DNA from: a virus
Direction: 5' to 3' (one strand)
Virus record (IMG/VR): IMGVR_UViG_3300022939_000017
Location: 1 to 64,000 of that record
DNA: 64,000 nt
The notes beneath the pieces are model-generated. The model ran no database searches. It was not told the DNA's origin and saw nothing but the letters and a program-made list of their open reading frames with translations. The position numbers and the translations under genes are program-made. This document shows positions 1 to 64,000 of this stretch, piece after piece. Numbering within the stretch: position 1 is the first letter of the stretch; each line of letters starts with the position of its first letter.

Positions 1-120
<120 letters not shown>

Positions 121-153
121 TTAATTATTAAATTTTTCTCATTTATATTTGTA

Positions 154-185
154 CAAATATACGAAAAATATTTGAGATATCCAAA
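154..185 (-). promoter_or_regulatory. Class I promoter (Bacteroidota-type) for groEL
   Basis: Read on the minus strand: TTTG, exactly 20 nt, then TATATTTG, with TTCG directly before the -7 box. This matches the known Bacteroidota consensus TTTG-N19-21-TAnnTTTG. The groEL ATG lies 36 nt downstream. Confidence 0.85.
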
Positions 186-206
186 TGTTTTCATATTTTA
201 TTTTTT

Positions 207-2000
207 TTATCTATATGATTTAAAGTAACTATATTTTTTGTTTAATTCAAAATATCTTGTATCAACAAGAGTCCATTTGATTTGAGGAAATGTAGTTTTT
301 AAATCTTCTACTAAATCTTTAGTATCTTGTGAAAAATTACTATGAGAATCTAATGGTATAGATTCAGCCTGTGAATCACAAGTTATCATAAATTCATCAG
401 GATATTCTCCATTTAATACAAACCACCCAAGTAACTCAGCTAATATTTGGTCTAAATCAATATCCTTCTCAAGTTTCTTCCACTCATTAGCAATTTTCCA
501 ATCTTCCTTAATAACTGCTAAATCAAGTGCTTTTCTACCTTGAATTAGTTTTACTTCTTTAGGAAATTGAAATTCTTCAATAGATTCAACCATAGATATA
601 TTATACAAACTTAAAAATTCTTTAATGGTTGCTATTGATATAGCTGGTGTAATAAATCTATCATCAATATAAGGTATATCTCCCATAAGAAGCCTACGGC
701 CCAAATCTCTTCTCGAAGTTTCTTTGAATTGTTGATTTGGATTACATTGTTTTGCAAATAATTTAAAGTAATTATTTATATCACCCCTTCGTGTAACTGG
801 TCTATAATATTTACCATCCTGTCCTTTAATCTTTACACCATCTCCCTCAGACAATCTCCATCTTCGAGTACCTGGTAGGGTTACTGAATTTTTATTACTA
901 TCTGTTCCAACATTTTCAACTGAAGTTTCTAAGAACATTACAACAAAAGGATGACCAGCTGCTCTACCTTCTCCAAATTCACCTAAAACCACTCCAGCAG
1001 TTTCGGTAGTATCGATTACATATCCTCTCCAATCATCAGCATGATTTAAACCAAGTTGTGGTATATCACCAAATATTCGTATTTCCTTTCGTTTAGCCTC
1101 GTTTTTAAGGTCTGGTGTTAGTTTAGTAGATTGTAAATATCTACCTGTGTATTTGTGGTCTTTACTTGTTGGAAACTCAACTTTTGGTATTTGAGAATAT
1201 GGTATAAAGTTACCATATTGGTCAATAAATTTAGCACCCTCAGTAACATCAATCTCTTCTACATTTCCATCCAAGTCATGTTTTCTAAAATGGAAAGATA
1301 CTATTTTTTCATCTAACGCCTTAACAAAGTAGGTTGCAACCATATCAGCAAATACTTCTAAAAAAGTACTATTTTTATCTTCTAATTCTTCAAATATACC
1401 AATATTGATACCTGGTATATCGATAGCAAGATAATTCTCAGTAGGTTCAAGTCCACTAACAAAAGGAAATTTAGAATCTTCTACTGAATCTAAATATCTT
1501 TCACTTTTATTTGGTTTTGTATTAGTATCCCATATATTCACACCAGATAATTCATAGTGTTTATTATCAATTTCATCAACTCTATGAGTAAGAACTGTAA
1601 TTCCACCATTTTTTTCAATAGAATCTTGAGTGGTGATTTTTGCTATTAATTGTTTTAAACCCACTCCATGTACACCCAATTTACCAACTTCATGAAGTAT
1701 TCTTTTAACACTACCTACAACATAAAGTAATTGGTTATTTACAATATATGGTGTAGTTCCTGTATTATTAATATCGTATAATCTAAGTGAGTAATTGTTT
1801 GGTGTAATTTCTCTAAAATCTACAACCACCTTTACATATTTTTTACCTCTAAGGTAATTCATGAATACATCTTTTATAGATGATTCAATTGTTACTGGTG
1901 TTACTTGTAATTTTTCGAATAAATCATGTTGATTATATAGTTCCACATTTTCTTTATAAACTCCATTATGTGGTTTCGGAGGTGCAAGTATTTCTGCCAT
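207..2000 (-). CDS. Unknown 597-aa protein, possible GHKL-type ATPase
   Basis: Not recognised with certainty. Residues about 105-120 read GKLGVHGVGLKQLI, which resembles the glycine-rich lid motif (GxxGxGxK) of GHKL ATPases (gyrase B, Hsp90, MORC, histidine kinase fold). It is preceded by a glutamate-containing helix (TIESSIKDVFMNYL, about 37-50) that could be the N-box, and by YDINNTG (about 74-80), where a DxGxG motif would be expected. The remainder (about 200-597) is charged and has no motif I can name. If the reading is right, this could be a topoisomerase- or MORC-like ATPase acting on DNA. It follows the HD-domain gene by 69 nt. ATG start at 1998-2000. The GHKL call is an inference from short motifs only. 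Confidence 0.5.
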   Translation of the reverse strand: MAEILAPPKPHNGVYKENVELYNQHDLFEKLQVTPVTIESSIKDVFMNYLRGKKYVKVVVDFREITPNNYSLRLYDINNTGTTPYIVNNQLLYVVGSVKRILHEVGKLGVHGVGLKQLIAKITTQDSIEKNGGITVLTHRVDEIDNKHYELSGVNIWDTNTKPNKSERYLDSVEDSKFPFVSGLEPTENYLAIDIPGINIGIFEELEDKNSTFLEVFADMVATYFVKALDEKIVSFHFRKHDLDGNVEEIDVTEGAKFIDQYGNFIPYSQIPKVEFPTSKDHKYTGRYLQSTKLTPDLKNEAKRKEIRIFGDIPQLGLNHADDWRGYVIDTTETAGVVLGEFGEGRAAGHPFVVMFLETSVENVGTDSNKNSVTLPGTRRWRLSEGDGVKIKGQDGKYYRPVTRRGDINNYFKLFAKQCNPNQQFKETSRRDLGRRLLMGDIPYIDDRFITPAISIATIKEFLSLYNISMVESIEEFQFPKEVKLIQGRKALDLAVIKEDWKIANEWKKLEKDIDLDQILAELLGWFVLNGEYPDEFMITCDSQAESIPLDSHSNFSQDTKDLVEDLKTTFPQIKWTLVDTRYFELNKKYSYFKSYR

Positions 2001-2069
2001 AAAATTATTTTTAAATGTTATTTATATTATATCTTAAATTGTACCAAAATGGTACTACATGACAAATTG

Positions 2070-2726
2070 TCATGGTCTGAATATATTATCTCTTTCTACA
2101 ACAGTTGAAAGATGGTCGGCCCAATGCATAATGTAACCTAAGTTCGTTGTTTTACCAACGATTTTTTCTTGGTCGAATTGAATCAAATATTTCTTATTAT
2201 CCTCATCGAATAAACCATCAGTAAGTTTCATACCAAGATATTCTTTTTCATTGTACTGAATACCATATTGTGATAGTAAAAAGATTGTTCTATCTGTGTG
2301 AGATAGATGTGGAATCTTAGGATTGTTTTTGTAAACTTTTCCTAATTTTTCTCTATGCCATTGTGAATCATTATCGATATAGTGAAGTTCACCTTTTTGA
2401 CCAAGTTTCCCTAAGTCGTGATGAAAGGCAGTGAAGAGAAGTTCTTCTTGGGTAAAATCAACTTTACCACCAGCCTCTTTATATAACTTCATCATACGGA
2501 GAGCGTTTCTAGCAACATTCATAACATGGTCAATATAACCACCTTCGTATGCGTTATGGAAGTTAATATTACCACTCGCTGGAGATAACATTAGGTTTGG
2601 TCCTAATTCTTCCATTGAGTACATATGAAGAAGTTTTTCTAATCTTTCTCCTTCAAATGATTTCTTCAGAGCCTCAATAAATTTATTGTAGTTCTCCTCT
2701 AATTGCTTTTCATTGTATCTGTTCAT
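2070..2726 (-). CDS. HD-domain phosphohydrolase
   Basis: 218 aa. Metal-binding HD signature: His67 in GGYIDHVMN, then HHDLGK with His103-Asp104, and a later HWADHL near residue 202 that can supply the last aspartate. HD proteins are metal-dependent phosphohydrolases acting on nucleotides, cyclic nucleotides or (p)ppGpp; the substrate cannot be told from sequence. HD hydrolases in phages often serve nucleotide metabolism or counter host alarmone signalling, but that is family knowledge, not seen here. The gene has its own class I promoter 24 nt before the ATG, implying early expression. Confidence 0.8.
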   Translation of the reverse strand: MNRYNEKQLEENYNKFIEALKKSFEGERLEKLLHMYSMEELGPNLMLSPASGNINFHNAYEGGYIDHVMNVARNALRMMKLYKEAGGKVDFTQEELLFTAFHHDLGKLGQKGELHYIDNDSQWHREKLGKVYKNNPKIPHLSHTDRTIFLLSQYGIQYNEKEYLGMKLTDGLFDEDNKKYLIQFDQEKIVGKTTNLGYIMHWADHLSTVVERDNIFRP

Positions 2727-2750
2727 GCCTTTTATATTTTATTTGTTTTA

Positions 2751-2782
2751 CAAATATACGAAATTTTTTTGAATTACACAAG
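2751..2782 (-). promoter_or_regulatory. Class I promoter for the HD-domain gene
   Basis: Minus strand: CTTG, 20 nt ending TTTCG, TATATTTG. The -33 box has C in place of the first T; spacing is identical to the other copies. The start codon of the HD gene lies 25 nt downstream. Confidence 0.8.
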
Positions 2783-2800
2783 TCTTTTTAAAACTTTTTT

Positions 2801-3631
2801 TTAATATCCAACATTCCAAAATAAACAATCTTTCTTGCCGAACTCTTTTACGAATCTCCATGCCTTTGCATCGTATGTAATAGCTGATTCAAATGGTAAT
2901 TCTTTTAGTTCGTTTTCTTTGATTGGTTTATCGAATTTGTATTCACTTCTATAATACTTTGCTCTACCGATTTCTCTTTCACTCATTTTGTGTCCTACCG
3001 ATACAATATTGATTGGTAATTCAGGAAATGCTAAAGCCAAACCTCTAGCCAATGTACCACTTGAAGCAACACTCCAAATTTCTGATATCTTAGTTGGGTC
3101 AATATGTTTTCTCGCTACTTTGATAATAGAAGCAATTACAGTTGGATGTTCTAATCCAATAGGAAACTGAACTCTTTCTTCAGGATTCTCTTCTACATAC
3201 TTTCTTGCTCTTGATTGAGTTACTGATAACATTCCCATGTTTACCCATTTGTACTCAGCACCGAGTGCCATTCCTCTTTTTTGGTAATCATGATAATTTT
3301 CAGGATTTCTCTTGGCCATAAACAAAACTGTTTTCTTATCGTATTTGTTTGTTACAGCAGGTAAAGATATCTGAGCATAACCTGTAGCGGGTGAAGAACC
3401 AAATACAATTTCTTTCTGTGGTACATCTCTGATGAACTTATCTACAAATCGAATCTTAGAACCATAATGTAGTAACTCATCTTGTACAACATAAACATCA
3501 TCAAATTTTGTGATGATAGGGTCTGGGTTTGGGTCATCCCAATCTTTTACTAATTCTAATAATTCATCAACAGTCCATAATCTACCGTTGTTATCTTCAT
3601 ATGTGGGTTCTATAAATTTACTTAAACTCAT
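2801..3631 (-). CDS. PLP-dependent enzyme of the tryptophan-synthase-beta fold (ACC deaminase/D-cysteine desulfhydrase-like)
   Basis: 276 aa from the ATG at 3629-3631. HYGSKIRFVDKF (residues 55-66) aligns in pattern with GGNKxRKLE of ACC deaminase and D-cysteine desulfhydrase, placing the PLP Schiff-base lysine at Lys59. VFGSSPATGYAQ (76-87) corresponds to the following Gly-Ser-Asn loop, and VASSGTLARGL (188-198) to the glycine-rich phosphate-binding loop. Length is somewhat below the usual 320-340 aa. Such enzymes act on small amino acids or thiols in the cytoplasm; the substrate is unknown. The start overlaps the stop of the upstream gene as TAATG, so translation is coupled. An in-frame TTG two codons upstream was rejected because ATG gives this overlap. 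Last gene of a three-gene operon; an auxiliary metabolic gene by context. Confidence 0.72.
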   Translation of the reverse strand: MSLSKFIEPTYEDNNGRLWTVDELLELVKDWDDPNPDPIITKFDDVYVVQDELLHYGSKIRFVDKFIRDVPQKEIVFGSSPATGYAQISLPAVTNKYDKKTVLFMAKRNPENYHDYQKRGMALGAEYKWVNMGMLSVTQSRARKYVEENPEERVQFPIGLEHPTVIASIIKVARKHIDPTKISEIWSVASSGTLARGLALAFPELPINIVSVGHKMSEREIGRAKYYRSEYKFDKPIKENELKELPFESAITYDAKAWRFVKEFGKKDCLFWNVGY

Positions 3632-4098
3632 TACCAAAACTTTGTATTAACTTCTTTTTCTCTTTCTTCTGGCAAATCATATCCTAAATGTTCTGCCAAT
3701 ATTCTTGTTCGTTTAGATGGACCTTTATTATTCTTTGTTGTCATGAAATAACATATCTTAGCATTTGAATAATCTACTTCTTCATAATTAGGAAACTGGT
3801 CAATAGCCAAATCTACAATTTGATTATCTGGCCACATAATGAATCTATGTAAACCATCATCACCAGGTATACCAGGTAACTTAAAAGGTTTAGAACCTTT
3901 TGGTGATAAATAATAATAAACAAATTCTGCAATCACATAACAATAATTTTTAGTAGGATTATCCTCACTCCAATTATCTTTCATTGCCTTTGTTTTAAGA
4001 TGTTTCTTACCCATCTTAACAAGAGCCTCGTGTAACTTTTCTTTTTCAATACCAGCTAAACGAAACATTGATTGTAACTTATCTTCTGGTATTCTCAT
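3631..4098 (-). CDS. Conserved-looking unknown protein, 155 aa, possible papain/NlpC-like triad
   Basis: I do not recognise the family. A Cys in NYCYVIAEFVYYYL (about residue 53), a His in GLHRFIMW (about 86) and an Asp in IVDLAIDQF (about 97) fall in the Cys-His-Asp order of papain-like or transglutaminase-like folds, with the Cys at the start of a hydrophobic helix and the His in a beta-strand. That makes a cysteine peptidase, amidase or acyltransferase possible, but it is only inference. It overlaps the upstream dioxygenase gene by ATGA and the downstream PLP-enzyme gene by TAATG, so the three are almost certainly made together and probably act in one pathway. Confidence 0.6.
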   Translation of the reverse strand: MRIPEDKLQSMFRLAGIEKEKLHEALVKMGKKHLKTKAMKDNWSEDNPTKNYCYVIAEFVYYYLSPKGSKPFKLPGIPGDDGLHRFIMWPDNQIVDLAIDQFPNYEEVDYSNAKICYFMTTKNNKGPSKRTRILAEHLGYDLPEEREKEVNTKFW

Positions 4099-5450
4099 TC
4101 TGTATAATCATCAGGTTCTTGTGTAGTAGGATATTTATCAGCTCCTTTTTCTAACCATCTTCTTGTTTCTGCATTTGATTGAATATCAATAATTAAATGA
4201 TATCTATCTTCATCACCAAAATTTATTGCTGTGTGTGGTTTTCTCATATCCAAATACCAACACTCACCTAACCCCATTCTTAAAGTAGTTTTTGAACCAT
4301 CATAATTCCATTGTGTAAATTTAACATCTGGGTTTGTTTGAAGTGGGAAATGGATTCGTGTCCATTGGCCGTTACCAATACCAGCATCCTTATCTTGTCT
4401 ATCAGTATGCCTTTCTAATTCTCCTTCACCTTTTGATAATCTTAGAATTCTAATTCTTTCAATACATTTATCTTCATCCTTTAAGTGAGGTAATTCTTCT
4501 TTAAGAATATTAACAAAATGCTCAACCTCAGATACAGTTTTTCTTAATGGAGTATCTTGCACATCCCATTCTAACTTTTCTTTATTTTCTTTTTTCCAAG
4601 AGTTCGTCATCTCTGCAGGTTTGATAATGAAATCTACTAAACCACCATATCCTCTAACTACCATTCCTCTCCAACTGTTTCCTTTATTATAATTTGAATA
4701 ATGATTAGCAAAATCATCCATGTTTAATTTAAGGATTTGTTCCATTATCTTTGATGTATCTTGAACAGGTACATCTAATCTTTGTAAAGAAAGTTGTTGA
4801 GCTCTTTCAATTGGTTTATAATCACCACCTTTAACCCAAATACCATATACATCAGCAAATGAAGTAATAATATTATCAATACAAGTAAATCCTAAGTTCG
4901 TTAAGATATCTCTATTTCTTTTTAACTGATTATCTATTTCAACCAAAGTAATTGGTTCTTCAACTTCAAAGAAAGCAGAAGTTTGTGGTTTTGCGATATG
5001 TTTTTCAACTAACCTTTGTAACCATTCCTCATAACCAGGATAACACGCCATTTCTTTTATATACTTATCACCTCGTGATTTCTGAAGAACATATGTTTCG
5101 TTTGAAAATGAATTCACATTTTTAGTTTGTGTACTCATTTTATTTAAATCATAAAATAAGATAATTGCCTTTATCTTGCCTTCATCATCTTCAACCCAAT
5201 CAACTTCTTTGTACTCATTCTTTTTCATATGTCCAAGAAATTGTTGTATTTTATATTTGTTTATTTTTCTAAATGGGTCTCGTAATCTTGTGTTACCATC
5301 TGTTTTATATGGTTTCACATCTTCAGGTCTTTGTGTTTCATGAAAACAATTTAAAATCTCGTCATAGATAGGAGATTTTGAATAATCCCAAGGATTACTT
5401 CCATCTTTTGTAGGTACTTCGTATTGTTGATTCCAATCTCTAAATTTCAT
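4095..5450 (-). CDS. Aspartyl/asparaginyl beta-hydroxylase-like 2OG-Fe(II) oxygenase with long N-terminal region
   Basis: 451 aa. The C-terminal part (about 330-430) has the double-stranded beta-helix pattern: His348-x-Asp350 in ERHTDRQD, the distal iron ligand His406 in RKPHTAINF, and Arg416 in DEDRYHLIIDI as the probable 2-oxoglutarate-binding residue. This is the layout of Asp/Asn beta-hydroxylase-like dioxygenases, which hydroxylate proteins or small molecules. Residues 1-300 show no motif I can name. First gene of an operon coupled by ATGA to the next gene. A class II (late-type) promoter lies 21 nt before the ATG, although most neighbours look early. Confidence 0.75.
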   Translation of the reverse strand: MKFRDWNQQYEVPTKDGSNPWDYSKSPIYDEILNCFHETQRPEDVKPYKTDGNTRLRDPFRKINKYKIQQFLGHMKKNEYKEVDWVEDDEGKIKAIILFYDLNKMSTQTKNVNSFSNETYVLQKSRGDKYIKEMACYPGYEEWLQRLVEKHIAKPQTSAFFEVEEPITLVEIDNQLKRNRDILTNLGFTCIDNIITSFADVYGIWVKGGDYKPIERAQQLSLQRLDVPVQDTSKIMEQILKLNMDDFANHYSNYNKGNSWRGMVVRGYGGLVDFIIKPAEMTNSWKKENKEKLEWDVQDTPLRKTVSEVEHFVNILKEELPHLKDEDKCIERIRILRLSKGEGELERHTDRQDKDAGIGNGQWTRIHFPLQTNPDVKFTQWNYDGSKTTLRMGLGECWYLDMRKPHTAINFGDEDRYHLIIDIQSNAETRRWLEKGADKYPTTQEPDDYTE

Positions 5451-5471
5451 AATGTATTAAGTTTTGTTTAT

Positions 5472-5481
5472 TATAAATATG
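5472..5481 (-). promoter_or_regulatory. Class II (late-type) promoter before the dioxygenase operon
   Basis: Minus strand CATATTTATA, 21 nt before the ATG at 5450. No TTTG lies 20 nt upstream. Same core as the promoters of the virion genes. Confidence 0.5.
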
Positions 5482-5495
5482 CCTGCAAAAAATTA

Positions 5496-8012
5496 TTAAA
5501 AACTAAAAAACTTTTCCGCAGTTCTTTGCTCACTTACAACATCTCCCCACCCAATAGCATCGAAGAAATCTTGTAATTTGCCTTTTAACTCTCTTTCAAA
5601 GATTTTTGAATGGTCAATATAAGTTGATATGAAATTTTCTATTTCTGGTGGGTCATTATAACCTGTGAAGGCCAGACCATCCAATCCAAGTGGATTATCT
5701 TTAAGGTAAACCCATTTTACTTTATCACCATTTTTCATTGGTTCGTATTTGAATGGTGCATTAAAATGTTTTAAACAATCGTTGTAAGATATAGCTGCCT
5801 TAACATGAGCGGGTGTACCTTTTCCAAACTGAAATAATTGTCTTTTACCCTTTGGTAGATACTTTGATAAGTTTTTAACTGCTGAATTTTTAGCAACTTC
5901 ATCAATAGGTCTATTTATCATTTTCTTTTTGAAATCTACTACATAATCTGAAATCTCATCTTCTGATTTACCTTTTAGAATATCAATTAAAACCGTTCCC
6001 ATACACTCTTGGAATGCTTTAGGGAAAGATGACCTTTTAACATCTAATCCTTTTACATCAAGTTTATCAACAGGTACACCATTATCTGAAATAATCCATT
6101 GTGCATATCTTTTCTTTGCAATCCACAATCCAGCCTTTGCAACATATTCTTTCTTAATTTCTAATCTATGTTTATCTTTATCAACATTGAAAATCTTTTG
6201 TGAAAGTATATCATAGAAGTTATTTAGATAATCTTGTACCTCTTCTGCGATTTCATTTACATAACCAGCTATTGTATCTTGGTCATTATCTCTCCAAGTT
6301 GGGTTTCGTTTATCAAGTAAGGGAGTAGCTGAGAAAAATACAGAATCAGTATCAATGTATATATTAGAGTCAGCATCAGGAGTACCAAGTTCCTTGTTGT
6401 ACTTGATGTTAGCCATATCAGCAGTTGATTTAATAACTGTCTGTCCTGTCGTGGTAACAGCGGTAGCATTATCAACATCATAGAACCGAAAGGCAGGAAG
6501 GCCAAGCACACCATATAAAGAGTTAAGTAAAATTTTCTGAACCAACTGACGTTTGTGGTAAAAAGCGTATTTTTCTTTGTTTCCTGCTTTTCCATATTTT
6601 TTCATTTCATTTTTGTATTCTACCCTCTGTTCGAACCACAAATCAAGAATACCTGGTATACAACCAACCGTATCAGTTCTATAAAGAACTCCATTTGATG
6701 CAACTGAGAACTTACTATCATCTAAATACTTTCGTAGATTTTCTTTAGATATTGAGTTATCTCCGATATAATAAGTATCAACTTCGCCTTTTACGAACTT
6801 TTGAGCATCCCAATCTTGAATCTTACCAATCTTAGATTCTGGTGAGATATTCAAAGTCATAATGATTGAAGGATATAGTGAAGTTAAATCTAAATCATAA
6901 ATCCACTCATACTTACCTACTATTGGCGGTTTTACATAAGCACCAATAAACTTTTCTTCATTGTTATCTCTAATAGCCTGCATTCTTTCTTCTCTATCAG
7001 CAGGTTTATTTGGAGCAACCAACCCTTTTCTTCTAAGATAAGTTAATAATGCACCTTCTAAGTATTTTGATGAATAAACAAAATCTTCATATGTAACATG
7101 GCCTGCATGAGTAATACCTCTACATAAATCAATGAATTCTAATTTCTTATCAAATTCTACAACTAACTCAACATCGACAAGGTTATACTCAATGAACTTT
7201 TCAATATCATCTCTGAATAATTGGTCTAAGTTTCCTTGATATTCAATCTTACCTCTACCCAATTCGATTTGAGCAATAGTATCCAATCGATAGTTTGGTA
7301 GTTCTCCATAATTAAATTTCTTATAAAGAATAATATAATCTAAATAAGATACACCAGCCATAAAAAATCTCTTTCTATAAGGAGACCAGAAACATTGACC
7401 AATTGGTGATAATCTATTTGCCTGTTTCTCACCCAATAATCGTTTGATTCTGTTGTACAACATTGGTGTATCGAAATAATCAATATTCCAGCCAGTTACA
7501 ATAGATGGATTAATCATCTCATATAACTCTAAATATTTCATCAACATATCTCTTTCATCTCTGAAAGGTATAACAATACACTTATCAGTAGTTTTTTCTT
7601 CAAGTATCCCTTCTTTATCCATAACCAAAACCCAATATTGATTGGTTGCAGAATCATGGAGTGCGATAGAAGTAAGTTCATTCTTCGCTTCTTGGGGGTC
7701 TGGTAATCCACTTTCCATTTCACACTCAATATCGTATGTGAGAATTACATGACCAGTAGATGGTTCATCAGAATCAGAATACAAATCAACTAAAGCTCTT
7801 GTAGTTTCTGGTACATCTGATTCAAACAGATTGGGGTCATCTTTTTTAAACTTGTAAATCTTTGTTAACTTATCACCATAAATTGAAGTGTACTCCCCTC
7901 GTTCTGCTGGTTCATATGCATATCGTGTATAAGGAAAACTCATATAACCTCGTTGGTCGTCCCAAACATGCATTAAATTTCTTTCTCGTTGATAATAAGC
8001 GTTTTGATACAT
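5496..8012 (-). CDS. Family-B replicative DNA polymerase (T4 gp43-like)
   Basis: 838 aa, close to T4 gp43 (898 aa). The 3'-5' exonuclease motif Exo I is LTYDIECEM (Asp94, Glu96); Exo II is in VTGWNIDYFD. Polymerase motif A is DLTSLYPSIIM, motif B is KILLNSLYG, and motif C is IYIDTDSVFF with the two catalytic aspartates. It replicates the phage genome, working with the helicase, recombinase and single-strand binding protein encoded at 16.5-21.2 kb. The chain ends without a recognisable clamp-binding peptide, although QRTAEKFFSF at the extreme C terminus could play that part. A class I promoter overlaps the end of the upstream methyltransferase gene and begins 6 nt before the ATG. Confidence 0.97.
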   Translation of the reverse strand: MYQNAYYQRERNLMHVWDDQRGYMSFPYTRYAYEPAERGEYTSIYGDKLTKIYKFKKDDPNLFESDVPETTRALVDLYSDSDEPSTGHVILTYDIECEMESGLPDPQEAKNELTSIALHDSATNQYWVLVMDKEGILEEKTTDKCIVIPFRDERDMLMKYLELYEMINPSIVTGWNIDYFDTPMLYNRIKRLLGEKQANRLSPIGQCFWSPYRKRFFMAGVSYLDYIILYKKFNYGELPNYRLDTIAQIELGRGKIEYQGNLDQLFRDDIEKFIEYNLVDVELVVEFDKKLEFIDLCRGITHAGHVTYEDFVYSSKYLEGALLTYLRRKGLVAPNKPADREERMQAIRDNNEEKFIGAYVKPPIVGKYEWIYDLDLTSLYPSIIMTLNISPESKIGKIQDWDAQKFVKGEVDTYYIGDNSISKENLRKYLDDSKFSVASNGVLYRTDTVGCIPGILDLWFEQRVEYKNEMKKYGKAGNKEKYAFYHKRQLVQKILLNSLYGVLGLPAFRFYDVDNATAVTTTGQTVIKSTADMANIKYNKELGTPDADSNIYIDTDSVFFSATPLLDKRNPTWRDNDQDTIAGYVNEIAEEVQDYLNNFYDILSQKIFNVDKDKHRLEIKKEYVAKAGLWIAKKRYAQWIISDNGVPVDKLDVKGLDVKRSSFPKAFQECMGTVLIDILKGKSEDEISDYVVDFKKKMINRPIDEVAKNSAVKNLSKYLPKGKRQLFQFGKGTPAHVKAAISYNDCLKHFNAPFKYEPMKNGDKVKWVYLKDNPLGLDGLAFTGYNDPPEIENFISTYIDHSKIFERELKGKLQDFFDAIGWGDVVSEQRTAEKFFSF

Positions 8013-8017
8013 AGTTA

Positions 8018-8049
8018 CAAATATACGAATTATTTTTCAAATATCCAAA
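8018..8049 (-). promoter_or_regulatory. Class I promoter for DNA polymerase B
   Basis: Minus strand TTTG, 20 nt, TATATTTG. The -33 region lies inside the 3' end of the upstream methyltransferase gene (stop at 8030). The ATG at 8012 is only 5 nt past the -7 box, so the transcript would be nearly leaderless. Confidence 0.82.
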
Positions 8050-9268
8050 TTGGTTCACAAAATCTTTTATCTTTTGTTTCTTCTGCCAACTTTAATGTTT
8101 CTTCTTTATATTGTGATTCATCTTTTGCAGTTCCTGCTCCACCACTATTTGGCCTTTTGGCCATTTCCATACCAATACAACCTTTATAAGTTAGACCTTG
8201 AGAGGTTATAAAATCTCCCATAGGATTAGTAATTTCTAACCATTGTCTATCTGTACTCCAAGATGAGTTAGTATAAACATCTGCAATGTTCACTGCAATC
8301 TTACCACCTTTCTTAACAGTTGGTATAATCTTACCAAGTGCTTTGTGTAAGAAGTGTTCATTCCATACATCAATGTTTTTATATCTTACCCAACTCTGAG
8401 TATCATCGTGTGAATATCGTTCTACTGAGAAATATGGTGGTGAAGTAAAAACTAAATCAAAATAGTTTTGATATTCACTATAATCGAAATCTTCAGCAGG
8501 TGAACAATAGAAATCAGTTTTAGTTGGTGATTCAAAGAACGAAGTGTGTTTAGTATAAAAATCTCTTTGTTGTTCATAGTAAGGATGATTTTCTTTTCGT
8601 GGGTCTAATCCTACATAATGTTCAACAGTTTCACTTGAAAACGCACCAGCTAATCTATCACCCCAACCCATTGAGAAATCAAGAACTGTTTTAGCTTCAT
8701 TCATATCGTAGAACATCTTAGCTACATTTGGTTTGAATTGAGCACATATGTATTTTCTCAATCCAATCATAGTTCTTAATTCTTTTTTACCAACTTGTGG
8801 CAGTTTTAAAGAATATGCAGCTCCCATCAAAGATGTCATAAACTTCTTTGATTCCCAAGTTCTTTTTGGACCAGGTGAAACCGCTCCATCTACTGACCAC
8901 CTATTTTTTTGTTGAAAGTAATTTGATGCATTATTACCTGTATTTACTCGTGAGAAGTAAACTTGTTTTCCTTCGTATGTCAATGGGTAACGAGTTTGAG
9001 CAGCCTTTCGTGGAAACCACTCACCTTCCTTTAGATACTCATTCCATCTAAATCCTTTTAGTTTTAGATAATCACTATAAGCATCTTCTTCAGTAATATC
9101 CGCATAAGGAATCGGATATCTCATAAAAATTTCAGCTAATTTTTCTTTTACCTCATCCTTTGGATAAGTTTCTTTGATTAGTTCCCAATCTTCAGGCAGT
9201 ATAGTAGGGTACTCACCATCATAAGTACCCTTTTCATATTTTGCAAATAAATCTTCTCCGCTTGTCAT
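8030..9268 (-). CDS. DNA methyltransferase with SPPY motif
   Basis: 412 aa from the ATG at 9266-9268. VLDFSMGWGDRLAGAF (about 195-210) is an AdoMet-binding motif I, HYVGLDPR follows as motif II, and DLVFTSPPYFSVERY (about 265-280) is catalytic motif IV in the SPPY form found in N4-cytosine and some N6-adenine enzymes. KKGGKIAVNIADVY fits a later beta-strand. Order motif I before motif IV suggests the gamma-like arrangement. The enzyme probably methylates phage DNA, protecting it or marking it. Start chosen because it overlaps the upstream HTH gene as ATGA; an in-frame TTG four codons earlier would lengthen the overlap without benefit. Confidence 0.8.
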   Translation of the reverse strand: MTSGEDLFAKYEKGTYDGEYPTILPEDWELIKETYPKDEVKEKLAEIFMRYPIPYADITEEDAYSDYLKLKGFRWNEYLKEGEWFPRKAAQTRYPLTYEGKQVYFSRVNTGNNASNYFQQKNRWSVDGAVSPGPKRTWESKKFMTSLMGAAYSLKLPQVGKKELRTMIGLRKYICAQFKPNVAKMFYDMNEAKTVLDFSMGWGDRLAGAFSSETVEHYVGLDPRKENHPYYEQQRDFYTKHTSFFESPTKTDFYCSPAEDFDYSEYQNYFDLVFTSPPYFSVERYSHDDTQSWVRYKNIDVWNEHFLHKALGKIIPTVKKGGKIAVNIADVYTNSSWSTDRQWLEITNPMGDFITSQGLTYKGCIGMEMAKRPNSGGAGTAKDESQYKEETLKLAEETKDKRFCEPIWIFEK

Positions 9269-9465
9269 AAGTGTGTCCAAGTTTTTCTCTTAACAATTTC
9301 TTCCACATTCCAAGTGGATACTTTAAAATTACGAGCTATAACATTAGTAGAGAACCCCTTTGAATAGAGTTCTCTAATTTGTAATACTTGTTCTGTTGTT
9401 AGCTTAGCCTTTGGATGAGATTCTCCTCGTAACCTATTACTAAAAAACCATAAGGTTTTTGACAT
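9265..9465 (-). CDS. Small helix-turn-helix protein
   Basis: 66 aa. The stretch LTTEQVLQIRELYSKGFS followed by TNVIARNFKVSTWNVEEIV (about residues 22-58) has the shape of a homeodomain-like/NUMOD-type helix-turn-helix, as found beside phage homing endonucleases and in resolvase-type DNA-binding domains. No nuclease domain is attached. The stop overlaps the methyltransferase start (ATGA), so it may regulate or target that enzyme; this is inference. Confidence 0.65.
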   Translation of the reverse strand: MSKTLWFFSNRLRGESHPKAKLTTEQVLQIRELYSKGFSTNVIARNFKVSTWNVEEIVKRKTWTHL

Positions 9466-9475
9466 AAATTTTGTT

Positions 9476-9712
9476 TTATATTCTATCGATTGGTATTGTA
9501 ATTAAATGATAGTTTTCATATTGTGGATGTTTTTGAGTAAAATCCACTTTAGAATCTATCTTTAATTTAAAAGCAGTTTCTGTTTCTACATAGTATAAAA
9601 CGGTAGAACCATCCATACTACTTAGTTTTTTACTTTTGTTAAATGGAACTTTTGGAGTTCCTTTTATTACTTGTTCTTTTTCTTCTTTGAATGTAACTTT
9701 TATTGATGCCAT
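9476..9712 (-). CDS. Hypothetical 78-aa protein
   Basis: Unrecognised. Lysine-rich beta-type sequence (MASIKVTFKEEKEQVIK at the start). It is the first gene behind a class I promoter 22 nt upstream and is followed after 10 nt by the HTH gene, so it belongs to the HTH-methyltransferase transcript. Confidence 0.6.
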   Translation of the reverse strand: MASIKVTFKEEKEQVIKGTPKVPFNKSKKLSSMDGSTVLYYVETETAFKLKIDSKVDFTQKHPQYENYHLITIPIDRI

Positions 9713-9734
9713 ATATTAAGATTTATATTTGATA

Positions 9735-9766
9735 CAAATATACGAAAAATATTTGATAAATCCAAA
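9735..9766 (-). promoter_or_regulatory. Class I promoter for the 78-aa/HTH/methyltransferase transcript
   Basis: Minus strand TTTG, 20 nt with ATTTTTCG at its end, TATATTTG. This and the groEL copy are the best matches to the class consensus. Confidence 0.85.
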
Positions 9767-9773
9767 TATTTTT

Positions 9774-10037
9774 TTAATTTTTTAATTCATTGAGTGCATT
9801 TGAGTATGCCATCTCTGATTGTAATCCTGCAAATCTTTGAACTTCTTTACCATCTTTTTCAATAATAACCGTAGGAACTGAACGAACATAGTACTTTTGT
9901 GCTACTTCAAATTGTTCATCAATGTTAATATCTTGGAATGATACATCATTAAACTTACCTTTAACCTGTTCCATAATTGGTGTTAACATTTTACATGGAC
10001 CACACCAAGTTGCATAAAATTTCTTTACTTCTAACAT
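9774..10037 (-). CDS. Thioredoxin/glutaredoxin-like protein
   Basis: 87 aa, short thioredoxin fold. Active site ATWCGPCK with Cys12 and Cys15; the cis-proline region is VRSVPTVIIEKDG (about 53-65). It follows nrdA by 19 nt and is the likely electron donor that re-reduces the ribonucleotide reductase, as T4 NrdC does. A Shine-Dalgarno-like AGGAG precedes the ATG. Confidence 0.93.
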   Translation of the reverse strand: MLEVKKFYATWCGPCKMLTPIMEQVKGKFNDVSFQDINIDEQFEVAQKYYVRSVPTVIIEKDGKEVQRFAGLQSEMAYSNALNELKN

Positions 10038-10056
10038 AATTTCTCCTATTTAATTA

Positions 10057-11841
10057 TTATCCATCGCAAGCTACACAATCAGGGTCAACTGCTCGTGTTG
10101 CGATATCACCTCTGAGTACTGACTCAGTTCTCATATAATATAACGTTTTGATTCCTTGTTTCCATGCTTCCAAAGTAACTTGATTAATCCACTTTGGAGA
10201 TGCAATCGAAGGGAATGCAAGATTTAATGAAACAGCTTGGTCAATATATTGTTGTCTTACACCAGCTTGTTTAACTAAATCCATTTGATTTATTTCTTTA
10301 AATGTTCTAAATACATCCTTGACAGGGTAGATTTTTTCTCTATCACCATTTTCTATTTCACCACATAGAACCATCTTACCATCTAAGTAACACCACTTAT
10401 CGAGTTCGGTTAATCCTTGAATAGAACCACCATCTTCTAAGATTTGGTCCCAAGTATCTTTATTATTAATACCTGCTTTTCTTAAAACTTTTTCCAATTC
10501 TTTATTTCTACGAATAAAAGTTCCTTTTGCAGTTTGTTCTGTGAATATATTTGCTGCCCATGGTTCAATACCTGGTGATACATTCCCACTCAACTTTGAG
10601 TTGGATACTGTTGGTGCAACTGCTCTAAGGTGTGTGTTTCTAAATCCACTTTCTTTACACCATAGTGGTTCACCATATTCTGTTGCTAAATCACGAGATG
10701 CTCTTTCTGATTCAATCTTCATTTGGGAGAAGATTTTACGAGTTTCAAACTGTGCCTCCATACCTTCAAATGGAATACCTCTTTGTTGTAAGTAAGTATG
10801 CCATCCTAAAACTCCCAATCCTAATGCTCTACCTTTTTCTGCAGATGCAACTGAGTTTTCGAATCCTCTCATGTTCTTAGCCTTTTGGATAAACTCTGAA
10901 AGTACTCCATCTAAGAACCAAGTTGCGGTATAAATTAAATCAGTATCCTTCCACTCATCATACTTTGCTAAGTTGATTGAAGATAAACAACAAACGAATG
11001 AGTGATTCTCATCTGTATGTAGAGTAATTTCCGAACAGATATTAGTCATGAATACTTTTAATCCATTCTTTTTGTACATCTCTGGATTATTCTTATTCAC
11101 ATTTCCTTTAAACATGATATAAGGTTCACCAGTTGCTTTTCTTTTTTGTAGTAATTTTCCCCACTTTCTTCTTGCAACCTCATCACCATCTTGAAGTTTT
11201 CTCATAAACTTATCACCTACAACTGCACATTGGTGTAGGTTGAGTGATTGTCTATTTACATCACCTTTTGGTTCTCTGATTTCTAACCACTCTTCAAAAT
11301 CTTTGTGTTCAATGTTAAGGTTAACCGATGCGGCACCTCTTCTTACTGAACCTTGATTGGTTGCAAGGATTGTAGAATCATATATTTTTGTAAATGGTAC
11401 AACACCATCAGATGTTCCATTACCTGTAATTGGTGCACCTGCTGGTCTAATCTGATTAATACCTATACCAACCCCACCACCATGTTTAGCAAGTAACATG
11501 AGTTCTAAGTTCTTTTTTCCAATATCATAAATAGAATCGGCTACATCGATACCAAAACAAGAGATAGGTAATCCTCTATCAGTGCCTGTATTTGAAAGGA
11601 CTGGGGTTGCTAAGTTCAACCAACCTTTCCAAATATAATCAAAGAACTTAGTTGCTAAATGTGGTTTGTTTAATCTCTGAGCTACTCGTGTTGCAACTCT
11701 CCAATAAGCATCTTTAGGTTTTTCACCAGCAAGTAAGTAACCTTTAGAGATTGTTTTTACATAAATCTCTGTATTACCCCATGATGGAAAATCTACATCA
11801 AGTTCCCAACCTAATTCTTCTCCGTAATTTATCTTAGCCAT
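10057..11841 (-). CDS. nrdA: Class Ia ribonucleotide reductase, large subunit
   Basis: 594 aa, shorter than the approximately 760-aa E. coli enzyme; the N-terminal ATP-cone domain that controls overall activity is missing. Active-site residues are present: Cys95 in PISCFG, the radical triad Asn267-Cys269-Glu271 in TNICSEI, and a Cys at 284/285 in FVCCLSS. The C-terminal redox pair is Cys589/Cys592 in DPDCVACDG. With NrdB it turns ribonucleoside diphosphates into deoxy forms for phage DNA synthesis. Loss of the ATP cone would make it insensitive to dATP inhibition, a common phage trait (inference). The start overlaps the stop of a 47-aa ORF. Confidence 0.95.
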   Translation of the reverse strand: MAKINYGEELGWELDVDFPSWGNTEIYVKTISKGYLLAGEKPKDAYWRVATRVAQRLNKPHLATKFFDYIWKGWLNLATPVLSNTGTDRGLPISCFGIDVADSIYDIGKKNLELMLLAKHGGGVGIGINQIRPAGAPITGNGTSDGVVPFTKIYDSTILATNQGSVRRGAASVNLNIEHKDFEEWLEIREPKGDVNRQSLNLHQCAVVGDKFMRKLQDGDEVARRKWGKLLQKRKATGEPYIMFKGNVNKNNPEMYKKNGLKVFMTNICSEITLHTDENHSFVCCLSSINLAKYDEWKDTDLIYTATWFLDGVLSEFIQKAKNMRGFENSVASAEKGRALGLGVLGWHTYLQQRGIPFEGMEAQFETRKIFSQMKIESERASRDLATEYGEPLWCKESGFRNTHLRAVAPTVSNSKLSGNVSPGIEPWAANIFTEQTAKGTFIRRNKELEKVLRKAGINNKDTWDQILEDGGSIQGLTELDKWCYLDGKMVLCGEIENGDREKIYPVKDVFRTFKEINQMDLVKQAGVRQQYIDQAVSLNLAFPSIASPKWINQVTLEAWKQGIKTLYYMRTESVLRGDIATRAVDPDCVACDG

Positions 11842-11977
11842 TTCTTTTTAATTTTATAATATTATACTTTATTGCTCTCCACAACATATTCATAGCAATA
11901 CCAGAAGTATTTGGATAATATTTAATACTTCTACCTCCCATGACTGGGTGTTTTCTAATGTGATAATCAGTTTTCAT
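11834..11977 (-). CDS. Small 47-aa ORF bridging mazG and nrdA
   Basis: Encodes a basic peptide starting MKTDYHIRKHPVMGGRSIKY and ending KLKRNG. Its ATG (11975-11977) lies inside the end of the MazG-like gene and its TAA (11834-11836) lies just inside nrdA, so it fills the intergenic space exactly and is overlapped on both sides. That close packing is typical of translational coupling. No family recognised. Confidence 0.5.
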   Translation of the reverse strand: MKTDYHIRKHPVMGGRSIKYYPNTSGIAMNMLWRAIKYNIIKLKRNG

Positions 11978-12272
11978 TCTTTACAAAAACACCATCAACA
12001 GTTTTACCTGTTCTATCTTTTATTTCATTCCATGCTGCCTCTAAACATTCTGTTGGTGATAAACCCAATTGTTTAGATAAAATAATAAGTGTAACGAAAG
12101 AGTCTCCAATACCATCTTTAATCTCTGTTTCGTTTCCTTTTAAAAGTGCTCCTGCAGTTTCTCCAACTTCTTCTAACACTTTTAACATTTGTTTGGGAGC
12201 ATTATCTTTTACAAGGATTCCTTTCTCCTGTGCCCAAACTAATACGTTATCTGATAATTCATCAAATGTCAT
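11967..12272 (-). CDS. MazG-like nucleotide pyrophosphohydrolase
   Basis: 101 aa. EEVGETAGALLKG and the later DGIGDSFVTLIILSKQLG (about 54-71) carry the EExxE...ExxD-type magnesium-binding pattern of the all-alpha NTP pyrophosphatase (MazG/dUTPase-2) superfamily. Enzymes of this type hydrolyse (d)NTPs to monophosphates; phage MazG proteins have also been linked to host alarmone levels. Its place between nrdB and nrdA supports a role in the deoxynucleotide pool. Confidence 0.85.
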   Translation of the reverse strand: MTFDELSDNVLVWAQEKGILVKDNAPKQMLKVLEEVGETAGALLKGNETEIKDGIGDSFVTLIILSKQLGLSPTECLEAAWNEIKDRTGKTVDGVFVKNEN

Positions 12273-12288
12273 AATTGTAACCTTTTAT

Positions 12289-13284
12289 TTAAAATAAATC
12301 ATCCCAATCCTCACCCTCGTTTGCCTTACTATAATCAGTAGGTCTTATTGCGAAGAAATCGGTGTGAGTATGTCCACCAGTCAAGTGGTAGAACCAATCG
12401 AGATTATCTGCTTTTTTATTGTTATATTCAAAGATACCTTCGTATCCTAATTCTTCCAACTTAGAGTTGGTTCTTGCTTTTATAAATTCTTTTAAATCAG
12501 ATGCTGATAGGTTTTCTAAATCACCCATCTCAAACATCTTATCAATAAAATTAGATTCGAGTTCTACGATTAATTTTGAAGCCTCTTGAATTGAATCTTT
12601 ACATTGTTCTAACAATTCAGGATATTCATCACACATATGTCTGAACAACTGACAACCCATACGAGAATGAAGAGATTCATCTCTTACACTCCATTTCATT
12701 TGTTGTCCAATACCTTTTAACTTGTTTCTCATTTGGAATGAGTAGAGTACCGCAAATGAAGAATATAGTGATACTCCTTCAGCGAATGCTGAAAAGATTG
12801 CTAAACTTCTACCAACTTCTTGTCTTGCCTTTTCGTTGGTTTGTAAATCTTCATGTGTCCAATCAGCAGTTGTTGAAGTTAGGAGTTCGAACTTCTCGGC
12901 AGTTGCAGGTTCGTGCAAAAATGCCTCGAAGTCCTCTAACCCTAATGTTTCATTTAGGTAAGAATATGCAGTAGCATGGATAGTTTCTTGTGAACCAAAC
13001 ATCATTGCCATCTGACGGATTTCGTGTTTAGGAAACCATTTGGTTACCATCGTTGTCCAATAATCAGAAACTGCACATTCGGTTTGAGCAAATCCAAGTA
13101 AGATATTTCCTACCAAGTTTTTTTCTTCAGATGTAAGTGTTTCGTTCCAATCTTTAACATCCATTTGCATGGGTATCTCAGTATGAAGCCAAAATGCTTG
13201 TGCCTGTTTCAACCAACCTTCATTATAGTAGATTGGATATTCGAATGGTTTGAAAGGAATTCTTTCTTGGAATAGTTTGCTCAT
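12289..13284 (-). CDS. nrdB: Ribonucleotide reductase, small (radical) subunit
   Basis: 331 aa, ferritin-like. Di-iron ligands are visible in SQETIHATAYSYL (Glu and His, with the nearby Tyr as the likely radical site) and in VRDESLHSRMGCQLF (Glu and His). It supplies the tyrosyl radical to NrdA encoded just downstream. Operon order is nrdB, mazG-like, 47-aa ORF, nrdA, thioredoxin. Confidence 0.95.
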   Translation of the reverse strand: MSKLFQERIPFKPFEYPIYYNEGWLKQAQAFWLHTEIPMQMDVKDWNETLTSEEKNLVGNILLGFAQTECAVSDYWTTMVTKWFPKHEIRQMAMMFGSQETIHATAYSYLNETLGLEDFEAFLHEPATAEKFELLTSTTADWTHEDLQTNEKARQEVGRSLAIFSAFAEGVSLYSSFAVLYSFQMRNKLKGIGQQMKWSVRDESLHSRMGCQLFRHMCDEYPELLEQCKDSIQEASKLIVELESNFIDKMFEMGDLENLSASDLKEFIKARTNSKLEELGYEGIFEYNNKKADNLDWFYHLTGGHTHTDFFAIRPTDYSKANEGEDWDDLF

Positions 13285-13303
13285 GTTTTTATAACCTATG
13301 TGT

Positions 13304-13474
13304 TTATTTGTTTTCTTCTACTGATGCTTTTCTGTAATCTGTTACAAGTTTTTTAATTTCACCGATGTGTTTTCTAGCTCTCGATTTAGCTGCTTTTGAT
13401 GAACCATTGTGTTCTTCTTCGAATTGAACAAACAAATCTTTAATTTGTTCAAAAAGTTCTTGTGAATTTGCCAT
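13304..13474 (-). CDS. Histone H1-like (Hc1-type) DNA-binding protein
   Basis: 56 aa. An acidic N-terminal half (MANSQELFEQIKDL..., EEEH) is followed by SSKAAKSRARKHIGEIKKL and ending VTDYRKASVEENK. The pattern KAAxxRARKxxxEIKKLxxxxRK is the core of the Bacteroidota Hc1-like histone H1 family, small proteins of similar size. They bind and compact DNA; in a phage the protein could coat or package phage DNA or mimic the host nucleoid protein. It stands immediately upstream of nrdB (19 nt gap) with GGA before the ATG. Recognition rests on pattern memory, not on an alignment run. Confidence 0.75.
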   Translation of the reverse strand: MANSQELFEQIKDLFVQFEEEHNGSSKAAKSRARKHIGEIKKLVTDYRKASVEENK

Positions 13475-13505
13475 AAAATATTCCTTTTTTTAAAATTGAT
13501 TAGAA

Positions 13506-13523
13506 CCACTCTACTTCGAGTGG
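13506..13523 (-). other. Hairpin in the leader of the Hc1-like gene
   Basis: CCACTC-tacttc-GAGTGG forms a perfect 6-bp stem with a 6-nt loop, 32 nt before the Hc1-like ATG. No T-run follows directly on the minus strand, so it is more likely an mRNA leader structure or protein-binding site than a terminator. Confidence 0.45.
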
Positions 13524-13547
13524 GTGTTTATAATTATCATATATATC

Positions 13548-13567
13548 CAAAAACAAAATTGTTTTTG
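13548..13567 (-). terminator. Possible terminator after the methyltransferase gene
   Basis: Perfect inverted repeat CAAAAACAA/TTGTTTTTG, 80 nt past the methyltransferase stop codon. The stem is AT-rich and its own T-run is the only one, so termination would be weak. The 13475-13647 interval otherwise holds the leader hairpin and no gene. Confidence 0.3.
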
Positions 13568-13647
13568 TGTTATTTTTTTTAACTTTTTAATTTTGTTATA
13601 CTAACTTAATTTTTTAATGAGGGGTGTGATAATTTTTTGATACACTA

Positions 13648-15177
13648 TCACCAAAATTTTTTTGATGATTTGTTAATTTTAACCCTTTTATTTTTTTGTT
13701 TATCATATGGATTATCTTTCTCATATTGAATACGAGCAGTTGCAATCTCCATATATTCTTTTTCTCGTTCTATACCAACAAAGTCAAACCCACCTCTAAC
13801 TGCAGCCTTACCTGTTGAACCACTACCCATAAACGGGTCAAGAGTTGTTCCACCTTTTGGAGTTACTAATCTGATTAAGTATAACATCAAATCAGTTGGT
13901 TTTACAGTTGGGTGGTTATTTTTACTATAAGGATTACGAGTATTTCCTCCTCCCGTTAATGCATTTTCAAAGTTCTGCGATGTTATATGAGATTTTCTCT
14001 TTTCTTCAAACCCATCCAACCCTTCGTTTCTATCAGTTTTAGAAGTTTTTGGACAATAGAAGAAACGAGATGCTCCACCTTCATCACCACCATAGTTTCT
14101 GTCTATTATACCACCACCACCGCCGTTGGCATAACTATTTCCCGTTCCAACACCTCTTTTATGACCTGCATTTAGATTACCACTTTTCAATATACCAGTT
14201 TGTTCATCCAAGATTTTACCAGCTTCTTCATCAAAGATTATGTTTGCAGGAAATCTGCCTTGTTGATACTCCCATTCAAGATTTTCATAACTTTTTACAT
14301 CAGGTGTGTCTTTATTGTTTTCTTTATATACCTGTGAAAATGTATTACCAATATGTCTTTTTTGTGGGATAATTTCAGTTCCTATCCTACTTTCATCTAT
14401 GTTTATTCCACCTGTTCCCCACTCTAATACATTATCAACTACTGTTTTTTCTGAAAGTGGTTTTCTTGCCATTACTATTGGTTCATGTGCGGGTTTAAGA
14501 GCAGTTCCCCAACCTTCCCATTCAGTATTTCCTTTGGTTACTTCGATTTCACCTGGTGTATAATCTCCACCAATGTTTTGCATTACACCAAGATTTGTTT
14601 TTAGTTTTCCTAAAACTTCTCTTTTAGTTTCAATAATTGGATTATTTTCTAAATTTAATATTTCTATAAGTTTATTAAATTGTTCTGGTGTTATACTACC
14701 CCTACCTGTTTCCCAATTAGATACAGTACCTCCATGATTTGTTTTTCCATAAAATTTACCAAGTTCAGCAAGTTGTATAGTAGATAATCCCATTTCTAAT
14801 CGTTTCTTCTTTACGAGTTCAGCAACTTCTTTACCAAGTGAATTTCCACCTTGTTTATCAACTGCTTTACCAATGTTATGTGATTTAGGAAAGCCACTTC
14901 CATATATCCACATGATTTGGTCTCTAATCTCAAATCCCGCATCTTCTATTCTAATCGCCATTCGGTGATAAGTTCTACTACCAGCAAATGATAAAAGATG
15001 ACCACCTGGTTTTAGAACTCTATAACATTGTTCCCAAATCTCTTGTGAAGGAACATCGTAATCCCATTTCTTTCCCATAAAGGATAAACCATATGGAGGG
15101 TCTGTAACTATTGAGTCAATACTATTATCATCTAACTCTTTGAGTTTGTCTATACAATCTCCTAATAATAATTTCAT
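13648..15177 (-). CDS. DNA methyltransferase (beta-type order) with inserted XRE-like HTH
   Basis: 509 aa. TDPPYG (residues 25-30) is catalytic motif IV; near the C terminus TVKPTDLMLYLIRLVTP is followed by DPFMGSGSTGKAA, the AdoMet motif I. Motif IV before motif I is the beta arrangement of DNA amino-methyltransferases, probably N6-adenine or N4-cytosine. Residues about 112-180 hold a segment absent from the tandem paralogue downstream-in-coordinate (15179-16549): KKRLEMGLSTIQLAELGKF and TVSNWETGRGSITPEQFNKL, a clear XRE/Cro-type helix-turn-helix. The start lies 1 nt past the end of the paralogue. The enzyme likely modifies phage DNA; the HTH may add target binding or autoregulation (inference). 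Confidence 0.88.
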   Translation of the reverse strand: MKLLLGDCIDKLKELDDNSIDSIVTDPPYGLSFMGKKWDYDVPSQEIWEQCYRVLKPGGHLLSFAGSRTYHRMAIRIEDAGFEIRDQIMWIYGSGFPKSHNIGKAVDKQGGNSLGKEVAELVKKKRLEMGLSTIQLAELGKFYGKTNHGGTVSNWETGRGSITPEQFNKLIEILNLENNPIIETKREVLGKLKTNLGVMQNIGGDYTPGEIEVTKGNTEWEGWGTALKPAHEPIVMARKPLSEKTVVDNVLEWGTGGINIDESRIGTEIIPQKRHIGNTFSQVYKENNKDTPDVKSYENLEWEYQQGRFPANIIFDEEAGKILDEQTGILKSGNLNAGHKRGVGTGNSYANGGGGGIIDRNYGGDEGGASRFFYCPKTSKTDRNEGLDGFEEKRKSHITSQNFENALTGGGNTRNPYSKNNHPTVKPTDLMLYLIRLVTPKGGTTLDPFMGSGSTGKAAVRGGFDFVGIEREKEYMEIATARIQYEKDNPYDKQKNKRVKINKSSKKFW

Positions 15178-15178
15178 A

Positions 15179-16549
15179 TTACCAAAATTTATTTGAGTTT
15201 TTATTTATTTCTATTCTTTCTCCTTTTTCTTCGTTGTAAGGATTATCTTGTTCATATTGGATTCTTGCTTTAGCAATCTCCATATATTCTTTATCCATTT
15301 CTATACCAACGAAATCAAACCCACCTCTAACTGCAGCCTTACCTGTTGAACCACTACCCATAAAAGGGTCAAGTGTTGTTCCACTTTTTGGAGTAACCAT
15401 TCTAATAAGATATAACATCAAATCAGTTGGTTTTACTGTTGGGTGATTGTTTTTCTTCGGTTGAACAGGTTTTCGTTCTGAGCCATCTGGTCTGAACTTA
15501 TTAGTATTCATACCATAGGGTTGTCCATCATCCCTCTTTGGTGCCTCCTTATCCTCAAAATCATCTAATCCTTCATTCCTATCAGTTTTAGAAGTTTTTG
15601 GACAATAAAAGAAACGAGATGCTCCACCACTATCACCATAATATGTTTGTTCTAACTCATTATCAGCAGAACCATATATTCCATTCTTACCCCAACCTTT
15701 ATACTTTCCTGGCATATCACCACTTTTTAGTTCACCAGTTTGTTCATCAAGGATTTTACCAGCTTCTTCATCAAAGATTATGTTTGCAGGAAATCTACCT
15801 TGTGGGTTTATTTGACTTTCTTGATTTGGTATTTTATCAGGTCTTGGATTTCCATTATTGGCAAAGTTAGTTGTATGAACATTTTTATTATCAATACTTC
15901 TATGGTTTGGGTCATTCTCATCAACTCCTATTCTACTTGCATCTATATTTATTCCACCAGTTCCCCATTCTAATACATTATCAACTACTGTTTTTTCACT
16001 CAAAGGTTTTCTGGCCATTACGATTGGTTCGTGTGCAGGTTTTAATGCAGTTCCCCAACCTTCCCATTCACTATTACCTTTTGTTATAGTTTGTGTTCCA
16101 TATCCAAATTGTTTGGTATTATTTCTATTTGCAGGGTCAGCTAAGTAACCAGCACCATTTTCCTTTGCCTTTTGAACATCACCCCTTACTTTTTCACCAA
16201 CTACTTCTCTTTGATTACCAAGTTTTTTATCAACTTGTATTCCTATATTGAGTGATTTTGGAAAACCTGAACCATATATCCACATGATTTGGTCTCTTAT
16301 TTCAAAACCTGCATCCTCAATCCTAACTGCCATTCTATGGTAAGTTCTACTACCAGCAAATGATAAAAGATGACCACCTGGTTTTAGAACCCTATAACAT
16401 TCTTCCCATATTTCTTGTGAGGGAACATCGTAATCCCATTTTTTTCCCATAAAAGATAAACCATAGGGTGGGTCTGTAACAATACTATCTACACTATTGT
16501 CATCAAGTTCTTTCAGTTTATCTATACAATCTCCTAATAATAACTTCAT
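15179..16549 (-). CDS. DNA methyltransferase, tandem paralogue without HTH insert
   Basis: 456 aa from the ATG at 16547-16549 (MKLLLGDCIDKL, the same start as its paralogue). The first 110 residues are almost identical to the 13648-15177 product, including TDPPYG at 25-30, and the last 80 again match, with DPFMGSGSTGKAA. The centre differs: here about 45 residues (KLGNQREVVGEKVRGD...) replace the XRE-like domain. The tandem arrangement points to duplication followed by divergence in the middle, where target recognition is expected. The start overlaps the end of the helicase gene by a short stretch only if the upstream in-frame ATG is used, so the shorter start was chosen. Confidence 0.88.
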   Translation of the reverse strand: MKLLLGDCIDKLKELDDNSVDSIVTDPPYGLSFMGKKWDYDVPSQEIWEECYRVLKPGGHLLSFAGSRTYHRMAVRIEDAGFEIRDQIMWIYGSGFPKSLNIGIQVDKKLGNQREVVGEKVRGDVQKAKENGAGYLADPANRNNTKQFGYGTQTITKGNSEWEGWGTALKPAHEPIVMARKPLSEKTVVDNVLEWGTGGINIDASRIGVDENDPNHRSIDNKNVHTTNFANNGNPRPDKIPNQESQINPQGRFPANIIFDEEAGKILDEQTGELKSGDMPGKYKGWGKNGIYGSADNELEQTYYGDSGGASRFFYCPKTSKTDRNEGLDDFEDKEAPKRDDGQPYGMNTNKFRPDGSERKPVQPKKNNHPTVKPTDLMLYLIRMVTPKSGTTLDPFMGSGSTGKAAVRGGFDFVGIEMDKEYMEIAKARIQYEQDNPYNEEKGERIEINKNSNKFW

Positions 16550-16550
16550 A

Positions 16551-17912
16551 TTACCCCATATTTTCCACATATTTCTTGTGTAAAAGTTTCTTTGTTTCTA
16601 ATTGACCACTTGCCGCTTCTTTCTGAGCAATTACACCATCAGGTGATGTTCCATCATAAACTTCAATGTATCCTGTATTGGTATTCATTTTACAAGGGAA
16701 TGTAATTCCATCAGGCCCAAATCTGTTTTTCATTATGTGAGCTCGAGCAGTATCATTTAGTTTATCTTTTGATTTTCTACTCCAACTCATAATGAAATCA
16801 GCATTCATTACTTTTGCATAAGAATCAGCAATTTTATCAGCCTCAATAACTTCTGAATCAATAGCCGAGCGGTTGGTTTGAGATGCAGTCCATACTGGTA
16901 TTTCCAATTCTCCACTCATTCCTCGAAGGTCGATATATACTCCCCCTTGCTCTGCATAAGTAGAGTCTGACTTATTTGAGTGGGAGAGTAAAAGGTCAGC
17001 GTAATCAACTATGATAACATCGGGCTTGTTATCTAACGTAACCATTTTCTCAATATGTTGCTGTAACTTCTTTACCGTAACACCTTTTGGTGGGAAATAT
17101 TTAATTAAGAGTTTCCCTTTGAGATTGGTGATTTTCGCTTTAACCTCATCTTTTTTATCCTTCAATTCTGCCGAGGGAGTACCAGTAAACACAGTATCAT
17201 ATCGAGCACCTACATAGTGTTCTGATAATTCCATTGTGTAATGTACTACACTCAAACCTTGCCGAACGGCTTCTGCACCAATTGCGGTGAGAATCCATGT
17301 TTTACCAACACCCGAAGGTGCTACAACTACTCCCAATTCACCTGGTCCTAATCCACCATCCATTAAATCGTTGATAGGTTGCCATTTTGTTGGAACAGTT
17401 GTTCTTTTTAAATCTTGTACTCTTTCATCATAATCTTCAATATAATCCATACCCAAGTTGTTTTCTTGACCAACCTTCATAGCTCTATCTACTAAATCTT
17501 TGATTCTATCATAAGAACCAGCCTTTAGTAAATCAACTGATTGTAGGATTACTCCTTTAAGATTTTGATTAATACAGAAGTTTGTGAATTCGTTTTTTAT
17601 ATAATCCAAATCTACATTACCAACTTGAGTGAAAACATGACGGAGTTGTTCAACTACCGTTTTCTTTAACACTTCATTATCTACTTTTGATAATTGCGAT
17701 TTGAATACATCCAATGTAGGAGGTTTTCTGTACACTTCATGATATTCAAGTATCTCAGATACAATCCACTTGTTAGCATCGTTCTCAAAGAACTTAGGAG
17801 TGGTTATTTCACTAATTGTATCAAGAAACTTGGTATCAGTAATAAGTGCAGAAACTACTTTACTTTGAAATGATTGCCCGTATTTCGATAAAGTATCTAT
17901 TTGTTCTTGCAT
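16551..17912 (-). CDS. Replicative DNA helicase, DnaB/gp41-like
   Basis: 453 aa. RecA-type core with Walker A APSGVGKT (198-205), Walker B in PDVIIVDYADLLLS (about 310-322) and the DnaB-like sequence WTASQTNRSA soon after. The N-terminal 150 residues form the helical domain usual in hexameric DnaB/gp41 helicases. It unwinds the fork ahead of the family-B polymerase. Class I promoter 22 nt before the ATG; the two methyltransferases follow on the same transcript. Confidence 0.93.
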   Translation of the reverse strand: MQEQIDTLSKYGQSFQSKVVSALITDTKFLDTISEITTPKFFENDANKWIVSEILEYHEVYRKPPTLDVFKSQLSKVDNEVLKKTVVEQLRHVFTQVGNVDLDYIKNEFTNFCINQNLKGVILQSVDLLKAGSYDRIKDLVDRAMKVGQENNLGMDYIEDYDERVQDLKRTTVPTKWQPINDLMDGGLGPGELGVVVAPSGVGKTWILTAIGAEAVRQGLSVVHYTMELSEHYVGARYDTVFTGTPSAELKDKKDEVKAKITNLKGKLLIKYFPPKGVTVKKLQQHIEKMVTLDNKPDVIIVDYADLLLSHSNKSDSTYAEQGGVYIDLRGMSGELEIPVWTASQTNRSAIDSEVIEADKIADSYAKVMNADFIMSWSRKSKDKLNDTARAHIMKNRFGPDGITFPCKMNTNTGYIEVYDGTSPDGVIAQKEAASGQLETKKLLHKKYVENMG

Positions 17913-17934
17913 TGACTCTTTTTTAAAACTGATA

Positions 17935-17966
17935 CAAATATACGAAAATTATTTGAGAATACCAAA
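17935..17966 (-). promoter_or_regulatory. Class I promoter for the helicase
   Basis: Minus strand TTTG, 20 nt ending ATTTTCG, TATATTTG. The -33 box touches the stop codon of the upstream exonuclease gene (17967). Confidence 0.84.
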
Positions 17967-19022
17967 TTAATCTGTAATTAAATTTCCAAATGTTGTTTTT
18001 AACCAATCATTGATATCCCCAAAGTTTCCGATTACTTTGTATTTTAAGAGGATTTTCATAAAATCCATTTTGTTTAGTGGTTGGATTTCTTCGTTGAATC
18101 TATCTAAAGTTTTCATTTTGATTTGACCCGATATATCAACATCATCCAATTGCATCAAATCTTTATTTAATAAGATTTGTCTTTTTGATTGAAGAATATC
18201 TTTGTAGATTTTTATCTTACCTTTTGTTTCTTCTATTTTAGTTTCACATAAATCAAATAAATCATCTACTGATAATTTATCTTCACCTGTTATTTCAGGA
18301 AATCTCTTTACCAATGTTTTGATTCCACATCCATAAACACCAGGTATATTATCTGATTTATCACCATCTAAAACTCTGTAAAGTAAAAGGTTTTTAGATT
18401 CTATTCCATATTCTTCTTTTACCAAAGATTTATTATACATCTTCTTTTTGGTGGGTGACCAGACGATGGTAGTATCATTAACCAATTGAAGGAAATCCTT
18501 ATCAGTTGACATTATCACCGCCTGCTCATCTTCTTTTAAGATTTGGGTTGTTATATAAGCCATTATATCATCAGCTTCTACTCCATCATAAATCATGGTA
18601 GTAAGAGGTAATCCATGCAACATTTCATTTAACCAAACGAATTGTCTTTTCATAGATTCCCTCTCATCTTCATCATTCATCAAGTCAGCATAAGCTCTAT
18701 TAACTCTAAGTTTATTCTTATCTCTTTGAGCTTTATAATTACCAAATACCTTTTTTCTTCTTTGGGAGCCACCTTTCCCATCAAATACTACAACAACACG
18801 AGTTGGTTGAGTTTGTCTAATGGCATATCCAATAGATTTGAGAGCACCGGTTACACCACCAACATGGTCGCCATCATCATTCATTGTAGGAATGGATGAC
18901 CAGCATCTGATAAATGTATTTAGACCATCAATAATTAATACACGAGAATTCTTGTGTCTATTGATATTCTGGTCTCGGTCTTTCTCAACCGAATCTAAAA
19001 TGTTTTTGTAGAGTTCTTTCAT
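17967..19022 (-). CDS. 5'-3' exonuclease / RNase H (T4 Rnh-like, FEN family)
   Basis: 351 aa. FEN-type acidic residues: LIIDGLNTFIR (Asp about 33), VVVFDGKGGSQRRK, DGVEADDIMAY and STDKDFLQLV. GDKSDNIPGVYGCGIKTLVKRFP is the helix-hairpin-helix-like H3TH region that binds duplex DNA and K+. The family removes RNA primers and flaps during lagging-strand synthesis. Start overlaps the stop of the 76-aa gene by 4 nt (ATGA). Confidence 0.92.
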   Translation of the reverse strand: MKELYKNILDSVEKDRDQNINRHKNSRVLIIDGLNTFIRCWSSIPTMNDDGDHVGGVTGALKSIGYAIRQTQPTRVVVVFDGKGGSQRRKKVFGNYKAQRDKNKLRVNRAYADLMNDEDERESMKRQFVWLNEMLHGLPLTTMIYDGVEADDIMAYITTQILKEDEQAVIMSTDKDFLQLVNDTTIVWSPTKKKMYNKSLVKEEYGIESKNLLLYRVLDGDKSDNIPGVYGCGIKTLVKRFPEITGEDKLSVDDLFDLCETKIEETKGKIKIYKDILQSKRQILLNKDLMQLDDVDISGQIKMKTLDRFNEEIQPLNKMDFMKILLKYKVIGNFGDINDWLKTTFGNLITD

Positions 19023-19249
19023 GTAAGAAGTTCTTTGTTATCTGATGTACTCTCATACACATTAAGTGCTTCTAATCTATCTAAAGAATCAGCAAGTAAA
19101 GCAAGTGCTTCCTCGGCATTCTTGTAGAAATCTTCAGTAGAGTGGTCACCAATACCAACTGCCTTCTTGTCTAATAAATCAAGAGATAAAAGTGCCTTGG
19201 CTTTATCAGCCTCAGCACTTTTTCTCAACATTGTAACTAATTTACTCAT
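19019..19249 (-). CDS. Hypothetical 76-aa helical protein
   Basis: Unrecognised; largely helical and rich in Ala, Leu, Lys and Glu (EADKAKALLSLDLLDKK, EEALALLADSLDRLEAL). It sits between recA-like and exonuclease genes, 9 nt after the former and overlapping the latter, so it is probably a small replication or recombination accessory factor. Confidence 0.6.
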   Translation of the reverse strand: MSKLVTMLRKSAEADKAKALLSLDLLDKKAVGIGDHSTEDFYKNAEEALALLADSLDRLEALNVYESTSDNKELLT

Positions 19250-19258
19250 ATTGAACTT

Positions 19259-20380
19259 TTAATCATTTTCACCAGCACCTTCGGTATCAACTTCCATTGC
19301 ATCAATATCAAGTGTATCTGATTTATATTGTAAGATTGTTTCTTCACATATCTTTTTATAGATTTGTTCCTTAACATCTTCTCTTTCATCCATCAAAGGA
19401 ATAAAATCCTTAGATTGGAATTTCAGTTCTTCACCTGTTTGTGTATCAATGTAAGTGTACCAAGCACCAGCCTGTTTAACTAATTTGTTTTCTTTCATGA
19501 CTCCTAACCATGAACCATAATTATCGATTCCTCTATCAAAGTAAATTTCAAAATCTGCCGCTCTTAGAGGTGGCCCCATTCTGTTTTTAATTACTTGACA
19601 ACGAACCTTCATTCCAACAACCTTATCTTGGCCGTTTACCTTTTGTTTGATTTGTCCCATATTCTTCAATCTCAATCTTACAGAGGCATGGAAAGCAAGA
19701 GCTTTACCACCTGAAGTTGTCCATGGGTCACCAAACATTGCATTCATCTTTTGTCTTAACTGATTTGTAAATATCAAAGAGATTTTCTGTCTACCAATCA
19801 TATTGGTAATCTTTCTCATCGCCTTTGATATGATAATCGCTTTATCAGTAGCATATCCATCTTTACCATAATCGGCAGCCAATTCATTTTTGGTTGATGC
19901 TGCGGCAACAGAATCTACTACGATAGTAACTAATTTATCTTTTTCAGTTTCTCTAACTTTTTCAATGATTGTTTCAGTAAAATCAAAGATTTGTTCAACC
20001 GAATCTGCTGATACATAAAGAAGTTTAGATACATCCACACCGATAGCTTCTAAAAATTCTCTACTTACTGCAGTTTCTGTGTCAATCAATACCGCAACTC
20101 CACCTTGTTTCTGTGTTTCAGCTAAAAGGTGTGCTGATAGTAGTGATTTACCACTTTGTTCCAAACCAGTAACTTCTGTGATTCTACCAACAGGCAAACC
20201 ACCATAAGGGCGATTGGAAATGGCAACATCTAACATAGCACATCCAGTCGATATCCACCCATCTACATTTGTAGGTGCAGTATCATCATCTAAGAAAAAT
20301 GCTACCTTAGAATCTTTTGATTGTTTGTTTAGCTCACCCGCAAGGATGTCCGCTAAATCCATTTCTTTTTTCTTCGCCAT
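19259..20380 (-). CDS. RecA/UvsX-like recombinase
   Basis: 373 aa. Walker A GLEQSGKS (72-79), Walker B in KLVTIVVDSVAAAST, then the RecA signature region ISLIFTNQLRQKMNAMFGDPWTTSGGKAL with L2-like loop. Like T4 UvsX it pairs single-stranded DNA with homologous duplex in recombination-dependent replication. The acidic C-terminal tail (DIDAMEVDTEGAGEND) is typical of RecA proteins. Follows the ssb gene by 11 nt. Confidence 0.94.
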   Translation of the reverse strand: MAKKKEMDLADILAGELNKQSKDSKVAFFLDDDTAPTNVDGWISTGCAMLDVAISNRPYGGLPVGRITEVTGLEQSGKSLLSAHLLAETQKQGGVAVLIDTETAVSREFLEAIGVDVSKLLYVSADSVEQIFDFTETIIEKVRETEKDKLVTIVVDSVAAASTKNELAADYGKDGYATDKAIIISKAMRKITNMIGRQKISLIFTNQLRQKMNAMFGDPWTTSGGKALAFHASVRLRLKNMGQIKQKVNGQDKVVGMKVRCQVIKNRMGPPLRAADFEIYFDRGIDNYGSWLGVMKENKLVKQAGAWYTYIDTQTGEELKFQSKDFIPLMDEREDVKEQIYKKICEETILQYKSDTLDIDAMEVDTEGAGEND

Positions 20381-20391
20381 TTAGTTTGGAA

Positions 20392-21204
20392 TTAATTGTT
20401 AAACAAATCATCAAATGCTGCTGCTACATCATCAGTTTTCTTTGAATCTGAAGTTGTAGTTTCTACTGAACCACCCATATCATATGAGGGAGTAGTTTTA
20501 GTTGAAAGTGTTTCTTGAGATGCTGATGTTTCATCAGATTCATTCTCACCACTTGGATTCAACCAACCTTCTAATACTGATTTTAATTCATCATAAGATA
20601 ATTCAGAATATAAATCTGTAATTTCAGTTTGTGATTCAATAAATGCAGTTGCTCTTTCAGCATCTTCACTTACTGGTGATGTTGATGGTTTAACTCTAAT
20701 AGTTGTAGTTGGATAAGTAGTACCAGCTTCTTCTGCTGATTTGTATTCGATTGTTAAATCTCTACCAGCAGTTGGGTCAGTAATATCACCATAATCAGGG
20801 TCAGCAATGTAACCAAGAATTTCTTGATATACTGTTTTACCGAATCCCCAAAATCTAACTCCTTCACCTTCTTCACCTCTTACAACAACAGGTACGAAAG
20901 TTCTTAACTTAGGCTCCATAGCCTTCGCCGCTTTCCAATCATCTTTATCACCCATTCTTTTTAATTTATCTGCAAACTCTACAATAGGGTCTGGTCTACC
21001 AAAAGATTGTGGTGAAAGATAAGTTTTGTTGTTAATGTTGTAGTGAAAGTAAAGTTCAATGAACGGATTATCTTTGTTGAACTTATAGGGAACGATTCTT
21101 ACTTGATGTTTCCCTGGTGTTGGTTTCCACAAAGCATCTGTTTTTCTTTGTGTGTTTTGTAGTTTGTTCAGTCTACTTCTGATTGCATTAATGTCTAAAG
21201 CCAT
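20392..21204 (-). CDS. Single-strand DNA-binding protein, gp32-like
   Basis: 270 aa. N-terminal basic segment (INAIRSRLNKLQNTQRK) as in the cooperativity domain, a core with aromatic residues (FIELYFHYNINNKTYLSP, VRFWGFGKTVYQEIL) and a Ser/Thr-rich acidic tail ending DDVAAAFDDLFNN, the kind of tail that recruits partners. Length is close to T4 gp32 (301 aa), but the zinc-binding cysteines of gp32 are absent. Neighbours recA, exonuclease and helicase support the call. Strong AAAAGGAG Shine-Dalgarno; hybrid promoter upstream. Confidence 0.85.
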   Translation of the reverse strand: MALDINAIRSRLNKLQNTQRKTDALWKPTPGKHQVRIVPYKFNKDNPFIELYFHYNINNKTYLSPQSFGRPDPIVEFADKLKRMGDKDDWKAAKAMEPKLRTFVPVVVRGEEGEGVRFWGFGKTVYQEILGYIADPDYGDITDPTAGRDLTIEYKSAEEAGTTYPTTTIRVKPSTSPVSEDAERATAFIESQTEITDLYSELSYDELKSVLEGWLNPSGENESDETSASQETLSTKTTPSYDMGGSVETTTSDSKKTDDVAAAFDDLFNN

Positions 21205-21259
21205 AATTACTCCTTTTAAATGTTATTAATTAAATTTTATCGGTGTGTGTTTTACTATA

Positions 21260-21293
21260 TATAAATATACGAAAATCGAAAAAACCACCGAAA
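21260..21293 (-). promoter_or_regulatory. Hybrid promoter before the ssb-recA cluster
   Basis: Minus strand TTTTCGTATATTTATATATAG: it has the TTCG of class I directly before the class II core TATATTTATA. Twenty nt upstream there is TTTC rather than TTTG. It may be recognised by both the early and the late transcription machinery. Confidence 0.55.
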
Positions 21294-21317
21294 AATTCCT
21301 TCGAAAATCGTATTATT

Positions 21318-21761
21318 TTATTTTGCCCATTTACCATTTGAAACCAATTGTGCAATGATACCATAAACTGATAAATCTTGGAAAGTATCTTCACATGATT
21401 CACCAATATTATCTTGTTTACCAAGTACAACTAATTGTTTTAATCTTTGAATTTTATCATTCATTCTAAACCAAAGACCTGTAAGTGAAACTTTTACTTC
21501 ATCATCTGTTTCTAACTTCGAACCAACAGAAATGTTGTCAGGGCCATAGTTAGATTGTTTCAAACAAAATAGCTCATATTGCGTGAACATTATTCGTTTA
21601 AATTCAGCAGTCATTTCTGGCCACTCCTTTTCCATCTGTGCCACCACTTGGGGATTATCATATTTAATAACCTCGTCATATTGTTCTTCTTGAGGGGGAG
21701 CTTCTACAATCTGTGGTTTGAAATTATGTTGTCTTTTACTTGTAGTAGTTTTCTTTGCCAT
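21318..21761 (-). CDS. DUF1599-like protein (nucleotide modification associated domain)
   Basis: 147 aa. Residues 60-147 (FCLKQSNYGPDNISVGS, VSLTGLWFRMNDKIQRLKQL, ESCEDTFQDLSVYGIIAQL, GKW) follow the DUF1599 pattern, a domain found in phages and predicted from gene neighbourhoods to act in synthesis of modified nucleotides. The N-terminal 55 residues are a basic then acidic linker. The YG, LWFRMNDK and EDTFxDLSxY blocks are the recognisable parts. Class I promoter 21 nt before the ATG. Function in this phage is unknown; it is one more hint that the DNA may be modified. Confidence 0.75.
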   Translation of the reverse strand: MAKKTTTSKRQHNFKPQIVEAPPQEEQYDEVIKYDNPQVVAQMEKEWPEMTAEFKRIMFTQYELFCLKQSNYGPDNISVGSKLETDDEVKVSLTGLWFRMNDKIQRLKQLVVLGKQDNIGESCEDTFQDLSVYGIIAQLVSNGKWAK

Positions 21762-21782
21762 AACTTTTAATTATATTTTATA

Positions 21783-21814
21783 CAAATATACGAAATTATT
21801 TTTAAACTTCCAAA
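21783..21814 (-). promoter_or_regulatory. Class I promoter for the DUF1599-like gene
   Basis: Minus strand TTTG, 20 nt ending ATTTCG, TATATTTG; overlaps none of the neighbouring genes. Confidence 0.83.
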
Positions 21815-21831
21815 CAATTTCGTATTTTTTT

Positions 21832-22014
21832 TTAATCTTGATACCAAAATTCTTCTCTGGCTATCACTTCCAATCGTTTCCACTCATCTTTGAGTTCTTG
21901 TAAACTCCAAGATTGATAATCTATACCACGAGGTCTTATACCATATGCCTCTTTGTACAAATCACTCATACATTGTAGAAATTCTTTTTTACTCCATGTT
22001 TCAATAACACTCAT
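21832..22014 (-). CDS. Hypothetical 60-aa protein
   Basis: Unrecognised. Sequence MSVIETWSKKEFLQCM... contains a conserved-looking SWSLQELKDEWKRLE helix. It follows the next small gene by 11 nt; genes from 21832 to 23332 form a run of small unknown proteins. Confidence 0.5.
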   Translation of the reverse strand: MSVIETWSKKEFLQCMSDLYKEAYGIRPRGIDYQSWSLQELKDEWKRLEVIAREEFWYQD

Positions 22015-22025
22015 AGTTTTAAATT

Positions 22026-22226
22026 TTAGTAAAACAAACTCATTGCATTTTTCAAACCTTGTTCTGTTGCTAAATGAACAGAATCCACTCGTGGGTTTAA
22101 GGTTGGATAATCTTTGTATTGTTGAACGGCTAGTTTTTTAGCTCCTCGTAGAGTTTTCGCCCATACGGTATTCCAACCCCCCTCTTCGAAGGTGAACATA
22201 TACTGTTTTAGTTGTATTGATTTCAT
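22026..22226 (-). CDS. Hypothetical 66-aa protein
   Basis: Unrecognised. MKSIQLKQYMFTFEEGG, WAKTLRGAKKLAVQQY: a beta-hairpin followed by a helix, like many small phage accessory proteins. Ten nt after the metallopeptidase-like gene. Confidence 0.5.
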   Translation of the reverse strand: MKSIQLKQYMFTFEEGGWNTVWAKTLRGAKKLAVQQYKDYPTLNPRVDSVHLATEQGLKNAMSLFY

Positions 22227-22236
22227 ATTTTAAGTT

Positions 22237-22623
22237 TTAAATAAATAATTTATAATCTTTTTCGTAACTTATTGCTTCTAATTCATATGGATGGTCATTG
22301 TAGTTATAACCCATATTGTAATATCGTTTGAACCAACTTGGTGATTGTAAGTAGTGAATGTATTCGTGGATAAGAGTTTGAATCACCATCTTTCTACTTT
22401 TCATCTGTGGCCAGTAGATTGTAATTTCATTCATCATCGAACAGTACTCAGCGTGACATTTATCTTCTTCACCTTCAGCACCTTCTTCACCACTATACTT
22501 TTCGTAAATGTTTTTGTGAAGTTCTACATAAGGAGTACATTCTTGGAATTTTGAGAACCCATAATACTTTTCAATCTTTGGGTAAACTTCATTAACAATA
22601 TTTTTTATGGTTTCAAGTTTCAT
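22237..22623 (-). CDS. Zinc metallopeptidase-like protein (HExxH)
   Basis: 128 aa. QTLIHEYIHYLQSPSWFKR (about 83-101) carries HExxH, and about 20 residues later HPYELEAISYEKD offers a glutamate third ligand (ELEA), the layout of minimal zincins and SprT-like proteins. An acidic loop (EEGAEGEEDKCH) precedes it. Substrate unknown. Overlaps the stop/start junction of the 80-aa gene by 1 nt. Confidence 0.65.
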   Translation of the reverse strand: MKLETIKNIVNEVYPKIEKYYGFSKFQECTPYVELHKNIYEKYSGEEGAEGEEDKCHAEYCSMMNEITIYWPQMKSRKMVIQTLIHEYIHYLQSPSWFKRYYNMGYNYNDHPYELEAISYEKDYKLFI

Positions 22624-22865
22624 TATAATAATATTTCAAAATTTACATCGTTATTAATATCAACTCTTCTAAAATCAGGTATCATCTTACCATCATGTGT
22701 TTTCCATGTATCATTCATAGAGTTTAATCCAATAAATCTACCTGTTTTTGCTAACATAGTGATTTCCCAATCTGAACCATGTTGTTTGATTCTGTTTTTT
22801 GCATGGTTGGTTTTAGGTTTAAGAGTAATCACTTGTCCAACTTTAAAATCATCTATTTTTTTCAT
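22623..22865 (-). CDS. Hypothetical 80-aa protein
   Basis: Unrecognised. MKKIDDFKVGQVITLKPK followed by WEITMLAKTGRFIGL suggests a small SH3-like beta-barrel. Driven by a class I' promoter with an inverted repeat 13-54 nt upstream. Confidence 0.5.
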   Translation of the reverse strand: MKKIDDFKVGQVITLKPKTNHAKNRIKQHGSDWEITMLAKTGRFIGLNSMNDTWKTHDGKMIPDFRRVDINNDVNFEILL

Positions 22866-22877
22866 ATCTTATCAATC

Positions 22878-22919
22878 ATTTACATAGTAAATATACGAAA
22901 AAAATATGAAATATCCAAG
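22878..22919 (-). promoter_or_regulatory. Class I' promoter with ATTTAC-N3-GTAAAT inverted repeat
   Basis: Minus strand CTTG, 20 nt ending TTTTCG, TATATTTAC. The -7 box runs straight into the perfect inverted repeat ATTTAC/GTAAAT (22878-22892). The same combination occurs at 35014-35055 and 35671-35712, so it looks like a promoter with an operator. Confidence 0.7.
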
Positions 22920-22930
22920 CAAAAAGTGAA

Positions 22931-23332
22931 TTATTTTTGATTAAATTCTATTACCTCGAAGATTCTTGTAGAAATTTTCTTTGTTCCTTCTACATTGGTA
23001 ACAATGATTGAGTTTTTGAATTTATCCCAATCGATAGAAAATGATTTATCTAACACACCACCATTTTCTTCTTTAACTAATTCGTTAAGTGCATTGATTG
23101 TATAAAGAGTATTGGATTGTTTTTTTCTATGCACTAATATAGTATCACTCAGAGGTTTCTCCGGTCTGTATTGTGTATCTATGTTGTATGTAACAAAAAG
23201 TTCATCCAAATTCCCCTTATTTTGCAGAACATAAATGTAGTTATAAACTATATGATATGTTTCTCTAATAAGTTGTAGGGTATTTTGAAGTTCCTCTTTA
23301 GTTGTAAAAGTACAGAGTAACTGTGTTTGCAT
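22931..23332 (-). CDS. Hypothetical 133-aa protein
   Basis: Unrecognised. Alternating helical and beta sequence without a nameable motif (MQTQLLCTFTTKEELQNTL at the start). Preceded by a class II promoter 31 nt upstream, so it is the first late-type gene seen when moving from the early cluster. Confidence 0.5.
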   Translation of the reverse strand: MQTQLLCTFTTKEELQNTLQLIRETYHIVYNYIYVLQNKGNLDELFVTYNIDTQYRPEKPLSDTILVHRKKQSNTLYTINALNELVKEENGGVLDKSFSIDWDKFKNSIIVTNVEGTKKISTRIFEVIEFNQK

Positions 23333-23363
23333 ATTAATCCTATCTCACTATTATTTATACTAC

Positions 23364-23373
23364 TATAAATATA
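23364..23373 (-). promoter_or_regulatory. Class II (late-type) promoter
   Basis: Minus strand TATATTTATA followed by GTAGTA, 31 nt before the ATG at 23332. Confidence 0.6.
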
Positions 23374-23445
23374 AAATTATCAAACCAAAGGATTAAATAA
23401 TATACTTAATCGTATTTACCTTGAAATATAGGTGTTTATTGGTTG

Positions 23446-25620
23446 TTAGATGATTTCACCATTAGTACTATCAGGATGAGTAACACCAACTAACAAACCA
23501 CCATTTCTTGAAGTTTCGTGTTCTCTATAAGTTGTAAAATCAAGTTTTTTACAATCATTTGGAAATTCTTTTGTTGCCATATCAACTGTTCCATCTTTAT
23601 CAATTCTCTCTGAATGTGATGTAATACCTTGAATACCTCCACTTGTATTTGATGCCGCAGAGTAATTTATATATTGTAGTAATTTACCAGGACTTTTACT
23701 AACTAATGATTTTGCGTTTTTTTCACCACACTTTTCAATTAGTTTATCCATATCAAGAAGTTTTTGAATTTTTTCAACTAATTCTTTTTTCTTATTCTTT
23801 AATTTATCTTCTGATTCTTTACTCATTGCACCTTTACCATAATAATCTTCATTATCTTGAAGGTCTTTCATAAATTGTTTATACTCTCTAAGTAATTTAT
23901 AGTATTCTTTTTTATCTTTGATGATTTCATCCATACCACTCTCAGATAAAAGTGCATCCATTTCAAGGTCAGAATCAACAACTTCATCTTTTAATCCAAT
24001 GGCATATCCTTTTTCTCCTGGTCTGCTACTTGAATTTTCTCTATATTTTTTATTTTTATGATATCTCAACATTTGTTGATTTTCTGTTGGGAATCCCATT
24101 ACCTTTACACTACCATCCTCACCAACTTTTACACTTACACCAGTAACTCGTTCTCCATTTACTTTATCTTGTGTTTTCACTAATTTATCAGATGCAGGAT
24201 AAGAACCATGAGCAGGAAGGTAAACTTCCTCACCTCTAGCAAGTTCATAACTATAAATAAAAATTTCTGCTTGATTTTTTATCATAGATTTTGCCATCTT
24301 TGGATTCACTGCAATAATTCTTTGAGTATATTTACCCCATGCGTTTTGAAGTTCTTTTGCAGCTTCTTCATTAGGTAAGTTACCTTTATATTTTTCTAAT
24401 ATAGCCTTTTGTTCATTTTGATAATCAACTAAAGCATCACCAATTTCAGGACTTATCTTCATTGTTTTTTCAAGTTCTCTTGCTCTTTCAATTGCCTCAT
24501 CAAGTGAACCAGCAAGAGCCTGTTCTAAATACTTTTCAGTATGTTTATTACTTGGAACTAAAAGTTTACCGTTCTCATCAGTTGGACCATAAAGTTGAAG
24601 GAAGGCCTTTTCCATACCATCAAACGAAACATTATTTTCTGGTTTCATGATATCTCTAACACCTTCATCATCTTCTGCTTTTATTCCTTTACCAAATTGT
24701 GATGCCTTTGGTTTAGTTGCCTCACCCATAGGTTTTGATGGGTCAGTTAAATCTTTTTTAGAAGCAGTTGGTACACTTTCACTTGCGTATTGATTAATTA
24801 AATCAACGATTCTTCTGTTTTTTGCACTACCTGCACCATTAGCAGAAGTTCCATTAAAAATATGTCTATGTGCATTAGCAACTACACCAGGATATATTTT
24901 AGGCTTAGGTGCATCATTTGTTCTTAATTGATATTTTTCAATTAATTTATCAGCCTTTTCTTGTGTAGGATTTTTTTCGAAATCATCATAATCTCGTTGG
25001 AAATTTTTAACTATTTTTAAATCTTCGGTTGAAAGATAGTTTTCTAAACTTTTGTTTAATTTAATAGCAGTGTTTGAATAATCAAATTTACCATCATCTT
25101 CTTCATACTCAGGTTCACTATCATCACTACTCTTTGTTGATGCAGGGTCTCCTTTTGGTAAATTGGCTTTATAAGAATCACCACCTTTTCCTTTTAATGC
25201 AGTTGCTTGTGGTGGTTCTTCTTGAGTGGCCCCATCACCACCTTGTTGGTTTTGTGGTGAATCTTTAGCGGCTTCTTCTCCTTCTTCACCTTGTTTTGAT
25301 TTTTCGGTTTCGTATTCTTTATCTGATACAGGTTTTATATTACCACCATCATCCTTTTTATATTTCTGAGCACCATCTTTTTCTTCATCACCCTTCTTAA
25401 CATAAAATCCTTTACCAATATGAGAATAATCTCTATCTTCACCTTCGGTATCATCATCTTCGTTCAAATGATTAAAGATAACTTCTTTAATATCATACTC
25501 ACCCCACTCTGAAAGAATTTCAGACATAATAGATTGGTGTTCCTTATTATGTACATTAGGAATACCTACTCTATATGAGAGTTCTCTTACTAACTTATCT
25601 ATGATTTGTTTATAATCCAT
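23446..25620 (-). CDS. Large unknown protein, 724 aa, probably virion-associated
   Basis: Not recognised. Residues about 55-180 are a hydrophilic, acidic low-complexity stretch (EDDDTEGEDRDY, GEEGEEAAKDSPQNQQGGDG); 180-560 are mainly helical; 590-650 form a charged probable coiled coil (KKKELVEKIQKLLDMDKL). The end (LLVGVTHPDSTNGEII) is more globular. No transmembrane segment or signal peptide. A class II promoter stands 7 nt before the ATG and the upstream neighbours are fibre-like genes, so a late, possibly structural role is inferred from context only. Confidence 0.6.
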   Translation of the reverse strand: MDYKQIIDKLVRELSYRVGIPNVHNKEHQSIMSEILSEWGEYDIKEVIFNHLNEDDDTEGEDRDYSHIGKGFYVKKGDEEKDGAQKYKKDDGGNIKPVSDKEYETEKSKQGEEGEEAAKDSPQNQQGGDGATQEEPPQATALKGKGGDSYKANLPKGDPASTKSSDDSEPEYEEDDGKFDYSNTAIKLNKSLENYLSTEDLKIVKNFQRDYDDFEKNPTQEKADKLIEKYQLRTNDAPKPKIYPGVVANAHRHIFNGTSANGAGSAKNRRIVDLINQYASESVPTASKKDLTDPSKPMGEATKPKASQFGKGIKAEDDEGVRDIMKPENNVSFDGMEKAFLQLYGPTDENGKLLVPSNKHTEKYLEQALAGSLDEAIERARELEKTMKISPEIGDALVDYQNEQKAILEKYKGNLPNEEAAKELQNAWGKYTQRIIAVNPKMAKSMIKNQAEIFIYSYELARGEEVYLPAHGSYPASDKLVKTQDKVNGERVTGVSVKVGEDGSVKVMGFPTENQQMLRYHKNKKYRENSSSRPGEKGYAIGLKDEVVDSDLEMDALLSESGMDEIIKDKKEYYKLLREYKQFMKDLQDNEDYYGKGAMSKESEDKLKNKKKELVEKIQKLLDMDKLIEKCGEKNAKSLVSKSPGKLLQYINYSAASNTSGGIQGITSHSERIDKDGTVDMATKEFPNDCKKLDFTTYREHETSRNGGLLVGVTHPDSTNGEII

Positions 25621-25627
25621 ACTATAC

Positions 25628-25637
25628 TATAAATATA
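25628..25637 (-). promoter_or_regulatory. Class II promoter, nearly leaderless
   Basis: Minus strand TATATTTATA, then GTATAGT, then the ATG at 25620. With initiation 5-8 nt after the box, the mRNA would begin at or next to the start codon. Confidence 0.6.
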
Positions 25638-25641
25638 TCTC

Positions 25642-26163
25642 TTATGCTTTTGTCTGAATTCTTATCCAATTCGAACCATCAGACCAAACCATAATTCCTT
25701 CATATGATTTATCTAATGTATATCCACCAGTACCACCATCGAGTGTTTGAGATAAAGAAGTATCTGGTAAAAGTTTTGCTTTTGTATTTGAACTAAAACT
25801 ACCACCCATTGTAAAACGAATTGCTCTGTATTGATTGGTATCTGTTGTTGCATCTGGTAAGATGATATGTGCCTCACCATTACCACCACTCCAAGAAACT
25901 TTTATCATTGAAGTGTTCTCATAAGTTGAACCTGTTGTATAATATTCAGGGTAAGGTGAAGATGAAGAACCACTTATTGTTAAGAATTCTGGTACGAGAT
26001 AAGTATTACCACTTAAAGTAGTAGATGAACCTGGTAAGTTTTCTTTGAGATTATCAAGTGTTACCTTTTTAGTTTCACCTGCAGATACATCAACTACTGC
26101 AAATAAATCATTATCTGCAATCGTTGTTAATTCATTTAATTGTGTTATCCTCTTATCTGCCAT
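25642..26163 (-). CDS. Tail-fibre/virion-type protein, 173 aa
   Basis: Begins MADKRITQLNELTTIADNDL, an N-terminal motif frequent in phage fibre and appendage proteins, followed by FAVVDVSAGETKKVTLDNLK. The rest is a Ser/Gly/Thr-rich beta-structure (SGSSSSPYPEYY, GGTGGYTLDKSYEGIMVW) ending in WIRIQTKA, like a small capping domain. Start overlaps the 73-aa gene by 19 nt. Confidence 0.65.
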   Translation of the reverse strand: MADKRITQLNELTTIADNDLFAVVDVSAGETKKVTLDNLKENLPGSSTTLSGNTYLVPEFLTISGSSSSPYPEYYTTGSTYENTSMIKVSWSGGNGEAHIILPDATTDTNQYRAIRFTMGGSFSSNTKAKLLPDTSLSQTLDGGTGGYTLDKSYEGIMVWSDGSNWIRIQTKA

Positions 26164-26366
26164 ATAAGTTTATCTCCATTTTCTTGTAGTAAGAATTCAT
26201 CATTTTCTTGTAAAATGAAATAAGTATCACCACTCCCTTGTAACCAAAGACATTTCCAATAATCTTCGTAATGTTGGCAATATAAGTTGTAATCACAAGT
26301 GATTTCGTTCAAGGGTTTTTTATCCTTGTACATACGATACCACTCTTGCCAACTTATCTCTTTCAT
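26145..26366 (-). CDS. Hypothetical 73-aa protein
   Basis: Unrecognised. N-terminal half MKEISWQEWYRMYKDKKPLNE is aromatic and helical; the C-terminal half contains a doubled motif FILQENDEFLLQENGDKLIW, seen in phage tail-tip or fibre-associated proteins. The ATG is 6 nt past a class II promoter box. Confidence 0.5.
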   Translation of the reverse strand: MKEISWQEWYRMYKDKKPLNEITCDYNLYCQHYEDYWKCLWLQGSGDTYFILQENDEFLLQENGDKLIWQIRG

Positions 26367-26372
26367 CTATAC

Positions 26373-26382
26373 TATAAATATT
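26373..26382 (-). promoter_or_regulatory. Class II promoter, nearly leaderless
   Basis: Minus strand AATATTTATA then GTATAG and the ATG at 26366. It also overlaps the stop region of the LamG-like gene (26381). Confidence 0.58.
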
Positions 26383-27274
26383 AAGGTGCCGAGTTCTTAT
26401 ATACGTGTCCACTTGGTAGAGAACTTTCTAATCCCCATTTGTGTGCAAGGTAACCTTCTGCTTTTATTAAATGTGTTAAATCAGTTCCACTCGTACCAGG
26501 TATATCTGCTACTGCAAAGAATTCACCTAATTTACCATCTAATTCTTGTGATGACCTGTTTCTCATCAATCTTAATTCTTGGTTTGTTTGTAATGAGTTA
26601 TCATAATCATTAACTGGTGTAAATGCGTTTGTACCATCTACTCTAACACCAATTTGGTTTCCACTCTTATTGAACCAACAAGCAACGATGTGATATTGGT
26701 TTTGTGTTAAACTTTTATCATCCCATAATTCTAAATTACCAATTGTAGTACTAATTCTATTTGAAGATAGACCATCTAAATCTAATTCACCTGGCCAAGA
26801 GTTTGATGAGTTACCACTACTGATTGCATAATCTCTTTTTGGTGAACCATTTGTTTCATAACTCCAAAGGGAATCTTGGGTACTATCTGTTCCATCAAAT
26901 CTAAATACACCGATTGCCCAATGATTACCTGATGATACCTGTGTAGAGTAAGTTGTACTTTGTAGATAATCCCCATTACCATCAAAATCAAATACATTTA
27001 ATCCATTTTGTGTACTGTTATTAGTTAATGGATTACCACCTACATTCATTGTATATGTTCCTGCTTTATCAGTTACAGAAACTAATGAAGTTCCACTTCT
27101 TGTATAATTTGAAGAATCAGATGCATCAATCCAAGCAACGGTTGTTATATCTGTACTTGGTGACCAAGGAGTATTACTACCTGTTGGCCAGATGTGTTCA
27201 TTATTATAATAAACATCATCCACCTCAACATTATTTAAATAAATGTTTTGTGCGGTGTTAATTCTTCTATCCAT
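26381..27274 (-). CDS. Concanavalin-A/LamG-like domain protein (adhesin)
   Basis: 297 aa. N-terminal NTAQNIYLNNVEVDDVYYN forms a short attachment hairpin; residues about 45-297 carry the jelly-roll pattern of LamG/ConA-like lectins (TVAWIDASDSSNYT, NVFDFDGNGDYLQST, WAIGVFRFDGT, GKLGEFFAVADIPG, EGYLAHKWGLESSLP). EGYLAHKWGL near the end is common in surface-associated LamG proteins of marine bacteria and phages. Likely a carbohydrate-binding virion protein. Preceded by the 95-aa fibre protein after 2 nt. Confidence 0.78.
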   Translation of the reverse strand: MDRRINTAQNIYLNNVEVDDVYYNNEHIWPTGSNTPWSPSTDITTVAWIDASDSSNYTRSGTSLVSVTDKAGTYTMNVGGNPLTNNSTQNGLNVFDFDGNGDYLQSTTYSTQVSSGNHWAIGVFRFDGTDSTQDSLWSYETNGSPKRDYAISSGNSSNSWPGELDLDGLSSNRISTTIGNLELWDDKSLTQNQYHIVACWFNKSGNQIGVRVDGTNAFTPVNDYDNSLQTNQELRLMRNRSSQELDGKLGEFFAVADIPGTSGTDLTHLIKAEGYLAHKWGLESSLPSGHVYKNSAP

Positions 27275-27276
27275 TT

Positions 27277-27564
27277 TTATCCTTGTACGATATATAATGT
27301 ACCACTAACTGGTGTAATTGCTGCATAAGATGCAGATGTTATTACTTCTATAATATTAGCAGAAGATGAACTTACAAATCCATCTAATTGAGATGAACCA
27401 CTTACGATTCCATCACCATTTGTGTTAAGATACTTTGAATCAAAAGTTGTCGTAGTAGCTGCAGAATCAACTACCCATGTTGTTCCATTATAACGATAAA
27501 CCGTACCATTACTCGCAGTATGGGTTTGTCCATTTGATGCTCCATCAGGAAAGTTGAAAGCCAT
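27277..27564 (-). CDS. Short tail-fibre-like protein, 95 aa
   Basis: N-terminal MAFNFPDGASNGQTHTASNG and TVYRYNGTTWVV match the small beta-structured module that opens many phage fibre proteins. The middle contains GIVSGSSQLDGFVSS, the same SGSSQ unit repeated in the giant fibres at 55-63 kb, showing shared modules. Shine-Dalgarno GAGGAG and a class II promoter lie upstream. Confidence 0.68.
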   Translation of the reverse strand: MAFNFPDGASNGQTHTASNGTVYRYNGTTWVVDSAATTTTFDSKYLNTNGDGIVSGSSQLDGFVSSSSANIIEVITSASYAAITPVSGTLYIVQG

Positions 27565-27583
27565 AATTAAATCTCCTCTTTAC

Positions 27584-27593
27584 TATAAATATT
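27584..27593 (-). promoter_or_regulatory. Class II promoter
   Basis: Minus strand AATATTTATA followed by GTA, 19 nt before the ATG at 27564; the Shine-Dalgarno lies between. Confidence 0.58.
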
Positions 27594-28212
27594 AATGAGA
27601 ATGTGTTACTTCGTGTTCTTCCCAACCTTTAGTTGGTTTTTCATTCTCAAATTCAAAGCATCTATATGAACCTGTTTTTTCAAAGTAGATATGTTTAATC
27701 ATATCAGTTGGAATATGTCCACCTGTCGGAAGTACTTCGTGTCCTTCATCAAATACTAACTCCACAGTTACAGTTAAGTTTGATTCATCATCCCACTCTC
27801 TTTCTTGTTCTTCCAACAATCTCCACTCACCACGATTTAAATATTGGTCTTGTAGAGCACAGTTTAGAAAAGAAAAAGTTTGTCTTAGATTTTCGTAAGA
27901 ATCAGAATATGTTGCCGCTGGTGCAAGATGTCCTTTATCCCAAACATTTCTATAATAATCTGCATTATCAGATGTGTGAACATCTTTTTCTGTATAAAAG
28001 TTCATTGAACCTCTATCTACATTCTTAACTCTATTAGTTGATGTATAAACCAACTTCATAGGTTGTTCGTAGATTTCATTGTACCAAACTTTAAAGACTG
28101 GATTTTCAACAATTACTTCCGCTCTTAATTCTTTTTGGGGTTCTTGAGCAAAACCCTCTTTCTCACATCCATATAATGCTAAAGATATGATTAAAATTTT
28201 CCATAGTTTCAT
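27592..28212 (-). CDS. Secreted lipoprotein DNA/RNA non-specific endonuclease (NUC family)
   Basis: 206 aa. The N terminus has a signal peptide with lipobox (LWKILIISLALYGC; lipidated Cys16). The catalytic motif NVWDKGHLAPAATYSDS (about 90-106) is the DRGH motif of Serratia-type ββα-Me nucleases with Lys for Arg, and FSFLNCALQDQYLNRGEWR supplies the metal-binding Asn. The usual GTP-like end region is short. It would sit on the outer side of a membrane of the infected cell and degrade nucleic acid there, for example DNA of competing phages or debris DNA; this role is inference. Class II promoter and AAAGGAG precede the ATG. Confidence 0.85.
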   Translation of the reverse strand: MKLWKILIISLALYGCEKEGFAQEPQKELRAEVIVENPVFKVWYNEIYEQPMKLVYTSTNRVKNVDRGSMNFYTEKDVHTSDNADYYRNVWDKGHLAPAATYSDSYENLRQTFSFLNCALQDQYLNRGEWRLLEEQEREWDDESNLTVTVELVFDEGHEVLPTGGHIPTDMIKHIYFEKTGSYRCFEFENEKPTKGWEEHEVTHSH

Positions 28213-28232
28213 AAAAACTCCTTTTGTTAATA

Positions 28233-28242
28233 TATAAATATT
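28233..28242 (-). promoter_or_regulatory. Class II promoter for the NUC lipoprotein
   Basis: Minus strand AATATTTATA, 20 nt before the ATG at 28212. Confidence 0.58.
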
Positions 28243-28271
28243 AGATTTTTGAGGATATCAAATAAGTAAAG

Positions 28272-28826
28272 TTATAACATATTTTTTTCTTCTTTCTGTA
28301 TGAAAGATAGTGATAGTATCACTCTTGATTTATTGCCTATTATTTTATCTGTTTGATGTACAGTATGATATGGAGCAAAAACTACCATATCACCTTCATC
28401 CATAGGAAATTCTACACCATTGAATTTATAAACACCACCTTGTTCTGGTTTTTCAAGTAATACATTAAATCTAAATTCTTTTGGATTGTGTGCATCTATG
28501 TGTTTTATTAAGTAATGGCCTTCTTTGAATTGTAGTAAAAAATCTCCCCAATATAATCCTTTTAAGTTTTCAAAACCTTCATTTAACTTATTTTCAATAC
28601 CAAATTCGTCTTTCCATTTTTCAAAAGCATATTTTCTCCATCTTTCTCCTAACTCGGTATTATAAATTTTTGGCCCTTCATATAAGATACCATACTGGTT
28701 ATTATTAGGCAATCGAATCCAATCTTCATTTGGATAATTTAACAACTCCATAAATTCTTCTTTCCACTCCATAGGGAAAGCGTTTTTTATAAGAGTTATA
28801 TCCCTTATGTATTTAAATTTCTCCAT
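28272..28826 (-). CDS. 2OG-Fe(II) oxygenase (prolyl-4-hydroxylase-like)
   Basis: 184 aa from the ATG at 28824-28826 (MEKFKYIRD). KHIDAHNPKEFRFNVLL gives the His-x-Asp iron motif, GGVYKFNGVEFPMDEGDMVVFAP is the central beta-helix, VHQTDKI the distal His and KSRVILSLSF the 2OG-binding Arg. A longer reading frame opening at a TTG was rejected: those residues derive from an out-of-frame copy of the polymerase-A 3' end (28812-28899). The same MEKFK start is used by the gene at 31437, inside the other copy. Target is unknown; such phage enzymes may act on proteins, sugars or nucleotides. Confidence 0.8.
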   Translation of the reverse strand: MEKFKYIRDITLIKNAFPMEWKEEFMELLNYPNEDWIRLPNNNQYGILYEGPKIYNTELGERWRKYAFEKWKDEFGIENKLNEGFENLKGLYWGDFLLQFKEGHYLIKHIDAHNPKEFRFNVLLEKPEQGGVYKFNGVEFPMDEGDMVVFAPYHTVHQTDKIIGNKSRVILSLSFIQKEEKNML

Positions 28827-28899
28827 AAGTTTTACCCCAATCGGCTTTGACAGGAAATCCAAAATTTTCGAGAACGCATTTAATCTTTTTAATTGTTTC
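28812..28899 (-). repeat. 88-bp direct repeat, copy B: pseudo-fragment of the polymerase-A 3' end
   Basis: Ungapped match to 31423-31510, with roughly 13-15 differences. In the original frame it still encodes ETIKKIKCVLENFGFPVKAD and WGKTYGEI before a stop, against ETIKLVKSVLESYGFPVKAD in the intact gene. It starts just past a class II promoter and ends within the first codons of the dioxygenase gene. Confidence 0.85.
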
Positions 28900-28916
28900 T
28901 CCTTTGTTTGTTAGTA

Positions 28917-28926
28917 TATAAATATA
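28917..28926 (-). promoter_or_regulatory. Class II promoter before copy B and the dioxygenase gene
   Basis: Minus strand TATATTTATA. It overlaps the end of the glycosyltransferase-like gene (28928) by spacing of one base, and the dioxygenase ATG lies 90 nt downstream, past the pseudo-fragment. Confidence 0.6.
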
Positions 28927-28927
28927 G

Positions 28928-30130
28928 TTAAATTAATTCTTTCGAAGAATTTAAAACTATATCCAGATACGAGTTATTTGAGTAACAAATATCAATTAAA
29001 TTTACTCGTGTTGTTTCAACCCAAGCTTTTAATTCTTCCTTCAATGATTCCCATTTGGTTTCATTAGAAACTGATTTTTTTATTAACTCCATTAGTTCTT
29101 CAAATGATTCATAGGTAAAAGAAAGTGGATATGGGGTTTTATTATATTTTCTCTGAATTTCATTATAAAAATCAAATACCTTAAATGAAGCTGGTAAAAA
29201 TAATTTACCACTTAAAATTCTAATTACTGATTTTTCACTAATATAATCCATCTCCATCCATTCATCAATTATCTCTACTTCCGCAAGAGGAAGTATTTTA
29301 TAATACATTTCATGAATATTGTTTTTATTTGCTTCATTACCCCAATCGTGAATTCCATATCCTCTTTTATTGATATAGTTTTCTTTTATAGAACTTTGAA
29401 TATATTTTCTAAAATCATCTATTTCTTTATCAATTCCACTATCAACACTATCTTTAGTAAAACAATATGATGAGTATGTTATATAAACTTCTGGTATTTC
29501 TAAAAGAGAGTTTATTTGTTTAATCTTTTCTCCAATAATTCTTCTAACCGAATAACTTAATTTGTGTCGTGGTTTTATTTCTTTTAAATAATCATATAAA
29601 AAGTAAGAATGTTTTATATCTAAATTCGAATCGTGAATATATGATAAAAAATTATTTGTAAAAACATAGTGTCTATTTTTAAATTTTTTGTTTTTTAAAA
29701 TTTCATCAACAAATATGTTTGAATTTTTAATTTCGTATAAATCATGTGAATGACTTATACCTTCCCAATCTATATAAAAAATATTTAACTTTTCACCAAG
29801 TAAATTTCCTTTTTCAATTAAATCTTTTTTTAAGGTGTATTTAAAATAATTTACTGTTTTATAGCTATATCCCCTATCTGTAATAATTCCGTTTTGCATA
29901 AGATAAGTATGTACATCAAATATATGATTCCCATCTATCTTATCCCAATCACCATCACCACAGAAATTTATTTCTAATGGAGTTTCTTTATAATTTGTAT
30001 GTAAAGTTATTTTTTTATGTTGTTCTTTAAAGAAAAAAGCAGGTACATCTTTTACATCTAAATCAGTACCATGGAAAAAGTACCAAAATAAATCATTGGT
30101 GTAATTATGATGTACATAAAATTTTTTCAT
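28928..30130 (-). CDS. Glycosyltransferase-like unknown protein A (paralogue of 30127-31437)
   Basis: 400 aa. Shares with its neighbour the framework MKKFYVHHNYTNDLFWYFFHG, FYIDWEGISHSHD, ENYINKRGYGIHDWGNEAN and YISEKSVIRILSGKLFLP. The last block resembles the SEKSxxxILxGKPFIP element seen in fucosyltransferase-like proteins of marine phages, which suggests GT-B glycosyltransferases, but no donor-binding motif is certain. Start overlaps the upstream gene as ATGA. Codon use is even more AT-rich than in the surroundings. Possible job: glycosylation of virion proteins, DNA or host surface. Confidence 0.55.
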   Translation of the reverse strand: MKKFYVHHNYTNDLFWYFFHGTDLDVKDVPAFFFKEQHKKITLHTNYKETPLEINFCGDGDWDKIDGNHIFDVHTYLMQNGIITDRGYSYKTVNYFKYTLKKDLIEKGNLLGEKLNIFYIDWEGISHSHDLYEIKNSNIFVDEILKNKKFKNRHYVFTNNFLSYIHDSNLDIKHSYFLYDYLKEIKPRHKLSYSVRRIIGEKIKQINSLLEIPEVYITYSSYCFTKDSVDSGIDKEIDDFRKYIQSSIKENYINKRGYGIHDWGNEANKNNIHEMYYKILPLAEVEIIDEWMEMDYISEKSVIRILSGKLFLPASFKVFDFYNEIQRKYNKTPYPLSFTYESFEELMELIKKSVSNETKWESLKEELKAWVETTRVNLIDICYSNNSYLDIVLNSSKELI

Positions 30131-31437
30131 AATAAACTTGGAGTTTTAATTTCATTTTTTGTAATAATGTAATCAAAATATGAATTATTTTCGTGAATTA
30201 TTTCAACAAGTTGTTTTCTTAGATTTTGTACATATAATGTAAGCTTATCTAAAAACTCTTTCCATTTTACTTCATCTTTTGTAATTTCATCTATATAATC
30301 AAGTTTATCTAATACAAAATCATATTCTAATGGAAATTCTAAAGTAGGTTTATTATAATTTTTTAACCACTTATCATAAAAATCAATAGTAGCTCTATAA
30401 AATGGAATGAAAGGTTTTCCTACCAAAATATGTGATATTGATTTTTCAGTTATGTAATTATCTCCACTATTAGCTTTATTATTAGTTTTTTCAGAATGAT
30501 GCTTTGGTGAGTGTTCGAATAAAATACATACATCTGAAATACCAAACATTTTCCACATATTTTCATTCATATTATTTGAATTCCACTCACCACCCCAATC
30601 ATGAATACCATATCCTCTTTTATTGATATAGTTTTCACTTGGCATAGAATCTAATAATTTTTTTCTAACATCAACTTCTTTTTGTGTTTTAAATTTATCG
30701 ATTTGTAACGATGATTGAAATGAAGAATTTGTTATAGATATGTGTGGGTTATTTAGTTCTAAAACTTTATCTGTTAATAATTCTTTATCACCATACAATC
30801 TTCTAATTGGAATATTAATTTTATATTTGTAATCATTTTTATATTTTAGATAATCACCAAAAAAATAATAATCTCTAATACCTAATGTATTTGGATATAT
30901 AAATGACCAAATTAAGTTGGTAAATACAAAATGATGGTTTTTTACATTTTCTGCATTTGGACTAACTTCATCAACAAAAAATTGTATATTTGGATTTAGA
31001 TTTTTATACCATCCTTCCATTATATAAGGGTCATGTCCTTCCCAATCTATATAAAAGTAATGAATATTATCAGAAAGTATTGAAGCTTTTGAATTTAAAA
31101 ATTTTAAATTTTTTTGATTTATTTCAACCATTATGTTTGAATTAAATCCTCTATCGGAAACTCTATTATCTTCTAATAAATTTATACTATAATCAAACAA
31201 ATGAAAACCATCTGTTTTATCCCAATGCTTTTCATTACAAAAAATTACCTCGATTTTTTTTCCTTTATACTTTCCATTTAAAATTACATCATCGTTTACT
31301 TTTATATTCTTATTATGTTGATTCCATTCTTTAAACCAAGTTGGAACGGATTCAGGTTCTATTTCTAACCCATGACAAAATAACCAAAATAATTCATAGG
31401 TATAATAATGATGTATGTAAACTTTAAACTTCTCCAT
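30127..31437 (-). CDS. Glycosyltransferase-like unknown protein B
   Basis: 436 aa from the ATG at 31435-31437 (MEKFKVYIHHYYT). Same framework as protein A: YELFWLFCHGLE, FYIDWEGHDPY, FVDEVSPNAENVKNHHFVFTN, ENYINKRGYGIHDWGGEWN, YITEKSISHILVGKPFIPFY. The paralogues differ by insertions in the C-terminal half (about 35 residues longer here). The start overlaps the end of the polymerase-A gene by 14 nt; a longer start using an upstream ATG inside the polymerase gene was rejected. The identity as glycosyltransferase is inference from the TEKS...GKPFIP block. Confidence 0.55.
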   Translation of the reverse strand: MEKFKVYIHHYYTYELFWLFCHGLEIEPESVPTWFKEWNQHNKNIKVNDDVILNGKYKGKKIEVIFCNEKHWDKTDGFHLFDYSINLLEDNRVSDRGFNSNIMVEINQKNLKFLNSKASILSDNIHYFYIDWEGHDPYIMEGWYKNLNPNIQFFVDEVSPNAENVKNHHFVFTNLIWSFIYPNTLGIRDYYFFGDYLKYKNDYKYKINIPIRRLYGDKELLTDKVLELNNPHISITNSSFQSSLQIDKFKTQKEVDVRKKLLDSMPSENYINKRGYGIHDWGGEWNSNNMNENMWKMFGISDVCILFEHSPKHHSEKTNNKANSGDNYITEKSISHILVGKPFIPFYRATIDFYDKWLKNYNKPTLEFPLEYDFVLDKLDYIDEITKDEVKWKEFLDKLTLYVQNLRKQLVEIIHENNSYFDYIITKNEIKTPSLL

Positions 31438-31510
31438 AATTTTTACCCCAATCTGCTTTGACGGGAAATCCATAACTTTCGAGAACGGATTTAACTAATT
31501 TAATCGTTTC
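31423..31510 (-). repeat. 88-bp direct repeat, copy A: genuine 3' end of the polymerase-A gene
   Basis: Counterpart of 28812-28899. It includes the polymerase stop codon and the start codon of the next gene. The two copies bracket about 2.5 kb holding the two glycosyltransferase-like genes. Confidence 0.85.
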
Positions 31511-32719
31511 TACCTCAGATTCATCAAACTCGAAAAGGAATGAATCATAGGTATATAATATAGGTAGAGGCAATTGTAATTTTCTTAACTTTTCCATCAC
31601 TTCAATATTAAACTCAGTTTCAGTCGCTTGAAGAAGATAATTAAAGAATTTTTGTGATGTTGGTTTTTCAATCCAACCTAAAGGAATTTTTCTTCCTTTT
31701 GGAGTTTGTAAATAACCATTTTTCACACCATCTTCTTGTATCTTTCTAATAAACTTATCAACCTTATCAAAGAATGGAATCTTTCTATCTTCATCACTCA
31801 CACCACCATAAAGGATTCTAAAGGTTCTTCCTTTGGATTCATCGTAATCACAACCATATTGGTCTGCTAACCATTGGTGTACCGATGTATCGGGTAGTTT
31901 GTGTTTAATCAACTTACCAATAATTCGAACATGATAAGCATCGTAATCAAATTGTAAGAACAACTTACCATCTCTTGGAATAAACGATTCTCTCGAACCA
32001 TCTTTCTTGTTAAGAGCAGAAAAGTTAACACCACCATGTCTATTGGATGGTCTTGAAGTTATCGTATAAGGATTATATTCGGTGAATATATTCCCTAAAA
32101 GTAATGAGTTTTGGTGATTAGGCCATCTATCAAGAAATTTTTCCGTATCGACCCGAATACCCTTTCGTTCAATCTGAGAAAGGATAGGAATCATCGTATT
32201 ATCAATCCAAGTTGTATTGTCTTTAAGAAATTCTCTAAGATAATTTGGATGTGAAGGAGAAATATCTCCCCATTCACCAACAATCTCTCGTAGAACCTCA
32301 CCCCACTTCATTATAGGGATACTCTTACCTAAGTCATCTCTTATACCCAATCGGTAATAAAAGTTCGTTAGAACCTCTAATTTATCACCAAAGGGGTATA
32401 TTTGGTTTTGTTCAAAGAATAATGCAGTTTGAACATCTTTTAGCTTTTCAATATTGATATCGGTTTGTAAAAAACCTTTTTTATTCCAAATCCACTTGTT
32501 TTGAGTGGAAAGAGATAAATCAATAGTTAGAGGTTCACAATCATTATGATTAAAAGGTAAGATAAAATCTATATTTGAAAATCGGACATACAAAAATGAC
32601 AACCTATTATTCATAGGATGTTTTTCTAAATCTTCCCAAATTGGAATAATCGTTGATTGTTCGTTATTCCAATATTCAAGAAATTGTTCTTTCTCTTTAT
32701 TGGTTTCTACTATAACCAC
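31424..32719 (-). CDS. Short family-A DNA polymerase
   Basis: 431 aa. WIDNTMIPILSQIERKGIRVD is the entry helix of PolA-type polymerases; SRPSNRHGGVNF is the thumb-to-palm GRLSS-like segment; motif A is FLQFDYDAYHVRIIG; motif B is KGRTFRILYGG; motif C is LPILYTYDSFLFEF with Asp in place of the usual HDE pattern. The N-terminal 150 residues lack clear 3'-5' exonuclease acids. At 431 aa it is well below the about 600 aa of a Klenow-like enzyme. It starts with GTG, as no ATG exists before residue 37. A second polymerase beside the family-B enzyme, so perhaps used for repair or lagging-strand work. Confidence 0.8.
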   Translation of the reverse strand: MVIVETNKEKEQFLEYWNNEQSTIIPIWEDLEKHPMNNRLSFLYVRFSNIDFILPFNHNDCEPLTIDLSLSTQNKWIWNKKGFLQTDINIEKLKDVQTALFFEQNQIYPFGDKLEVLTNFYYRLGIRDDLGKSIPIMKWGEVLREIVGEWGDISPSHPNYLREFLKDNTTWIDNTMIPILSQIERKGIRVDTEKFLDRWPNHQNSLLLGNIFTEYNPYTITSRPSNRHGGVNFSALNKKDGSRESFIPRDGKLFLQFDYDAYHVRIIGKLIKHKLPDTSVHQWLADQYGCDYDESKGRTFRILYGGVSDEDRKIPFFDKVDKFIRKIQEDGVKNGYLQTPKGRKIPLGWIEKPTSQKFFNYLLQATETEFNIEVMEKLRKLQLPLPILYTYDSFLFEFDESEVETIKLVKSVLESYGFPVKADWGKNYGEV

Positions 32720-32741
32720 TTATTGGTCTATGTTTAAGTTA

Positions 32742-32987
32742 CTATCGTGTATTTCTTTTTACGATTTCTATGAATTGAGATAAATCTAAATATCTATCAA
32801 ACATAATACTCGTATCTTGAAATATTTCCACATACCACTCATCGTTTTCTATTTCATCCGAAGTTGGTGAAATGAATGATACGACTCCGTTATTTCCAAG
32901 GTCTAATGTATAGTAGTAGAAATTATCTCCTTCATCGTTTTCATCAAATCGTTGAAATCCTAATGATATTAAATCTTGTTCTCTCAT
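32742..32987 (-). CDS. Hypothetical 81-aa acidic protein
   Basis: Unrecognised. Acidic and aromatic (FDENDEGDNFYYYTLDLG, ENDEWYVEIFQDTS), probably a small alpha/beta fold. Start overlaps the stop of the 44-aa gene as ATGA. Confidence 0.55.
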   Translation of the reverse strand: MREQDLISLGFQRFDENDEGDNFYYYTLDLGNNGVVSFISPTSDEIENDEWYVEIFQDTSIMFDRYLDLSQFIEIVKRNTR

Positions 32988-33118
32988 ACTACACCTGCAT
33001 TGTATTCCATAAGTATTAGTTCTGCAGTTTCTTCATCTACATACCCACTCCCATCCATATCGATGAGGTGTCCTACATAATACATTCCATCTAATTGTGT
33101 TAAATCTGTTTTTTTCAT
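32984..33118 (-). CDS. 44-aa protein with a single EF-hand-like loop
   Basis: MKKTDLTQLDGMYYVGHLID followed by DMDGSGYVDEET and AELILMEYNAGVV. The loop D-x-D-G-S-G-Y-V-D matches EF-hand calcium ligands at positions 1, 3, 5, 7 and 9; position 12 is Thr instead of Glu. It overlaps both neighbours: start inside the HNH gene's stop (4 nt) and stop as ATGA with the 81-aa gene. Confidence 0.5.
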   Translation of the reverse strand: MKKTDLTQLDGMYYVGHLIDMDGSGYVDEETAELILMEYNAGVV

Positions 33119-33573
33119 TTTATAAATCCAAGTTTTCTTTTTATATCTAACCAAGTCTCTTCATCACAATCATTTTTCATTCTATTAAAACAAGTTAGAG
33201 TTAATTGACAGTTACCTGGTATATATCCTTTCGAACTATCTATTCTATCTACTGATATTTGTAATGAGTGATTTGGAATTAAGTTAAATCTTTCATCCAT
33301 ATCCCAACCACTAATTGCACACTTACCTCCTTGTAGTAACCAAAGTTTTTGAATGTATTGTTTGTCAATGGTTAATTCATGACCAAATAATTTTTGGTAT
33401 TCGGCTGACGAGTAAGCTTCAAGACCTTCTTCTATTCTTTGTTTGTTTTTCTTAGTAAAGGTTTTACCACCTCCTGCTCCAAATCTAGCAGAGGTTCGTA
33501 CTTTATCCCAAAGTTTATCTTCTACTATTTTGGAAATTTTTGTAATTGTTTCTGTGAAAAATGTGTTTGTCAT
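33115..33573 (-). CDS. HNH-type endonuclease
   Basis: 152 aa. GGKCAISGWDMD followed by LQISVDRIDSSKGYIPGNCQLTLTCFNRMKND is the ββα-metal layout of free-standing phage HNH nucleases (VDRIDSSKGY...N.Q is the diagnostic block; the first catalytic residue of the motif is Asp of VDRID, replacing His). The N-terminal half is helical and basic, likely DNA binding. Could be a homing endonuclease acting on relatives of this phage. Class I promoter 15 nt upstream. Confidence 0.8.
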   Translation of the reverse strand: MTNTFFTETITKISKIVEDKLWDKVRTSARFGAGGGKTFTKKNKQRIEEGLEAYSSAEYQKLFGHELTIDKQYIQKLWLLQGGKCAISGWDMDERFNLIPNHSLQISVDRIDSSKGYIPGNCQLTLTCFNRMKNDCDEETWLDIKRKLGFIK

Positions 33574-33588
33574 AATTTTAATTTTTTA

Positions 33589-33620
33589 CAAATATACGAA
33601 AAATATTTTAAATTACCAAA
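33589..33620 (-). promoter_or_regulatory. Class I promoter for the HNH gene
   Basis: Minus strand TTTG, 20 nt ending ATTTTTCG, TATATTTG; lies in the 39-nt gap between two genes. Confidence 0.84.
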
Positions 33621-34185
33621 TTTCAAACCCACCACATTCTCTGAGGAATGAAATAAATCTTTGTAAGTGTGCTTTATCAACTGAATGTGATGATTTTACT
33701 ACCATACCATCTTTAGTTACGATTGGTGTTGTGATAAGTTTACCATAGTATTCTTCATTCAAATCTTCTTCGACTTTTGATGTAGCAAATTTACCATCTA
33801 AGGTTGTCCAACTACCCATACAAAGTTGTAGTTCATCTACATCTTCCACATCGAAGAACTCTTTACCGATTTCTTCTAATGCATCAGCAAGTTTGTTACA
33901 CTCTTCTTGAGTTTCCAAACCTCTACCATCATTTGAACCCCAATAAGATAAATCAAGACCTAAATCTCTCATATCATTTACCATTTCTGATAACATGACG
34001 ATTGGTCTCCATCCCCACCAATTGGAACGAAAGTAATCACCAGGATTATTTTCTCTAAATTCTCTATCTAATTGCCAAAACTCATCTTTGGCAGTTTCAC
34101 TCATTTCTTTCCATACTTCATTTGATGGAAATTTAGGTTTTTCTGAACGAATGATTGGGTTTTTACCCGAAATATCTACTCCCAT
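33613..34185 (-). CDS. Hypothetical 190-aa protein
   Basis: Unrecognised but convincing as a gene: MGVDISGKNPIIRSEKPKF, then FRSNWWGWRPIVMLSEMVND (about 52-71) and WGSNDGRGLETQEECNKLADALEE. The W/G-rich core and the opening GVDISGKNP are reminiscent of small phage proteins of unknown function. Followed by the HNH promoter inside its last codons. Confidence 0.6.
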   Translation of the reverse strand: MGVDISGKNPIIRSEKPKFPSNEVWKEMSETAKDEFWQLDREFRENNPGDYFRSNWWGWRPIVMLSEMVNDMRDLGLDLSYWGSNDGRGLETQEECNKLADALEEIGKEFFDVEDVDELQLCMGSWTTLDGKFATSKVEEDLNEEYYGKLITTPIVTKDGMVVKSSHSVDKAHLQRFISFLRECGGFEIW

Positions 34186-34203
34186 AATTTTATAATTTAA
34201 ATT

Positions 34204-34395
34204 TTATATTGTTAAGTGTGTTAATTTTTCATTTAATCGTTTCATATGTTTACAAGGTGAATGTCTACGAAATTCTCTTGCCTTACAATCACAATCATCG
34301 ATTTTATAATCTGTTACTCTTACTCGATAGTAAGATAACTTACCTGTCTTTTTGTTACGAGAACCCATTTCTCGATAATACCAACTATTTGTCAT
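34204..34395 (-). CDS. SWIM zinc-finger-like small protein
   Basis: 63 aa from the ATG at 34393-34395 (MTNSWYYREMGS). CDCKAREFRRHSPCKHMKRL fits the SWIM zinc-finger pattern C-x-C-x(n)-C-x-H. SWIM fingers mediate DNA or protein binding. Short start preferred because it overlaps the upstream stop by 11 nt, whereas the longer one would run 62 nt into that gene. Confidence 0.65.
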   Translation of the reverse strand: MTNSWYYREMGSRNKKTGKLSYYRVRVTDYKIDDCDCKAREFRRHSPCKHMKRLNEKLTHLTI

Positions 34396-34711
34396 AACCA
34401 ACAAAATTGTAAGGAATTGGTTTAACCAATCCTTGTTTAACTGCATATGGATATTCTTCGTTCAACCAATAGTTTTGAACATTATCCACTTCATCATGTA
34501 TATCTTGGTAAAGGTCATTGATATCATACCCACTACCATACTTAATACCACCACAAAGAACCATTAGTTCATTGAGTTTATTGAAATCGTTTTGGTATTT
34601 AACTATTGATTCGATGATATTTTCTTTCATCATATCAGCAACCTTGTCATTGTAATCATACATTTCTTTTGACCAAGGTTTTGTTACTTTAGGTTTTATT
34701 AGTACTTTCAT
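34385..34711 (-). CDS. Hypothetical 108-aa protein
   Basis: Unrecognised helical protein; MKVLIKPKVTKPWSKEMYDY at the start, then a helix-rich middle (ADMMKENIIESIVKYQNDF) and a tyrosine-rich end. Sits 2 nt after the 90-aa gene. Confidence 0.5.
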   Translation of the reverse strand: MKVLIKPKVTKPWSKEMYDYNDKVADMMKENIIESIVKYQNDFNKLNELMVLCGGIKYGSGYDINDLYQDIHDEVDNVQNYWLNEEYPYAVKQGLVKPIPYNFVGYDK

Positions 34712-34713
34712 AA

Positions 34714-34986
34714 CTATGAATTTAAAGTTAACATTGAAAGAGGAACATTATAAGAACCAAATCCATTTAGAACTTCGATTACAGCCTTAGTTCGGTTAAT
34801 TTTCTTAACTCTACATTGTTTACCATTCAACTTAGGATGGTTAACATTTACATTAGCTCCAATATAAAGTTCATTCTTTATATCCCAAGCTAATTCGGAT
34901 TTTTTAATTTTGATTACTTCAACTACTTTAGAGTTCAACTCTCGTAGTTCTTCAAGGGAAAGGTTTTTTAATTCTGAATAATTCAT
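34714..34986 (-). CDS. Hypothetical 90-aa protein with KOW-like strand
   Basis: N-terminal helix MNYSELKNLSLEELRELNSK, then a beta segment GANVNVNHPKLNGKQCRVKK and RTKAVIEVLNGFGSYNVP that resembles a KOW/SH3-like domain of translation and transcription factors. Function unknown. Class I' promoter 28-69 nt upstream. Confidence 0.52.
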   Translation of the reverse strand: MNYSELKNLSLEELRELNSKVVEVIKIKKSELAWDIKNELYIGANVNVNHPKLNGKQCRVKKINRTKAVIEVLNGFGSYNVPLSMLTLNS

Positions 34987-35013
34987 ATCTTTTATCTTTT
35001 AATGGTTTAACTT

Positions 35014-35055
35014 ATTTACATAGTAAATATACGAAAAATATTTCATATATCCAAG
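35014..35055 (-). promoter_or_regulatory. Class I' promoter with inverted repeat
   Basis: Minus strand CTTG, 20 nt ending TTTTTCG, TATATTTAC running into ATTTAC-N3-GTAAAT (35014-35028). Second of three copies. Confidence 0.7.
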
Positions 35056-35072
35056 CATTTTTTTACTTTTTT

Positions 35073-35303
35073 TTAAAGAAATTGATAATTGTATTGATAT
35101 CCACAATCATCATCATACCACTCATCTTCTTTAACCTGATTTAAAGGATTTAGGATTTCGTTTAACTTATCAACATCAACTTGTTTCCAATATCCAAATC
35201 GAAGATAGATTGGATTTCCACCGCCAAAGGTTTGACCTACTTCGAACTCACCAATTTCATTGTTGATTTTTTCAAGGGTTTTAAAATCAATTTTATTTCT
35301 CAT
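35073..35303 (-). CDS. Hypothetical 76-aa protein
   Basis: Unrecognised. MRNKIDFKTLEKINNEIGEF, a glycine-rich turn GQTFGGGNPIYLRFGYWK, and a very acidic end EWYDDDCGYQYNYQFL. Follows the 118-aa gene by 12 nt. Confidence 0.5.
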   Translation of the reverse strand: MRNKIDFKTLEKINNEIGEFEVGQTFGGGNPIYLRFGYWKQVDVDKLNEILNPLNQVKEDEWYDDDCGYQYNYQFL

Positions 35304-35315
35304 ATCTTTTAGGGT

Positions 35316-35672
35316 TTAAATTCCACTTTCCATTCGTTGAACCTTATTGTGATGTTCAGCCTCTGAATACTCCACTATCGAAAGTACAGGATTGAACTTA
35401 GTCATCAACTTACCACTAGCGAATCGCCAGATTACATTATCAATGAAATCTTTTATCATAAATGTTCCATCAGAAGAACCAAATCCTTGGTCCTCATCCC
35501 AATCGTTTGTCCATTCAGTAGCAACTTCAGTTGCAATATCCAATAAATCCCATTGGTGGATTTTTAAATCACCAATCATTTTGGTGAAACCATTAACTCG
35601 ATGAGAGTTGAAAAGAAGGGTTGTGGGGTCAATCAAATAATTCATACTTTTAAGGTTTATATTATCACTCAT
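35316..35672 (-). CDS. Hypothetical 118-aa protein
   Basis: Unrecognised. Contains ATEVATEWTNDWDEDQGFGSSD and ASGKLMTKFNPVLSIVEYSEA. Its ATG lies at the edge of the inverted repeat of the class I' promoter, 8 nt past the -7 box, so its transcript may be leaderless and the repeat could act on transcription or translation. Confidence 0.5.
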   Translation of the reverse strand: MSDNINLKSMNYLIDPTTLLFNSHRVNGFTKMIGDLKIHQWDLLDIATEVATEWTNDWDEDQGFGSSDGTFMIKDFIDNVIWRFASGKLMTKFNPVLSIVEYSEAEHHNKVQRMESGI

Positions 35673-35712
35673 TTACATAGTAAATATACGAAAAAAAGTT
35701 GAAATGACCAAG
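35671..35712 (-). promoter_or_regulatory. Class I' promoter with inverted repeat
   Basis: Minus strand CTTG, 20 nt ending TTTTTTCG, TATATTTAC, then ATTTAC-N3-GTAAAT (35671-35685) overlapping the start codon at 35672. Third copy. Confidence 0.7.
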
Positions 35713-35723
35713 CAAAAAGTGAA

Positions 35724-36410
35724 TTATTTTTGCAAAAAATTAAATATTTTTTTAGCTAATTTTTCATGACCTTCTTGTGATAAATGAAAATCACCATTAT
35801 CGTGAATATTATTTTCTGTAAGTTTGTTTTCTAAAGACCAATTCATAATATTTGATAGTTCATTTGGTATGTACTTATCAAATGGTGATTTAATTTCTGG
35901 CCATGCTAACATTTGAAAATCAACATTTTTAATCGATGAAGAAATAAGTTTTAAAATTGAATAAGTTGAAAATATATCATCAAACATTATATAGTGTTCA
36001 CCAGATAATCGTGCTCCATATGTATCCGAAAATTGTGTAAACTCATCATCTCTATTATCATCATCTCTATTAAACATACCAGGTAGAATATGTATAATAT
36101 TATCAACCTTACCCCAATTACCTTCTAAATAAAATTCAGAATCACTTCTTTTATCTAAAAGTTCAAAAGATTTTCTATGATAATCTGTAAGTTGGAATAG
36201 TATTAATGAGTTTTTTCGTATTTCTTCATTTAAAAAAGCAGTAATTAAAGATTTTCTTAAAAATTCATTTCCTGCACTATTTCTTGAATAATCAAATATT
36301 TCAGATATATTCAACTCATGGGCCACTATGCGAGAAAATGGGATGTTTTGTCCTTTATGAGAAGTACCAGATGAATGAGAACATCCAAATATATAAATGT
36401 TTGAGTACAT
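35724..36410 (-). CDS. SGNH/GDSL-type hydrolase
   Basis: 228 aa. IYIFGCSHSSGTSHKG (6-21) is a block I with nucleophile Ser11; the end DNGDFHLSQEGHEKLAKKI (about 203-221) has Asp-x-x-His and a further His, the block V dyad. NSAGNEFLRKSL may be block III. Members de-acylate or esterify sugars and lipids; the substrate is unknown. Start coupled to the dioxygenase stop as TAATG. Together the pair could modify a virion or cell-surface component (inference). Confidence 0.72.
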   Translation of the reverse strand: MYSNIYIFGCSHSSGTSHKGQNIPFSRIVAHELNISEIFDYSRNSAGNEFLRKSLITAFLNEEIRKNSLILFQLTDYHRKSFELLDKRSDSEFYLEGNWGKVDNIIHILPGMFNRDDDNRDDEFTQFSDTYGARLSGEHYIMFDDIFSTYSILKLISSSIKNVDFQMLAWPEIKSPFDKYIPNELSNIMNWSLENKLTENNIHDNGDFHLSQEGHEKLAKKIFNFLQK

Positions 36411-37162
36411 TATATTTTTGCTGAACCAACATCAATTGGTTCTCTTTTCATATGATTACCTGTTGAGAAATCTGAACCTTCTTTTACATATCCTGTTAAG
36501 AATGCTTTTCTAAATCTTGTAGAATTGTTAGCTTCAGACCCATGCACTACATTAGAATGCAATAATGCTACTTGACCTTTTCGTAGATACCCATCTATTT
36601 TTTTAAAACCATGGTCTGGTGGTAATACACAAGGTTTTCCTCTTTCGTTTTTCCAATTCTTTGGATTTGATTTTGTTCTTTCATCATCAATTTCAATAGG
36701 CAATCTTCCTAATAAGTGAGAACCTTCTAAATACCAAACAGAACCATTGTTAGGGTCATGGTTATCAAAAGCAAGAGAAATATTTACAATTTCATTTCTA
36801 TTACATTGGGTATAAAATATATTTTGGTGTTGGTCTCTACCTAATTGTCCTGGTGGTTTAAAATAAGCCCATGTTTGTACAGCAAATATTTTACCTTGCA
36901 TTAAAAATTCACAAGCTTCTATAATTTTAGGATGTTTCATTAATTCAGAAAGTTTATCTGAATCTTTATGTGGATACATATATGGGTCATATTCTCCCCA
37001 CTGTCCATCTGTATCATTTTCTTGTCTTTGGACTCTGATTCGTTCTAATTCCTCAGCATAAAAATCTACTTCTTCCTCTGTTAATAGATTTAAAATAGAT
37101 ACTCCTTTGTATCTCCAATCAAAAAGTAGTTGTTGTTTTTCTTCGTGTGATAAATAACCCAT
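36410..37162 (-). CDS. Phytanoyl-CoA dioxygenase-like (PhyH) 2OG-Fe(II) oxygenase
   Basis: 250 aa. Iron motif in LGRDQHQNIFYTQ: His112 with Asn114 where Asp is normal. NEIVNISLAFDNHDPNNGSVWYLEGSHLLG is the PhyH core, and LLHSNVVHGSEANNSTRFRKAFL provides the distal His and the 2OG-binding Arg. PhyH enzymes hydroxylate diverse small molecules. The Asn at the Asp position may weaken or alter iron binding, as in halogenases that lack the carboxylate, so activity is open. Confidence 0.78.
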   Translation of the reverse strand: MGYLSHEEKQQLLFDWRYKGVSILNLLTEEEVDFYAEELERIRVQRQENDTDGQWGEYDPYMYPHKDSDKLSELMKHPKIIEACEFLMQGKIFAVQTWAYFKPPGQLGRDQHQNIFYTQCNRNEIVNISLAFDNHDPNNGSVWYLEGSHLLGRLPIEIDDERTKSNPKNWKNERGKPCVLPPDHGFKKIDGYLRKGQVALLHSNVVHGSEANNSTRFRKAFLTGYVKEGSDFSTGNHMKREPIDVGSAKI

Positions 37163-37194
37163 GTAACCTAATTTTTAGTTTATATCTATATATA

Positions 37195-37590
37195 TTACGA
37201 TTTGTAAAATTGTAATAAATTTGGTAAGTATAATTTTAAATTTGGAATTTCTTTTGATAAAAGTTGTATTGCTATTCTATTTGATTCTGATACTGATTTA
37301 TCAAGAATATTTCCCTTATCATCATATTGTGTTTCTTTAGGTCCTTTTATTCTCCAATCTAAACTTACTACTCTATAAAATGGATTTGTTAGATAGTTAC
37401 TAAATTGAATTGAATTTATCTCATAAATAGGAGAACCTTTATCATTTGATTTTTGACAAAAAAACCGCGTTATATATCCTCTTGTATAATCAATTTCATT
37501 TGGAGTAGGTATATGAGTTTTTACTCTTATCCTATTAAAAGAGTGTTTTTGATTTGTCAACTCATTATATTTATCTACTATATTTTTCAT
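37195..37590 (-). CDS. Hypothetical 131-aa protein, tail-region
   Basis: Unrecognised. NRIRVKTHIPTPNEIDYTRG, FFCQKSNDKGSPIYEINSIQF and YRVVSLDWRIKGPKETQYD. Its start overlaps the stop of the 801-aa tail protein as TAATG, so it is likely made with it and may be a base-plate or tail accessory protein. Confidence 0.55.
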   Translation of the reverse strand: MKNIVDKYNELTNQKHSFNRIRVKTHIPTPNEIDYTRGYITRFFCQKSNDKGSPIYEINSIQFSNYLTNPFYRVVSLDWRIKGPKETQYDDKGNILDKSVSESNRIAIQLLSKEIPNLKLYLPNLLQFYKS

Positions 37591-39995
37591 TATGAGAAAT
37601 TTCTTAACTTTCCTTTAACTTTAGTTTTCCATAAACCACCCCCAAGTTCGTGTCCTACTTCTACCACTTGAAAGGCACTTTGTTTAAATTTCGCAGGTAA
37701 ATCTTTTATCTTAAATATTTGACCTGTTACAATTCCTGTTATTCCAAATGTTTCAAATTCAAAACTTATTGGAATAAGTACATTTGTAGATGATTCAGTT
37801 GTTGCTTTTGATAATAATTTAAATAAAGCTCTATCAGTCCAACCAGCTACCAGTAAAACGGATTCCGCTTCTGCATTCGCAGTATTAAAATTTATCCAAG
37901 TACTTCCTTCGGTAATATCATAATCACCATTTCTATCTTTTACTCCAGTAATTACTTTTCCATATTGTAAAAATAATTCAAAATTAGCTTTTCTTATTTC
38001 ATCCTCATCTGGTGTTTCTTCTTCATCACCTGTTTCATCAGCTGGTTCTTTTTCAGGTTTAAATGAATTTAAAATTGATAAGACAGGGTCTTGTTCTACA
38101 TTGAAAATATTTGATAACTTTACATTAGTTGCACCATCACTATTCGTATTAACACTCGTTGAATTTCTTTGACCTATTATTGAATTTTTCATCGCAGCTG
38201 GTAAATCCATATCAAAGTTTGAAGTTAAAAATGGTGTGTCTACTCCACTTGACACAAATTTAGGACATTCATCAAATAAACTTCTATCAGGTGAACAAAG
38301 TGTATTATCATAAACTTCAAGTTGATTATCTGCATCTTGTTTATTAGGAGTTTGAGCTATTTCAAAATACCAATAATTATCAACTGCGGATGCAATACCA
38401 TTTAAAAGTTCTAAATATATATCTTTTATAACAACATTATTTCTTCCCAATACTTCACAGAAAAATTCAAAATTAACAAACAAGTCTTTTAAATATCCGT
38501 AAGTATGTGCTTCAAAATCTTGAGTTATTGTACCATCTGGCCATTTATATTCATTTAAGGGTTTGACCTGTGGAAAACACATATCATCCTCTATGTCAAA
38601 TTGGTCTAAATCCGCAGTTTCTTCAGGTACTCCATTTTTTATCGAAAGAAATGGTGAATTTCCTTCAACCTCCGATGTTGATGATAATGCCTTTATCAAA
38701 TCAAATGCAGGTGTATTTCTATTTGGTATAAATACTTTAGAAACATCAGTAGAAAACATATGTTTAAATCCTCTACACAATGTGTAATTGGTTTCTATTT
38801 TAAAATTCATAGGTTTTACACCAGAACAAGGTGGTGCGTTATCTGTACGCTCTGTTAAATCTACTGCATAAGAATTTAAAATTTCAAAAGCAAGTTCTAA
38901 TCTTATAAAACTCGAAGTATCAAAAATTTGGATACCTGATGGAATTTTAGCATTATAATCATTTTTTTTAGAATTTATACTTTGTCCTTCTAATTTTTCT
39001 GTTAAAGTTTCTCGGATTTTTTCATCCATATTAATAAAATTACCTTTATGGGCCCAACCCTTTCCCCTACTATCTTTACCCACAGTCAATAAATTTTTAA
39101 CTTTTTGTGTTTGTTTTTCTTGAGGTAATCTATTAAACATTTGCATAAAAAGAGAACGGCCAATAAAATAATCAATTCCTTTAGCATAAAACCGTTGTTG
39201 TGCTTTAATTTTTGATTTTGAAAATTTTAATCCTCCTTTTGGTTTGTTATCCGCATCAACATCACCACCTTTATGTTGTTGTAAAAATGCTGGTATTTCT
39301 CCTATTGTTGTAAGTTCAACATCTAATATATAAGTTTCACCCTCTGAATTTTTTAAACCACTCTTGGTTATAAAACCAAGATATCCACTATATTTGTAAT
39401 CTGAGTTTTGTTCCTTTTCTTTAACATGAATAAAATTATTATACTTTGCCATTTCACATGCACCATTACTAAGAGTTAAAGATGCCTTTTGTTGAAGTGA
39501 TTTTGGGTGATTCCAACCATATTCAACTAATACTGTATATCCTGGTTCTGCAAAGTATTTCTGAAGTGTTTCAGCTTGTTTTAATGTAAAGGCCTTGATA
39601 GAAAAATTAGTTTTTCTTGATAATCCACCTGCACCAAATGTTAAACTTAAAGCATCAATTGTAGGTGATGGTCTAAATATTCTATCTGTTTCAGGTGTTC
39701 TTTGAACTGAATATGATTCTTTTTTACCAGCCTTTGTTGTTGTAACTGATTCTGAAAATGCATAAACATTGTTTCCTCCAAAATCTACACCAACTCTACC
39801 AGATTTACCACTATCACCGTAAGTATCCACAAAGGCATTTGATGAATTAATAGATTCAAGTATCAATCCATTATTATAAGCAGATGCAATTCTTAACCAC
39901 GGCATATATTCACTTACTTCTCTATTATTACCGCTTCGGTCGTTTAATAGTTTAGTAACACCTGGTTCGAAATTTGATAAGTTTGGAAATAACAT
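37590..39995 (-). CDS. Large tail/base-plate protein, 801 aa
   Basis: No exact T4 counterpart recognised. Residues about 110-230 (LTFGAGGLSRKTNFSIKAFT, LQKYFAEPGYTVLVEYGWNH, SGYLGFITKSG) look like a hub-type beta-domain; AAAA-like low-complexity follows; acidic linker PADETGDEEETPDEDE near 655. The C-terminal 100 residues (FEFETFGITGIVTGQIFKIKDLPAKFK, FQVVEVGHELGGGLWKTKVKG) resemble the end of phage late-control/hub proteins, which is the best clue to a base-plate hub role. Operon mates gp53-like and tape-measure genes support it. Confidence 0.65.
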   Translation of the reverse strand: MLFPNLSNFEPGVTKLLNDRSGNNREVSEYMPWLRIASAYNNGLILESINSSNAFVDTYGDSGKSGRVGVDFGGNNVYAFSESVTTTKAGKKESYSVQRTPETDRIFRPSPTIDALSLTFGAGGLSRKTNFSIKAFTLKQAETLQKYFAEPGYTVLVEYGWNHPKSLQQKASLTLSNGACEMAKYNNFIHVKEKEQNSDYKYSGYLGFITKSGLKNSEGETYILDVELTTIGEIPAFLQQHKGGDVDADNKPKGGLKFSKSKIKAQQRFYAKGIDYFIGRSLFMQMFNRLPQEKQTQKVKNLLTVGKDSRGKGWAHKGNFINMDEKIRETLTEKLEGQSINSKKNDYNAKIPSGIQIFDTSSFIRLELAFEILNSYAVDLTERTDNAPPCSGVKPMNFKIETNYTLCRGFKHMFSTDVSKVFIPNRNTPAFDLIKALSSTSEVEGNSPFLSIKNGVPEETADLDQFDIEDDMCFPQVKPLNEYKWPDGTITQDFEAHTYGYLKDLFVNFEFFCEVLGRNNVVIKDIYLELLNGIASAVDNYWYFEIAQTPNKQDADNQLEVYDNTLCSPDRSLFDECPKFVSSGVDTPFLTSNFDMDLPAAMKNSIIGQRNSTSVNTNSDGATNVKLSNIFNVEQDPVLSILNSFKPEKEPADETGDEEETPDEDEIRKANFELFLQYGKVITGVKDRNGDYDITEGSTWINFNTANAEAESVLLVAGWTDRALFKLLSKATTESSTNVLIPISFEFETFGITGIVTGQIFKIKDLPAKFKQSAFQVVEVGHELGGGLWKTKVKGKLRNFS

Positions 39996-39997
39996 AA

Positions 39998-40288
39998 TTA
40001 TTTATTAAAATTATTTATAATTTCTAAATAGTCTTTAGGTATTCTAAGAATAGTACCATCTTCAAATGCAAATGGAGCATCGTGTATATTGTTTGCCGCT
40101 AATATAATCCAATGTAATGAAGAATCTCCATAGAACTGATTTGCAAGAGTATCTAATCTATCTCCTGTTTGAGTAACGATATAGATATCATTATCCTTTA
40201 ATGGAATATTTGGATATATCTTTGATTTATATACCTCTCTACCATCTTTGAGTTTTTGAGTTTTGTTATTTGAATATCTACTTGCCAT
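39998..40288 (-). CDS. LysM-containing base-plate wedge protein (gp53-like)
   Basis: 96 aa. NDIYIVTQTGDRLDTLANQFYG then SLHWIILAANNIHDAPFAFEDGTILRIP is a LysM-like module as in gp53-type base-plate and tail X proteins. MASRYSNNKTQKLKDGREVYKS precedes it. Begins 8 nt after the 933-aa gene. Wedge assembly role is from family knowledge. Confidence 0.78.
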   Translation of the reverse strand: MASRYSNNKTQKLKDGREVYKSKIYPNIPLKDNDIYIVTQTGDRLDTLANQFYGDSSLHWIILAANNIHDAPFAFEDGTILRIPKDYLEIINNFNK

Positions 40289-40296
40289 AATTTATA

Positions 40297-43098
40297 TTAT
40301 CCTACTTTATATACTCCACCGTTAGCCTTTCTATTAGCTTCTCTTTCTTCTCTTTTCTGTTTGAGCTCTTGTGCCTTTATTTTATCTCTTTCTTCTTTTT
40401 TCTTTAAGTTTTCTTCTCTTTGTTTTTTTAGTTTTTCTTCTCTTTCTTTTGCTCTTCGTTCTTTTTCTAATCTAATGTTTTCTTCTTTTTCTAATCTTGC
40501 ATCTTCTGCATCTCTTGCTAATTGTAAAGCATCAGGTTGAGTACCAATTGGGTCATCTATATTCTGTTTTACCCAATCAAGATATTTTTTATTTCCGATT
40601 ATTTCACCAGTAGCTGCATTATATAATCCTGTTTGATAACAAACATATTCATATTCAGTCCCTCTAACTTCATTTACTTTTTTATAATAATATCCAACAT
40701 TACCATCTATATCTGTTACTTTTCTAACATCTTTTGGATTTCTATATTTTATTTCTCCAATGGCCCAATCTTCAACTCCTTGAGATTTCAATTCTTCTGC
40801 CTTTTTATCAGCATCACTTAAAACTTTAGATTCTGTTGTTTCTTTTGTTTGTTCTTTTCCTGTATCCTTTGGTGTATCAGTTGATTCTTTACCAGTATTT
40901 AAAGATTTAGGAGTAGAATTAGTACCTGAATTGTTATTTTCTTTAGAATTTTGTTCATCTTGTACAATTCCTCTATTATCTACTTTAGGTGGTGATTTGG
41001 AGAAACTATCAGAATTAGCAGATGAACCACCTCCTATATTAGAAGTACCTCCACCTGTTTGTGAATCTCCACTAAATGAACCTCCTTGAGCCCCTCTTTT
41101 TTCATTTACAAGTTTAATAGCCTCATCACTTCTCTTATATGAATATAAAGTTTGTTCATCTCCAACTTGTTCAATAAATTTAAAAGTAATTGAAACATCC
41201 ACTAACTTTGGTAATTGCAATCCATCTATATCAATTTCCCAATTACTATTATCTGGAACTGTGTATGAAAGTGATTCTATAAATGATGTTTTATTATTAT
41301 ACATATCTCCTAACCTAAATTCGATAATTGGTGGATTTGCATATTTTATATCATTATGAGTTGATATTTTTGGATATGCTTGTTTTGATAAAAATTCAAT
41401 TTTTTGCCACATAGTAGCCAACTCAGTAGGATTGTAACAAAACATTTGAAGTGTAAGTGCTAAGTTACGCTCTACCCCATCGTATGTATAAAAACTAAAA
41501 GGATTTCCAAAAAATTTAGATGTACTCCATTGTGGTGAAACTGTTTCTGTTATACCAGTTACACTTGTTCTGAAATGTACAGATTTTCCTCCTTTTGGTT
41601 GTATCCAAAACGGAATTAAATCTAATCTTTCTAATTCTTCAGTATTACCAGTTAATCCTTCAGAGTTTATCCTATCTCCACCATTTGTAATCCCATATAA
41701 GGATTCCATATTTTCAGAAGTACCACTTTCACCACTATTCTTTGGATATTTATTTTCAGAAGTATATGGATTTTTTGAATACCCCTTTAATCTAAAAAAC
41801 TTACTTTCTCTTGAACTTGCATTTTGTGGTAATACACTTAAATCTATTCTTGTGAAATTACCACTTTGGTCATCATCTGTTGCTTCTTCTCTAACAATAT
41901 CAGAATATTTTAATTCATTTGAATAGTTAGTGTTGGTAGATTTACCTTCTCCTAATTTTTTATTGTTTTCTTGTGATAAATCTGTTTTTCTTTGTAATTC
42001 ATTTTCAGTTTCTGCAGTTGGAGTTTGTATATCTGTATCTACACTCTCTTCTGTAATGTAAGTATCTGTATATGATGTATATGTAGAATTAGGTGAATAA
42101 TTTCTTTGATTATTTGAACTTATACTATCACCAAGAGTTTTTTTCTTATTTAATTTTTCAGCAACATCCTTTTTTAAATCTACCTCTTTTTCTGAATCAG
42201 GAAGTGATAGTTGTGTTTCTCTACTATCATTTTCTGTAAATGGTAAATTAACAGTTGAATATTTTTCTGTATCTGTATATTCAATAGAAGGAGTTACTTT
42301 TCCTACTTGTTTATTTTTATTGAGTAAATTTTTTGTTTTACTTTTTAACTCATCAATTTTATCTGTTGCTTGAGATTCTAAAAGTTGAAGTTTATCGTTC
42401 TCAGGTTCATTATATTGATTATTTCTAATTGTAGTTGAATATGGATTTACAGAAGAATATTCATACGAACCATTTGTTGGTTCATTTTCTCCTAATCCAG
42501 CAGGTGAACCAAATAGTTTATCTCTTAACTTATCTTTAACAAGTGAAATACCCTGTCCTAAGATATTTCTACCGATAGTTCTAAAATTACCACCACCAGT
42601 TTGTTTTAAGAATTTTCCAAATTCAGTTCCATTAGCATCATTTCTTATTTTACCAAGAGTAATCATTGTATCAGGTTCAATTCCGGCCTGTAAACCTCCA
42701 TGACCATCAACATAAGTTGGAATCATTGCATTGGGAATACCTAATCGAGAATTAATACCATCTCTTGCTTGATTTAAAGAAGTTACTTTGCCACCAAATA
42801 CAAATTTACCAAACTTACCTTCTGTGATTTTCCCTAAACCTTGTCCAATTAACCCACCATCACCGGCAGAACCACCAGTTGCCTGTTTCATCTTCTCAAC
42901 TGATGATGTACTTCTATTAGCAATTCTTACAGATTCATTACCATATATTAAAGGATTATTTAATTCTACTGCAGACTTAATTCTAATACCTGTTGCTTCT
43001 TGTTCAATAACAGTATCCTTATCAGGCTTTACTGAGGTATAATTAGTACCAAAAACCCAATTTGATTGTCCTTCGTATATTTCCTTTAATGTTGGCAT
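40297..43098 (-). CDS. Large tail/base-plate protein with low-complexity linkers, 933 aa
   Basis: Three regions: 1-200, glycine-rich globular; 210-470, Ser/Asn/Glu/Lys-rich disordered (many SxNxxxY and TDTxxET units); 500-660, a compact domain with SVHFRTSVTGITETVSPQWS, KFFGNPFSFYTYDGVERNLAL and WEIDIDGLQLPKLVDVSITFKF, resembling the tail-tube initiator/base-plate domain of myoviruses (gp48/gp54-like). C-terminal 90 residues are a very charged helix rich in EEK and REE, probably coiled coil. Function assigned from context and the central domain only. Confidence 0.6.
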   Translation of the reverse strand: MPTLKEIYEGQSNWVFGTNYTSVKPDKDTVIEQEATGIRIKSAVELNNPLIYGNESVRIANRSTSSVEKMKQATGGSAGDGGLIGQGLGKITEGKFGKFVFGGKVTSLNQARDGINSRLGIPNAMIPTYVDGHGGLQAGIEPDTMITLGKIRNDANGTEFGKFLKQTGGGNFRTIGRNILGQGISLVKDKLRDKLFGSPAGLGENEPTNGSYEYSSVNPYSTTIRNNQYNEPENDKLQLLESQATDKIDELKSKTKNLLNKNKQVGKVTPSIEYTDTEKYSTVNLPFTENDSRETQLSLPDSEKEVDLKKDVAEKLNKKKTLGDSISSNNQRNYSPNSTYTSYTDTYITEESVDTDIQTPTAETENELQRKTDLSQENNKKLGEGKSTNTNYSNELKYSDIVREEATDDDQSGNFTRIDLSVLPQNASSRESKFFRLKGYSKNPYTSENKYPKNSGESGTSENMESLYGITNGGDRINSEGLTGNTEELERLDLIPFWIQPKGGKSVHFRTSVTGITETVSPQWSTSKFFGNPFSFYTYDGVERNLALTLQMFCYNPTELATMWQKIEFLSKQAYPKISTHNDIKYANPPIIEFRLGDMYNNKTSFIESLSYTVPDNSNWEIDIDGLQLPKLVDVSITFKFIEQVGDEQTLYSYKRSDEAIKLVNEKRGAQGGSFSGDSQTGGGTSNIGGGSSANSDSFSKSPPKVDNRGIVQDEQNSKENNNSGTNSTPKSLNTGKESTDTPKDTGKEQTKETTESKVLSDADKKAEELKSQGVEDWAIGEIKYRNPKDVRKVTDIDGNVGYYYKKVNEVRGTEYEYVCYQTGLYNAATGEIIGNKKYLDWVKQNIDDPIGTQPDALQLARDAEDARLEKEENIRLEKERRAKEREEKLKKQREENLKKKEERDKIKAQELKQKREEREANRKANGGVYKVG

Positions 43099-43101
43099 AT
43101 A

Positions 43102-45984
43102 TTATTTCTTCGCAGTTAATAATGTTGCACCTTGATTACCACCTCCATCTGAATTTGCTCGTACAAAATCAGTTAGAAGTTGACCATCTAAGTAAACATT
43201 CATATTTTTATTATTAATAGCATCTCTAACTTCTGTTAATCCTGTTAAAACCATCATTTGATATTCTGAAATGGATTCTTCATCTTTCTCTTCGGATTCT
43301 TTACTTGAACCTCCACCAAATAATCCAGCAATCGCACCTAAACCAATTCCTACTGCACTAAGTGCAATTAATGTTGGTAGTGCTGCTATTCCAGCAATAC
43401 TTAATAATCCAAGTGAACCAGCTAATAGTGTAAAAGCACCTGCAAGTGATAATATACCACCTACTAATGGAACTAAGTTAGTTACCATGTTAGTTAAAGA
43501 ATCTAAAACATCGACTGGTATTAAACTTAAACCAGCCCCAAATACTCCTAACCCAGCTCCAGCTATTCCAAGAGCAATACCGGCAAGTGTTAGTGAGAAG
43601 ATATATTTACCAAGAGATGAAAGAGATATAGCAAAACCCACTATATCCTTCCCAAGTTGTGCAAAATCAATACCAGTTGGAAATGTACTTACACCTTTAC
43701 CAAATACTGCCATACCAGCACCTAATATACCCAATGATAATGCTGCCAGACTCAATGGTATGAATAATAAACCTAAAGGTGAAATTAAAGCTCCAAATGC
43801 CAATAGTTGTTTTCCAAGAGAAACAAAATCAAAATCTGGTACTTTTGCAATTTCTTGTAATGCTTTACCAAGAATGTACATAGCTCCTGCTATTAAAATC
43901 ATAGCACCTGCTCCTGCTAAAATCCAAGGTCCTGCAAAATTCATAATCGCACCAACAGCCGCTAGTGATAAAGTTAACCCTAAAAGAGCTAAACCTGCAA
44001 TACCTAATGTATCCAATCCTATTCCTTGAAATTCTTTTAATGCTTTACCAAGAACATACATTGCTCCAGCTATGATAACTAAAGCAGCTGCCCCTTTTAA
44101 AACATCATTCATTTTTATTTTACCAATAGATTTACTTAATTTAGATGCACCATCTCCTGCTTTAGGGTCTATTGTTGATGAAGCGGAAGGTTTATTTCCA
44201 CCACCTACACCGGCCATCAATCTATCTTTAAGTTTACCAGCCCCTCGTCCTACTTTTGAGGTTTTAATCCATTTACCTGCTTTGCCCATCATACCTCCAG
44301 CAGCACTCATAGTGCCAGAACCAAAAAGTTTTTTAGCGGCCAACGCAGCACCTTCTTTAACCAACCCCATCATGTTTTTAAGAATTTGACCTGTTGATTT
44401 TACAGCTCCTCCTAAATTTATTCCCATATCTTTTAAGAATGGTGTTGCTTGACCAGCTGCAACTGCAATACTACCCAATCCTTTAAGTGTTTTACCCATT
44501 GGACCACTTGCAAATGCGGTTAGTGATTGACTCCATGTATCAAATGTTGAAAGTTGCATTGAACCATCATCATTTAACTTATCCATGTTCTTAGCCATCT
44601 TATCTAACTCATCAACTGATAAACCTAATGCTTCAGCTGCTTGTCTCCTTTGGATAACATTCATCTTTTCAAATGCAGCTGCACCACCAAGTTGTTTTAT
44701 GGTTTCTTTAACCGCTGCTCCAGTCTTACCTTCAAACGCCAATCCTCTTGCTCTGTTAAGATTAATGTTTCTACCTAACATTGCGGATAATTCTAATTCT
44801 TTTGTAATTGATGATTCAAAATCAAGTAATCCATCGGTTACTTTACCAAGTGTACTCATAGATACACCAAGTTTTGCGGCTTGAACTGCTGATTTAGCTA
44901 ATTCTTCTGTTGCTGATGCTCCATATGATGCGAATAATTCTGAGTTTTGAGCAATATCTTCCATCGCTTGAGATGGTATTACTCCTTGTTGTTTCGCAAA
45001 TTGTTTTGTTTGTTCGGCCAAATCCATTGCTTGTTGAGCAGTCATTCCACCAGTTCTTGCAAGTGTACCAACAAGTTTCGCAGCTGATTCACCACTAATA
45101 CCCATATTAACAGCCATCAAGTTGGTGTTTAATCGAGTTCTAAAAGTACTACCTTCAACTCCACCAAATTGATTTGCTAATTCTTTAGTAACTGCAGATG
45201 CATCCTTGAATGCTAAACTTAATAATGTTGTTTGACCAGTTGCTCCTGTCAATCCTCCAACAAATCCACCAAATTCTCTTGTAGTTTTACCAACTTCAGT
45301 AGCAACAGCTCCTATTCCAATTAATAAAGAACCCGCAATACCACCAACAGTAGATGTAAGTAATGATGCCGTTTCAAGAACACCAGCTATACTATCTTTT
45401 ATACCTTCATATACTGCAAGTTGTTTATTGAGAAACTTTTGTTGTTTCTCTGTCATATTTGCAATACCTTGTGCTTTATCTCTTTGTTCTCTTAAATTTT
45501 TTGCTATCTGTCCATGAATTCCCAAAGTAGGCCCTAAAGACTCATAATGGTCATCTAACTTTTTATTTATTGCAGCTTGAGTTACTACATCTTCTGATGA
45601 TGTATTTAATAAATCGTTTTGTAAAGAAGCTATAGATTCAAATGTTTTTCTTTTTTCAGCATCAAGATTTTGGGCATTAGCCATTATCTGAATTCTTGCC
45701 CTATCTTTATCTACTAAACTTGCTTGTAATCCCGTTAATCCTTTTAATTTAGCTTCTTGTTGAATGTAATTATCTATTAATTCTTTATTTTGTTCTTTGG
45801 CTTCTTTTATTTCTGAATTTACATTTTTTATTTTTTCAACAATAGCCTTATATTCTTTATTGGTTTTTTTATAGCTGGCAACCGCTTCCGCACTCTTTAG
45901 ATTTTGCTGATTAAGCAAATTAAGAGCTTCTTTTTTTAAAGCATTAGCCTCTTTAAGTGCAGCGTTTATTTCTTTTTGATTCAT
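43102..45984 (-). CDS. Tail tape-measure protein
   Basis: 960 aa. N-terminal 180 residues are coiled coil (KEANALKKEALNLL, EIKEAKEQNKELIDNY). Middle segments with GGxAAFEKMNVIQRRQAAEALG and repeated FAKQQG/AxxLG helices are usual in tape measures. Residues about 630-890 are long hydrophobic helices; two copies of an IAGAMYxLGKALxE unit lie about 70 residues apart, indicating an internal repeat. Length sets tail length (about 960 aa would give a tail near 140 nm by the usual 0.15 nm per residue, an inference). Located downstream of sheath, tube and chaperone-like genes, as in other tailed phages. Confidence 0.85.
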   Translation of the reverse strand: MNQKEINAALKEANALKKEALNLLNQQNLKSAEAVASYKKTNKEYKAIVEKIKNVNSEIKEAKEQNKELIDNYIQQEAKLKGLTGLQASLVDKDRARIQIMANAQNLDAEKRKTFESIASLQNDLLNTSSEDVVTQAAINKKLDDHYESLGPTLGIHGQIAKNLREQRDKAQGIANMTEKQQKFLNKQLAVYEGIKDSIAGVLETASLLTSTVGGIAGSLLIGIGAVATEVGKTTREFGGFVGGLTGATGQTTLLSLAFKDASAVTKELANQFGGVEGSTFRTRLNTNLMAVNMGISGESAAKLVGTLARTGGMTAQQAMDLAEQTKQFAKQQGVIPSQAMEDIAQNSELFASYGASATEELAKSAVQAAKLGVSMSTLGKVTDGLLDFESSITKELELSAMLGRNINLNRARGLAFEGKTGAAVKETIKQLGGAAAFEKMNVIQRRQAAEALGLSVDELDKMAKNMDKLNDDGSMQLSTFDTWSQSLTAFASGPMGKTLKGLGSIAVAAGQATPFLKDMGINLGGAVKSTGQILKNMMGLVKEGAALAAKKLFGSGTMSAAGGMMGKAGKWIKTSKVGRGAGKLKDRLMAGVGGGNKPSASSTIDPKAGDGASKLSKSIGKIKMNDVLKGAAALVIIAGAMYVLGKALKEFQGIGLDTLGIAGLALLGLTLSLAAVGAIMNFAGPWILAGAGAMILIAGAMYILGKALQEIAKVPDFDFVSLGKQLLAFGALISPLGLLFIPLSLAALSLGILGAGMAVFGKGVSTFPTGIDFAQLGKDIVGFAISLSSLGKYIFSLTLAGIALGIAGAGLGVFGAGLSLIPVDVLDSLTNMVTNLVPLVGGILSLAGAFTLLAGSLGLLSIAGIAALPTLIALSAVGIGLGAIAGLFGGGSSKESEEKDEESISEYQMMVLTGLTEVRDAINNKNMNVYLDGQLLTDFVRANSDGGGNQGATLLTAKK

Positions 45985-46007
45985 TTAGCCAACTCCGTAG
46001 TAATATA

Positions 46008-46217
46008 CTATTCTAAATCTTTTAACATCTTTTCTAATTCTTTAGATGCCTTTTCAATTTGTGTCATTTTATTAACAATAGCAACAGGTACTTTTTTGTT
46101 TTTCTTTGCTGCCTGTAACGCTCTATTTGTTGCATTTGTTTTTAATCCATCGAAAAATGAATTTGAAAACTTTTTTGCAGCTCCAAATAGGCCTTCGTTT
46201 ATTTTTTCTTTTGACAT
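46008..46217 (-). CDS. Hypothetical 69-aa helical protein, tail region
   Basis: Unrecognised. Basic helix (MSKEKINEGLFGAAKKFSN, ATNRALQAAKKNKKV) and an amphipathic end KASKELEKMLKDLE. Between the chaperone-like ORFs and the tape measure; class II promoter and AAAGGAG upstream, so strongly expressed late. Confidence 0.58.
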   Translation of the reverse strand: MSKEKINEGLFGAAKKFSNSFFDGLKTNATNRALQAAKKNKKVPVAIVNKMTQIEKASKELEKMLKDLE

Positions 46218-46246
46218 TAGATTTCTCCTTTATACTTTTATACTAC

Positions 46247-46256
46247 TATAAATATA
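46247..46256 (-). promoter_or_regulatory. Class II promoter before the 69-aa gene and tape measure
   Basis: Minus strand TATATTTATA followed by GTAGTA, 29 nt before the ATG at 46217 and just past the terminator at 46261-46289. Confidence 0.65.
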
Positions 46257-46260
46257 GGGT

Positions 46261-46289
46261 AAAAAAAAAGTGAGGAATTATTTCCTCAC
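46261..46289 (-). terminator. Rho-independent terminator after the 79-aa ORF
   Basis: Perfect stem GTGAGGAA/TTCCTCAC with 4-nt loop, then nine T on the minus strand. The stem includes the stop codon of the 79-aa ORF (46278). Confidence 0.85.
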
Positions 46290-46517
46290 TCTTACTGATG
46301 GTCCTTTTGGTGAACCTTTTTTGTTTGCCTTTTTATATTCTTCAGCTTCTTTTTTCTTAGCCTCTAATAATTTTTTGAAATAGAAGTTTCTCCAATGAAT
46401 TGGCATGGAATAAACTTCTGACCAAGTGAATCCATTACCATAGTTAACCATTTCCCAAATTTGGTTATGAAGTTGGATTGAGTACTCACTCGGAAGGGTA
46501 AAAAAACCCAACCCCAA
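46278..46517 (-). CDS. 79-aa ORF overlapping the base-plate-family gene in +1 frame; possible frameshift product
   Basis: Reads FTLPSEYSIQLHNQIWEMVN, GFTWSEVYSMPIHWRNFYFK and a lysine-rich tail. Open frame has no ATG before residue 23; the first usable codon is TTG at 46517, with GGAGG about 15 nt upstream. The overlap with the upstream gene (46486-46517) holds a run of seven T (codons TTT TTT TAC), where +1 (or -2) slippage would join the two. Similar small proteins follow T4 base-plate-family proteins in marine T4-like phages. Equivalent to tail-assembly chaperones G/GT by position; this is inference. Confidence 0.6.
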   Translation of the reverse strand: MGLGFFTLPSEYSIQLHNQIWEMVNYGNGFTWSEVYSMPIHWRNFYFKKLLEAKKKEAEEYKKANKKGSPKGPSVRVRK

Positions 46518-47256
46518 AGGGGATATCGAGAGCCTCCGTTTCTCCCGTAATATCAGATGTAAACTGATATTTTAAATCTAAATCTGGTGAGATTTCTCTG
46601 ATATAATCTCTAATAAACTTAGATTCTCTTGCTAAAAGGTTATTTTTTACATAATTGTTGATAAATCCTCTATCAGTATTACCATCTATTTCTTGAATGA
46701 TATATCTTAATCTTGTAGACATTTCTTGTGAAACAGCATCTTGACCTTTTTTCTGTAATCTTTGTAGTGCTTGAATTTCAGAATTAATATCTTGTTCATC
46801 TTTGTGTGTTAGTAATTTTAACACCACCTCTTTCTTAGATACAGGTAAAGTAATTGAATATCTATTATCAGATGATAATAAGTTTTCATTTACTTCTTTA
46901 ATCTGAATTTGTGATAAATCGATTACTTCTTTTTGGGTTTCTCCTGTAAATGGGTCGGTAACTTCTACTTGATAATCTTTTCCATATCCTAAGATACGAG
47001 TTGCAAGTAAAATAGCGTTTTTATCACCGATGAAAATATCACCAATATCTAAACCTTCTTCTACTACAACAGATTCGAACAACTTATCAAGCACCACCCC
47101 CTTTCTTATCAAATTTTGGGAAGCAAGTATATCCTCTTCACGAGCTGTCATATACTTAATCTCCACCGTACCCTTTGATAACGGGTGTCCTTCTGGATAT
47201 AGTTTACCTTTTGATGGTAAATCTACGATTTCGGTTGGAAAATCAAATTTTGCCAT
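46486..47256 (-). CDS. T4 base-plate-family protein (gp26-like), possible tape-measure chaperone
   Basis: 256 aa. FPTEIVDLPSKGKLYPEGHP and GTVEIKYMTAREEDILASQN match the opening of T4 base-plate family proteins; LDKLFESVVVEEGLDIGDIF and DKNAILLATRILGYGKDY follow the same family. Terminates inside the next ORF. Position between tail tube and tape measure is that of tail-assembly chaperones. Class II promoter 24 nt upstream. Confidence 0.75.
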   Translation of the reverse strand: MAKFDFPTEIVDLPSKGKLYPEGHPLSKGTVEIKYMTAREEDILASQNLIRKGVVLDKLFESVVVEEGLDIGDIFIGDKNAILLATRILGYGKDYQVEVTDPFTGETQKEVIDLSQIQIKEVNENLLSSDNRYSITLPVSKKEVVLKLLTHKDEQDINSEIQALQRLQKKGQDAVSQEMSTRLRYIIQEIDGNTDRGFINNYVKNNLLARESKFIRDYIREISPDLDLKYQFTSDITGETEALDIPFGVGFFYPSE

Positions 47257-47280
47257 ATAACTTTAATTTAAATTGTTTTA

Positions 47281-47290
47281 TATAAATATA
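47281..47290 (-). promoter_or_regulatory. Class II promoter
   Basis: Minus strand TATATTTATA, 24 nt before the ATG at 47256. Confidence 0.62.
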
Positions 47291-47319
47291 TACTTTTTAA
47301 AAAGTTGGAATATAGACAC

Positions 47320-47350
47320 AAAAAAAGTTCTCACTAAGAGAACTTTTTTC
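47320..47350 (-). terminator. Strong terminator after the tail-tube gene
   Basis: Stem AAGTTCTC/GAGAACTT with loop of 5 (ACTAA/TTAGT), A-run on one side and T-run on the other: works on both strands by sequence. It lies 26 nt past the tube stop codon and separates high tube expression from the genes downstream. Confidence 0.88.
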
Positions 47351-47375
47351 TTTATAAAAATATTGTGGAGTTGTA

Positions 47376-47867
47376 TTAGAATTCTAAAATTGCGTAATCA
47401 TAAGAAAGTGTTAGAGTGATTTCTGCTGGGTCTGTGGCATTAGCCCAATCTAAATCGTTGAACACTGCATTGTTGATGAAAGCACCTTTTAGAGTCCATT
47501 GTTCAATTTTATCACCAACAGGTCCTAACATATAACATTGAATATCTTTTTTATAGAAATCTGCATATCCATCTCTACCAGTTAGAGATTCGTGAGATAA
47601 TCTAACCCATTCCATCACTGCTTGAGCACCACTTGGAACGATTGGGTCATAAAGACTGATTTCAACATCTTGCCATTCACCCTTACCTTTAAGTTTTCTC
47701 TTAACGTTGATATGGTCAAGTGTTACAGTTTCAAACTGAATTGAAGGTCTGTTAGCTGTTTTAATAAGATATGAAGGAATACCATCGATTTCCATGATGA
47801 ATCTATTCTTCATCTTTGGTTCGAAATTGGTATAGAACATATCGTTAAATTCTAATACTTCTGCCAT
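47376..47867 (-). CDS. Tail tube protein (gp19-like)
   Basis: 163 aa, same as T4 gp19 length. EPKMKNRFIMEIDGIPSYL, IKTANRPSIQFETVTLDHIN and VEISLYDPIVPSGAQAVMEW are the gp19 pattern, and AEITLTLSYDYAILEF closes it. Polymerises into the inner tube through which DNA passes. Isolated by its own class II promoter, Shine-Dalgarno AGGAG and terminator, as fits a highly made protein. Confidence 0.93.
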   Translation of the reverse strand: MAEVLEFNDMFYTNFEPKMKNRFIMEIDGIPSYLIKTANRPSIQFETVTLDHINVKRKLKGKGEWQDVEISLYDPIVPSGAQAVMEWVRLSHESLTGRDGYADFYKKDIQCYMLGPVGDKIEQWTLKGAFINNAVFNDLDWANATDPAEITLTLSYDYAILEF

Positions 47868-47893
47868 TTTTTATTTCTCCTATTTTGTACTAT

Positions 47894-47903
47894 TATAAAT
47901 ATA
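47894..47903 (-). promoter_or_regulatory. Class II promoter for the tail tube
   Basis: Minus strand TATATTTATA then ATAGTA, 26 nt before the ATG at 47867. Confidence 0.68.
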
Positions 47904-47925
47904 GTTCTTTTTTATTTTTATTTAA

Positions 47926-50298
47926 TTATGCCGAGAACGAAGCTCCTGTTGGTAGAATGTTGAAATCTAACACGATGAATTCAGCAGTTTTCGTTGGTTG
48001 TAAGAAAATCTGTCCAGCCAAGATGTTTCTATCGATTACATCAGGTGTGTTATTAGTTTCATCCATTACTACTCTAAAAGCATAAAGTCCTTGTCTTTGT
48101 TGTATTCCTTCTAAATAAGGGTTAACAGTATTCAAGAATCTACTTCTTGTTTGAGAAGTATTTTGTTCGAATACTAAGTATCTTGAAGTTGAAGCAATAT
48201 ACTTCTTAACTTTAATCATTAATCTTCTAACATTGATTCTATCAAGTGCGGATGCCTTATCTTGTAAAGTTTTTTGTCCAAAAGCAACGATACCTTCTCC
48301 AGGGAACGAAGCGATTGGGTTAACTTTTCCTTCATATAGTGTATCTCTTTCAGCATGTGTTAATCTGTTTAATACAGATACCGCACCTACGATACCACCT
48401 CTATTTAAACCAGCGGGTGCGAACCATTCAGCAGCAACAGCATCGTTAGCAGCATATATTCCAGGCATCAATACTGATGGTGGAACTGCAGTTAATCTGT
48501 TAGTTCTTGAATCGATTGTTTTAACCCATGGGTAGTAAGTTCCAACATAGTTAGAATCTAAGTTACCAGCCTGTTCAACAGCCTGTGAAATAGTATCTGT
48601 TGAAACTTGTCCATTTGCAGAGTTGTAAGTTACACCAACTACATCACCGATGAAGAAAGCATCTTCTCTAGCCTCTACCATATCAACAATCTTATCAAAT
48701 ACATAAGAGTGGTGTCTACGAACAATACCAGGTGCAGTTACTAAGTTGATATCGAAATCATCTGGGTTAGATACTGCGTTGATTGCTCTTACATAAGCAA
48801 CTGAACCAACTGCTGTTGAAGTTGATAAATCAAATCCTTGTGAGTTACCACTACCAAAGTTAGCAGATGAACCAGCAAGTGCCTTTTCAGTAGTTGGTGA
48901 TTCACCATCAAATCCTTCTTGGAATCCAACTACGAATTGTCTTTTATTAACATCAGTTGCATTTGAACCTGTTAATTCAAATCCGAATGAGTATGTTCCA
49001 TTATTGATAGATACTGTTCCATCAAATGCAAACACATCATTTGAACCATATCCTGCAGATACAGGTATTGGTGATAAGAAATGTCCATTATCAACTTTTA
49101 CTAATGTTGATTCTAAATCAATACCACTATACTTAACACCACTTGATGAAGTGTTATCAGCAGAACCAGTTGAGAATACAACCGATGGAGTTATTGAATC
49201 TGAACCTGAGATTGGTGATAGATACTTAGCATGTCCAAATGGTCCTGCCACGATTGGGAACGAACCTTCTGGTTTACATTCTACTCTAATGTGTTTAGAA
49301 CGATTTGTATAATCACCATTTTCTGTTTGTTTTCCATTTGCATCGATAACAAGATTTCTATCACCGATTACTTTTTTAATGTAGTTTGGAGATGCAGGGT
49401 CTAAGTTCAAGTTATTGAATGTTTCTAAGATTACTGGTCTCTTATCTGTATCAGAGTATCCTCTAACTGCGATTGAGAAAGTTGAGTAATCAGTAGAATT
49501 ATTTGAACCTGCCGCCTTTACATTAAATAATGAAATTTTATATTCTTTATTATAGTTTGAACCATCACCTAAAGTATGGAATCTAAATAAATCATGTCTT
49601 TCACCTGAAATCAACTGAGATTTAATCCAAGGAGTTGATGCGTGTTGAATATCGTTTGTGAAAACTTGGTTTCCTAAATCCACTAATACTACTTGTGAAC
49701 CACTTGAAGTGATGTTACCAGATTCGTTAGTTGCTGCATTTTCAAAGTACTTGTATGCATATGCACCTTTAGAACCTCTTGGAGATTCTCCAAATACATC
49801 TGATAAATCATTTCCTGCAGTTGGAAGTACAGATGCTGATACTGATGTATTGTAAGCTGAATCTGAACCACTTAGTTCAATTGAAAAAGCTGATTGAGAT
49901 ATTTGTGAATCAATAGATGCTGTTACACCGGTTGCACTATCCCATAAGTGAGTGGTATTTAAAACTCCTACTAACTTCTCTCCTCCATTAGAACCACTAA
50001 CAACAATTGCTGCCGGTCCAACTTCAGTATATCCACCAGTATTACCAACTCTTACGATAGTAACAGTTCCTGCTTCTCTTAAATAATTTTGTACGGTATA
50101 TCCTGTATAGTAAGTTCCATCAGGTGTACCGAATATTTCTTCAAATTCTGATTGTGTATTGACAACGGTTGGTACGAATGCAGGTCCTTTATGGAAAGGT
50201 CCAATTACGGCTGCTCCGATTTCTCCAATCCCTTGTGCTAAGAAAGAAAGGTCATTTTCTCTCGTAAATACACCAGGTGATACAATTTTTTCTGCCAT
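47926..50298 (-). CDS. Tail sheath protein (gp18-like)
   Basis: 790 aa. MAEKIVSPGVFTRENDLSFL is the classic sheath start; GEIGAAVIGPFHKGPAFVPT and the C-terminal region TSRYLVFEQNTSQTRSRF, NTVNPYLEGIQQRQGLYAFRV, RNILAGQIFLQPTKTAEFIV are the conserved sheath core and handshake strands. The centre (about 150-500) is a long insertion of beta-structured domains that would decorate the outer tail surface; T4 gp18 has 659 aa. Contracts to drive the tube through the envelope. Confidence 0.95.
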   Translation of the reverse strand: MAEKIVSPGVFTRENDLSFLAQGIGEIGAAVIGPFHKGPAFVPTVVNTQSEFEEIFGTPDGTYYTGYTVQNYLREAGTVTIVRVGNTGGYTEVGPAAIVVSGSNGGEKLVGVLNTTHLWDSATGVTASIDSQISQSAFSIELSGSDSAYNTSVSASVLPTAGNDLSDVFGESPRGSKGAYAYKYFENAATNESGNITSSGSQVVLVDLGNQVFTNDIQHASTPWIKSQLISGERHDLFRFHTLGDGSNYNKEYKISLFNVKAAGSNNSTDYSTFSIAVRGYSDTDKRPVILETFNNLNLDPASPNYIKKVIGDRNLVIDANGKQTENGDYTNRSKHIRVECKPEGSFPIVAGPFGHAKYLSPISGSDSITPSVVFSTGSADNTSSSGVKYSGIDLESTLVKVDNGHFLSPIPVSAGYGSNDVFAFDGTVSINNGTYSFGFELTGSNATDVNKRQFVVGFQEGFDGESPTTEKALAGSSANFGSGNSQGFDLSTSTAVGSVAYVRAINAVSNPDDFDINLVTAPGIVRRHHSYVFDKIVDMVEAREDAFFIGDVVGVTYNSANGQVSTDTISQAVEQAGNLDSNYVGTYYPWVKTIDSRTNRLTAVPPSVLMPGIYAANDAVAAEWFAPAGLNRGGIVGAVSVLNRLTHAERDTLYEGKVNPIASFPGEGIVAFGQKTLQDKASALDRINVRRLMIKVKKYIASTSRYLVFEQNTSQTRSRFLNTVNPYLEGIQQRQGLYAFRVVMDETNNTPDVIDRNILAGQIFLQPTKTAEFIVLDFNILPTGASFSA

Positions 50299-50340
50299 TT
50301 TATATTACTCCTTGTTAATTATCTTGTGTAAATGTACACA

Positions 50341-50350
50341 TATAAATATA
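50341..50350 (-). promoter_or_regulatory. Class II promoter for the sheath
   Basis: Minus strand TATATTTATA, 42 nt before the ATG at 50298; TGTGTAC follows and AGGAG lies further down. Confidence 0.65.
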
Positions 50351-50351
50351 A

Positions 50352-50371
50352 AATACTTTTTCTAAAGTATT
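50352..50371 (-). terminator. Probable terminator after the 103-aa gene
   Basis: AATACTTT/AAAGTATT stem with 4-nt loop, 7 nt past the stop codon, followed by TTTATATTTA. AT-rich, so moderate strength. Confidence 0.55.
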
Positions 50372-50378
50372 ATTTTAT

Positions 50379-50690
50379 TTAATTAGTAACCGATTCTTCT
50401 ACCGATTCTTCAGATTTTTCAGATTTTTCAGTAGGAGTGAATGTATTTGTAGCTGGGTCATAATTTCCATCACCATATTTTTCATTCAATCCTTTGAATA
50501 ATTCTTCTTCTGTTTGTTGTAACTCTTTGTGTTTGTTTAGAAGTTGTTCTTTAAACCCATCAAGTTCACTAATTCTTCTTTCTTTTTCAATTTGAAGTTG
50601 TCCTAATTGTGTAAACACATTTGAAACATCTTGTCTTAATTGATTAATCTGTGAAACTTCTTCTTCTGTAAACTGAATTGTGTTTGCCAT
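50379..50690 (-). CDS. Coiled-coil protein, 103 aa, tail region
   Basis: Residues 8-70 form a continuous coiled coil (EEEVSQINQLRQDVSNVFTQ, QIEKERRISELDGFKEQLL). Tail is acidic and Ser/Glu-rich (SEKSEESVEESVTN). Small coiled-coil proteins of this kind recur in marine T4-like phages between sheath and fibre genes; function unknown. Class II promoter 34 nt upstream. Confidence 0.6.
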   Translation of the reverse strand: MANTIQFTEEEVSQINQLRQDVSNVFTQLGQLQIEKERRISELDGFKEQLLNKHKELQQTEEELFKGLNEKYGDGNYDPATNTFTPTEKSEKSEESVEESVTN

Positions 50691-50724
50691 TTTGATATAT
50701 TTTATTTAATGTTTTGTTTATATA

Positions 50725-50734
50725 TATAAATATA
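50725..50734 (-). promoter_or_regulatory. Class II promoter for the 103-aa gene
   Basis: Minus strand TATATTTATA within a longer TATATATA stretch, 34 nt before the ATG at 50690. Confidence 0.6.
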
Positions 50735-50760
50735 TGATTTTTTCTCAAACATAAAAAATA

Positions 50761-52062
50761 TTATGCCGTAAATGAGAATGATGCCCATGAAGATTTTAAT
50801 CCATGGTCAATCGCTCTTACTCTAAAATAATATGTAGTACCTGGTGATAATGAATATCCAACTAATACTTCAACCGAAGTTGAACTCCACTCTGAAACAT
50901 CTGCAATAAGTGAACCAAAGTTAGAATCGTTATCAATTTGGAAATCATAACCTGTAATACCAGTATCACCTGTTGATGATGGAGCTGTCCATGATACAGA
51001 TGGTGATGAATATGATAATCCAGTAGGTGCTGATGATGCTCCTAAATCAGTATGAGAACCACTTGTACCTTTATTATGTGAAATATATCCATTAACTAAA
51101 TAAGTATCTTGTTCTTCAACATCAATTGATACAATCTCTGTTGTTTCATTTACAGCAACTTTAGATATTACCTCTACTTCTTCGATACCACTTGTTCCTT
51201 GTTTAATAAGTTTATCACCTTCTTCTATTGTAATAATTTCTTTAAATTTATAATCACCACTTATAACATCTTTTACTAAAAATGGATGTTCACCAGTTGC
51301 AGTGATTTCACCATCATTAATATTATAGTATCTTTGAGCAAAAGAATAAATAACACTAACTACTGTAACTTCTTTTGGTGTTGCATCAAGCGTTTCAGCA
51401 TTCCATTCTAAGAAATCTCCATCAGAATCAGATGATAATCCTGCTAATGCATATCCATCTAAAATATCTCCTTCTTCTAATTCACCCGCCTCTACAATTG
51501 TTCCATCTGCTTTTAATATTGGTGAATCTGAAGTTAAACATAATGCAGTGTTTCCATCATATGTATCAATTGAATATACTGCCTTTGTTCTTGGAACATT
51601 ATATCCATTACCACTTCCAATATGGTCGTTATATCCATCAGCAAAAGTAGCAGATATGGTATGTGATTGTGCAGATAATAATGATGTTTGAGAACTTGGA
51701 GATTGTGGGTTCATAGCTCCTGCTGATAATGTAGCTCTAAATGTAGGTGTTCCACTTACAGAAATGTAACTACCACCAGTTACTCCCCATGTAAAATTAC
51801 CCGAAGAGCCGGATATTATTCCAAAGTTTGTTCCAGGACTTGTAAAAGTCATATCATATGTATCTGAAGTAGATTCTACTAAATAGGTATATCCAGTTAC
51901 TGAATCTACTGAATCTACTGCGAATGTTGATAATCCAATATCATCACCAGCAGATGGTGAACCTTTAATTGTTCCCAATGATACATTAGCTCCTTGAGTA
52001 TTTCCAGTTGCTCCTGCTAAATTATTTAAACTAAGTGTATCTCCAGATGTAAGTGTTGGCAT
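50761..52062 (-). CDS. Structural protein with intein-like Hint domain and fibronectin III domain
   Basis: 433 aa. Residues 1-170: beta-rich virion-type region. Residues 175-330: Hint domain, opening with Cys175 in ALCLTSDSPILKADGT, block-B motif TATGEHPF (Thr256, His259), and closing with DTYLVNGYISHN (329-330). The residue after HN is Lys331, not Cys, Ser or Thr, so ordinary splicing cannot complete; N-terminal cleavage at Cys175 or a bacterial-intein-like reaction remains possible. Residues about 345-433: a fibronectin III domain (APTGLSYSSPSVSWTAPS, TTYYFRVRAIDHG). Likely an adhesin or fibre processed by autoproteolysis. Class II promoter and AGGAG upstream. Confidence 0.82.
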   Translation of the reverse strand: MPTLTSGDTLSLNNLAGATGNTQGANVSLGTIKGSPSAGDDIGLSTFAVDSVDSVTGYTYLVESTSDTYDMTFTSPGTNFGIISGSSGNFTWGVTGGSYISVSGTPTFRATLSAGAMNPQSPSSQTSLLSAQSHTISATFADGYNDHIGSGNGYNVPRTKAVYSIDTYDGNTALCLTSDSPILKADGTIVEAGELEEGDILDGYALAGLSSDSDGDFLEWNAETLDATPKEVTVVSVIYSFAQRYYNINDGEITATGEHPFLVKDVISGDYKFKEIITIEEGDKLIKQGTSGIEEVEVISKVAVNETTEIVSIDVEEQDTYLVNGYISHNKGTSGSHTDLGASSAPTGLSYSSPSVSWTAPSSTGDTGITGYDFQIDNDSNFGSLIADVSEWSSTSVEVLVGYSLSPGTTYYFRVRAIDHGLKSSWASFSFTA

Positions 52063-52063
52063 A

Positions 52064-53068
52064 TTATTCTCCTAAACTATTATAAATATGTAATAATGAA
52101 TCAATCCAATAATCTTTATCAGAAAATTCATCAATCATATATTCTTTTATGTGTAAAAACCATTTATTTTTTTCTTCATAAGAAGAGTTTACTATCTTAA
52201 TATAAATATCATCAAATTCTTTTTTAGTCGAAGCTCTATAAGGATACTTCAATTCTCTACACCATTCTTTATGAATAATAGGTAATTTACCCCTATCAAC
52301 TGCTTCAAATATACCATATCCAAAAGGTTCTACCGAAAAACATGAATGAGATATTCCCCAATCCATATTATAAAATATATCTTTAAATTCAGAATCATAA
52401 TGATATATTTTTGATTTACTAACATCTACCTTTACTCCATTTTTCCAAATAATTTTAAATTCAGATGAATTTGTAAAAATAAAAGATTCTTTTCTGTCTA
52501 AATAATGTGGATTTTTTCTACCTTCGCATCTTGAAGCAAATCCTAATTTAGTTGATTTACTTAAAAGTTTGTTGTGTTTAAACTCATAGAAATTTTTAAT
52601 GTTTATATTATCATATGGTATTTTATATAATCCAATCCATATATTTGTTTTGGCCCAATCTGATACTTGTTGTTCCCAACTTGAATCAATAAAAGGATGC
52701 CAACCTAATGAAGCATCTGTAAATGTTTGTGATTTTAAAACATGGTCTACCGAATTATGTAATACATTTGAATGAATTTTATCTTTATTATCTTCTATAC
52801 ATCTCATTGGAGTATAATGTCCATGTAATATATTGATTCTTCTTGCACCCCTACATAGTTCTTCAAACTTTTCTATATTTTCACCATGCCAATATGTTTC
52901 AATTGGAAATTGATAATCTTCATGACCTTTGGGTTTGTTTCTATGAATTAAAAGAATTGGTTTTACATCTAATTTAGGTGCAACTAACTTCATCCATAGA
53001 TTTACCCAAGTATCAGTTCCGGCGTTTACCCATGGGCCTCCACCAGTTGTGTAATAAACATCGTACAT
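52064..53068 (-). CDS. GT-B glycosyltransferase
   Basis: 334 aa. N-terminal MYDVYYTTGGGPWVNAGTDT has the glycine-rich loop of GT-B folds; the C-terminal half CFSVEPFGYGIFEAVDRGKLPII carries the E-x(7)-E donor-binding element of GT4-like enzymes. Located among fibre genes, it may glycosylate tail fibres or the host surface (inference). Its stop is 2 nt from the Hint-protein start. Confidence 0.78.
   Translation of the reverse strand: MYDVYYTTGGGPWVNAGTDTWVNLWMKLVAPKLDVKPILLIHRNKPKGHEDYQFPIETYWHGENIEKFEELCRGARRINILHGHYTPMRCIEDNKDKIHSNVLHNSVDHVLKSQTFTDASLGWHPFIDSSWEQQVSDWAKTNIWIGLYKIPYDNINIKNFYEFKHNKLLSKSTKLGFASRCEGRKNPHYLDRKESFIFTNSSEFKIIWKNGVKVDVSKSKIYHYDSEFKDIFYNMDWGISHSCFSVEPFGYGIFEAVDRGKLPIIHKEWCRELKYPYRASTKKEFDDIYIKIVNSSYEEKNKWFLHIKEYMIDEFSDKDYWIDSLLHIYNSLGE
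52081..52090 (-). promoter_or_regulatory. Class II promoter inside the end of the glycosyltransferase gene
   Basis: Minus strand CATATTTATA then ATAGTTTAGGAG, 19 nt before the Hint-protein ATG at 52062. Confidence 0.58.
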
Positions 53069-53841
53069 TAACCTCTATTAAATTTTAATTGAAATACTTT
53101 ATGATTTTGGTCTAATTCTGCAGTTGATAGTGCTTTGTTATAAAGTAATAAACCACCAAATCTCCAAGTTCCACCTCTATCTCCACCACCACTACCTGTT
53201 GAAGTAGAACCTATCGTATTATATGAGAATACTGAATTAGTTGCCATTGCATAAGATGAACCTACATTTGAACCATTTATATAATTTTGTGCATTACCAC
53301 CACTCCATACAACAGTCCAATTGTTCCAACCACCAAATATTAAACTTTCACCATTTGCAAAGTAATCATGGTTTCCATCAACTCCACCATTAGTTTCTGC
53401 TTCAGTAATGTAAGAAGTAGCTGAATTGTTTTTTACTGCCCAATAGTTTGTGTATTTTCCACCAAAAAGTGCATGAGATGATGAATATTGACCAGTTGAA
53501 TCGTAATCTGACCAAAACCAAACTGACATTGTACTGTTGTTACTATCTGTATCTAATGAAATTGTAGAACTTAATGCTATTCTTTTAAGATTTGCACCAT
53601 CATCTGTTTCAATTTGAATATATGGATGTTTATTTGCTGGTGTTTGTACCATTGATGAGTTATCCAAAGTACCATTAACTCCATTAGATGAAATACTTGG
53701 AGCCATATTAGTAAGTGTTGTACCACTTACATATGAATTTCGATTACCAACATCATAATATAATTGTAAAGAATCAAGTGTGATTGATGGATTTATTTTT
53801 GTACTATGGTGTATTGTACTACCTTTTACTGTTACTGACAT
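53068..53841 (-). CDS. LamG/ConA-like lectin-domain protein
   Basis: 257 aa. SVTVKGSTIHHSTKINPSIT and LDSLQLYYDVGNRNSYVSGT open the module; MSVWFWSDYDSTGQY, GGWNNWTVVWSGGNAQNYIN and FGGLLLYNKALSTAELDQNH are the LamG strands (the last is the typical closing strand). Probably binds host surface glycans. TAATG-like overlap with the glycosyltransferase start region. Confidence 0.78.
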   Translation of the reverse strand: MSVTVKGSTIHHSTKINPSITLDSLQLYYDVGNRNSYVSGTTLTNMAPSISSNGVNGTLDNSSMVQTPANKHPYIQIETDDGANLKRIALSSTISLDTDSNNSTMSVWFWSDYDSTGQYSSSHALFGGKYTNYWAVKNNSATSYITEAETNGGVDGNHDYFANGESLIFGGWNNWTVVWSGGNAQNYINGSNVGSSYAMATNSVFSYNTIGSTSTGSGGGDRGGTWRFGGLLLYNKALSTAELDQNHKVFQLKFNRG

Positions 53842-53843
53842 TT

Positions 53844-55337
53844 CTATACCTTTATAACGATAACACCAGAAAAATTAGATGTAAATTCTAATTCAACAAC
53901 ATTTGAATTTACCGAAGTTATGTTTTCTGGTATTACCTGCTCTTTACTTGAGTTATATACCTGAACTATTGGGTACTCTTCGTTCAAACTATGAGTAATT
54001 ATGTGTTTTGATGCAGATGAAACTGTTTCTTTATAAAAAGTTGATTCTGATTTTGCATCACCTGATGTTGAATCTTCAAACTTTACTTTATTATTATCAT
54101 CAAGTTTTAGTTTTACTTTATTATCACCTTCTCCTATTTCAAGTTCTTTAATTTTAAGTGTTTTAAGTGCATCGGTTTGGGAATCTTTAAATTCTACATT
54201 TCCATCGGTATCTCTCTGTAATAATGTTCCACCTAAATCAATAGTAGAACCACTTAAATATAAATCCCTCCATCTAAATGTAGATGAACCTAAATCATAG
54301 GTTACATTTTGTGATGGAACAAGGTGAGTTGATGCAGTAATAGCATTGTTAACTTGAAATATTGGTACACCAGATATATCGTTAACAGTAAATACATTAC
54401 CAGTATTATCGTCATCTACTGATAGTAATTCACCATTTGAACCTGATACTGTAAATACAGTATTTCCGTTATTATTATGAGTAATTACTGTTTCTGATGT
54501 AACAGATGTGATGGGTGAATTTACAATTGTATGTGTGTCACTAAATACAGATAAACTTCCACTTGTACCACTACCACTTACAGTTACTGCAGAAGCAGTG
54601 AATGTATTTAATGATTCATTTGATACTGATGTATTTGCTAATTGTAATGAACTACTTATAATTCCACTTGGAATGTTTTGTAGGTCATTATAATCAGTAG
54701 ATAGTCCAGCAAAATCAGAAGCAACAGATTGAGAAAATTCAGTAAATGTTTCGTTTGATGATGAAAGTATTCCACTTGGAATGTTTGTAAAATTATCATA
54801 ATCTAAATAATATGAAGCAGGTTGTCCATTTAAGTTTGAGGCATCATCCGCAGAACCACTAACAACATGACCACCTTTTGCAACCACAACAAATCCACTT
54901 TGAGCAGATGATAAAACTACTTGTACGGTATCTTGGTCTGTTAAAGATACAGTTTGTGGTATAATTTGGTTATCATTGTTATCATATACAGATACAATTA
55001 CATTTTTAGAATTGAAGTTGTGTCCAACATTTATTGTAGATGAATTATCAAAAGAAGATGTTACAGTTGCAACTTCTCCGATATCTGTACTAATGTTTGT
55101 TAATCCACTACCATCACCAAAGAAATATGATGCAGTTACATTACCATTAACATTTATTGAACCTGTGGTTTGGGAATTTGTAGTAACAACTTGTTCTATG
55201 GAAGGTGTACCGGAATCCTTTTCGAAGAATATTCGACCATCATAGGTATTAATAGCTAATTCTCCGAGTTCTAAATTACTCGTAGAAGGAACTTTACCAG
55301 ATACTGCTGTTCTTTTTAGTTTTACTACTTGTGCCAT
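53844..55337 (-). CDS. Tail-fibre protein, 497 aa
   Basis: Opens with MAQVVKLKRTAVSGKVPSTS and LELGELAINTYDGRIFFEKD, the fibre N-terminal adaptor shared with 58282-58917. A repeated module, INVGHNFNSKNVIVSVYDNN then IIPQTVSLTDQDTVQVVLSS, recurs at the C terminus (ITHSLNEEYPIVQVYNSSKE, ENITSVNSNVVELEF) and in the 211-aa protein. Middle has the LTNIPSGILSSS units. No S74 domain at the end. Confidence 0.8.
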   Translation of the reverse strand: MAQVVKLKRTAVSGKVPSTSNLELGELAINTYDGRIFFEKDSGTPSIEQVVTTNSQTTGSINVNGNVTASYFFGDGSGLTNISTDIGEVATVTSSFDNSSTINVGHNFNSKNVIVSVYDNNDNQIIPQTVSLTDQDTVQVVLSSAQSGFVVVAKGGHVVSGSADDASNLNGQPASYYLDYDNFTNIPSGILSSSNETFTEFSQSVASDFAGLSTDYNDLQNIPSGIISSSLQLANTSVSNESLNTFTASAVTVSGSGTSGSLSVFSDTHTIVNSPITSVTSETVITHNNNGNTVFTVSGSNGELLSVDDDNTGNVFTVNDISGVPIFQVNNAITASTHLVPSQNVTYDLGSSTFRWRDLYLSGSTIDLGGTLLQRDTDGNVEFKDSQTDALKTLKIKELEIGEGDNKVKLKLDDNNKVKFEDSTSGDAKSESTFYKETVSSASKHIITHSLNEEYPIVQVYNSSKEQVIPENITSVNSNVVELEFTSNFSGVIVIKV

Positions 55338-55386
55338 ATGTATGACTTACCGTTTTCAAATTATATAATTATTAAAAATAAGAAAA

Positions 55387-55402
55387 TCCCTTATATAAGG
55401 GA
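55387..55402 (-). terminator. Terminator after the 942-aa fibre gene
   Basis: Perfect palindrome TCCCTTAT/ATAAGGGA, 11 nt past the stop codon, followed by TTTTCTTATTTTT on the minus strand. Confidence 0.7.
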
Positions 55403-55412
55403 ATTAACTTTC

Positions 55413-58241
55413 TTATTGTATTTTTGACTTTAATTCGTCAATTTGTTTTTGTTGTTCCTTAATAGCTTCTATCAAGAGACCGGTAAGTTTGGCATAATCT
55501 ACACCTTTAAAACCATTATCTCTATCAGTTACTAATTGTGGAAGAACTTTCTCAACATCTTGTGCAATAACCCCTACATTTGGTAAAGATTGTTGTAATT
55601 CATCTGCATTTTCGTTCCAATTCCAAGTTACACCTTTTAGAGATTGAACTTTTTCTATTGGGTTAGAGATAAGTTCTATATTATCTTTTAATCTTTCATC
55701 TGATGATGCGTATGCTACAACATCACCACCTACATTCAATGCCCCACTAATACCAACACCACCAGTTACTATAAGAGCTCCTGTTGTTTTAGTTGTTGAA
55801 GCGGTTGAGTCAGAAATATTAACTGCTGCTGAGAATGTTTTAGCTCCACTAAATGTTTGTGTTCCACTTAGGTGTGCTGTATTTGATGATAAGTAAGCAT
55901 CTGCAATTGCCGTACCTTGCCAAGTACCTGTTGAGATTGTTCCTAACGTAGTTAAGTTTGTTGAACCAGCCCAAGTTGATACCGCAGTGTTTTCAACATT
56001 TCCTAATCCAATATCTGATTTTGTAAGGTTTCTTGTAGATACACTTGCATTAGCATCTGTAACGTGTCCTAAAGTATCAGTTGTAATATTGAAATCTAAA
56101 TCAGAAATTACAGTTGCTCCTGTCAACGGAGTTGTATCAATATCTATATCATCACCGGCATGAGTAGGGTGAGTATAATTTGAAGTACCCGCGACATCTA
56201 CTCCAATTAAACTTCTAACTTCAGCCGCTGTAATTCCAGTATTTAATGAAGGGGTTGAACCATTTGAAGTAATTGCTGGAACTGAGGTATCAATAGCGTT
56301 CCAAGTAGCGGCTGATGCAATATATGAATCTGCAATTGCCGTACCATTCCATGTACCAGTTGTAATTGTACCTAATGTAGTGATTGAAGTATTACCAGCA
56401 CCTATTACGATTCTTTCTTCAGAACCCGCTAAACCAGCAACCCAATAATCATTTGATTCATCCCAAAGTAAAGCTGAGTTGGTAGAACTTCCTCTTTCGA
56501 TTTCGATACCACCATTTTGTGAAGGAGTTCCTGCCTCATCTGAGTTAAGTACAAGAACATTATCACCAATATTTACGGTATTTGAATTTACAGTTGTTGT
56601 AGTACCATTTACGGTTAAGTTACCTGTAATTGTTACGTTGTTTGAGAATGTTCTATCACCTGCAATTGAATCTGCTAAACCGATAGTTACAGTTCCACCA
56701 CTACCAAGAGTAATTGAATCACCACCATCGATTGAAATTTCATTTGAAGTTCCTGCAAAAGATAATGTAGTGTTACCTTGAACTGCTGTATTTGCAGATG
56801 AACCATAATTAACTGCAATAGTTGGAGTTGAACCTTCTCCTGTGTTTGAACCAATAGTTACACCTGTTCCACTTCCAAGAGTTGCAACATAATTACCACT
56901 TGTTTGTGTTCCTAATGCGATATCACCTGTAATTGAACCAGCCTGAACTTGACTTGAACCTGAAATAGTACCTGATGGTAAGATTGCCTGAACATCACCA
57001 TTTGTTACAGTACCTAAAGTTGTTATATTAGATGAACCTGCCCAAGTAGAAAGAGCAGTATTTTCAACATTTCCTAAACCAACTTGTGATTTTGTTACTG
57101 AGTGTGGGTTGGAGGTTGATGCAATGTGAGAATCAACTGAAGAAGTATAAGTTTCTAATGTATCAAATTTATCATCAGAGGTAGCCCAAACCAAATCATT
57201 AGAACCAGTATAAGTTTCTAAATATGTTAATCTACTATCTTGAATAGATTGTTCTGTTGTTATAGAACCTGTTTCAGTTGAAAGTTGGTCTAATCTACTA
57301 TTTTGAGTTGTATTAGTTGTATCGTTTGATGCAGTATAAGAGTTTAATGAACTTAAAACATCAGTAATCTGAGCCGAACCAGAAACTACACCACCTTTTA
57401 AATTTGCTGATAGTGTATTTGAACTTAAAATTAAATCAACTTGTGATGTATCAGTAATAGATAATGTTGGTTGATATGAAGAAGTTGCTGCTTCAATATT
57501 TGATAATCTCGAATCTTGATTAGTATTTGTTGTATCATTAGATGATGTATAAGAGTTAAATGTATTTTTAAATCCACTAACGTCTATACCATCAACAGTA
57601 CCCGTTACCGCAATTGAACCAGTAACTCCTAAACCATTACCAAATTGTATTGCGTTTCCATCAGATGATAAAATTTTCTTATGTGCTGCTACTTGAACAG
57701 GTGCATCTAACTCAATATTACCATTTCCATTTGAACTAAGAGTGATATCTCCATTTGCAGTTTCTAATGTAATAGTATCATTTCCAGTTTCTAATACTTT
57801 AAACGACTCACCCGCATCAGTTTGAATAGTAAGGTCTGTACCATCTGTTGAAATTACTTGAGTTCCATTTATATAAAGAGAAGCGGAAGAAATATAAACA
57901 TCTCTAAATGGATTTTCTGCTGTTCCAAGGTCAATGTTAGTTGCCGATGGCACCATACTTTTACTTAGTGTTACAGAACTATCACTTTGTGATAATGGGT
58001 TATTGTTGATATCATTAAATTCAACTTGTGATGAAGCACTAAATACTCCATCAAGATTAAATAAATCATCAATTTGTGCAGAGGATGAAACAATACCTGT
58101 TCCACCAAAGGTTAGATTTGAACCTTCACCCTGAAATGACCCACTAAATGAACCACTATAAACACCACCTTCTGGGTATGTTACAGAAGCTCCATCTGCG
58201 AATGTCATTGAACCTGAAATTATGGGACTGTGTATAATCAT
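55413..58241 (-). CDS. Tail fibre with C-terminal endosialidase-type chaperone (peptidase S74)
   Basis: 942 aa. Opens MIIHSPIISGSMTFADGASV. Two copies of a GNLTVNGTTTTVNSNT/IGDNVLVLNSDEA module and KSxIGLGNVENTA repeats (about 390 and 745) run through a beta-helical shaft. Residues about 840-942: YASSDERLKDNIELISNPIE and GVIAQDVEKVLPQLVTDRDN, the intramolecular chaperone that trimerises the fibre and then cuts itself off at the serine before Asp. Helical tail IEAIKEQQKQIDELKSKIQ. Class II promoter upstream. Confidence 0.9.
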   Translation of the reverse strand: MIIHSPIISGSMTFADGASVTYPEGGVYSGSFSGSFQGEGSNLTFGGTGIVSSSAQIDDLFNLDGVFSASSQVEFNDINNNPLSQSDSSVTLSKSMVPSATNIDLGTAENPFRDVYISSASLYINGTQVISTDGTDLTIQTDAGESFKVLETGNDTITLETANGDITLSSNGNGNIELDAPVQVAAHKKILSSDGNAIQFGNGLGVTGSIAVTGTVDGIDVSGFKNTFNSYTSSNDTTNTNQDSRLSNIEAATSSYQPTLSITDTSQVDLILSSNTLSANLKGGVVSGSAQITDVLSSLNSYTASNDTTNTTQNSRLDQLSTETGSITTEQSIQDSRLTYLETYTGSNDLVWATSDDKFDTLETYTSSVDSHIASTSNPHSVTKSQVGLGNVENTALSTWAGSSNITTLGTVTNGDVQAILPSGTISGSSQVQAGSITGDIALGTQTSGNYVATLGSGTGVTIGSNTGEGSTPTIAVNYGSSANTAVQGNTTLSFAGTSNEISIDGGDSITLGSGGTVTIGLADSIAGDRTFSNNVTITGNLTVNGTTTTVNSNTVNIGDNVLVLNSDEAGTPSQNGGIEIERGSSTNSALLWDESNDYWVAGLAGSEERIVIGAGNTSITTLGTITTGTWNGTAIADSYIASAATWNAIDTSVPAITSNGSTPSLNTGITAAEVRSLIGVDVAGTSNYTHPTHAGDDIDIDTTPLTGATVISDLDFNITTDTLGHVTDANASVSTRNLTKSDIGLGNVENTAVSTWAGSTNLTTLGTISTGTWQGTAIADAYLSSNTAHLSGTQTFSGAKTFSAAVNISDSTASTTKTTGALIVTGGVGISGALNVGGDVVAYASSDERLKDNIELISNPIEKVQSLKGVTWNWNENADELQQSLPNVGVIAQDVEKVLPQLVTDRDNGFKGVDYAKLTGLLIEAIKEQQKQIDELKSKIQ

Positions 58242-58264
58242 TTTTTATTCTCTTCCTTTTATAT

Positions 58265-58274
58265 TATAAATATA
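58265..58274 (-). promoter_or_regulatory. Class II promoter for the 942-aa fibre
   Basis: Minus strand TATATTTATA, 23 nt before the ATG at 58241, with AAAAGGAAG between. Confidence 0.62.
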
Positions 58275-58281
58275 TATTTTT

Positions 58282-58917
58282 TTAAATAGAACCACCATCA
58301 ACTGAACTTATCACGGTTGCATCAGCAGTACCAGTAACATCACCTGCCATTGTGATTTGATTAGAACTACTAAATACTCCTAAATTATTAATTTCTGTTG
58401 TAACTGCCGTATCCAAACCATCAATGTTATCTGATGAGATAGAACCACTAACTATATGACCACCTTTTGCAACTACAACATATCCGCTTTCAGCACTTGA
58501 GAATGTTACTGTGATTGTATTGTTATCAGTAACTCTTAAAGTCTGTGGAATAATTTGATAGTTTGCATTATCATATACTTGAGCAATTGGATTTGGTGTA
58601 TTTAAGTTGTGATTTACAACCCATGTTGATGAATTTGTAAATGAACGTTGGACGGTTGCAGATTGGTCAACGGTAATATTCGTTAGTTGAGAACCATCTC
58701 CTACAAAGTAAGATGCAGTTACAGAACCACTAATTTCAACTGAGCCGGTATAAACATTTCCAACTAATTCTTGTACAGTATCACCCTGTGAACCACTTCT
58801 TCTTAGAAATACTTTACCATCATCAACGTTTATTGCTAATTCGCCAATCGATAAATCACTTGTGGTTGGTTTGGAACCAGGAGTGGTGCTTCTTTTAAGT
58901 TTGATAATTTGAGCCAT
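58282..58917 (-). CDS. Tail-fibre adaptor protein, 211 aa
   Basis: N terminus MAQIIKLKRSTTPGSKPTTS and GELAINVDDGKVFLRRSGS nearly copies that of the 497-aa fibre. Then SVTASYFVGDGSQLTNITVD and the WVVNHNLNTPNPIAQVYDNA / YQIIPQTLRVTDNNTITVTF module. Ends in TADATVISSVDGGSI without a chaperone domain, so it may be a short fibre or a truncated relative. Six nt after the giant fibre. Confidence 0.75.
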   Translation of the reverse strand: MAQIIKLKRSTTPGSKPTTSDLSIGELAINVDDGKVFLRRSGSQGDTVQELVGNVYTGSVEISGSVTASYFVGDGSQLTNITVDQSATVQRSFTNSSTWVVNHNLNTPNPIAQVYDNANYQIIPQTLRVTDNNTITVTFSSAESGYVVVAKGGHIVSGSISSDNIDGLDTAVTTEINNLGVFSSSNQITMAGDVTGTADATVISSVDGGSI

Positions 58918-58923
58918 ATTTAT

Positions 58924-61900
58924 CTATTCCAATCTATTTTTTAAAGATGTAACTTCTTTTGATAATTCTTTAATTCCTTCTATAAGTAATGATACTATCT
59001 TATCATATTTTACGGCTTTATACCCATTTTCTCTCGTTTGTACCAATTCTGGTAAAATTTCTTCGATTTCTTGAGCAATTACTCCATAATCCTTACCTTT
59101 ATAAATATTTTGTTTTTCTTCATTCCATACAAAACTGTTACCAGAAATTTGGTTTATTTTTTCTAATGGGTTAGAAATTGGTTGAATATTATCTTTTAAT
59201 TCTCTATCTGATGATGCATATGCAACAATATCATCACTTGATTTTATTGAACCACTAAAGAAAGTATCTTGATTTATAAATAATCTACTATTTGAATTAT
59301 CCCAAGTGAATGAAGCATTTGCTCCAGCAATTTCAATACCACCACCATCGGCAGCTGCTGAATTTGATGAACCACTTGCAACGGTTATTAACTTATCTTC
59401 AATTCTTAATTCACTTACTTGGATTTCAGCAGATGTTCCTAATACTTCTAAATTTCCAGTTACAGTTAAGTTACCTGTAAATGAACCTGTTTTAAATGTT
59501 ACATCAGATGTAGTTGAAAGGTTTTGATTTATAGTATCAAGATTTGCTTTATTTGAATGAGTATGAGAATCAGTTTCTAATGAATCTAAACGAGTATCTA
59601 CTGATTCGGAATATTGTGTACCTACAATTAAAGTATTGATTTGGGTTGAACCAGAAACTACACCACCAGAAAGGTTTGCAGAAATACTACCACCATTGAT
59701 AATCATATCAACATTAGAAGTATCACTTGATGCTGAAATTATATTATTTGATATTCCACTTAATTCTGTAAAGTTTACTTGTGAAGAACCTGATACTACA
59801 CCACTTGGTAGTAAAGAAGTTAAATCACCAAAACTTAAAACACCACTACCATTTGTAACAAGTGCTTGTCCATTTGTTCCATCCGATGTTGGGAATTTAT
59901 ATGCGTTGTTGAAAGTAATAGCTCCACCATCATTACCATCAATCTTAAACTGTCCGTTATTACTTGAAGGGTCTGCACCTGTTCCATCGGTATCAACAGC
60001 AACTGAAAACTGTGTTCTAGCAGCATTATTTGTATTATCAAAAGCAAACGCACCACCTACAAGTAGTGATGTACCATTATAGTATTCGTGGTTACTTCTA
60101 AATAGATAATCACCTGATTGTACTGCAGAAGGTGAACCACTTGAACCTCTGTATCTTCTTGTTCTAACATCAGGTGCATCTGAAGTATCGTTATACTGCT
60201 CCATTCTAATTTGAGCAGTTTGTGCACCCTCACCTGTCATGTGAAGTGTAACTTCTGGGTTGGATTGATTGATACCTAAGTATTTATTTACGGTATCTAA
60301 TGCAAGAATATTTGAAGAAGTTACTGAATTTGTTCCTGTTGCAATGATTGTTTCATTAGCGGTAAATCCACCACTTGCTGATACAAATCCTTCTAATTGA
60401 GTTGAACCACTAATAACACCTTCTACATCTAATTTGGTTTTTATTGTCGTATCAATAGATGAAGTAAATGATTCAATTGAATCAATTCTACTATCAAATG
60501 AAGAAGTTGTAGAATGAATATTTGTAATGTTTATATCATTAGATGCAGTATATGCATTAATTGAAGTTAAAACATCAACAATTTGTTCCGAACCACTAAC
60601 TACACTATCTCCATTGATTTCTAAGTATCTTAAATCTAAAGATGAAGTTACTTGGTCTGAACCCGATACTATACCATCAATATTAAATAAATCATCAAAT
60701 TGTGCTGAAGATGAAAGTACTCCATCTGCATCTAATTTTGCTTTAATACCTCCTAAGAAGTGTGTTGAACCTGTTGCCAGTGTAAGTACAACATCTCCCA
60801 CATTACCATAATATCCACTTCCATCTGTTGTACCACTACCATTGTGTGATATACCAGTAATATTTTCCGAATACAGATTGGATGAGTTTATAGATGTGAT
60901 ATCACCCGCACCAGCATCAATCAACGCTTGGTTTACTGCGTAGTTTGTTGGAATTACATTTTGGTCATTATCAATTGAGTTAGATACATTTAAGAATGCT
61001 GCTGTACCTAAAACTCTATATCCTACTGAACCAGCCGAACCACTAACAAGTGCATTTAATTCACCACTTCCTAATTCGGAAAGAGATGAAAGTGATAAAC
61101 CACTAAATGTTGGTGAATCTGATTCTTTTAATCCTAAATCTACGTTTGTATCTGTATCGTTTATACTCGCGGTTAATACACCTTGATGATTTGATACAAA
61201 TGATGAACCTGAAATTACATCATCTCCGTTGATTTCTAAGTATCTTAAATCCAATGATGAGGTTACTTGAGATGAACCACTTACAATTCCATTTCCAACT
61301 ACCTCATACCTTAAATCTAATGATGAGGTTACTTGAGATGAACCGGAAACAGTTCCTTCTGGTAGAAAATCAACTACTTGTTGTGAACTACTTACTAATG
61401 TATGGGTTGAACTTGCTATCTCTTCATATCTTAAATCTAAAGAAGATGTTACCTGGTCTGAACCCGAAATTACATCATCTCCATTGATTTCTAAATATCT
61501 TAAATCAAGTGATTGTGTTACTTGAGATGAACCAGAAATTACCCCACCATATAAATTAGCAGTTATATTGCCATTTGTAATTGTAAAATCAATATTGTTT
61601 GAATCTGTTGAAGATGATACTATATTCGAAGGTATAGATGAGATATCTCCATAAACTATTTGTTCTGAACTACTAACTACGCTATCTCCATTGATTTCTA
61701 AGTATCTTAAATCTAATGATTGTGTTACTTGAGATGAACCGCTAACAATATTACTACCACCAAAATTTATATTTCCATGTTGAATATCTGTTAATTCAGA
61801 ACCATCTCCCTTAAATCCTACCGATGAAGTTACTTTGGCATCTAAAACAAATGAAGTTGTATTATGGTCCCAAGTTATTGATTTATTAGCACCATCAATA

Positions 61901-63240
61901 TAAATACCAGCACCATCAGCGGTTGTTGAATCTGTTGAACCACTTGCTAAAGTAATTAATTTATCTTCGATACTTAATTCTGTTGTAGAAATTTCGGTTG
62001 CAGAACCTAAAACAGTTAAGTTTCCATTTACAATTACATTCCCAGTAAACGAACCTGTATTAAATGTTACAGTTGAAGTTGTTGCTAAATCTTGGTCAAT
62101 TGTATCAAGATTTGCTTTATTTGAGTGTGAGTGTGAAACATCACTTAATAAATCTAATCTACTTTCATGTGATGCAGAAGTTAATTCTAAGTTATCTAAT
62201 CTTCCATCTTGTGAACCACTATCCGATTCTAACTGATTTAATCTATCTTCATATGATGCAGTTAAATTGGTAAGTGTTGTACTTTTTTCTTCTTCTACAT
62301 CTAATCTACTACTTAAAGAACCTGTTTCAGTTTCTATTTGAGATAATCTATCATCATGTGATGCAGAAGTTAGTTCTAAACTTGTTAATCTTCCATCTTG
62401 TGAACCGCTATCAACTTCTAACTGGCCCAATCTATCATCATGTGATTGAGAAGTTAGTTCTAAGTTATCTAAACGATTATCTTGTGAACCAGTATCAGTT
62501 TCAAGTTGTGTTATTCTATCATCGTGTGATTGGGAAGTTAATTCTAAGTTATCTAAACGATTATCTTGTGATGCAGAATCTAATTCTAAGTTTGTTAATC
62601 TTCCATCTTGTACACCTTGTTCATCTTCAATAGAACCTGTTTCAGTTTCTAATTGTGATAATCTATCATCATAAGATGCTGTTAGTGTTTGTAAAACAAC
62701 ACTTTTTGCTTCTTCATCATCCAATCTCAAATCCAATGATGATGTTTCAGATTCTATATTTGTTAATCTATTTTCAACAGATGATGTATAATCGGAAAAA
62801 TCTGTATTTGATGATGATAAAATTCCACTACCTGGTAATTTAATATCTTCAATTGAAGCAGATACAACAAAAAGATTATTGTATCTTTTTGATAATGAAC
62901 CTAAATCATACTCAGCATCGTTATCAGGTATAAGAGAACCACTAAGAGATGAATTTACAATAATTTCATCACTTGCATCTCCTGTTCCTAAAAATATACT
63001 ACCACCAAGAACAATATTACCATCAATTGTTGCATCACCACTTAACTTTAAGTTAGATGCAGTTATATTACCATTTAAAACAATATTACCATCGATTAAT
63101 CTATCTAATGGTAGTAAAGAATAAACAGAAGAACCACTTGCATATTGAATTGAACCTGTTGTGTAATTAAGAAATATTTCACCATCTGTCAATGCTGGTG
63201 ATGCTGAAGTACCTCTTCTTAGTTTTAATATTGCTGCCAT
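58924..63240 (-). CDS. Giant tail fibre with 14-residue coiled-coil repeats and C-terminal S74 chaperone
   Basis: 1438 aa. Residues 1-45 adaptor (MAAILKLRRGTSASPALTDG); about 155-370 a trimeric coiled coil made of 14-residue units of the type SQDxRLxNLELxSx; about 500-720 and 870-910 repeated SGSSQVTSSLDLRYLEINGD beta units; LamG-like or knob region about 990-1150; C terminus from about 1340, YASSDRELKDNIQPISNPLE and GVIAQEIEEILPELVQTREN, the self-cleaving S74 chaperone, with final helix IKELSKEVTSLKNRLE. Likely the main long fibre for host recognition. Confidence 0.92.
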   Translation of the reverse strand: MAAILKLRRGTSASPALTDGEIFLNYTTGSIQYASGSSVYSLLPLDRLIDGNIVLNGNITASNLKLSGDATIDGNIVLGGSIFLGTGDASDEIIVNSSLSGSLIPDNDAEYDLGSLSKRYNNLFVVSASIEDIKLPGSGILSSSNTDFSDYTSSVENRLTNIESETSSLDLRLDDEEAKSVVLQTLTASYDDRLSQLETETGSIEDEQGVQDGRLTNLELDSASQDNRLDNLELTSQSHDDRITQLETDTGSQDNRLDNLELTSQSHDDRLGQLEVDSGSQDGRLTSLELTSASHDDRLSQIETETGSLSSRLDVEEEKSTTLTNLTASYEDRLNQLESDSGSQDGRLDNLELTSASHESRLDLLSDVSHSHSNKANLDTIDQDLATTSTVTFNTGSFTGNVIVNGNLTVLGSATEISTTELSIEDKLITLASGSTDSTTADGAGIYIDGANKSITWDHNTTSFVLDAKVTSSVGFKGDGSELTDIQHGNINFGGSNIVSGSSQVTQSLDLRYLEINGDSVVSSSEQIVYGDISSIPSNIVSSSTDSNNIDFTITNGNITANLYGGVISGSSQVTQSLDLRYLEINGDDVISGSDQVTSSLDLRYEEIASSTHTLVSSSQQVVDFLPEGTVSGSSQVTSSLDLRYEVVGNGIVSGSSQVTSSLDLRYLEINGDDVISGSSFVSNHQGVLTASINDTDTNVDLGLKESDSPTFSGLSLSSLSELGSGELNALVSGSAGSVGYRVLGTAAFLNVSNSIDNDQNVIPTNYAVNQALIDAGAGDITSINSSNLYSENITGISHNGSGTTDGSGYYGNVGDVVLTLATGSTHFLGGIKAKLDADGVLSSSAQFDDLFNIDGIVSGSDQVTSSLDLRYLEINGDSVVSGSEQIVDVLTSINAYTASNDINITNIHSTTSSFDSRIDSIESFTSSIDTTIKTKLDVEGVISGSTQLEGFVSASGGFTANETIIATGTNSVTSSNILALDTVNKYLGINQSNPEVTLHMTGEGAQTAQIRMEQYNDTSDAPDVRTRRYRGSSGSPSAVQSGDYLFRSNHEYYNGTSLLVGGAFAFDNTNNAARTQFSVAVDTDGTGADPSSNNGQFKIDGNDGGAITFNNAYKFPTSDGTNGQALVTNGSGVLSFGDLTSLLPSGVVSGSSQVNFTELSGISNNIISASSDTSNVDMIINGGSISANLSGGVVSGSTQINTLIVGTQYSESVDTRLDSLETDSHTHSNKANLDTINQNLSTTSDVTFKTGSFTGNLTVTGNLEVLGTSAEIQVSELRIEDKLITVASGSSNSAAADGGGIEIAGANASFTWDNSNSRLFINQDTFFSGSIKSSDDIVAYASSDRELKDNIQPISNPLEKINQISGNSFVWNEEKQNIYKGKDYGVIAQEIEEILPELVQTRENGYKAVKYDKIVSLLIEGIKELSKEVTSLKNRLE
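62131..62778 (-). repeat. Tandem 42-bp (14-codon) repeats encoding coiled coil
   Basis: At least ten imperfect units, two heptads each, within the giant fibre gene (residues about 155-370). Unit pattern S-x-D-x-R-L-x-x-L-E-x-x-S-x. Variation is mostly at heptad surface positions. Confidence 0.85.
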
Positions 63241-63266
63241 TTAATTCTGCTTCCTAATTTATTACA

Positions 63267-63276
63267 TATAAATATA
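63267..63276 (-). promoter_or_regulatory. Class II promoter for the giant fibre
   Basis: Minus strand TATATTTATA, 26 nt before the ATG at 63240; TAGGAAG between serves as ribosome site. Confidence 0.65.
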
Positions 63277-63342
63277 AAATATGAGAATTTGTTGTTCACT
63301 AAACACTCTATCACTTATATAAGTATAAGAAAGTTAAAAGTA

Positions 63343-63377
63343 TAAAAAAAATCCCCAACCTTTCGGAAGGGGATTTC
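63343..63377 (-). terminator. Strong terminator between fibre genes
   Basis: Stem AAATCCCC-TT-CC/GG-TT-GGGGATTT with a GAAA tetraloop, then a run of T on the minus strand (A-run at 63344-63350). 22 nt past the stop at 63400. The clearest intrinsic terminator in the window. Confidence 0.93.
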
Positions 63378-63399
63378 TTAATTTATAAGTAAATTCTTA

Positions 63400-64000
63400 T
63401 TAGAATGTACCTCCATCAATTTCGTTACTTGCAACGAATGATGAACCATTCCATTGAATTACATCTCCAGCGTTTGAAGGAGTAACTGCCTCAAGTGATT
63501 TATTTGAATCGAAATAAACGAATGAGTTAGCAGATGCCGCATTGATTCTCAACTCAGCAGTTCCACTAATTGTTACATTTGTTCCATCATCAGTAATCAA
63601 TGAGTCAACTAATAATCCATTAGAATCAGCCTTAAGTACTGTATTAGAAGTTGGAGAAGAATCTAATCTCGCAAATTCTTTTTCAGAACCAAGAGGTCCA
63701 CCTTTCCAATAGTCATTAGTACCATCCCATAGTAATGAACCACTAACTGTGTTTCCACCAGTAGAATCAGTAACTTGTAAACCAGCAGTAGATTGAGCAC
63801 CACCGATGTTAAGTTCTAAGATGTTATCACCAATTTGAACAGTAGTTGAGTCGATTGTAGTAGTTGTTCCTAATACTGAAAGGTTTCCAGTAACAGTTAC
63901 ATTACCAGTAACACCTAAATCATTAGTAACTGTCAAATCATTTCCGATTGTTACATCATTTGGTAAACCAACAGTTACAGTTCCACCACTACCTAAAGTT
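63400..64000 (-). CDS. Tail fibre, C-terminal part (cut by window edge)
   Basis: Open at position 64000: the frame runs on as LGSGGTVTVGLPNDVTIGND before the TTG codon where a start might be drawn. TVTGNLSVLGTTTTIDSTTV and IGDNILELNIGGAQSTAGLQ parallel the 942-aa fibre module (GNLTVNGTTTTVNS, IGDNVLVLNSDEA), and SLLWDGTNDYWKGGPLGSEK parallels its ALLWDESNDYWVAGLAGSEE. Ends without S74 domain (FVASNEIDGGTF). At least 200 residues are present. Confidence 0.85.
   Translation of the reverse strand, partial: TLGSGGTVTVGLPNDVTIGNDLTVTNDLGVTGNVTVTGNLSVLGTTTTIDSTTVQIGDNILELNIGGAQSTAGLQVTDSTGGNTVSGSLLWDGTNDYWKGGPLGSEKEFARLDSSPTSNTVLKADSNGLLVDSLITDDGTNVTISGTAELRINAASANSFVYFDSNKSLEAVTPSNAGDVIQWNGSSFVASNEIDGGTF

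Follow-up and report, generated by a model that had tools for sequence, protein, structure and literature searches.

A nine-base box, ATATTTATA, precedes the tail sheath, tail tube and fibre-like genes of the window, by which we mean the whole 64,000-nucleotide stretch of viral DNA analysed here (positions 1 to 64,000 of IMG/VR record IMGVR_UViG_3300022939_000017). We give a probability of about three in four to the reading in which ATATTTATA, with its core TATTTATA, serves as late promoter in a large group of T4-like Bacteroidota phages and is read by a sigma factor of the gp118 type together with the host RNA polymerase. Most likely it represents a gp55-type late promoter adapted to the RNA polymerase of the Bacteroidota, and a virus-made gp55-like sigma factor probably reads it to turn on the virion genes of marine T4-like Bacteroidota phages.

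A strand-biased box before genes of the window

A motif search identified 18 matches to ATATTTATA in the window, all 18 on the minus (coding) strand, compared with a mean of 4.33 and a maximum of 12 for both strands in 100 dinucleotide shuffles. The whole 71,415-b contig has 20 matches on the coding strand and 0 on the other, so that the box described in the earlier note is real and biased to the coding strand. Sixteen of these 20 sites lie 5-70 nt 5' of an ORF start, a zone comprising 5.9% of positions (P 9e-17), the other four being at 66823, 59108, 52209 and 28925. ATATTTATA is also the 9-mer with the most upstream copies in the contig, and among its single-base variants only ATATTTGTA, which is the class I box, is common upstream (6/7), all remaining variants together amounting to 4. 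A backwards control was uninformative because ATATTTATA is identical when read backwards. The GC content along the window is 26-34%, as would suit an explanation of the box by chance composition in AT-rich intergenic DNA, but the 18 matches where 4.3 were expected, the distribution between strands, the rarity of variants upstream and the retention of the box in 73 related loci leave that explanation practically no weight.

On the minus strand, class II boxes, as we refer to these sites, precede the genes of two fibre-like products (63267..63275 before 58924-63240, 1438 aa; 58265..58273 before 55413-58241), of a tail/virion protein (52081..52089 before 50761-52062), of the tail sheath (50341..50349 before 47926..50298), of the tail tube (47894..47902 before 47376-47867) and of the baseplate hub (47281..47289 before 46486-47256). 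Others precede genes whose products are unknown, namely 50725..50733 before 50379-50690, 46247..46255 before 46008-46217, 27584..27592 before 27277-27564, 23364..23372 before 22931-23332 and 5472..5480 before 4095-5450. The box at 26373..26381 is 6 nt 5' of the first ATG of 26145-26366 and that at 25628..25636 is 7 nt 5' of the first ATG of 23446-25620, and both transcripts would be near-leaderless if those ATGs are used. The box at 28917..28925 is followed by AAAGGAG and by an ORF, 28272-28862, with an uncertain start codon. Two further matches, 59100..59108 within ORF 58924-63240 and 52201..52209 within ORF 52064-53068, are probably not promoters. Genes following the box include non-virion ones, since a class II box (28233..28241) precedes the nuclease gene 27592-28212 and a hybrid class I/II box, TTTTCGTATATTTATA, with the class I prefix TTTTCG (21260..21268), precedes the ssDNA-binding protein gene 20392-21204.

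Several particulars of the earlier note can be refined on this basis. Its 15 sites before start codons agree with the 15 of the 18 window matches found upstream of starts. Its spacing of 6-42 nt was right as to proximity to the start but slightly too narrow, the range from box to ATG being 6-55 nt. Its placement of the box before virion genes holds, and is conserved, although the ssDNA-binding protein and nuclease genes have to be added. At its first letter, given as T, A or C, T is favoured but not fixed (59% of 68 sites from three genomes). Logos of the same 68 aligned sites have no second conserved element beside the box.

A different promoter class, class I (TTTGG...TTTCGTATATTTGTA), has the same -33/-7 form as the promoter of the Bacteroidota primary sigma factor (-33 TTG and -7 TAnnTTTG) and is found before the genes of DNA polymerase, DnaB-like helicase and endonuclease. 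Examples on the minus strand are TATATTTG with TTTGG and TTCG at 8018..8025, before the DNA polymerase gene 5496-8012, and the box at 17935..17942, before the DnaB-like helicase gene 16551-17912. The class II box shares the TATATTT part with the host promoter but has A in place of G, after which TA is kept, and the earlier note was literally correct in describing it as a class I box that carries A for G (ATATTTGTA versus ATATTTATA). The two classes differ as well at -33, where the reported lack of TTTG was borne out: of the 16 class I-like sites, which include some within genes, 11 have TTG at that distance, whereas the 20 class II sites of the window contig have it in 2 cases, compared with 15% of random positions, and the logos agree.

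Conservation in relatives and in an isolated phage

A query with the sheath gene returned 520 relatives, of which 80 were kept. Four of the 80 sheath loci (L019, L061, L067 and L083) were left out as the gene start is missing, and three of the remaining 76 have less than 85 nt upstream. In all 73 relatives with enough upstream sequence, ATATTTATA or its C variant ATACTTATA is found at the same place before the sheath gene, and none (0/73) has the host G at the base by which the class I and class II boxes differ. Across the 76 sheath loci, further boxes number 342 on the sheath strand and 1 on the opposite strand. We considered whether loci whose sheath promoter has C had shifted to ATACTTATA throughout the genome, but outside the sheath promoter these 31 loci retain ATATTTATA (142 versus 4). 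The degenerate form [AC]TATTTATA favours the strand of the sigma-like gene discussed below in 19 of 19 contigs carrying that gene (238 versus 21 summed), contigs that were chosen by length among its carriers and for which T4 is the sole comparison without it.

Flavobacterium phage immuto, an isolate, has 28 matches to [AC]TATTTATA, of which 24 are located upstream of starts, with the first base free to be A or C. With early and late classes assigned by gene function, ATATTTATA occurs at most 70 nt before genes in 8/81 cases in the virion region, 0/45 in the small-gene region and 5/107 elsewhere, and the equal frequency before early genes against which the earlier note had set its proposal was not seen on this annotation. 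The distribution of TATATTTAG before genes is 0 in the virion region, 16 in the small-gene region and 3 elsewhere. Exceptions in the small-gene region are two boxes of the C variant located before genes (59991 and 65898) and two ATATTTATA within annotated genes (74282 and 74566), the latter of which is 4 nt before an ATG that serves as the start in relatives. The absence of a -35 counterpart to the -10-like element is clean in the window contig and less so in immuto, where TTG is at the class I distance in 8 of 28 boxes, compared with 10% of random positions.

These retained TTGs bear on an alternative, that the box is a variant -7 element recognised by the host primary sigma factor itself, with a phage activator replacing the -33 contact. 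Such activators exist: in T4 middle transcription, MotA/AsiA replaces the upstream promoter contact of the host sigma factor. The single base between the box and the class I -7, the hybrid site at 21260 and the weak sequence scores of the sigma candidate (see below) point the same way, as does the description, in passages of a report on Flavobacterium psychrophilum, of the host motifs SM1-3 as variations of TAnnTTTG (PMC9723704). An activator is however difficult to reconcile with 68 aligned sites lacking a second conserved element, with a sheath box from which the host G is absent, and with the existence in relatives of a protein with a predicted gp55-like fold, and we consider this alternative unlikely.

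A gp55-like sigma candidate and comparison with T4

The preferred reading, a late promoter served by a phage sigma factor, has a close parallel in T4, whose late promoters (gp55, gp33, gp45) likewise consist of a -10-like element alone before virion genes, and whose gp55 is a sigma region 2-type factor, as the candidate reader here would be. The earlier note called the box the reverse complement of that of T4. This is correct for each letter but of little help, as the two cores, when read in one direction (TATAAATA in T4, TATTTATA here), share TAT..ATA and differ in two central bases only. The same analysis of the T4 late region gave 12 coding and 2 opposite matches for TATAAATA and 2 versus 12 for TATTTATA, which, the patterns being reverse complements, mirror the same sites and form one count, not two. 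Similarly, TATAAATA has 4 coding-strand matches in the window contig (3 upstream of starts) and 24 on the opposite strand that are largely the class II box itself read backwards. The distance from box to start in T4, 14-28 nt at seven sites, is similar in size to that of class II. The window system departs from T4 in its core, TATTTATA, and in its inferred Bacteroidota host. The gp45 clamp domain PF09116 had no match in seven of seven records, some of them fragments. Two registers can be envisaged, a T4-like one with TATTTATA at -13 to -6, favoured by the free first base (A or C) in immuto, and a host-like one with TATATTTA at -12 to -5, in which transcription would begin 2-3 nt past the box, favoured by genes with 3-4 nt between box and ATG.

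A sigma-like gene, of the kind that the earlier note had suggested seeking elsewhere, is present in relatives, where its product is unannotated: it is gp118 of immuto, and G001 encodes a homologue. The G001 contig spans 123 kb, and its sheath and tube are 74% and 95% identical to those of the window. In sequence searches, a gp55 PHROG match was obtained at E 0.008 in 1 of 12 records, a phrog_234 search with E up to 10 also had matches in 7 of 14 control genomes, hmmscan against PHROG gave E 0.5 for the candidate and no gp55 match for the G001 homologue, and phrog_12791 had no match in immuto or G001. A single hhalign comparison of the candidate with gp55, from 84 sequences picked by hand, gave E 1.2e-4 and a probability of 55%. 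Sigma70_r2 was the Pfam family matched by the most members (17/67), with a best E of only 0.01, and five other families reached lower E, each in single members. A profile search of PDB sequences returned no sigma factor (only chitinase, at E 0.6 or worse), and Foldseek had no match at E 0.001, with gp55 at E 0.98.

The predicted structure of gp118 (pTM 0.45) has T4 gp55 (7d7c_F) as its best structural match, with Z 10.2, rmsd 5.0 and 119 of 137 residues aligned, on a scale where the fold tool warns that helical models can reach Z 13 meaninglessly; the remaining matches listed are sigma factors, judged by their titles. The key residues named for T4 gp55 include Y97, stacked on the flipped -12 adenine, F86 of the pocket, and the clamp contacts E70 and D74 (PMC7892883). 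We compared seven of the named gp55 residues, placed by the hhalign alignment and by eye on 67 hand-picked sequences from the 160 sigma loci. The equivalent of Y97 is Tyr in 67/67, that of F86 is Phe in 65, that of E70 is Asp in 66 and that of D74 is Glu or Asp in 66, while E77 is changed to Ser in 62/67, H95 to Phe or Tyr, and T99 is Thr in only 33/67. Together, fold and residues make gp118 a candidate gp55-like, sigma region 2-type factor in which part of the key residues is kept. It differs from gp55 by an additional C-terminal domain without a recognised fold, which when modelled alone reached a pLDDT of 90.2 and gave no convincing structural match; it may still correspond to sigma region 4.

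The gp118 gene ends at 78872 in immuto, with a late box following at 78884, and is the last of a run of five genes, possibly one operon, preceded by a host-form promoter with its class I box at 76214. Synteny gave no support to the assignment, as a PHROG scan of the next three immuto genes had no gp46/gp47 match. A PHROG profile search did not find the sigma gene on the 71-kb window contig, and the window phage presumably carries it outside the sequenced contig. We considered a position just past the contig end, but L276, which extends ~10 kb beyond and shares with the window the protein of 207-2000 at 100% identity, holds none; L276 has no exact copy of the final 500 bases of the window contig, and the join is therefore inexact.

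On the preferred reading, early and replication genes would be transcribed from the host-form promoter (-33 TTG, -7 TATATTTG or similar) by the host primary sigma factor, and in immuto such a promoter would drive the five-gene run ending with gp118. The latter, combining a gp55-type sigma region 2 with its C-terminal domain, would bind the host RNA polymerase and open promoters at the -10/-7-like box alone, thereby turning the polymerase towards late genes, those of the virion among them. A gp118-type protein would then be what reads the box, and the box-linked genes would be expressed late.

Leaders, ribosome binding and implications

The box might instead act in the mRNA leader, in processing, stability or translation, as it sits mostly in short leaders, and SD-like sequences often come after it in the window clade. 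This is very unlikely in our view. In 22 of 332 cases the box is 3-6 nt before the ATG of an ORF of at least 60 aa, several of these ORFs recurring across related loci, which is too close for a leader element and fits near-leaderless transcripts, and a single base separates the box from the class I -7 box of the same phage. A hairpin spotted by eye after the sheath box (TGTGTAnnnnTACACA) was not supported either, an RNAalifold analysis that covered 32 of the 35 distinct leaders giving no pairs.

SD-like sequences behind the box are unusual for Bacteroidota. Motifs of this kind (GGAG or AGGA) occur in 11/16 class II leaders of the window contig, 0/9 class I leaders and 6/39 others, and an SD is found in 73/73 sheath leaders of relatives. 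In G001 the contrast is not significant (10/19 versus 27/78), and in immuto none of 13 class II leaders has an SD. Ribosomal protein bS21 was matched in 3 of 32 records, many of them fragments and 20 of them contigs picked by length, and was found neither in immuto nor in the window contig. The bS21 gene of G001 has a late box and a clear SD, that of G015 the ATACTTATA variant and a weak SD, and that of G013 neither.

Passages of Chen et al. 2022 on bS21-encoding Bacteroidetes phages, whose predicted hosts are Bacteroidota as here, describe bS21 and virion genes as expressed together late, which is comparable to G001, where a late box and an SD precede the bS21 gene; neither 'promoter' nor 'sigma' appears in the main text (PMC9723584). 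The phage bS21 described there has Tyr54 in 54/61 and another aromatic residue in 7/61 (PMC9723584), whereas all three bS21 here have Arg at the position of host Tyr54 and lack the anti-SD-masking tyrosine of the host. Tentatively, and as a doubtful addition to the main reading, the late switch may have two layers: Bacteroidota ribosomes would ignore SD sequences because bS21 with Tyr54 hides the anti-SD, the sigma factor would make SD-bearing late mRNAs, and the Arg form of bS21 would re-open the anti-SD, so that late mRNAs are selected twice. The linked pattern of SD and bS21 makes the purpose of phage-encoded bS21 testable.

Titles and the starts of abstracts yielded no published late-promoter map for a Bacteroidota phage. 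Our results suggest what immuto gp118, a protein that is widespread but lacks an annotation, may do, and provide a strict nine-base signal by which candidate late genes would be recognisable in many metagenomic marine phage contigs. They would also illustrate a way in which gp55-type factors may adapt to an RNA polymerase that follows another promoter code.

A box ahead of virion genes

The window covers bases 1–64000 of a viral contig 71,415 bases long, whose 64 ORFs (longest-first selection) all lie on the minus strand. The class II box ATATTTATA has 18 copies in the window, on the coding strand only, against an expectation of 4.33 for both strands. The entire contig has 20 copies on the coding strand versus 0 on the other, and 16 of the 20 lie 5–70 nt 5′ of an ORF start, a space that makes up 5.9% of positions (P 9e-17), which confirms the earlier note's observation of this box. 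ATATTTATA is the contig's top 9-mer by upstream copies, and its one-base variants account for four upstream sites altogether, ATATTTGTA excepted. The latter is the class I box, six of whose seven copies are upstream, and the description of the class II box as the class I -7 box with G changed to A is therefore accurate. The proposed lack of a -33 element also held: TTG was present at the class I distance in 2/20 class II sites of the contig, 11/16 class I-like sites and 15% of random positions. A logo built from 68 sites in three genomes carried information in the box only, with a leading T mildly preferred.

PHROGs downstream of class II boxes include the sheath, tube, baseplate hub, two fibre-like proteins, a tail/virion protein, a nuclease, the ssDNA-binding protein and unknowns. 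Class I boxes are followed by DNA polymerase, a DnaB-like helicase, an endonuclease, a phosphohydrolase and unknowns, and in L276, a related locus that overlaps the contig end, by what reads as GroEL. The ssDNA-binding protein gene stands behind a hybrid class I/II box (gene and box together window 20392–21268, minus strand); T4 gene 32 likewise has several promoter classes.

Several other features of the window's minus strand were recorded. At 28862–28925, downstream of a late box and AAAGGAG, the reading frame of ORF 28272–28862 offers no ATG, for which a non-ATG start, a frameshift or an assembly error are candidate explanations. The tail protein at 50761–52062 has an apparent Hint (intein/hedgehog-type) module (CLTSDSPI...YISHNKG). 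Two fibre gene pairs (53844–55337/55413–58241 and 58282–58917/58924–63240) each partly match one pair (102280–102936 and 96893–102268) in G001, a 123-kb relative contig, and are possibly a duplicated fibre module. Neighboring DNA methyltransferase genes (13648–15177 and 15179–16570) share the best PHROG phrog_67.

The box in related phages

In the isolate Flavobacterium phage vB_FspM_immuto_2-6A (NC_055915.1; immuto), 24 of 28 [AC]TATTTATA sites lie 5–75 nt 5′ of annotated starts, a space representing 10.3% of positions, and the genes behind them include those of the sheath, tube, hub, tape measure, large terminase, portal and a spike. Here 8/28 class II sites, 20/21 class I sites and 10% of random positions had a TTG at the class I distance. 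TATATTTAG precedes 0/81 genes of the virion region, 16/45 of the small-gene region and 3/107 others. Equal frequency before early genes, which the earlier note held would count against a late promoter, was not seen for ATATTTATA itself (8/81 virion-region, 0/45 small-region and 5/107 other genes), but the contrast is imperfect, as two C-variant boxes lie 5′ of small-region genes. In addition, two ATATTTATA copies are inside annotated small-region genes. One of these two, at 74566 within gp126 (74474–74992), sits 4 nt 5′ of an internal ATG that relatives use, as the resulting product start recurs in them; the start annotated for gp126 probably lies too far upstream.

A sheath search returned 520 relatives, of which 80 were kept. 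All 73 loci with sufficient upstream sequence had a box at the same place ahead of the sheath gene (ATATTTATA in 43, ATACTTATA in 30), and across 76 of the 80 the further boxes numbered 342 on the sheath strand versus one opposite. As a control, TATAAATA in the T4 late region occurred 12 times on the coding strand versus twice on the other, with 7/12 upstream of starts.

An ORF start lay within 70 nt for 332 of 454 distinct box contexts, mostly at 13–43 nt, with 22 at 3–6 nt that include ORFs recurring in related loci. Among the latter, in locus L107 (6762) and similar loci, is a gene reading as carbamoyltransferase-like, directly after the candidate sigma gene, whose end the late box overlaps in L107. 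Such near-leaderless genes would place the transcription start a few nt from the box, as would be expected if the box occupies the host -7 register.

Host and Shine-Dalgarno sequences

A DNA search with one 7,901-base stretch gave short matches only, the best of them (81% over 2% of the query) to immuto and sister isolates of that phage, which points to a Bacteroidota host. The class I form is consistent with this, as it agrees with the TAnnTTTG box mapped at -12 to -5 in Flavobacterium psychrophilum (PMC9723704). L276 encodes on its plus strand (16569–19277) a 902-residue protein whose first residues resemble those of a SusC-like outer membrane protein, which is odd for a phage and would point to a Bacteroidota host.

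Unexpectedly, SD-like sequences precede 11/16 class II genes of the contig, 0/9 class I genes and 6/39 others (Fisher P 0.001 and 0.0002). According to PMC9976891, bS21 helps to mask the anti-SD of Flavobacterium ribosomes, and SD reporters are translated more when bS21 is depleted or mutated, including at Tyr54. Three of 32 records (G001 and two further relatives, G013 and G015) encode bS21, with Arg where F. johnsoniae has Tyr54 (by eye against 7jil_z); in G001 the bS21 gene follows a late box and carries an SD. Three findings count against a simple story of a second layer: most of the 32 records, many of them fragments, gave no bS21; the G001 contrast in SD-like sequences is not significant; and immuto has neither the SD layer nor bS21.

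A candidate reader of the box

The gp55/sigma-like gene sought by the earlier note has a candidate in relatives. With phrog_234, the PHROG identified with T4 gp55, a search of 12 records gave one weak match, immuto gp118 (E 0.008); at E up to 10, 7/14 control genomes also matched. G001, the contig of sheath locus L085 (74% sheath and 95% tube identity to the window), carries a gp118 homologue (phmmer 1e-39), and of two scans one gave 156 relatives and the other at least 600. Neither the window contig nor L276 yielded such a gene, and we therefore infer its presence in the window phage.

Modelled from 67 sequences (pLDDT 77.6, pTM 0.45), the family had T4 gp55 as its first structural match (Z 10.2, 119 aligned, rmsd 5.0) and other sigma factors next. 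Foldseek gave gp55 a probability of 0.98 but an E of 0.98, with nothing at E 0.001; a profile search of PDB sequences with the family found no sigma factor. Among the gp55 residues tested in PMC7892883, Y97, F86, E70 and D74 are kept in 65–67 of the 67 members. The family does not retain E77 and H95, and 33/67 members have Thr at T99. In immuto, a class I box at 76214 leads into five genes, gp118 being last, with a late box (78884) immediately after. Boxes favored the sigma-gene strand in 19/19 contigs (238 versus 21, sigma-bearing contigs only). The 287,455-base contig G013 (locus L175), huge-phage-sized, has the same sigma family, late boxes at 35 versus 5, and a bS21 whose position 54 is Arg.

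The open-licence PubMed Central literature on Bacteroidetes phage late promoters, gp55 or sigma factors, the box, flavobacterial phage promoters and the host consensus yielded no description of a class II promoter, although absence is not thereby proven. All 7/7 records searched lacked a match to the gp45 clamp domain, which is compatible with another clamp. The system resembles T4 late transcription in its lone -10-like element, candidate region-2 sigma factor and virion genes, but its defining box sets it apart from a T4 late promoter, having a central TT where T4 TATAAATA has AA. Nor is it a promoter of the host primary sigma, since the window clade lacks the -33 and A replaces G in the box. 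The class II box is well supported as a late promoter, and a gp55-type sigma factor is the best candidate for its reader.

Follow-up and report, generated by a model that had tools for sequence, protein, structure and literature searches.

A tail-less Hc1-domain (PF07432) gene at the head of a phage ribonucleotide reductase run, and a putative nucleoid-type role for its product

A 56-codon open reading frame in the window (the whole 64,000-nucleotide stretch analysed, positions 1 to 64,000 of IMG/VR virus record IMGVR_UViG_3300022939_000017, from a marine phage) is a real, conserved gene under purifying selection, which we call hc1. By its sequence, hc1 encodes a protein of the PF07432 (Hc1) family that has no tail, a form known from cells of Bacteroidota and from many phages. 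Our best guess, to which we assign a probability of roughly 0.55, is that the product forms a small dimer, is made alongside the replication genes and binds DNA as nucleoid-type proteins do; this reading draws on the sequence, a structural model and analogy. The features discussed below are collected in the table.

Features of the hc1 locus (window coordinates)
Feature	Position	Strand	Basis
hc1, PF07432 (Hc1-domain) protein, 56 aa	13304..13474	minus	ORF and translation, Pfam, AlphaFold2
AAGGA, ribosome-binding-like, 7 nt 5' of the hc1 ATG	13482..13486	minus	read in the sequence
Leader hairpin CCACTC-GAAGTA-GAGTGG	13506..13523	minus	stem pairing kept across relatives
Conserved promoter-like element ATATATANNATARTTATA	13529..13546	minus	sequence conservation in leaders
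nrdB, class Ia ribonucleotide reductase small subunit	12289..13284	minus	PHROG 86, E 2.8e-72
MazG-like pyrophosphatase, same run	11967..12272	minus	PHROG 1992, E 3.6e-36
nrdA, ribonucleotide reductase large subunit	10057..11841	minus	PHROG 84, E 1.4e-154
DnaB-like replicative helicase	16551..17912	minus	PHROG 19, E 2.2e-76; synteny

The sequence-only reading had proposed a 56-residue protein at this position, had assigned it to the Hc1 family and had suggested a profile search as the check. The open reading frame was found exactly there, with an ATG start codon and the translation MANSQELFEQIKDLFVQFEEEHNGSSKAAKSRARKHIGEIKKLVTDYRKASVEENK, and both the assignment and the check held: the protein matched Pfam PF07432 with 40.5 bits (E 2.5e-10) against a curated cut-off of 23.5 bits. 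The alignment covers residues 6-56 and positions 2-56 of the 57 in the profile, that is, the full domain, and no other PF07432 match was detected in the 71,415-base viral record of which the window is part. Searches of PHROGs and NCBIfam with the protein returned no match, and standard phage annotation would therefore miss the gene. When viral contigs were scanned with the hc1 protein, 457 stretches were obtained, 442 of which encode a relative; the best 80 of these 442 loci, a set selected by hc1 itself, were kept. All proteins of a diverse alignment (64/64) match PF07432. Over 72 distinct 56-codon hc1 genes pN/pS was 0.215, a figure that rests on this group (values for the 60- and 61-residue groups, whose genes had been compared unaligned and were out of register, were discarded), and change at codon positions 1, 2 and 3 was 0.13, 0.07 and 0.33 in the same genes. 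The profile match, the conserved gene order described below and the pN/pS value together rule out a chance open reading frame.

The label "histone H1 protein" fared less well: the PF07432 domain is there, but "histone" is an overstatement for a protein that has no tail and a pI of 8.05. In chlamydial Hc1 the N-terminal domain dimerises and a lysine-rich C-terminal tail binds DNA (PMC2848022; see also PMC3469542). Chlamydia Hc1 (HctA) and hc1 have in common the conserved N-terminal domain, which, by its name and the literature, is the part that PF07432 describes; hc1 lacks the lysine-rich C-terminal DNA-binding domain, however, and ends with the domain at residue 56. A lysine-rich tail was sought in the phage members seen and in the Bacteroides homologues and was absent except in one phage member (L280), which is longer by a basic stretch of about 11 residues. 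Since hc1 and its Bacteroides homologues represent the first part of Hc1 only, the family name alone does not predict DNA compaction. Nor do other histone classes fit. The winged-helix domain of eukaryotic linker histone H1 was not found, the predicted structure being a two-helix hairpin, and there was no linker-histone Pfam match. As to the histone fold of the archaeal or Bdellovibrio type and HU/IHF, Hc1 alone passes the Pfam cut-off, and the hc1 model consists of two helices only and has no confident structural match. Calling hc1 a histone, or assigning to it the DNA compaction or interference with host nucleoid proteins that the sequence-only reading suggested, exceeds the evidence.

AlphaFold2, run with a 64-row alignment, predicted a hairpin whose two helices span residues 4-22 and 27-54 (mean pLDDT 96.9, pTM 0.78). 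Foldseek searches of the PDB and of viral libraries gave no match with E below 0.001, and the LSD1 and ribosomal-protein matches that appeared were set aside as generic helical hairpins. R32, R34, K35, K41, K42 and R48 are invariant in 64/64 proteins, and K27 and K49 are nearly so. When helix 2 is projected on a wheel, the basic residues centre at about 190 degrees (permutation p 0.044), R32 being the exception to this face, and the hydrophobic residues at about 31 degrees (permutation p 0.0095). The invariant basic residues on helix 2 make DNA binding plausible for the predicted structure. Against this reading stand the missing tail, a net charge of only +1 and an acidic helix 1; among relatives the charge ranges from 0 to +4 in the 56-residue group and from +1 to +7 in the longer group. 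In the literature library searched, no paper on the function of the tail-less PF07432 form was found. We suggest that the hc1 protein would dimerise like its homologue, the N-terminal domain of chlamydial Hc1, and that the basic faces of the paired helices may bind DNA without sequence preference. Made together with the helicase and ribonucleotide reductase genes, it could then act in a nucleoid-type manner on the DNA of the replicating phage, the nucleoid of the host, or both. T4 MotB, a phage protein that binds DNA without sequence specificity, is expressed early and copurifies with H-NS (PMC6070864), would be a parallel in function only, and we claim no homology.

The same domain occurs, whole-length, in cellular proteins annotated as "histone H1", such as those of Bacteroides finegoldii (WP_007750534) and Parabacteroides distasonis (WP_004308720). 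These have 57-58 residues, the NKAA-TRARK and FRK-S motifs and, like hc1, no lysine-rich tail. They are about 39-44% identical to hc1, and the cellular forms branch separately; in the phage clade the loop is four residues shorter, and GE[IVM]KKLVT[DE]YRK stands where the Bacteroidota proteins have LExEKxxKxFRK. Most other lineages have proteins of 59-62 residues, and the four residues fewer in the window clade fall in the turn between the helices, as they do in Immutovirus and in the 635-kb phage LR745206. A tree of 52 sequences, built from an alignment of only 61 columns and with many forks unresolved, supported the short-turn group (95/93) and grouped two Bacteroides-type proteins with one from Marinimicrobiota, apart from the phage group (97/80). 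Of the cellular relatives found, a 60-residue Marinimicrobiota protein with 53% identity is the nearest; as it sits among phage sequences in the tree, transfer is possible in either direction. One Marinimicrobiota genome (L084/G001, contigs C40 and C20) has two PF07432 genes, and the sequence of one resembles those of phages; a phylum-wide survey of cellular genomes, which covered the phylum of that genome, found 2 of 61 genomes PF07432-positive. Among isolated phages, Immutovirus immuto encodes gp196 (NC_055915, annotated as hypothetical), which has the same short loop and is 57% identical to hc1; its host is Flavobacterium sp. LMO8, and gp196 adjoins groEL whereas hc1 adjoins nrdB.

The domain would be equally suited to forming a dimer with a protein of the host, and it is the invariance of the basic residues that makes nucleic-acid binding our best guess for the predicted hairpin. 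A decoy that only dimerises, in which the phage hairpin would bind a tail-less Hc1 protein encoded by the host and so alter or block what that protein does at the host nucleoid, is improbable in our view. It would draw on the domain matched by PF07432, which is the one that dimerises in chlamydial Hc1 (PMC2848022), on the residues common to hc1 and its Bacteroides relatives of the same length (K27, A28, A29, R32, A33, R34, K35, E39, K42, R48, K49, S51 and K56), and on the predicted Bacteroidota hosts of the published jumbo phages with PF07432. Yet the signature of the phage proteins (G38 and KKLVT-Y) is unlike that of the Bacteroides sequences, which lie outside the phage group, and a pure decoy would have no need of invariant basic residues that face the surface.

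The DNA-binding reading also rests on where hc1 lies. In line with its description as the head of an nrd operon, hc1 heads a nrdB-mazG-nrdA run, its stop codon 19 nt before nrdB. The helicase is the constant upstream neighbour in the clade, and in the window two methyltransferase genes lie between. Nearly all of the kept loci with enough flank (from the best 80) have the order helicase, variable genes, hc1, nrdB, in some cases mazG, and nrdA; the gap from hc1 to nrdB is 12-43 nt. Because this locus set had been chosen by hc1, a second survey was anchored on nrdB, and here hc1 was directly upstream in 46/77 scorable loci. The remaining 31, with NrdB proteins 81-85% identical, have no hc1 in the slot, and in 30 of them a more distant helicase (42-53% identical) is directly upstream of nrdB. 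These loci, together with the other neighbourhoods described below, weaken the idea of hc1 as an obligate partner of nrdB. The distance between helicase and hc1 varies among relatives, and this slot thus gains and loses genes. The two methyltransferase genes in the window (13648-15177 and 15179-16570, minus strand) are adjacent and closely similar; residues 114-188 of the protein encoded at 13648-15177 match the PHROG 3 transcriptional-repressor family (E 2.1e-6), as if a helix-turn-helix segment had been inserted into the enzyme.

The leader of hc1 is itself conserved. The element ATATATANNATARTTATA has a single exact copy in the window, in this leader, and is found with two or fewer mismatches upstream of hc1 in 69/74 distinct leaders of the 56-residue group and in 0/53 of other lineages. 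About 5 bases after it, a hairpin is present in about 55/70 distinct leaders (mean z -3.3); the letters of the stem vary and the pairing is retained (CCACTC/GAGTGG, GACCA/TGGTC, CTACC/GGTAG). A subgroup with short leaders lacks the hairpin. Rfam found nothing over 12200-15200, and a simple sigma-70 scan of the gene's strand did not match the leader. Element and hairpin are specific to the leader of the hc1/ribonucleotide reductase operon in the window clade, and we read them from sequence as a probable operon promoter whose transcript would begin with a hairpin near its 5' end. The element stays with hc1 in two relatives that have a different, longer NrdB. At one locus of this kind (L331:3995-7887), with the leader element kept, hc1 is followed by a SET-like gene, named from its sequence, then by mazG and the longer NrdB gene.

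Outside the window clade hc1 is not tied to nrdB, and PF07432 genes occupy differing phage neighbourhoods. One of the 31 phages without hc1 in the slot (G073, 145 kb) encodes a divergent 57-residue PF07432 protein 17 nt before an SSB-like gene, which is followed by UvsX/RecA-like, exonuclease-like and helicase genes, the neighbours being named from sequence and by analogy with window genes; six shorter records of this group, all fragments, gave no PF07432 match. The Immutovirus gene lies 23 nt after groEL, and that of LR745206 follows a UvsX-like gene. A scan of viral contigs with a 61-residue relative returned 274 relatives. In one large group of these the gene is part of a tail module, flanked by an endolysin gene and a T4-type baseplate gene and preceded by those for tail tube and sheath; in another it comes after a gene for a ClpP-like protease, and a clamp loader gene lies two genes upstream; and in a third it is flanked by unidentified genes. 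The positions near SSB/UvsX, UvsX and clamp loader genes were counted for the replication-linked reading, and the link is not general, given the group in the tail module and the group among unidentified genes.

These placements bear on a role in the virion or in packaging, with the protein condensing DNA during head filling, as the authors of the moraphage report suggested for their homologue (PMC12619734). The homologue in the tail module, which has an endolysin gene and a baseplate gene as its neighbours, would suit such a role, as would the one after the ClpP-like gene, which resembles a head-maturation protease. In the window clade, however, the neighbours of hc1 are ribonucleotide reductase genes rather than structural genes, joint transcription with the former is probable from the leader element, and the near-neutral charge of the protein is unlike that of a DNA-condensing peptide; we regard this role as quite improbable for hc1. 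Least likely of all is that hc1 serves the replicative helicase or ribonucleotide reductase as a specific accessory and is no general DNA binder, as the helicase-hc1-nrdB order of essentially all clade loci might suggest, since homologues in other phages lie away from both genes, the 31 loci with NrdB 81-85% identical have no hc1 in the slot, and two relatives retain hc1 and its leader element with a different, longer NrdB.

PF07432 proteins in phages are already known: they were reported from four complete genomes of moraphages, jumbo phages of Bacteroidota, with a suggested role in packaging (PMC12619734, Arch Virol 2025). The histone H1-like protein of those phages belongs to the same Pfam family and likewise comes from large phages, with predicted Bacteroidota hosts. 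The moraphages are a lineage different from the window phage, a separation made by description only, and no function was shown for their protein. Our analysis adds to this the range of gene settings in which the family occurs, the absence of the tail, the conservation of a basic face on helix 2, and the leader element. A bolder idea, which we consider unlikely, is that the tail-less Hc1 hairpins of a widespread marine phage class insert into or replace a nucleoid protein of hosts of the Bacteroidota group, one shared domain in unrelated neighbourhoods taking over the host nucleoid; the domain, and not the lysine tail, would then be the ancestral DNA-binding unit.

Returning to the putative DNA-binding dimer, its interest lies in how the family has been understood. 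Annotation labels PF07432 proteins as histones, and the paper that first noted them in phages again likened them to H1. By sequence, the members from phages and from Bacteroides comprise only the part that does not bind DNA in the characterised protein. As relatives occur in many viral contigs and in an isolated phage-host pair (Immutovirus with Flavobacterium sp. LMO8), the function of the domain is directly testable.
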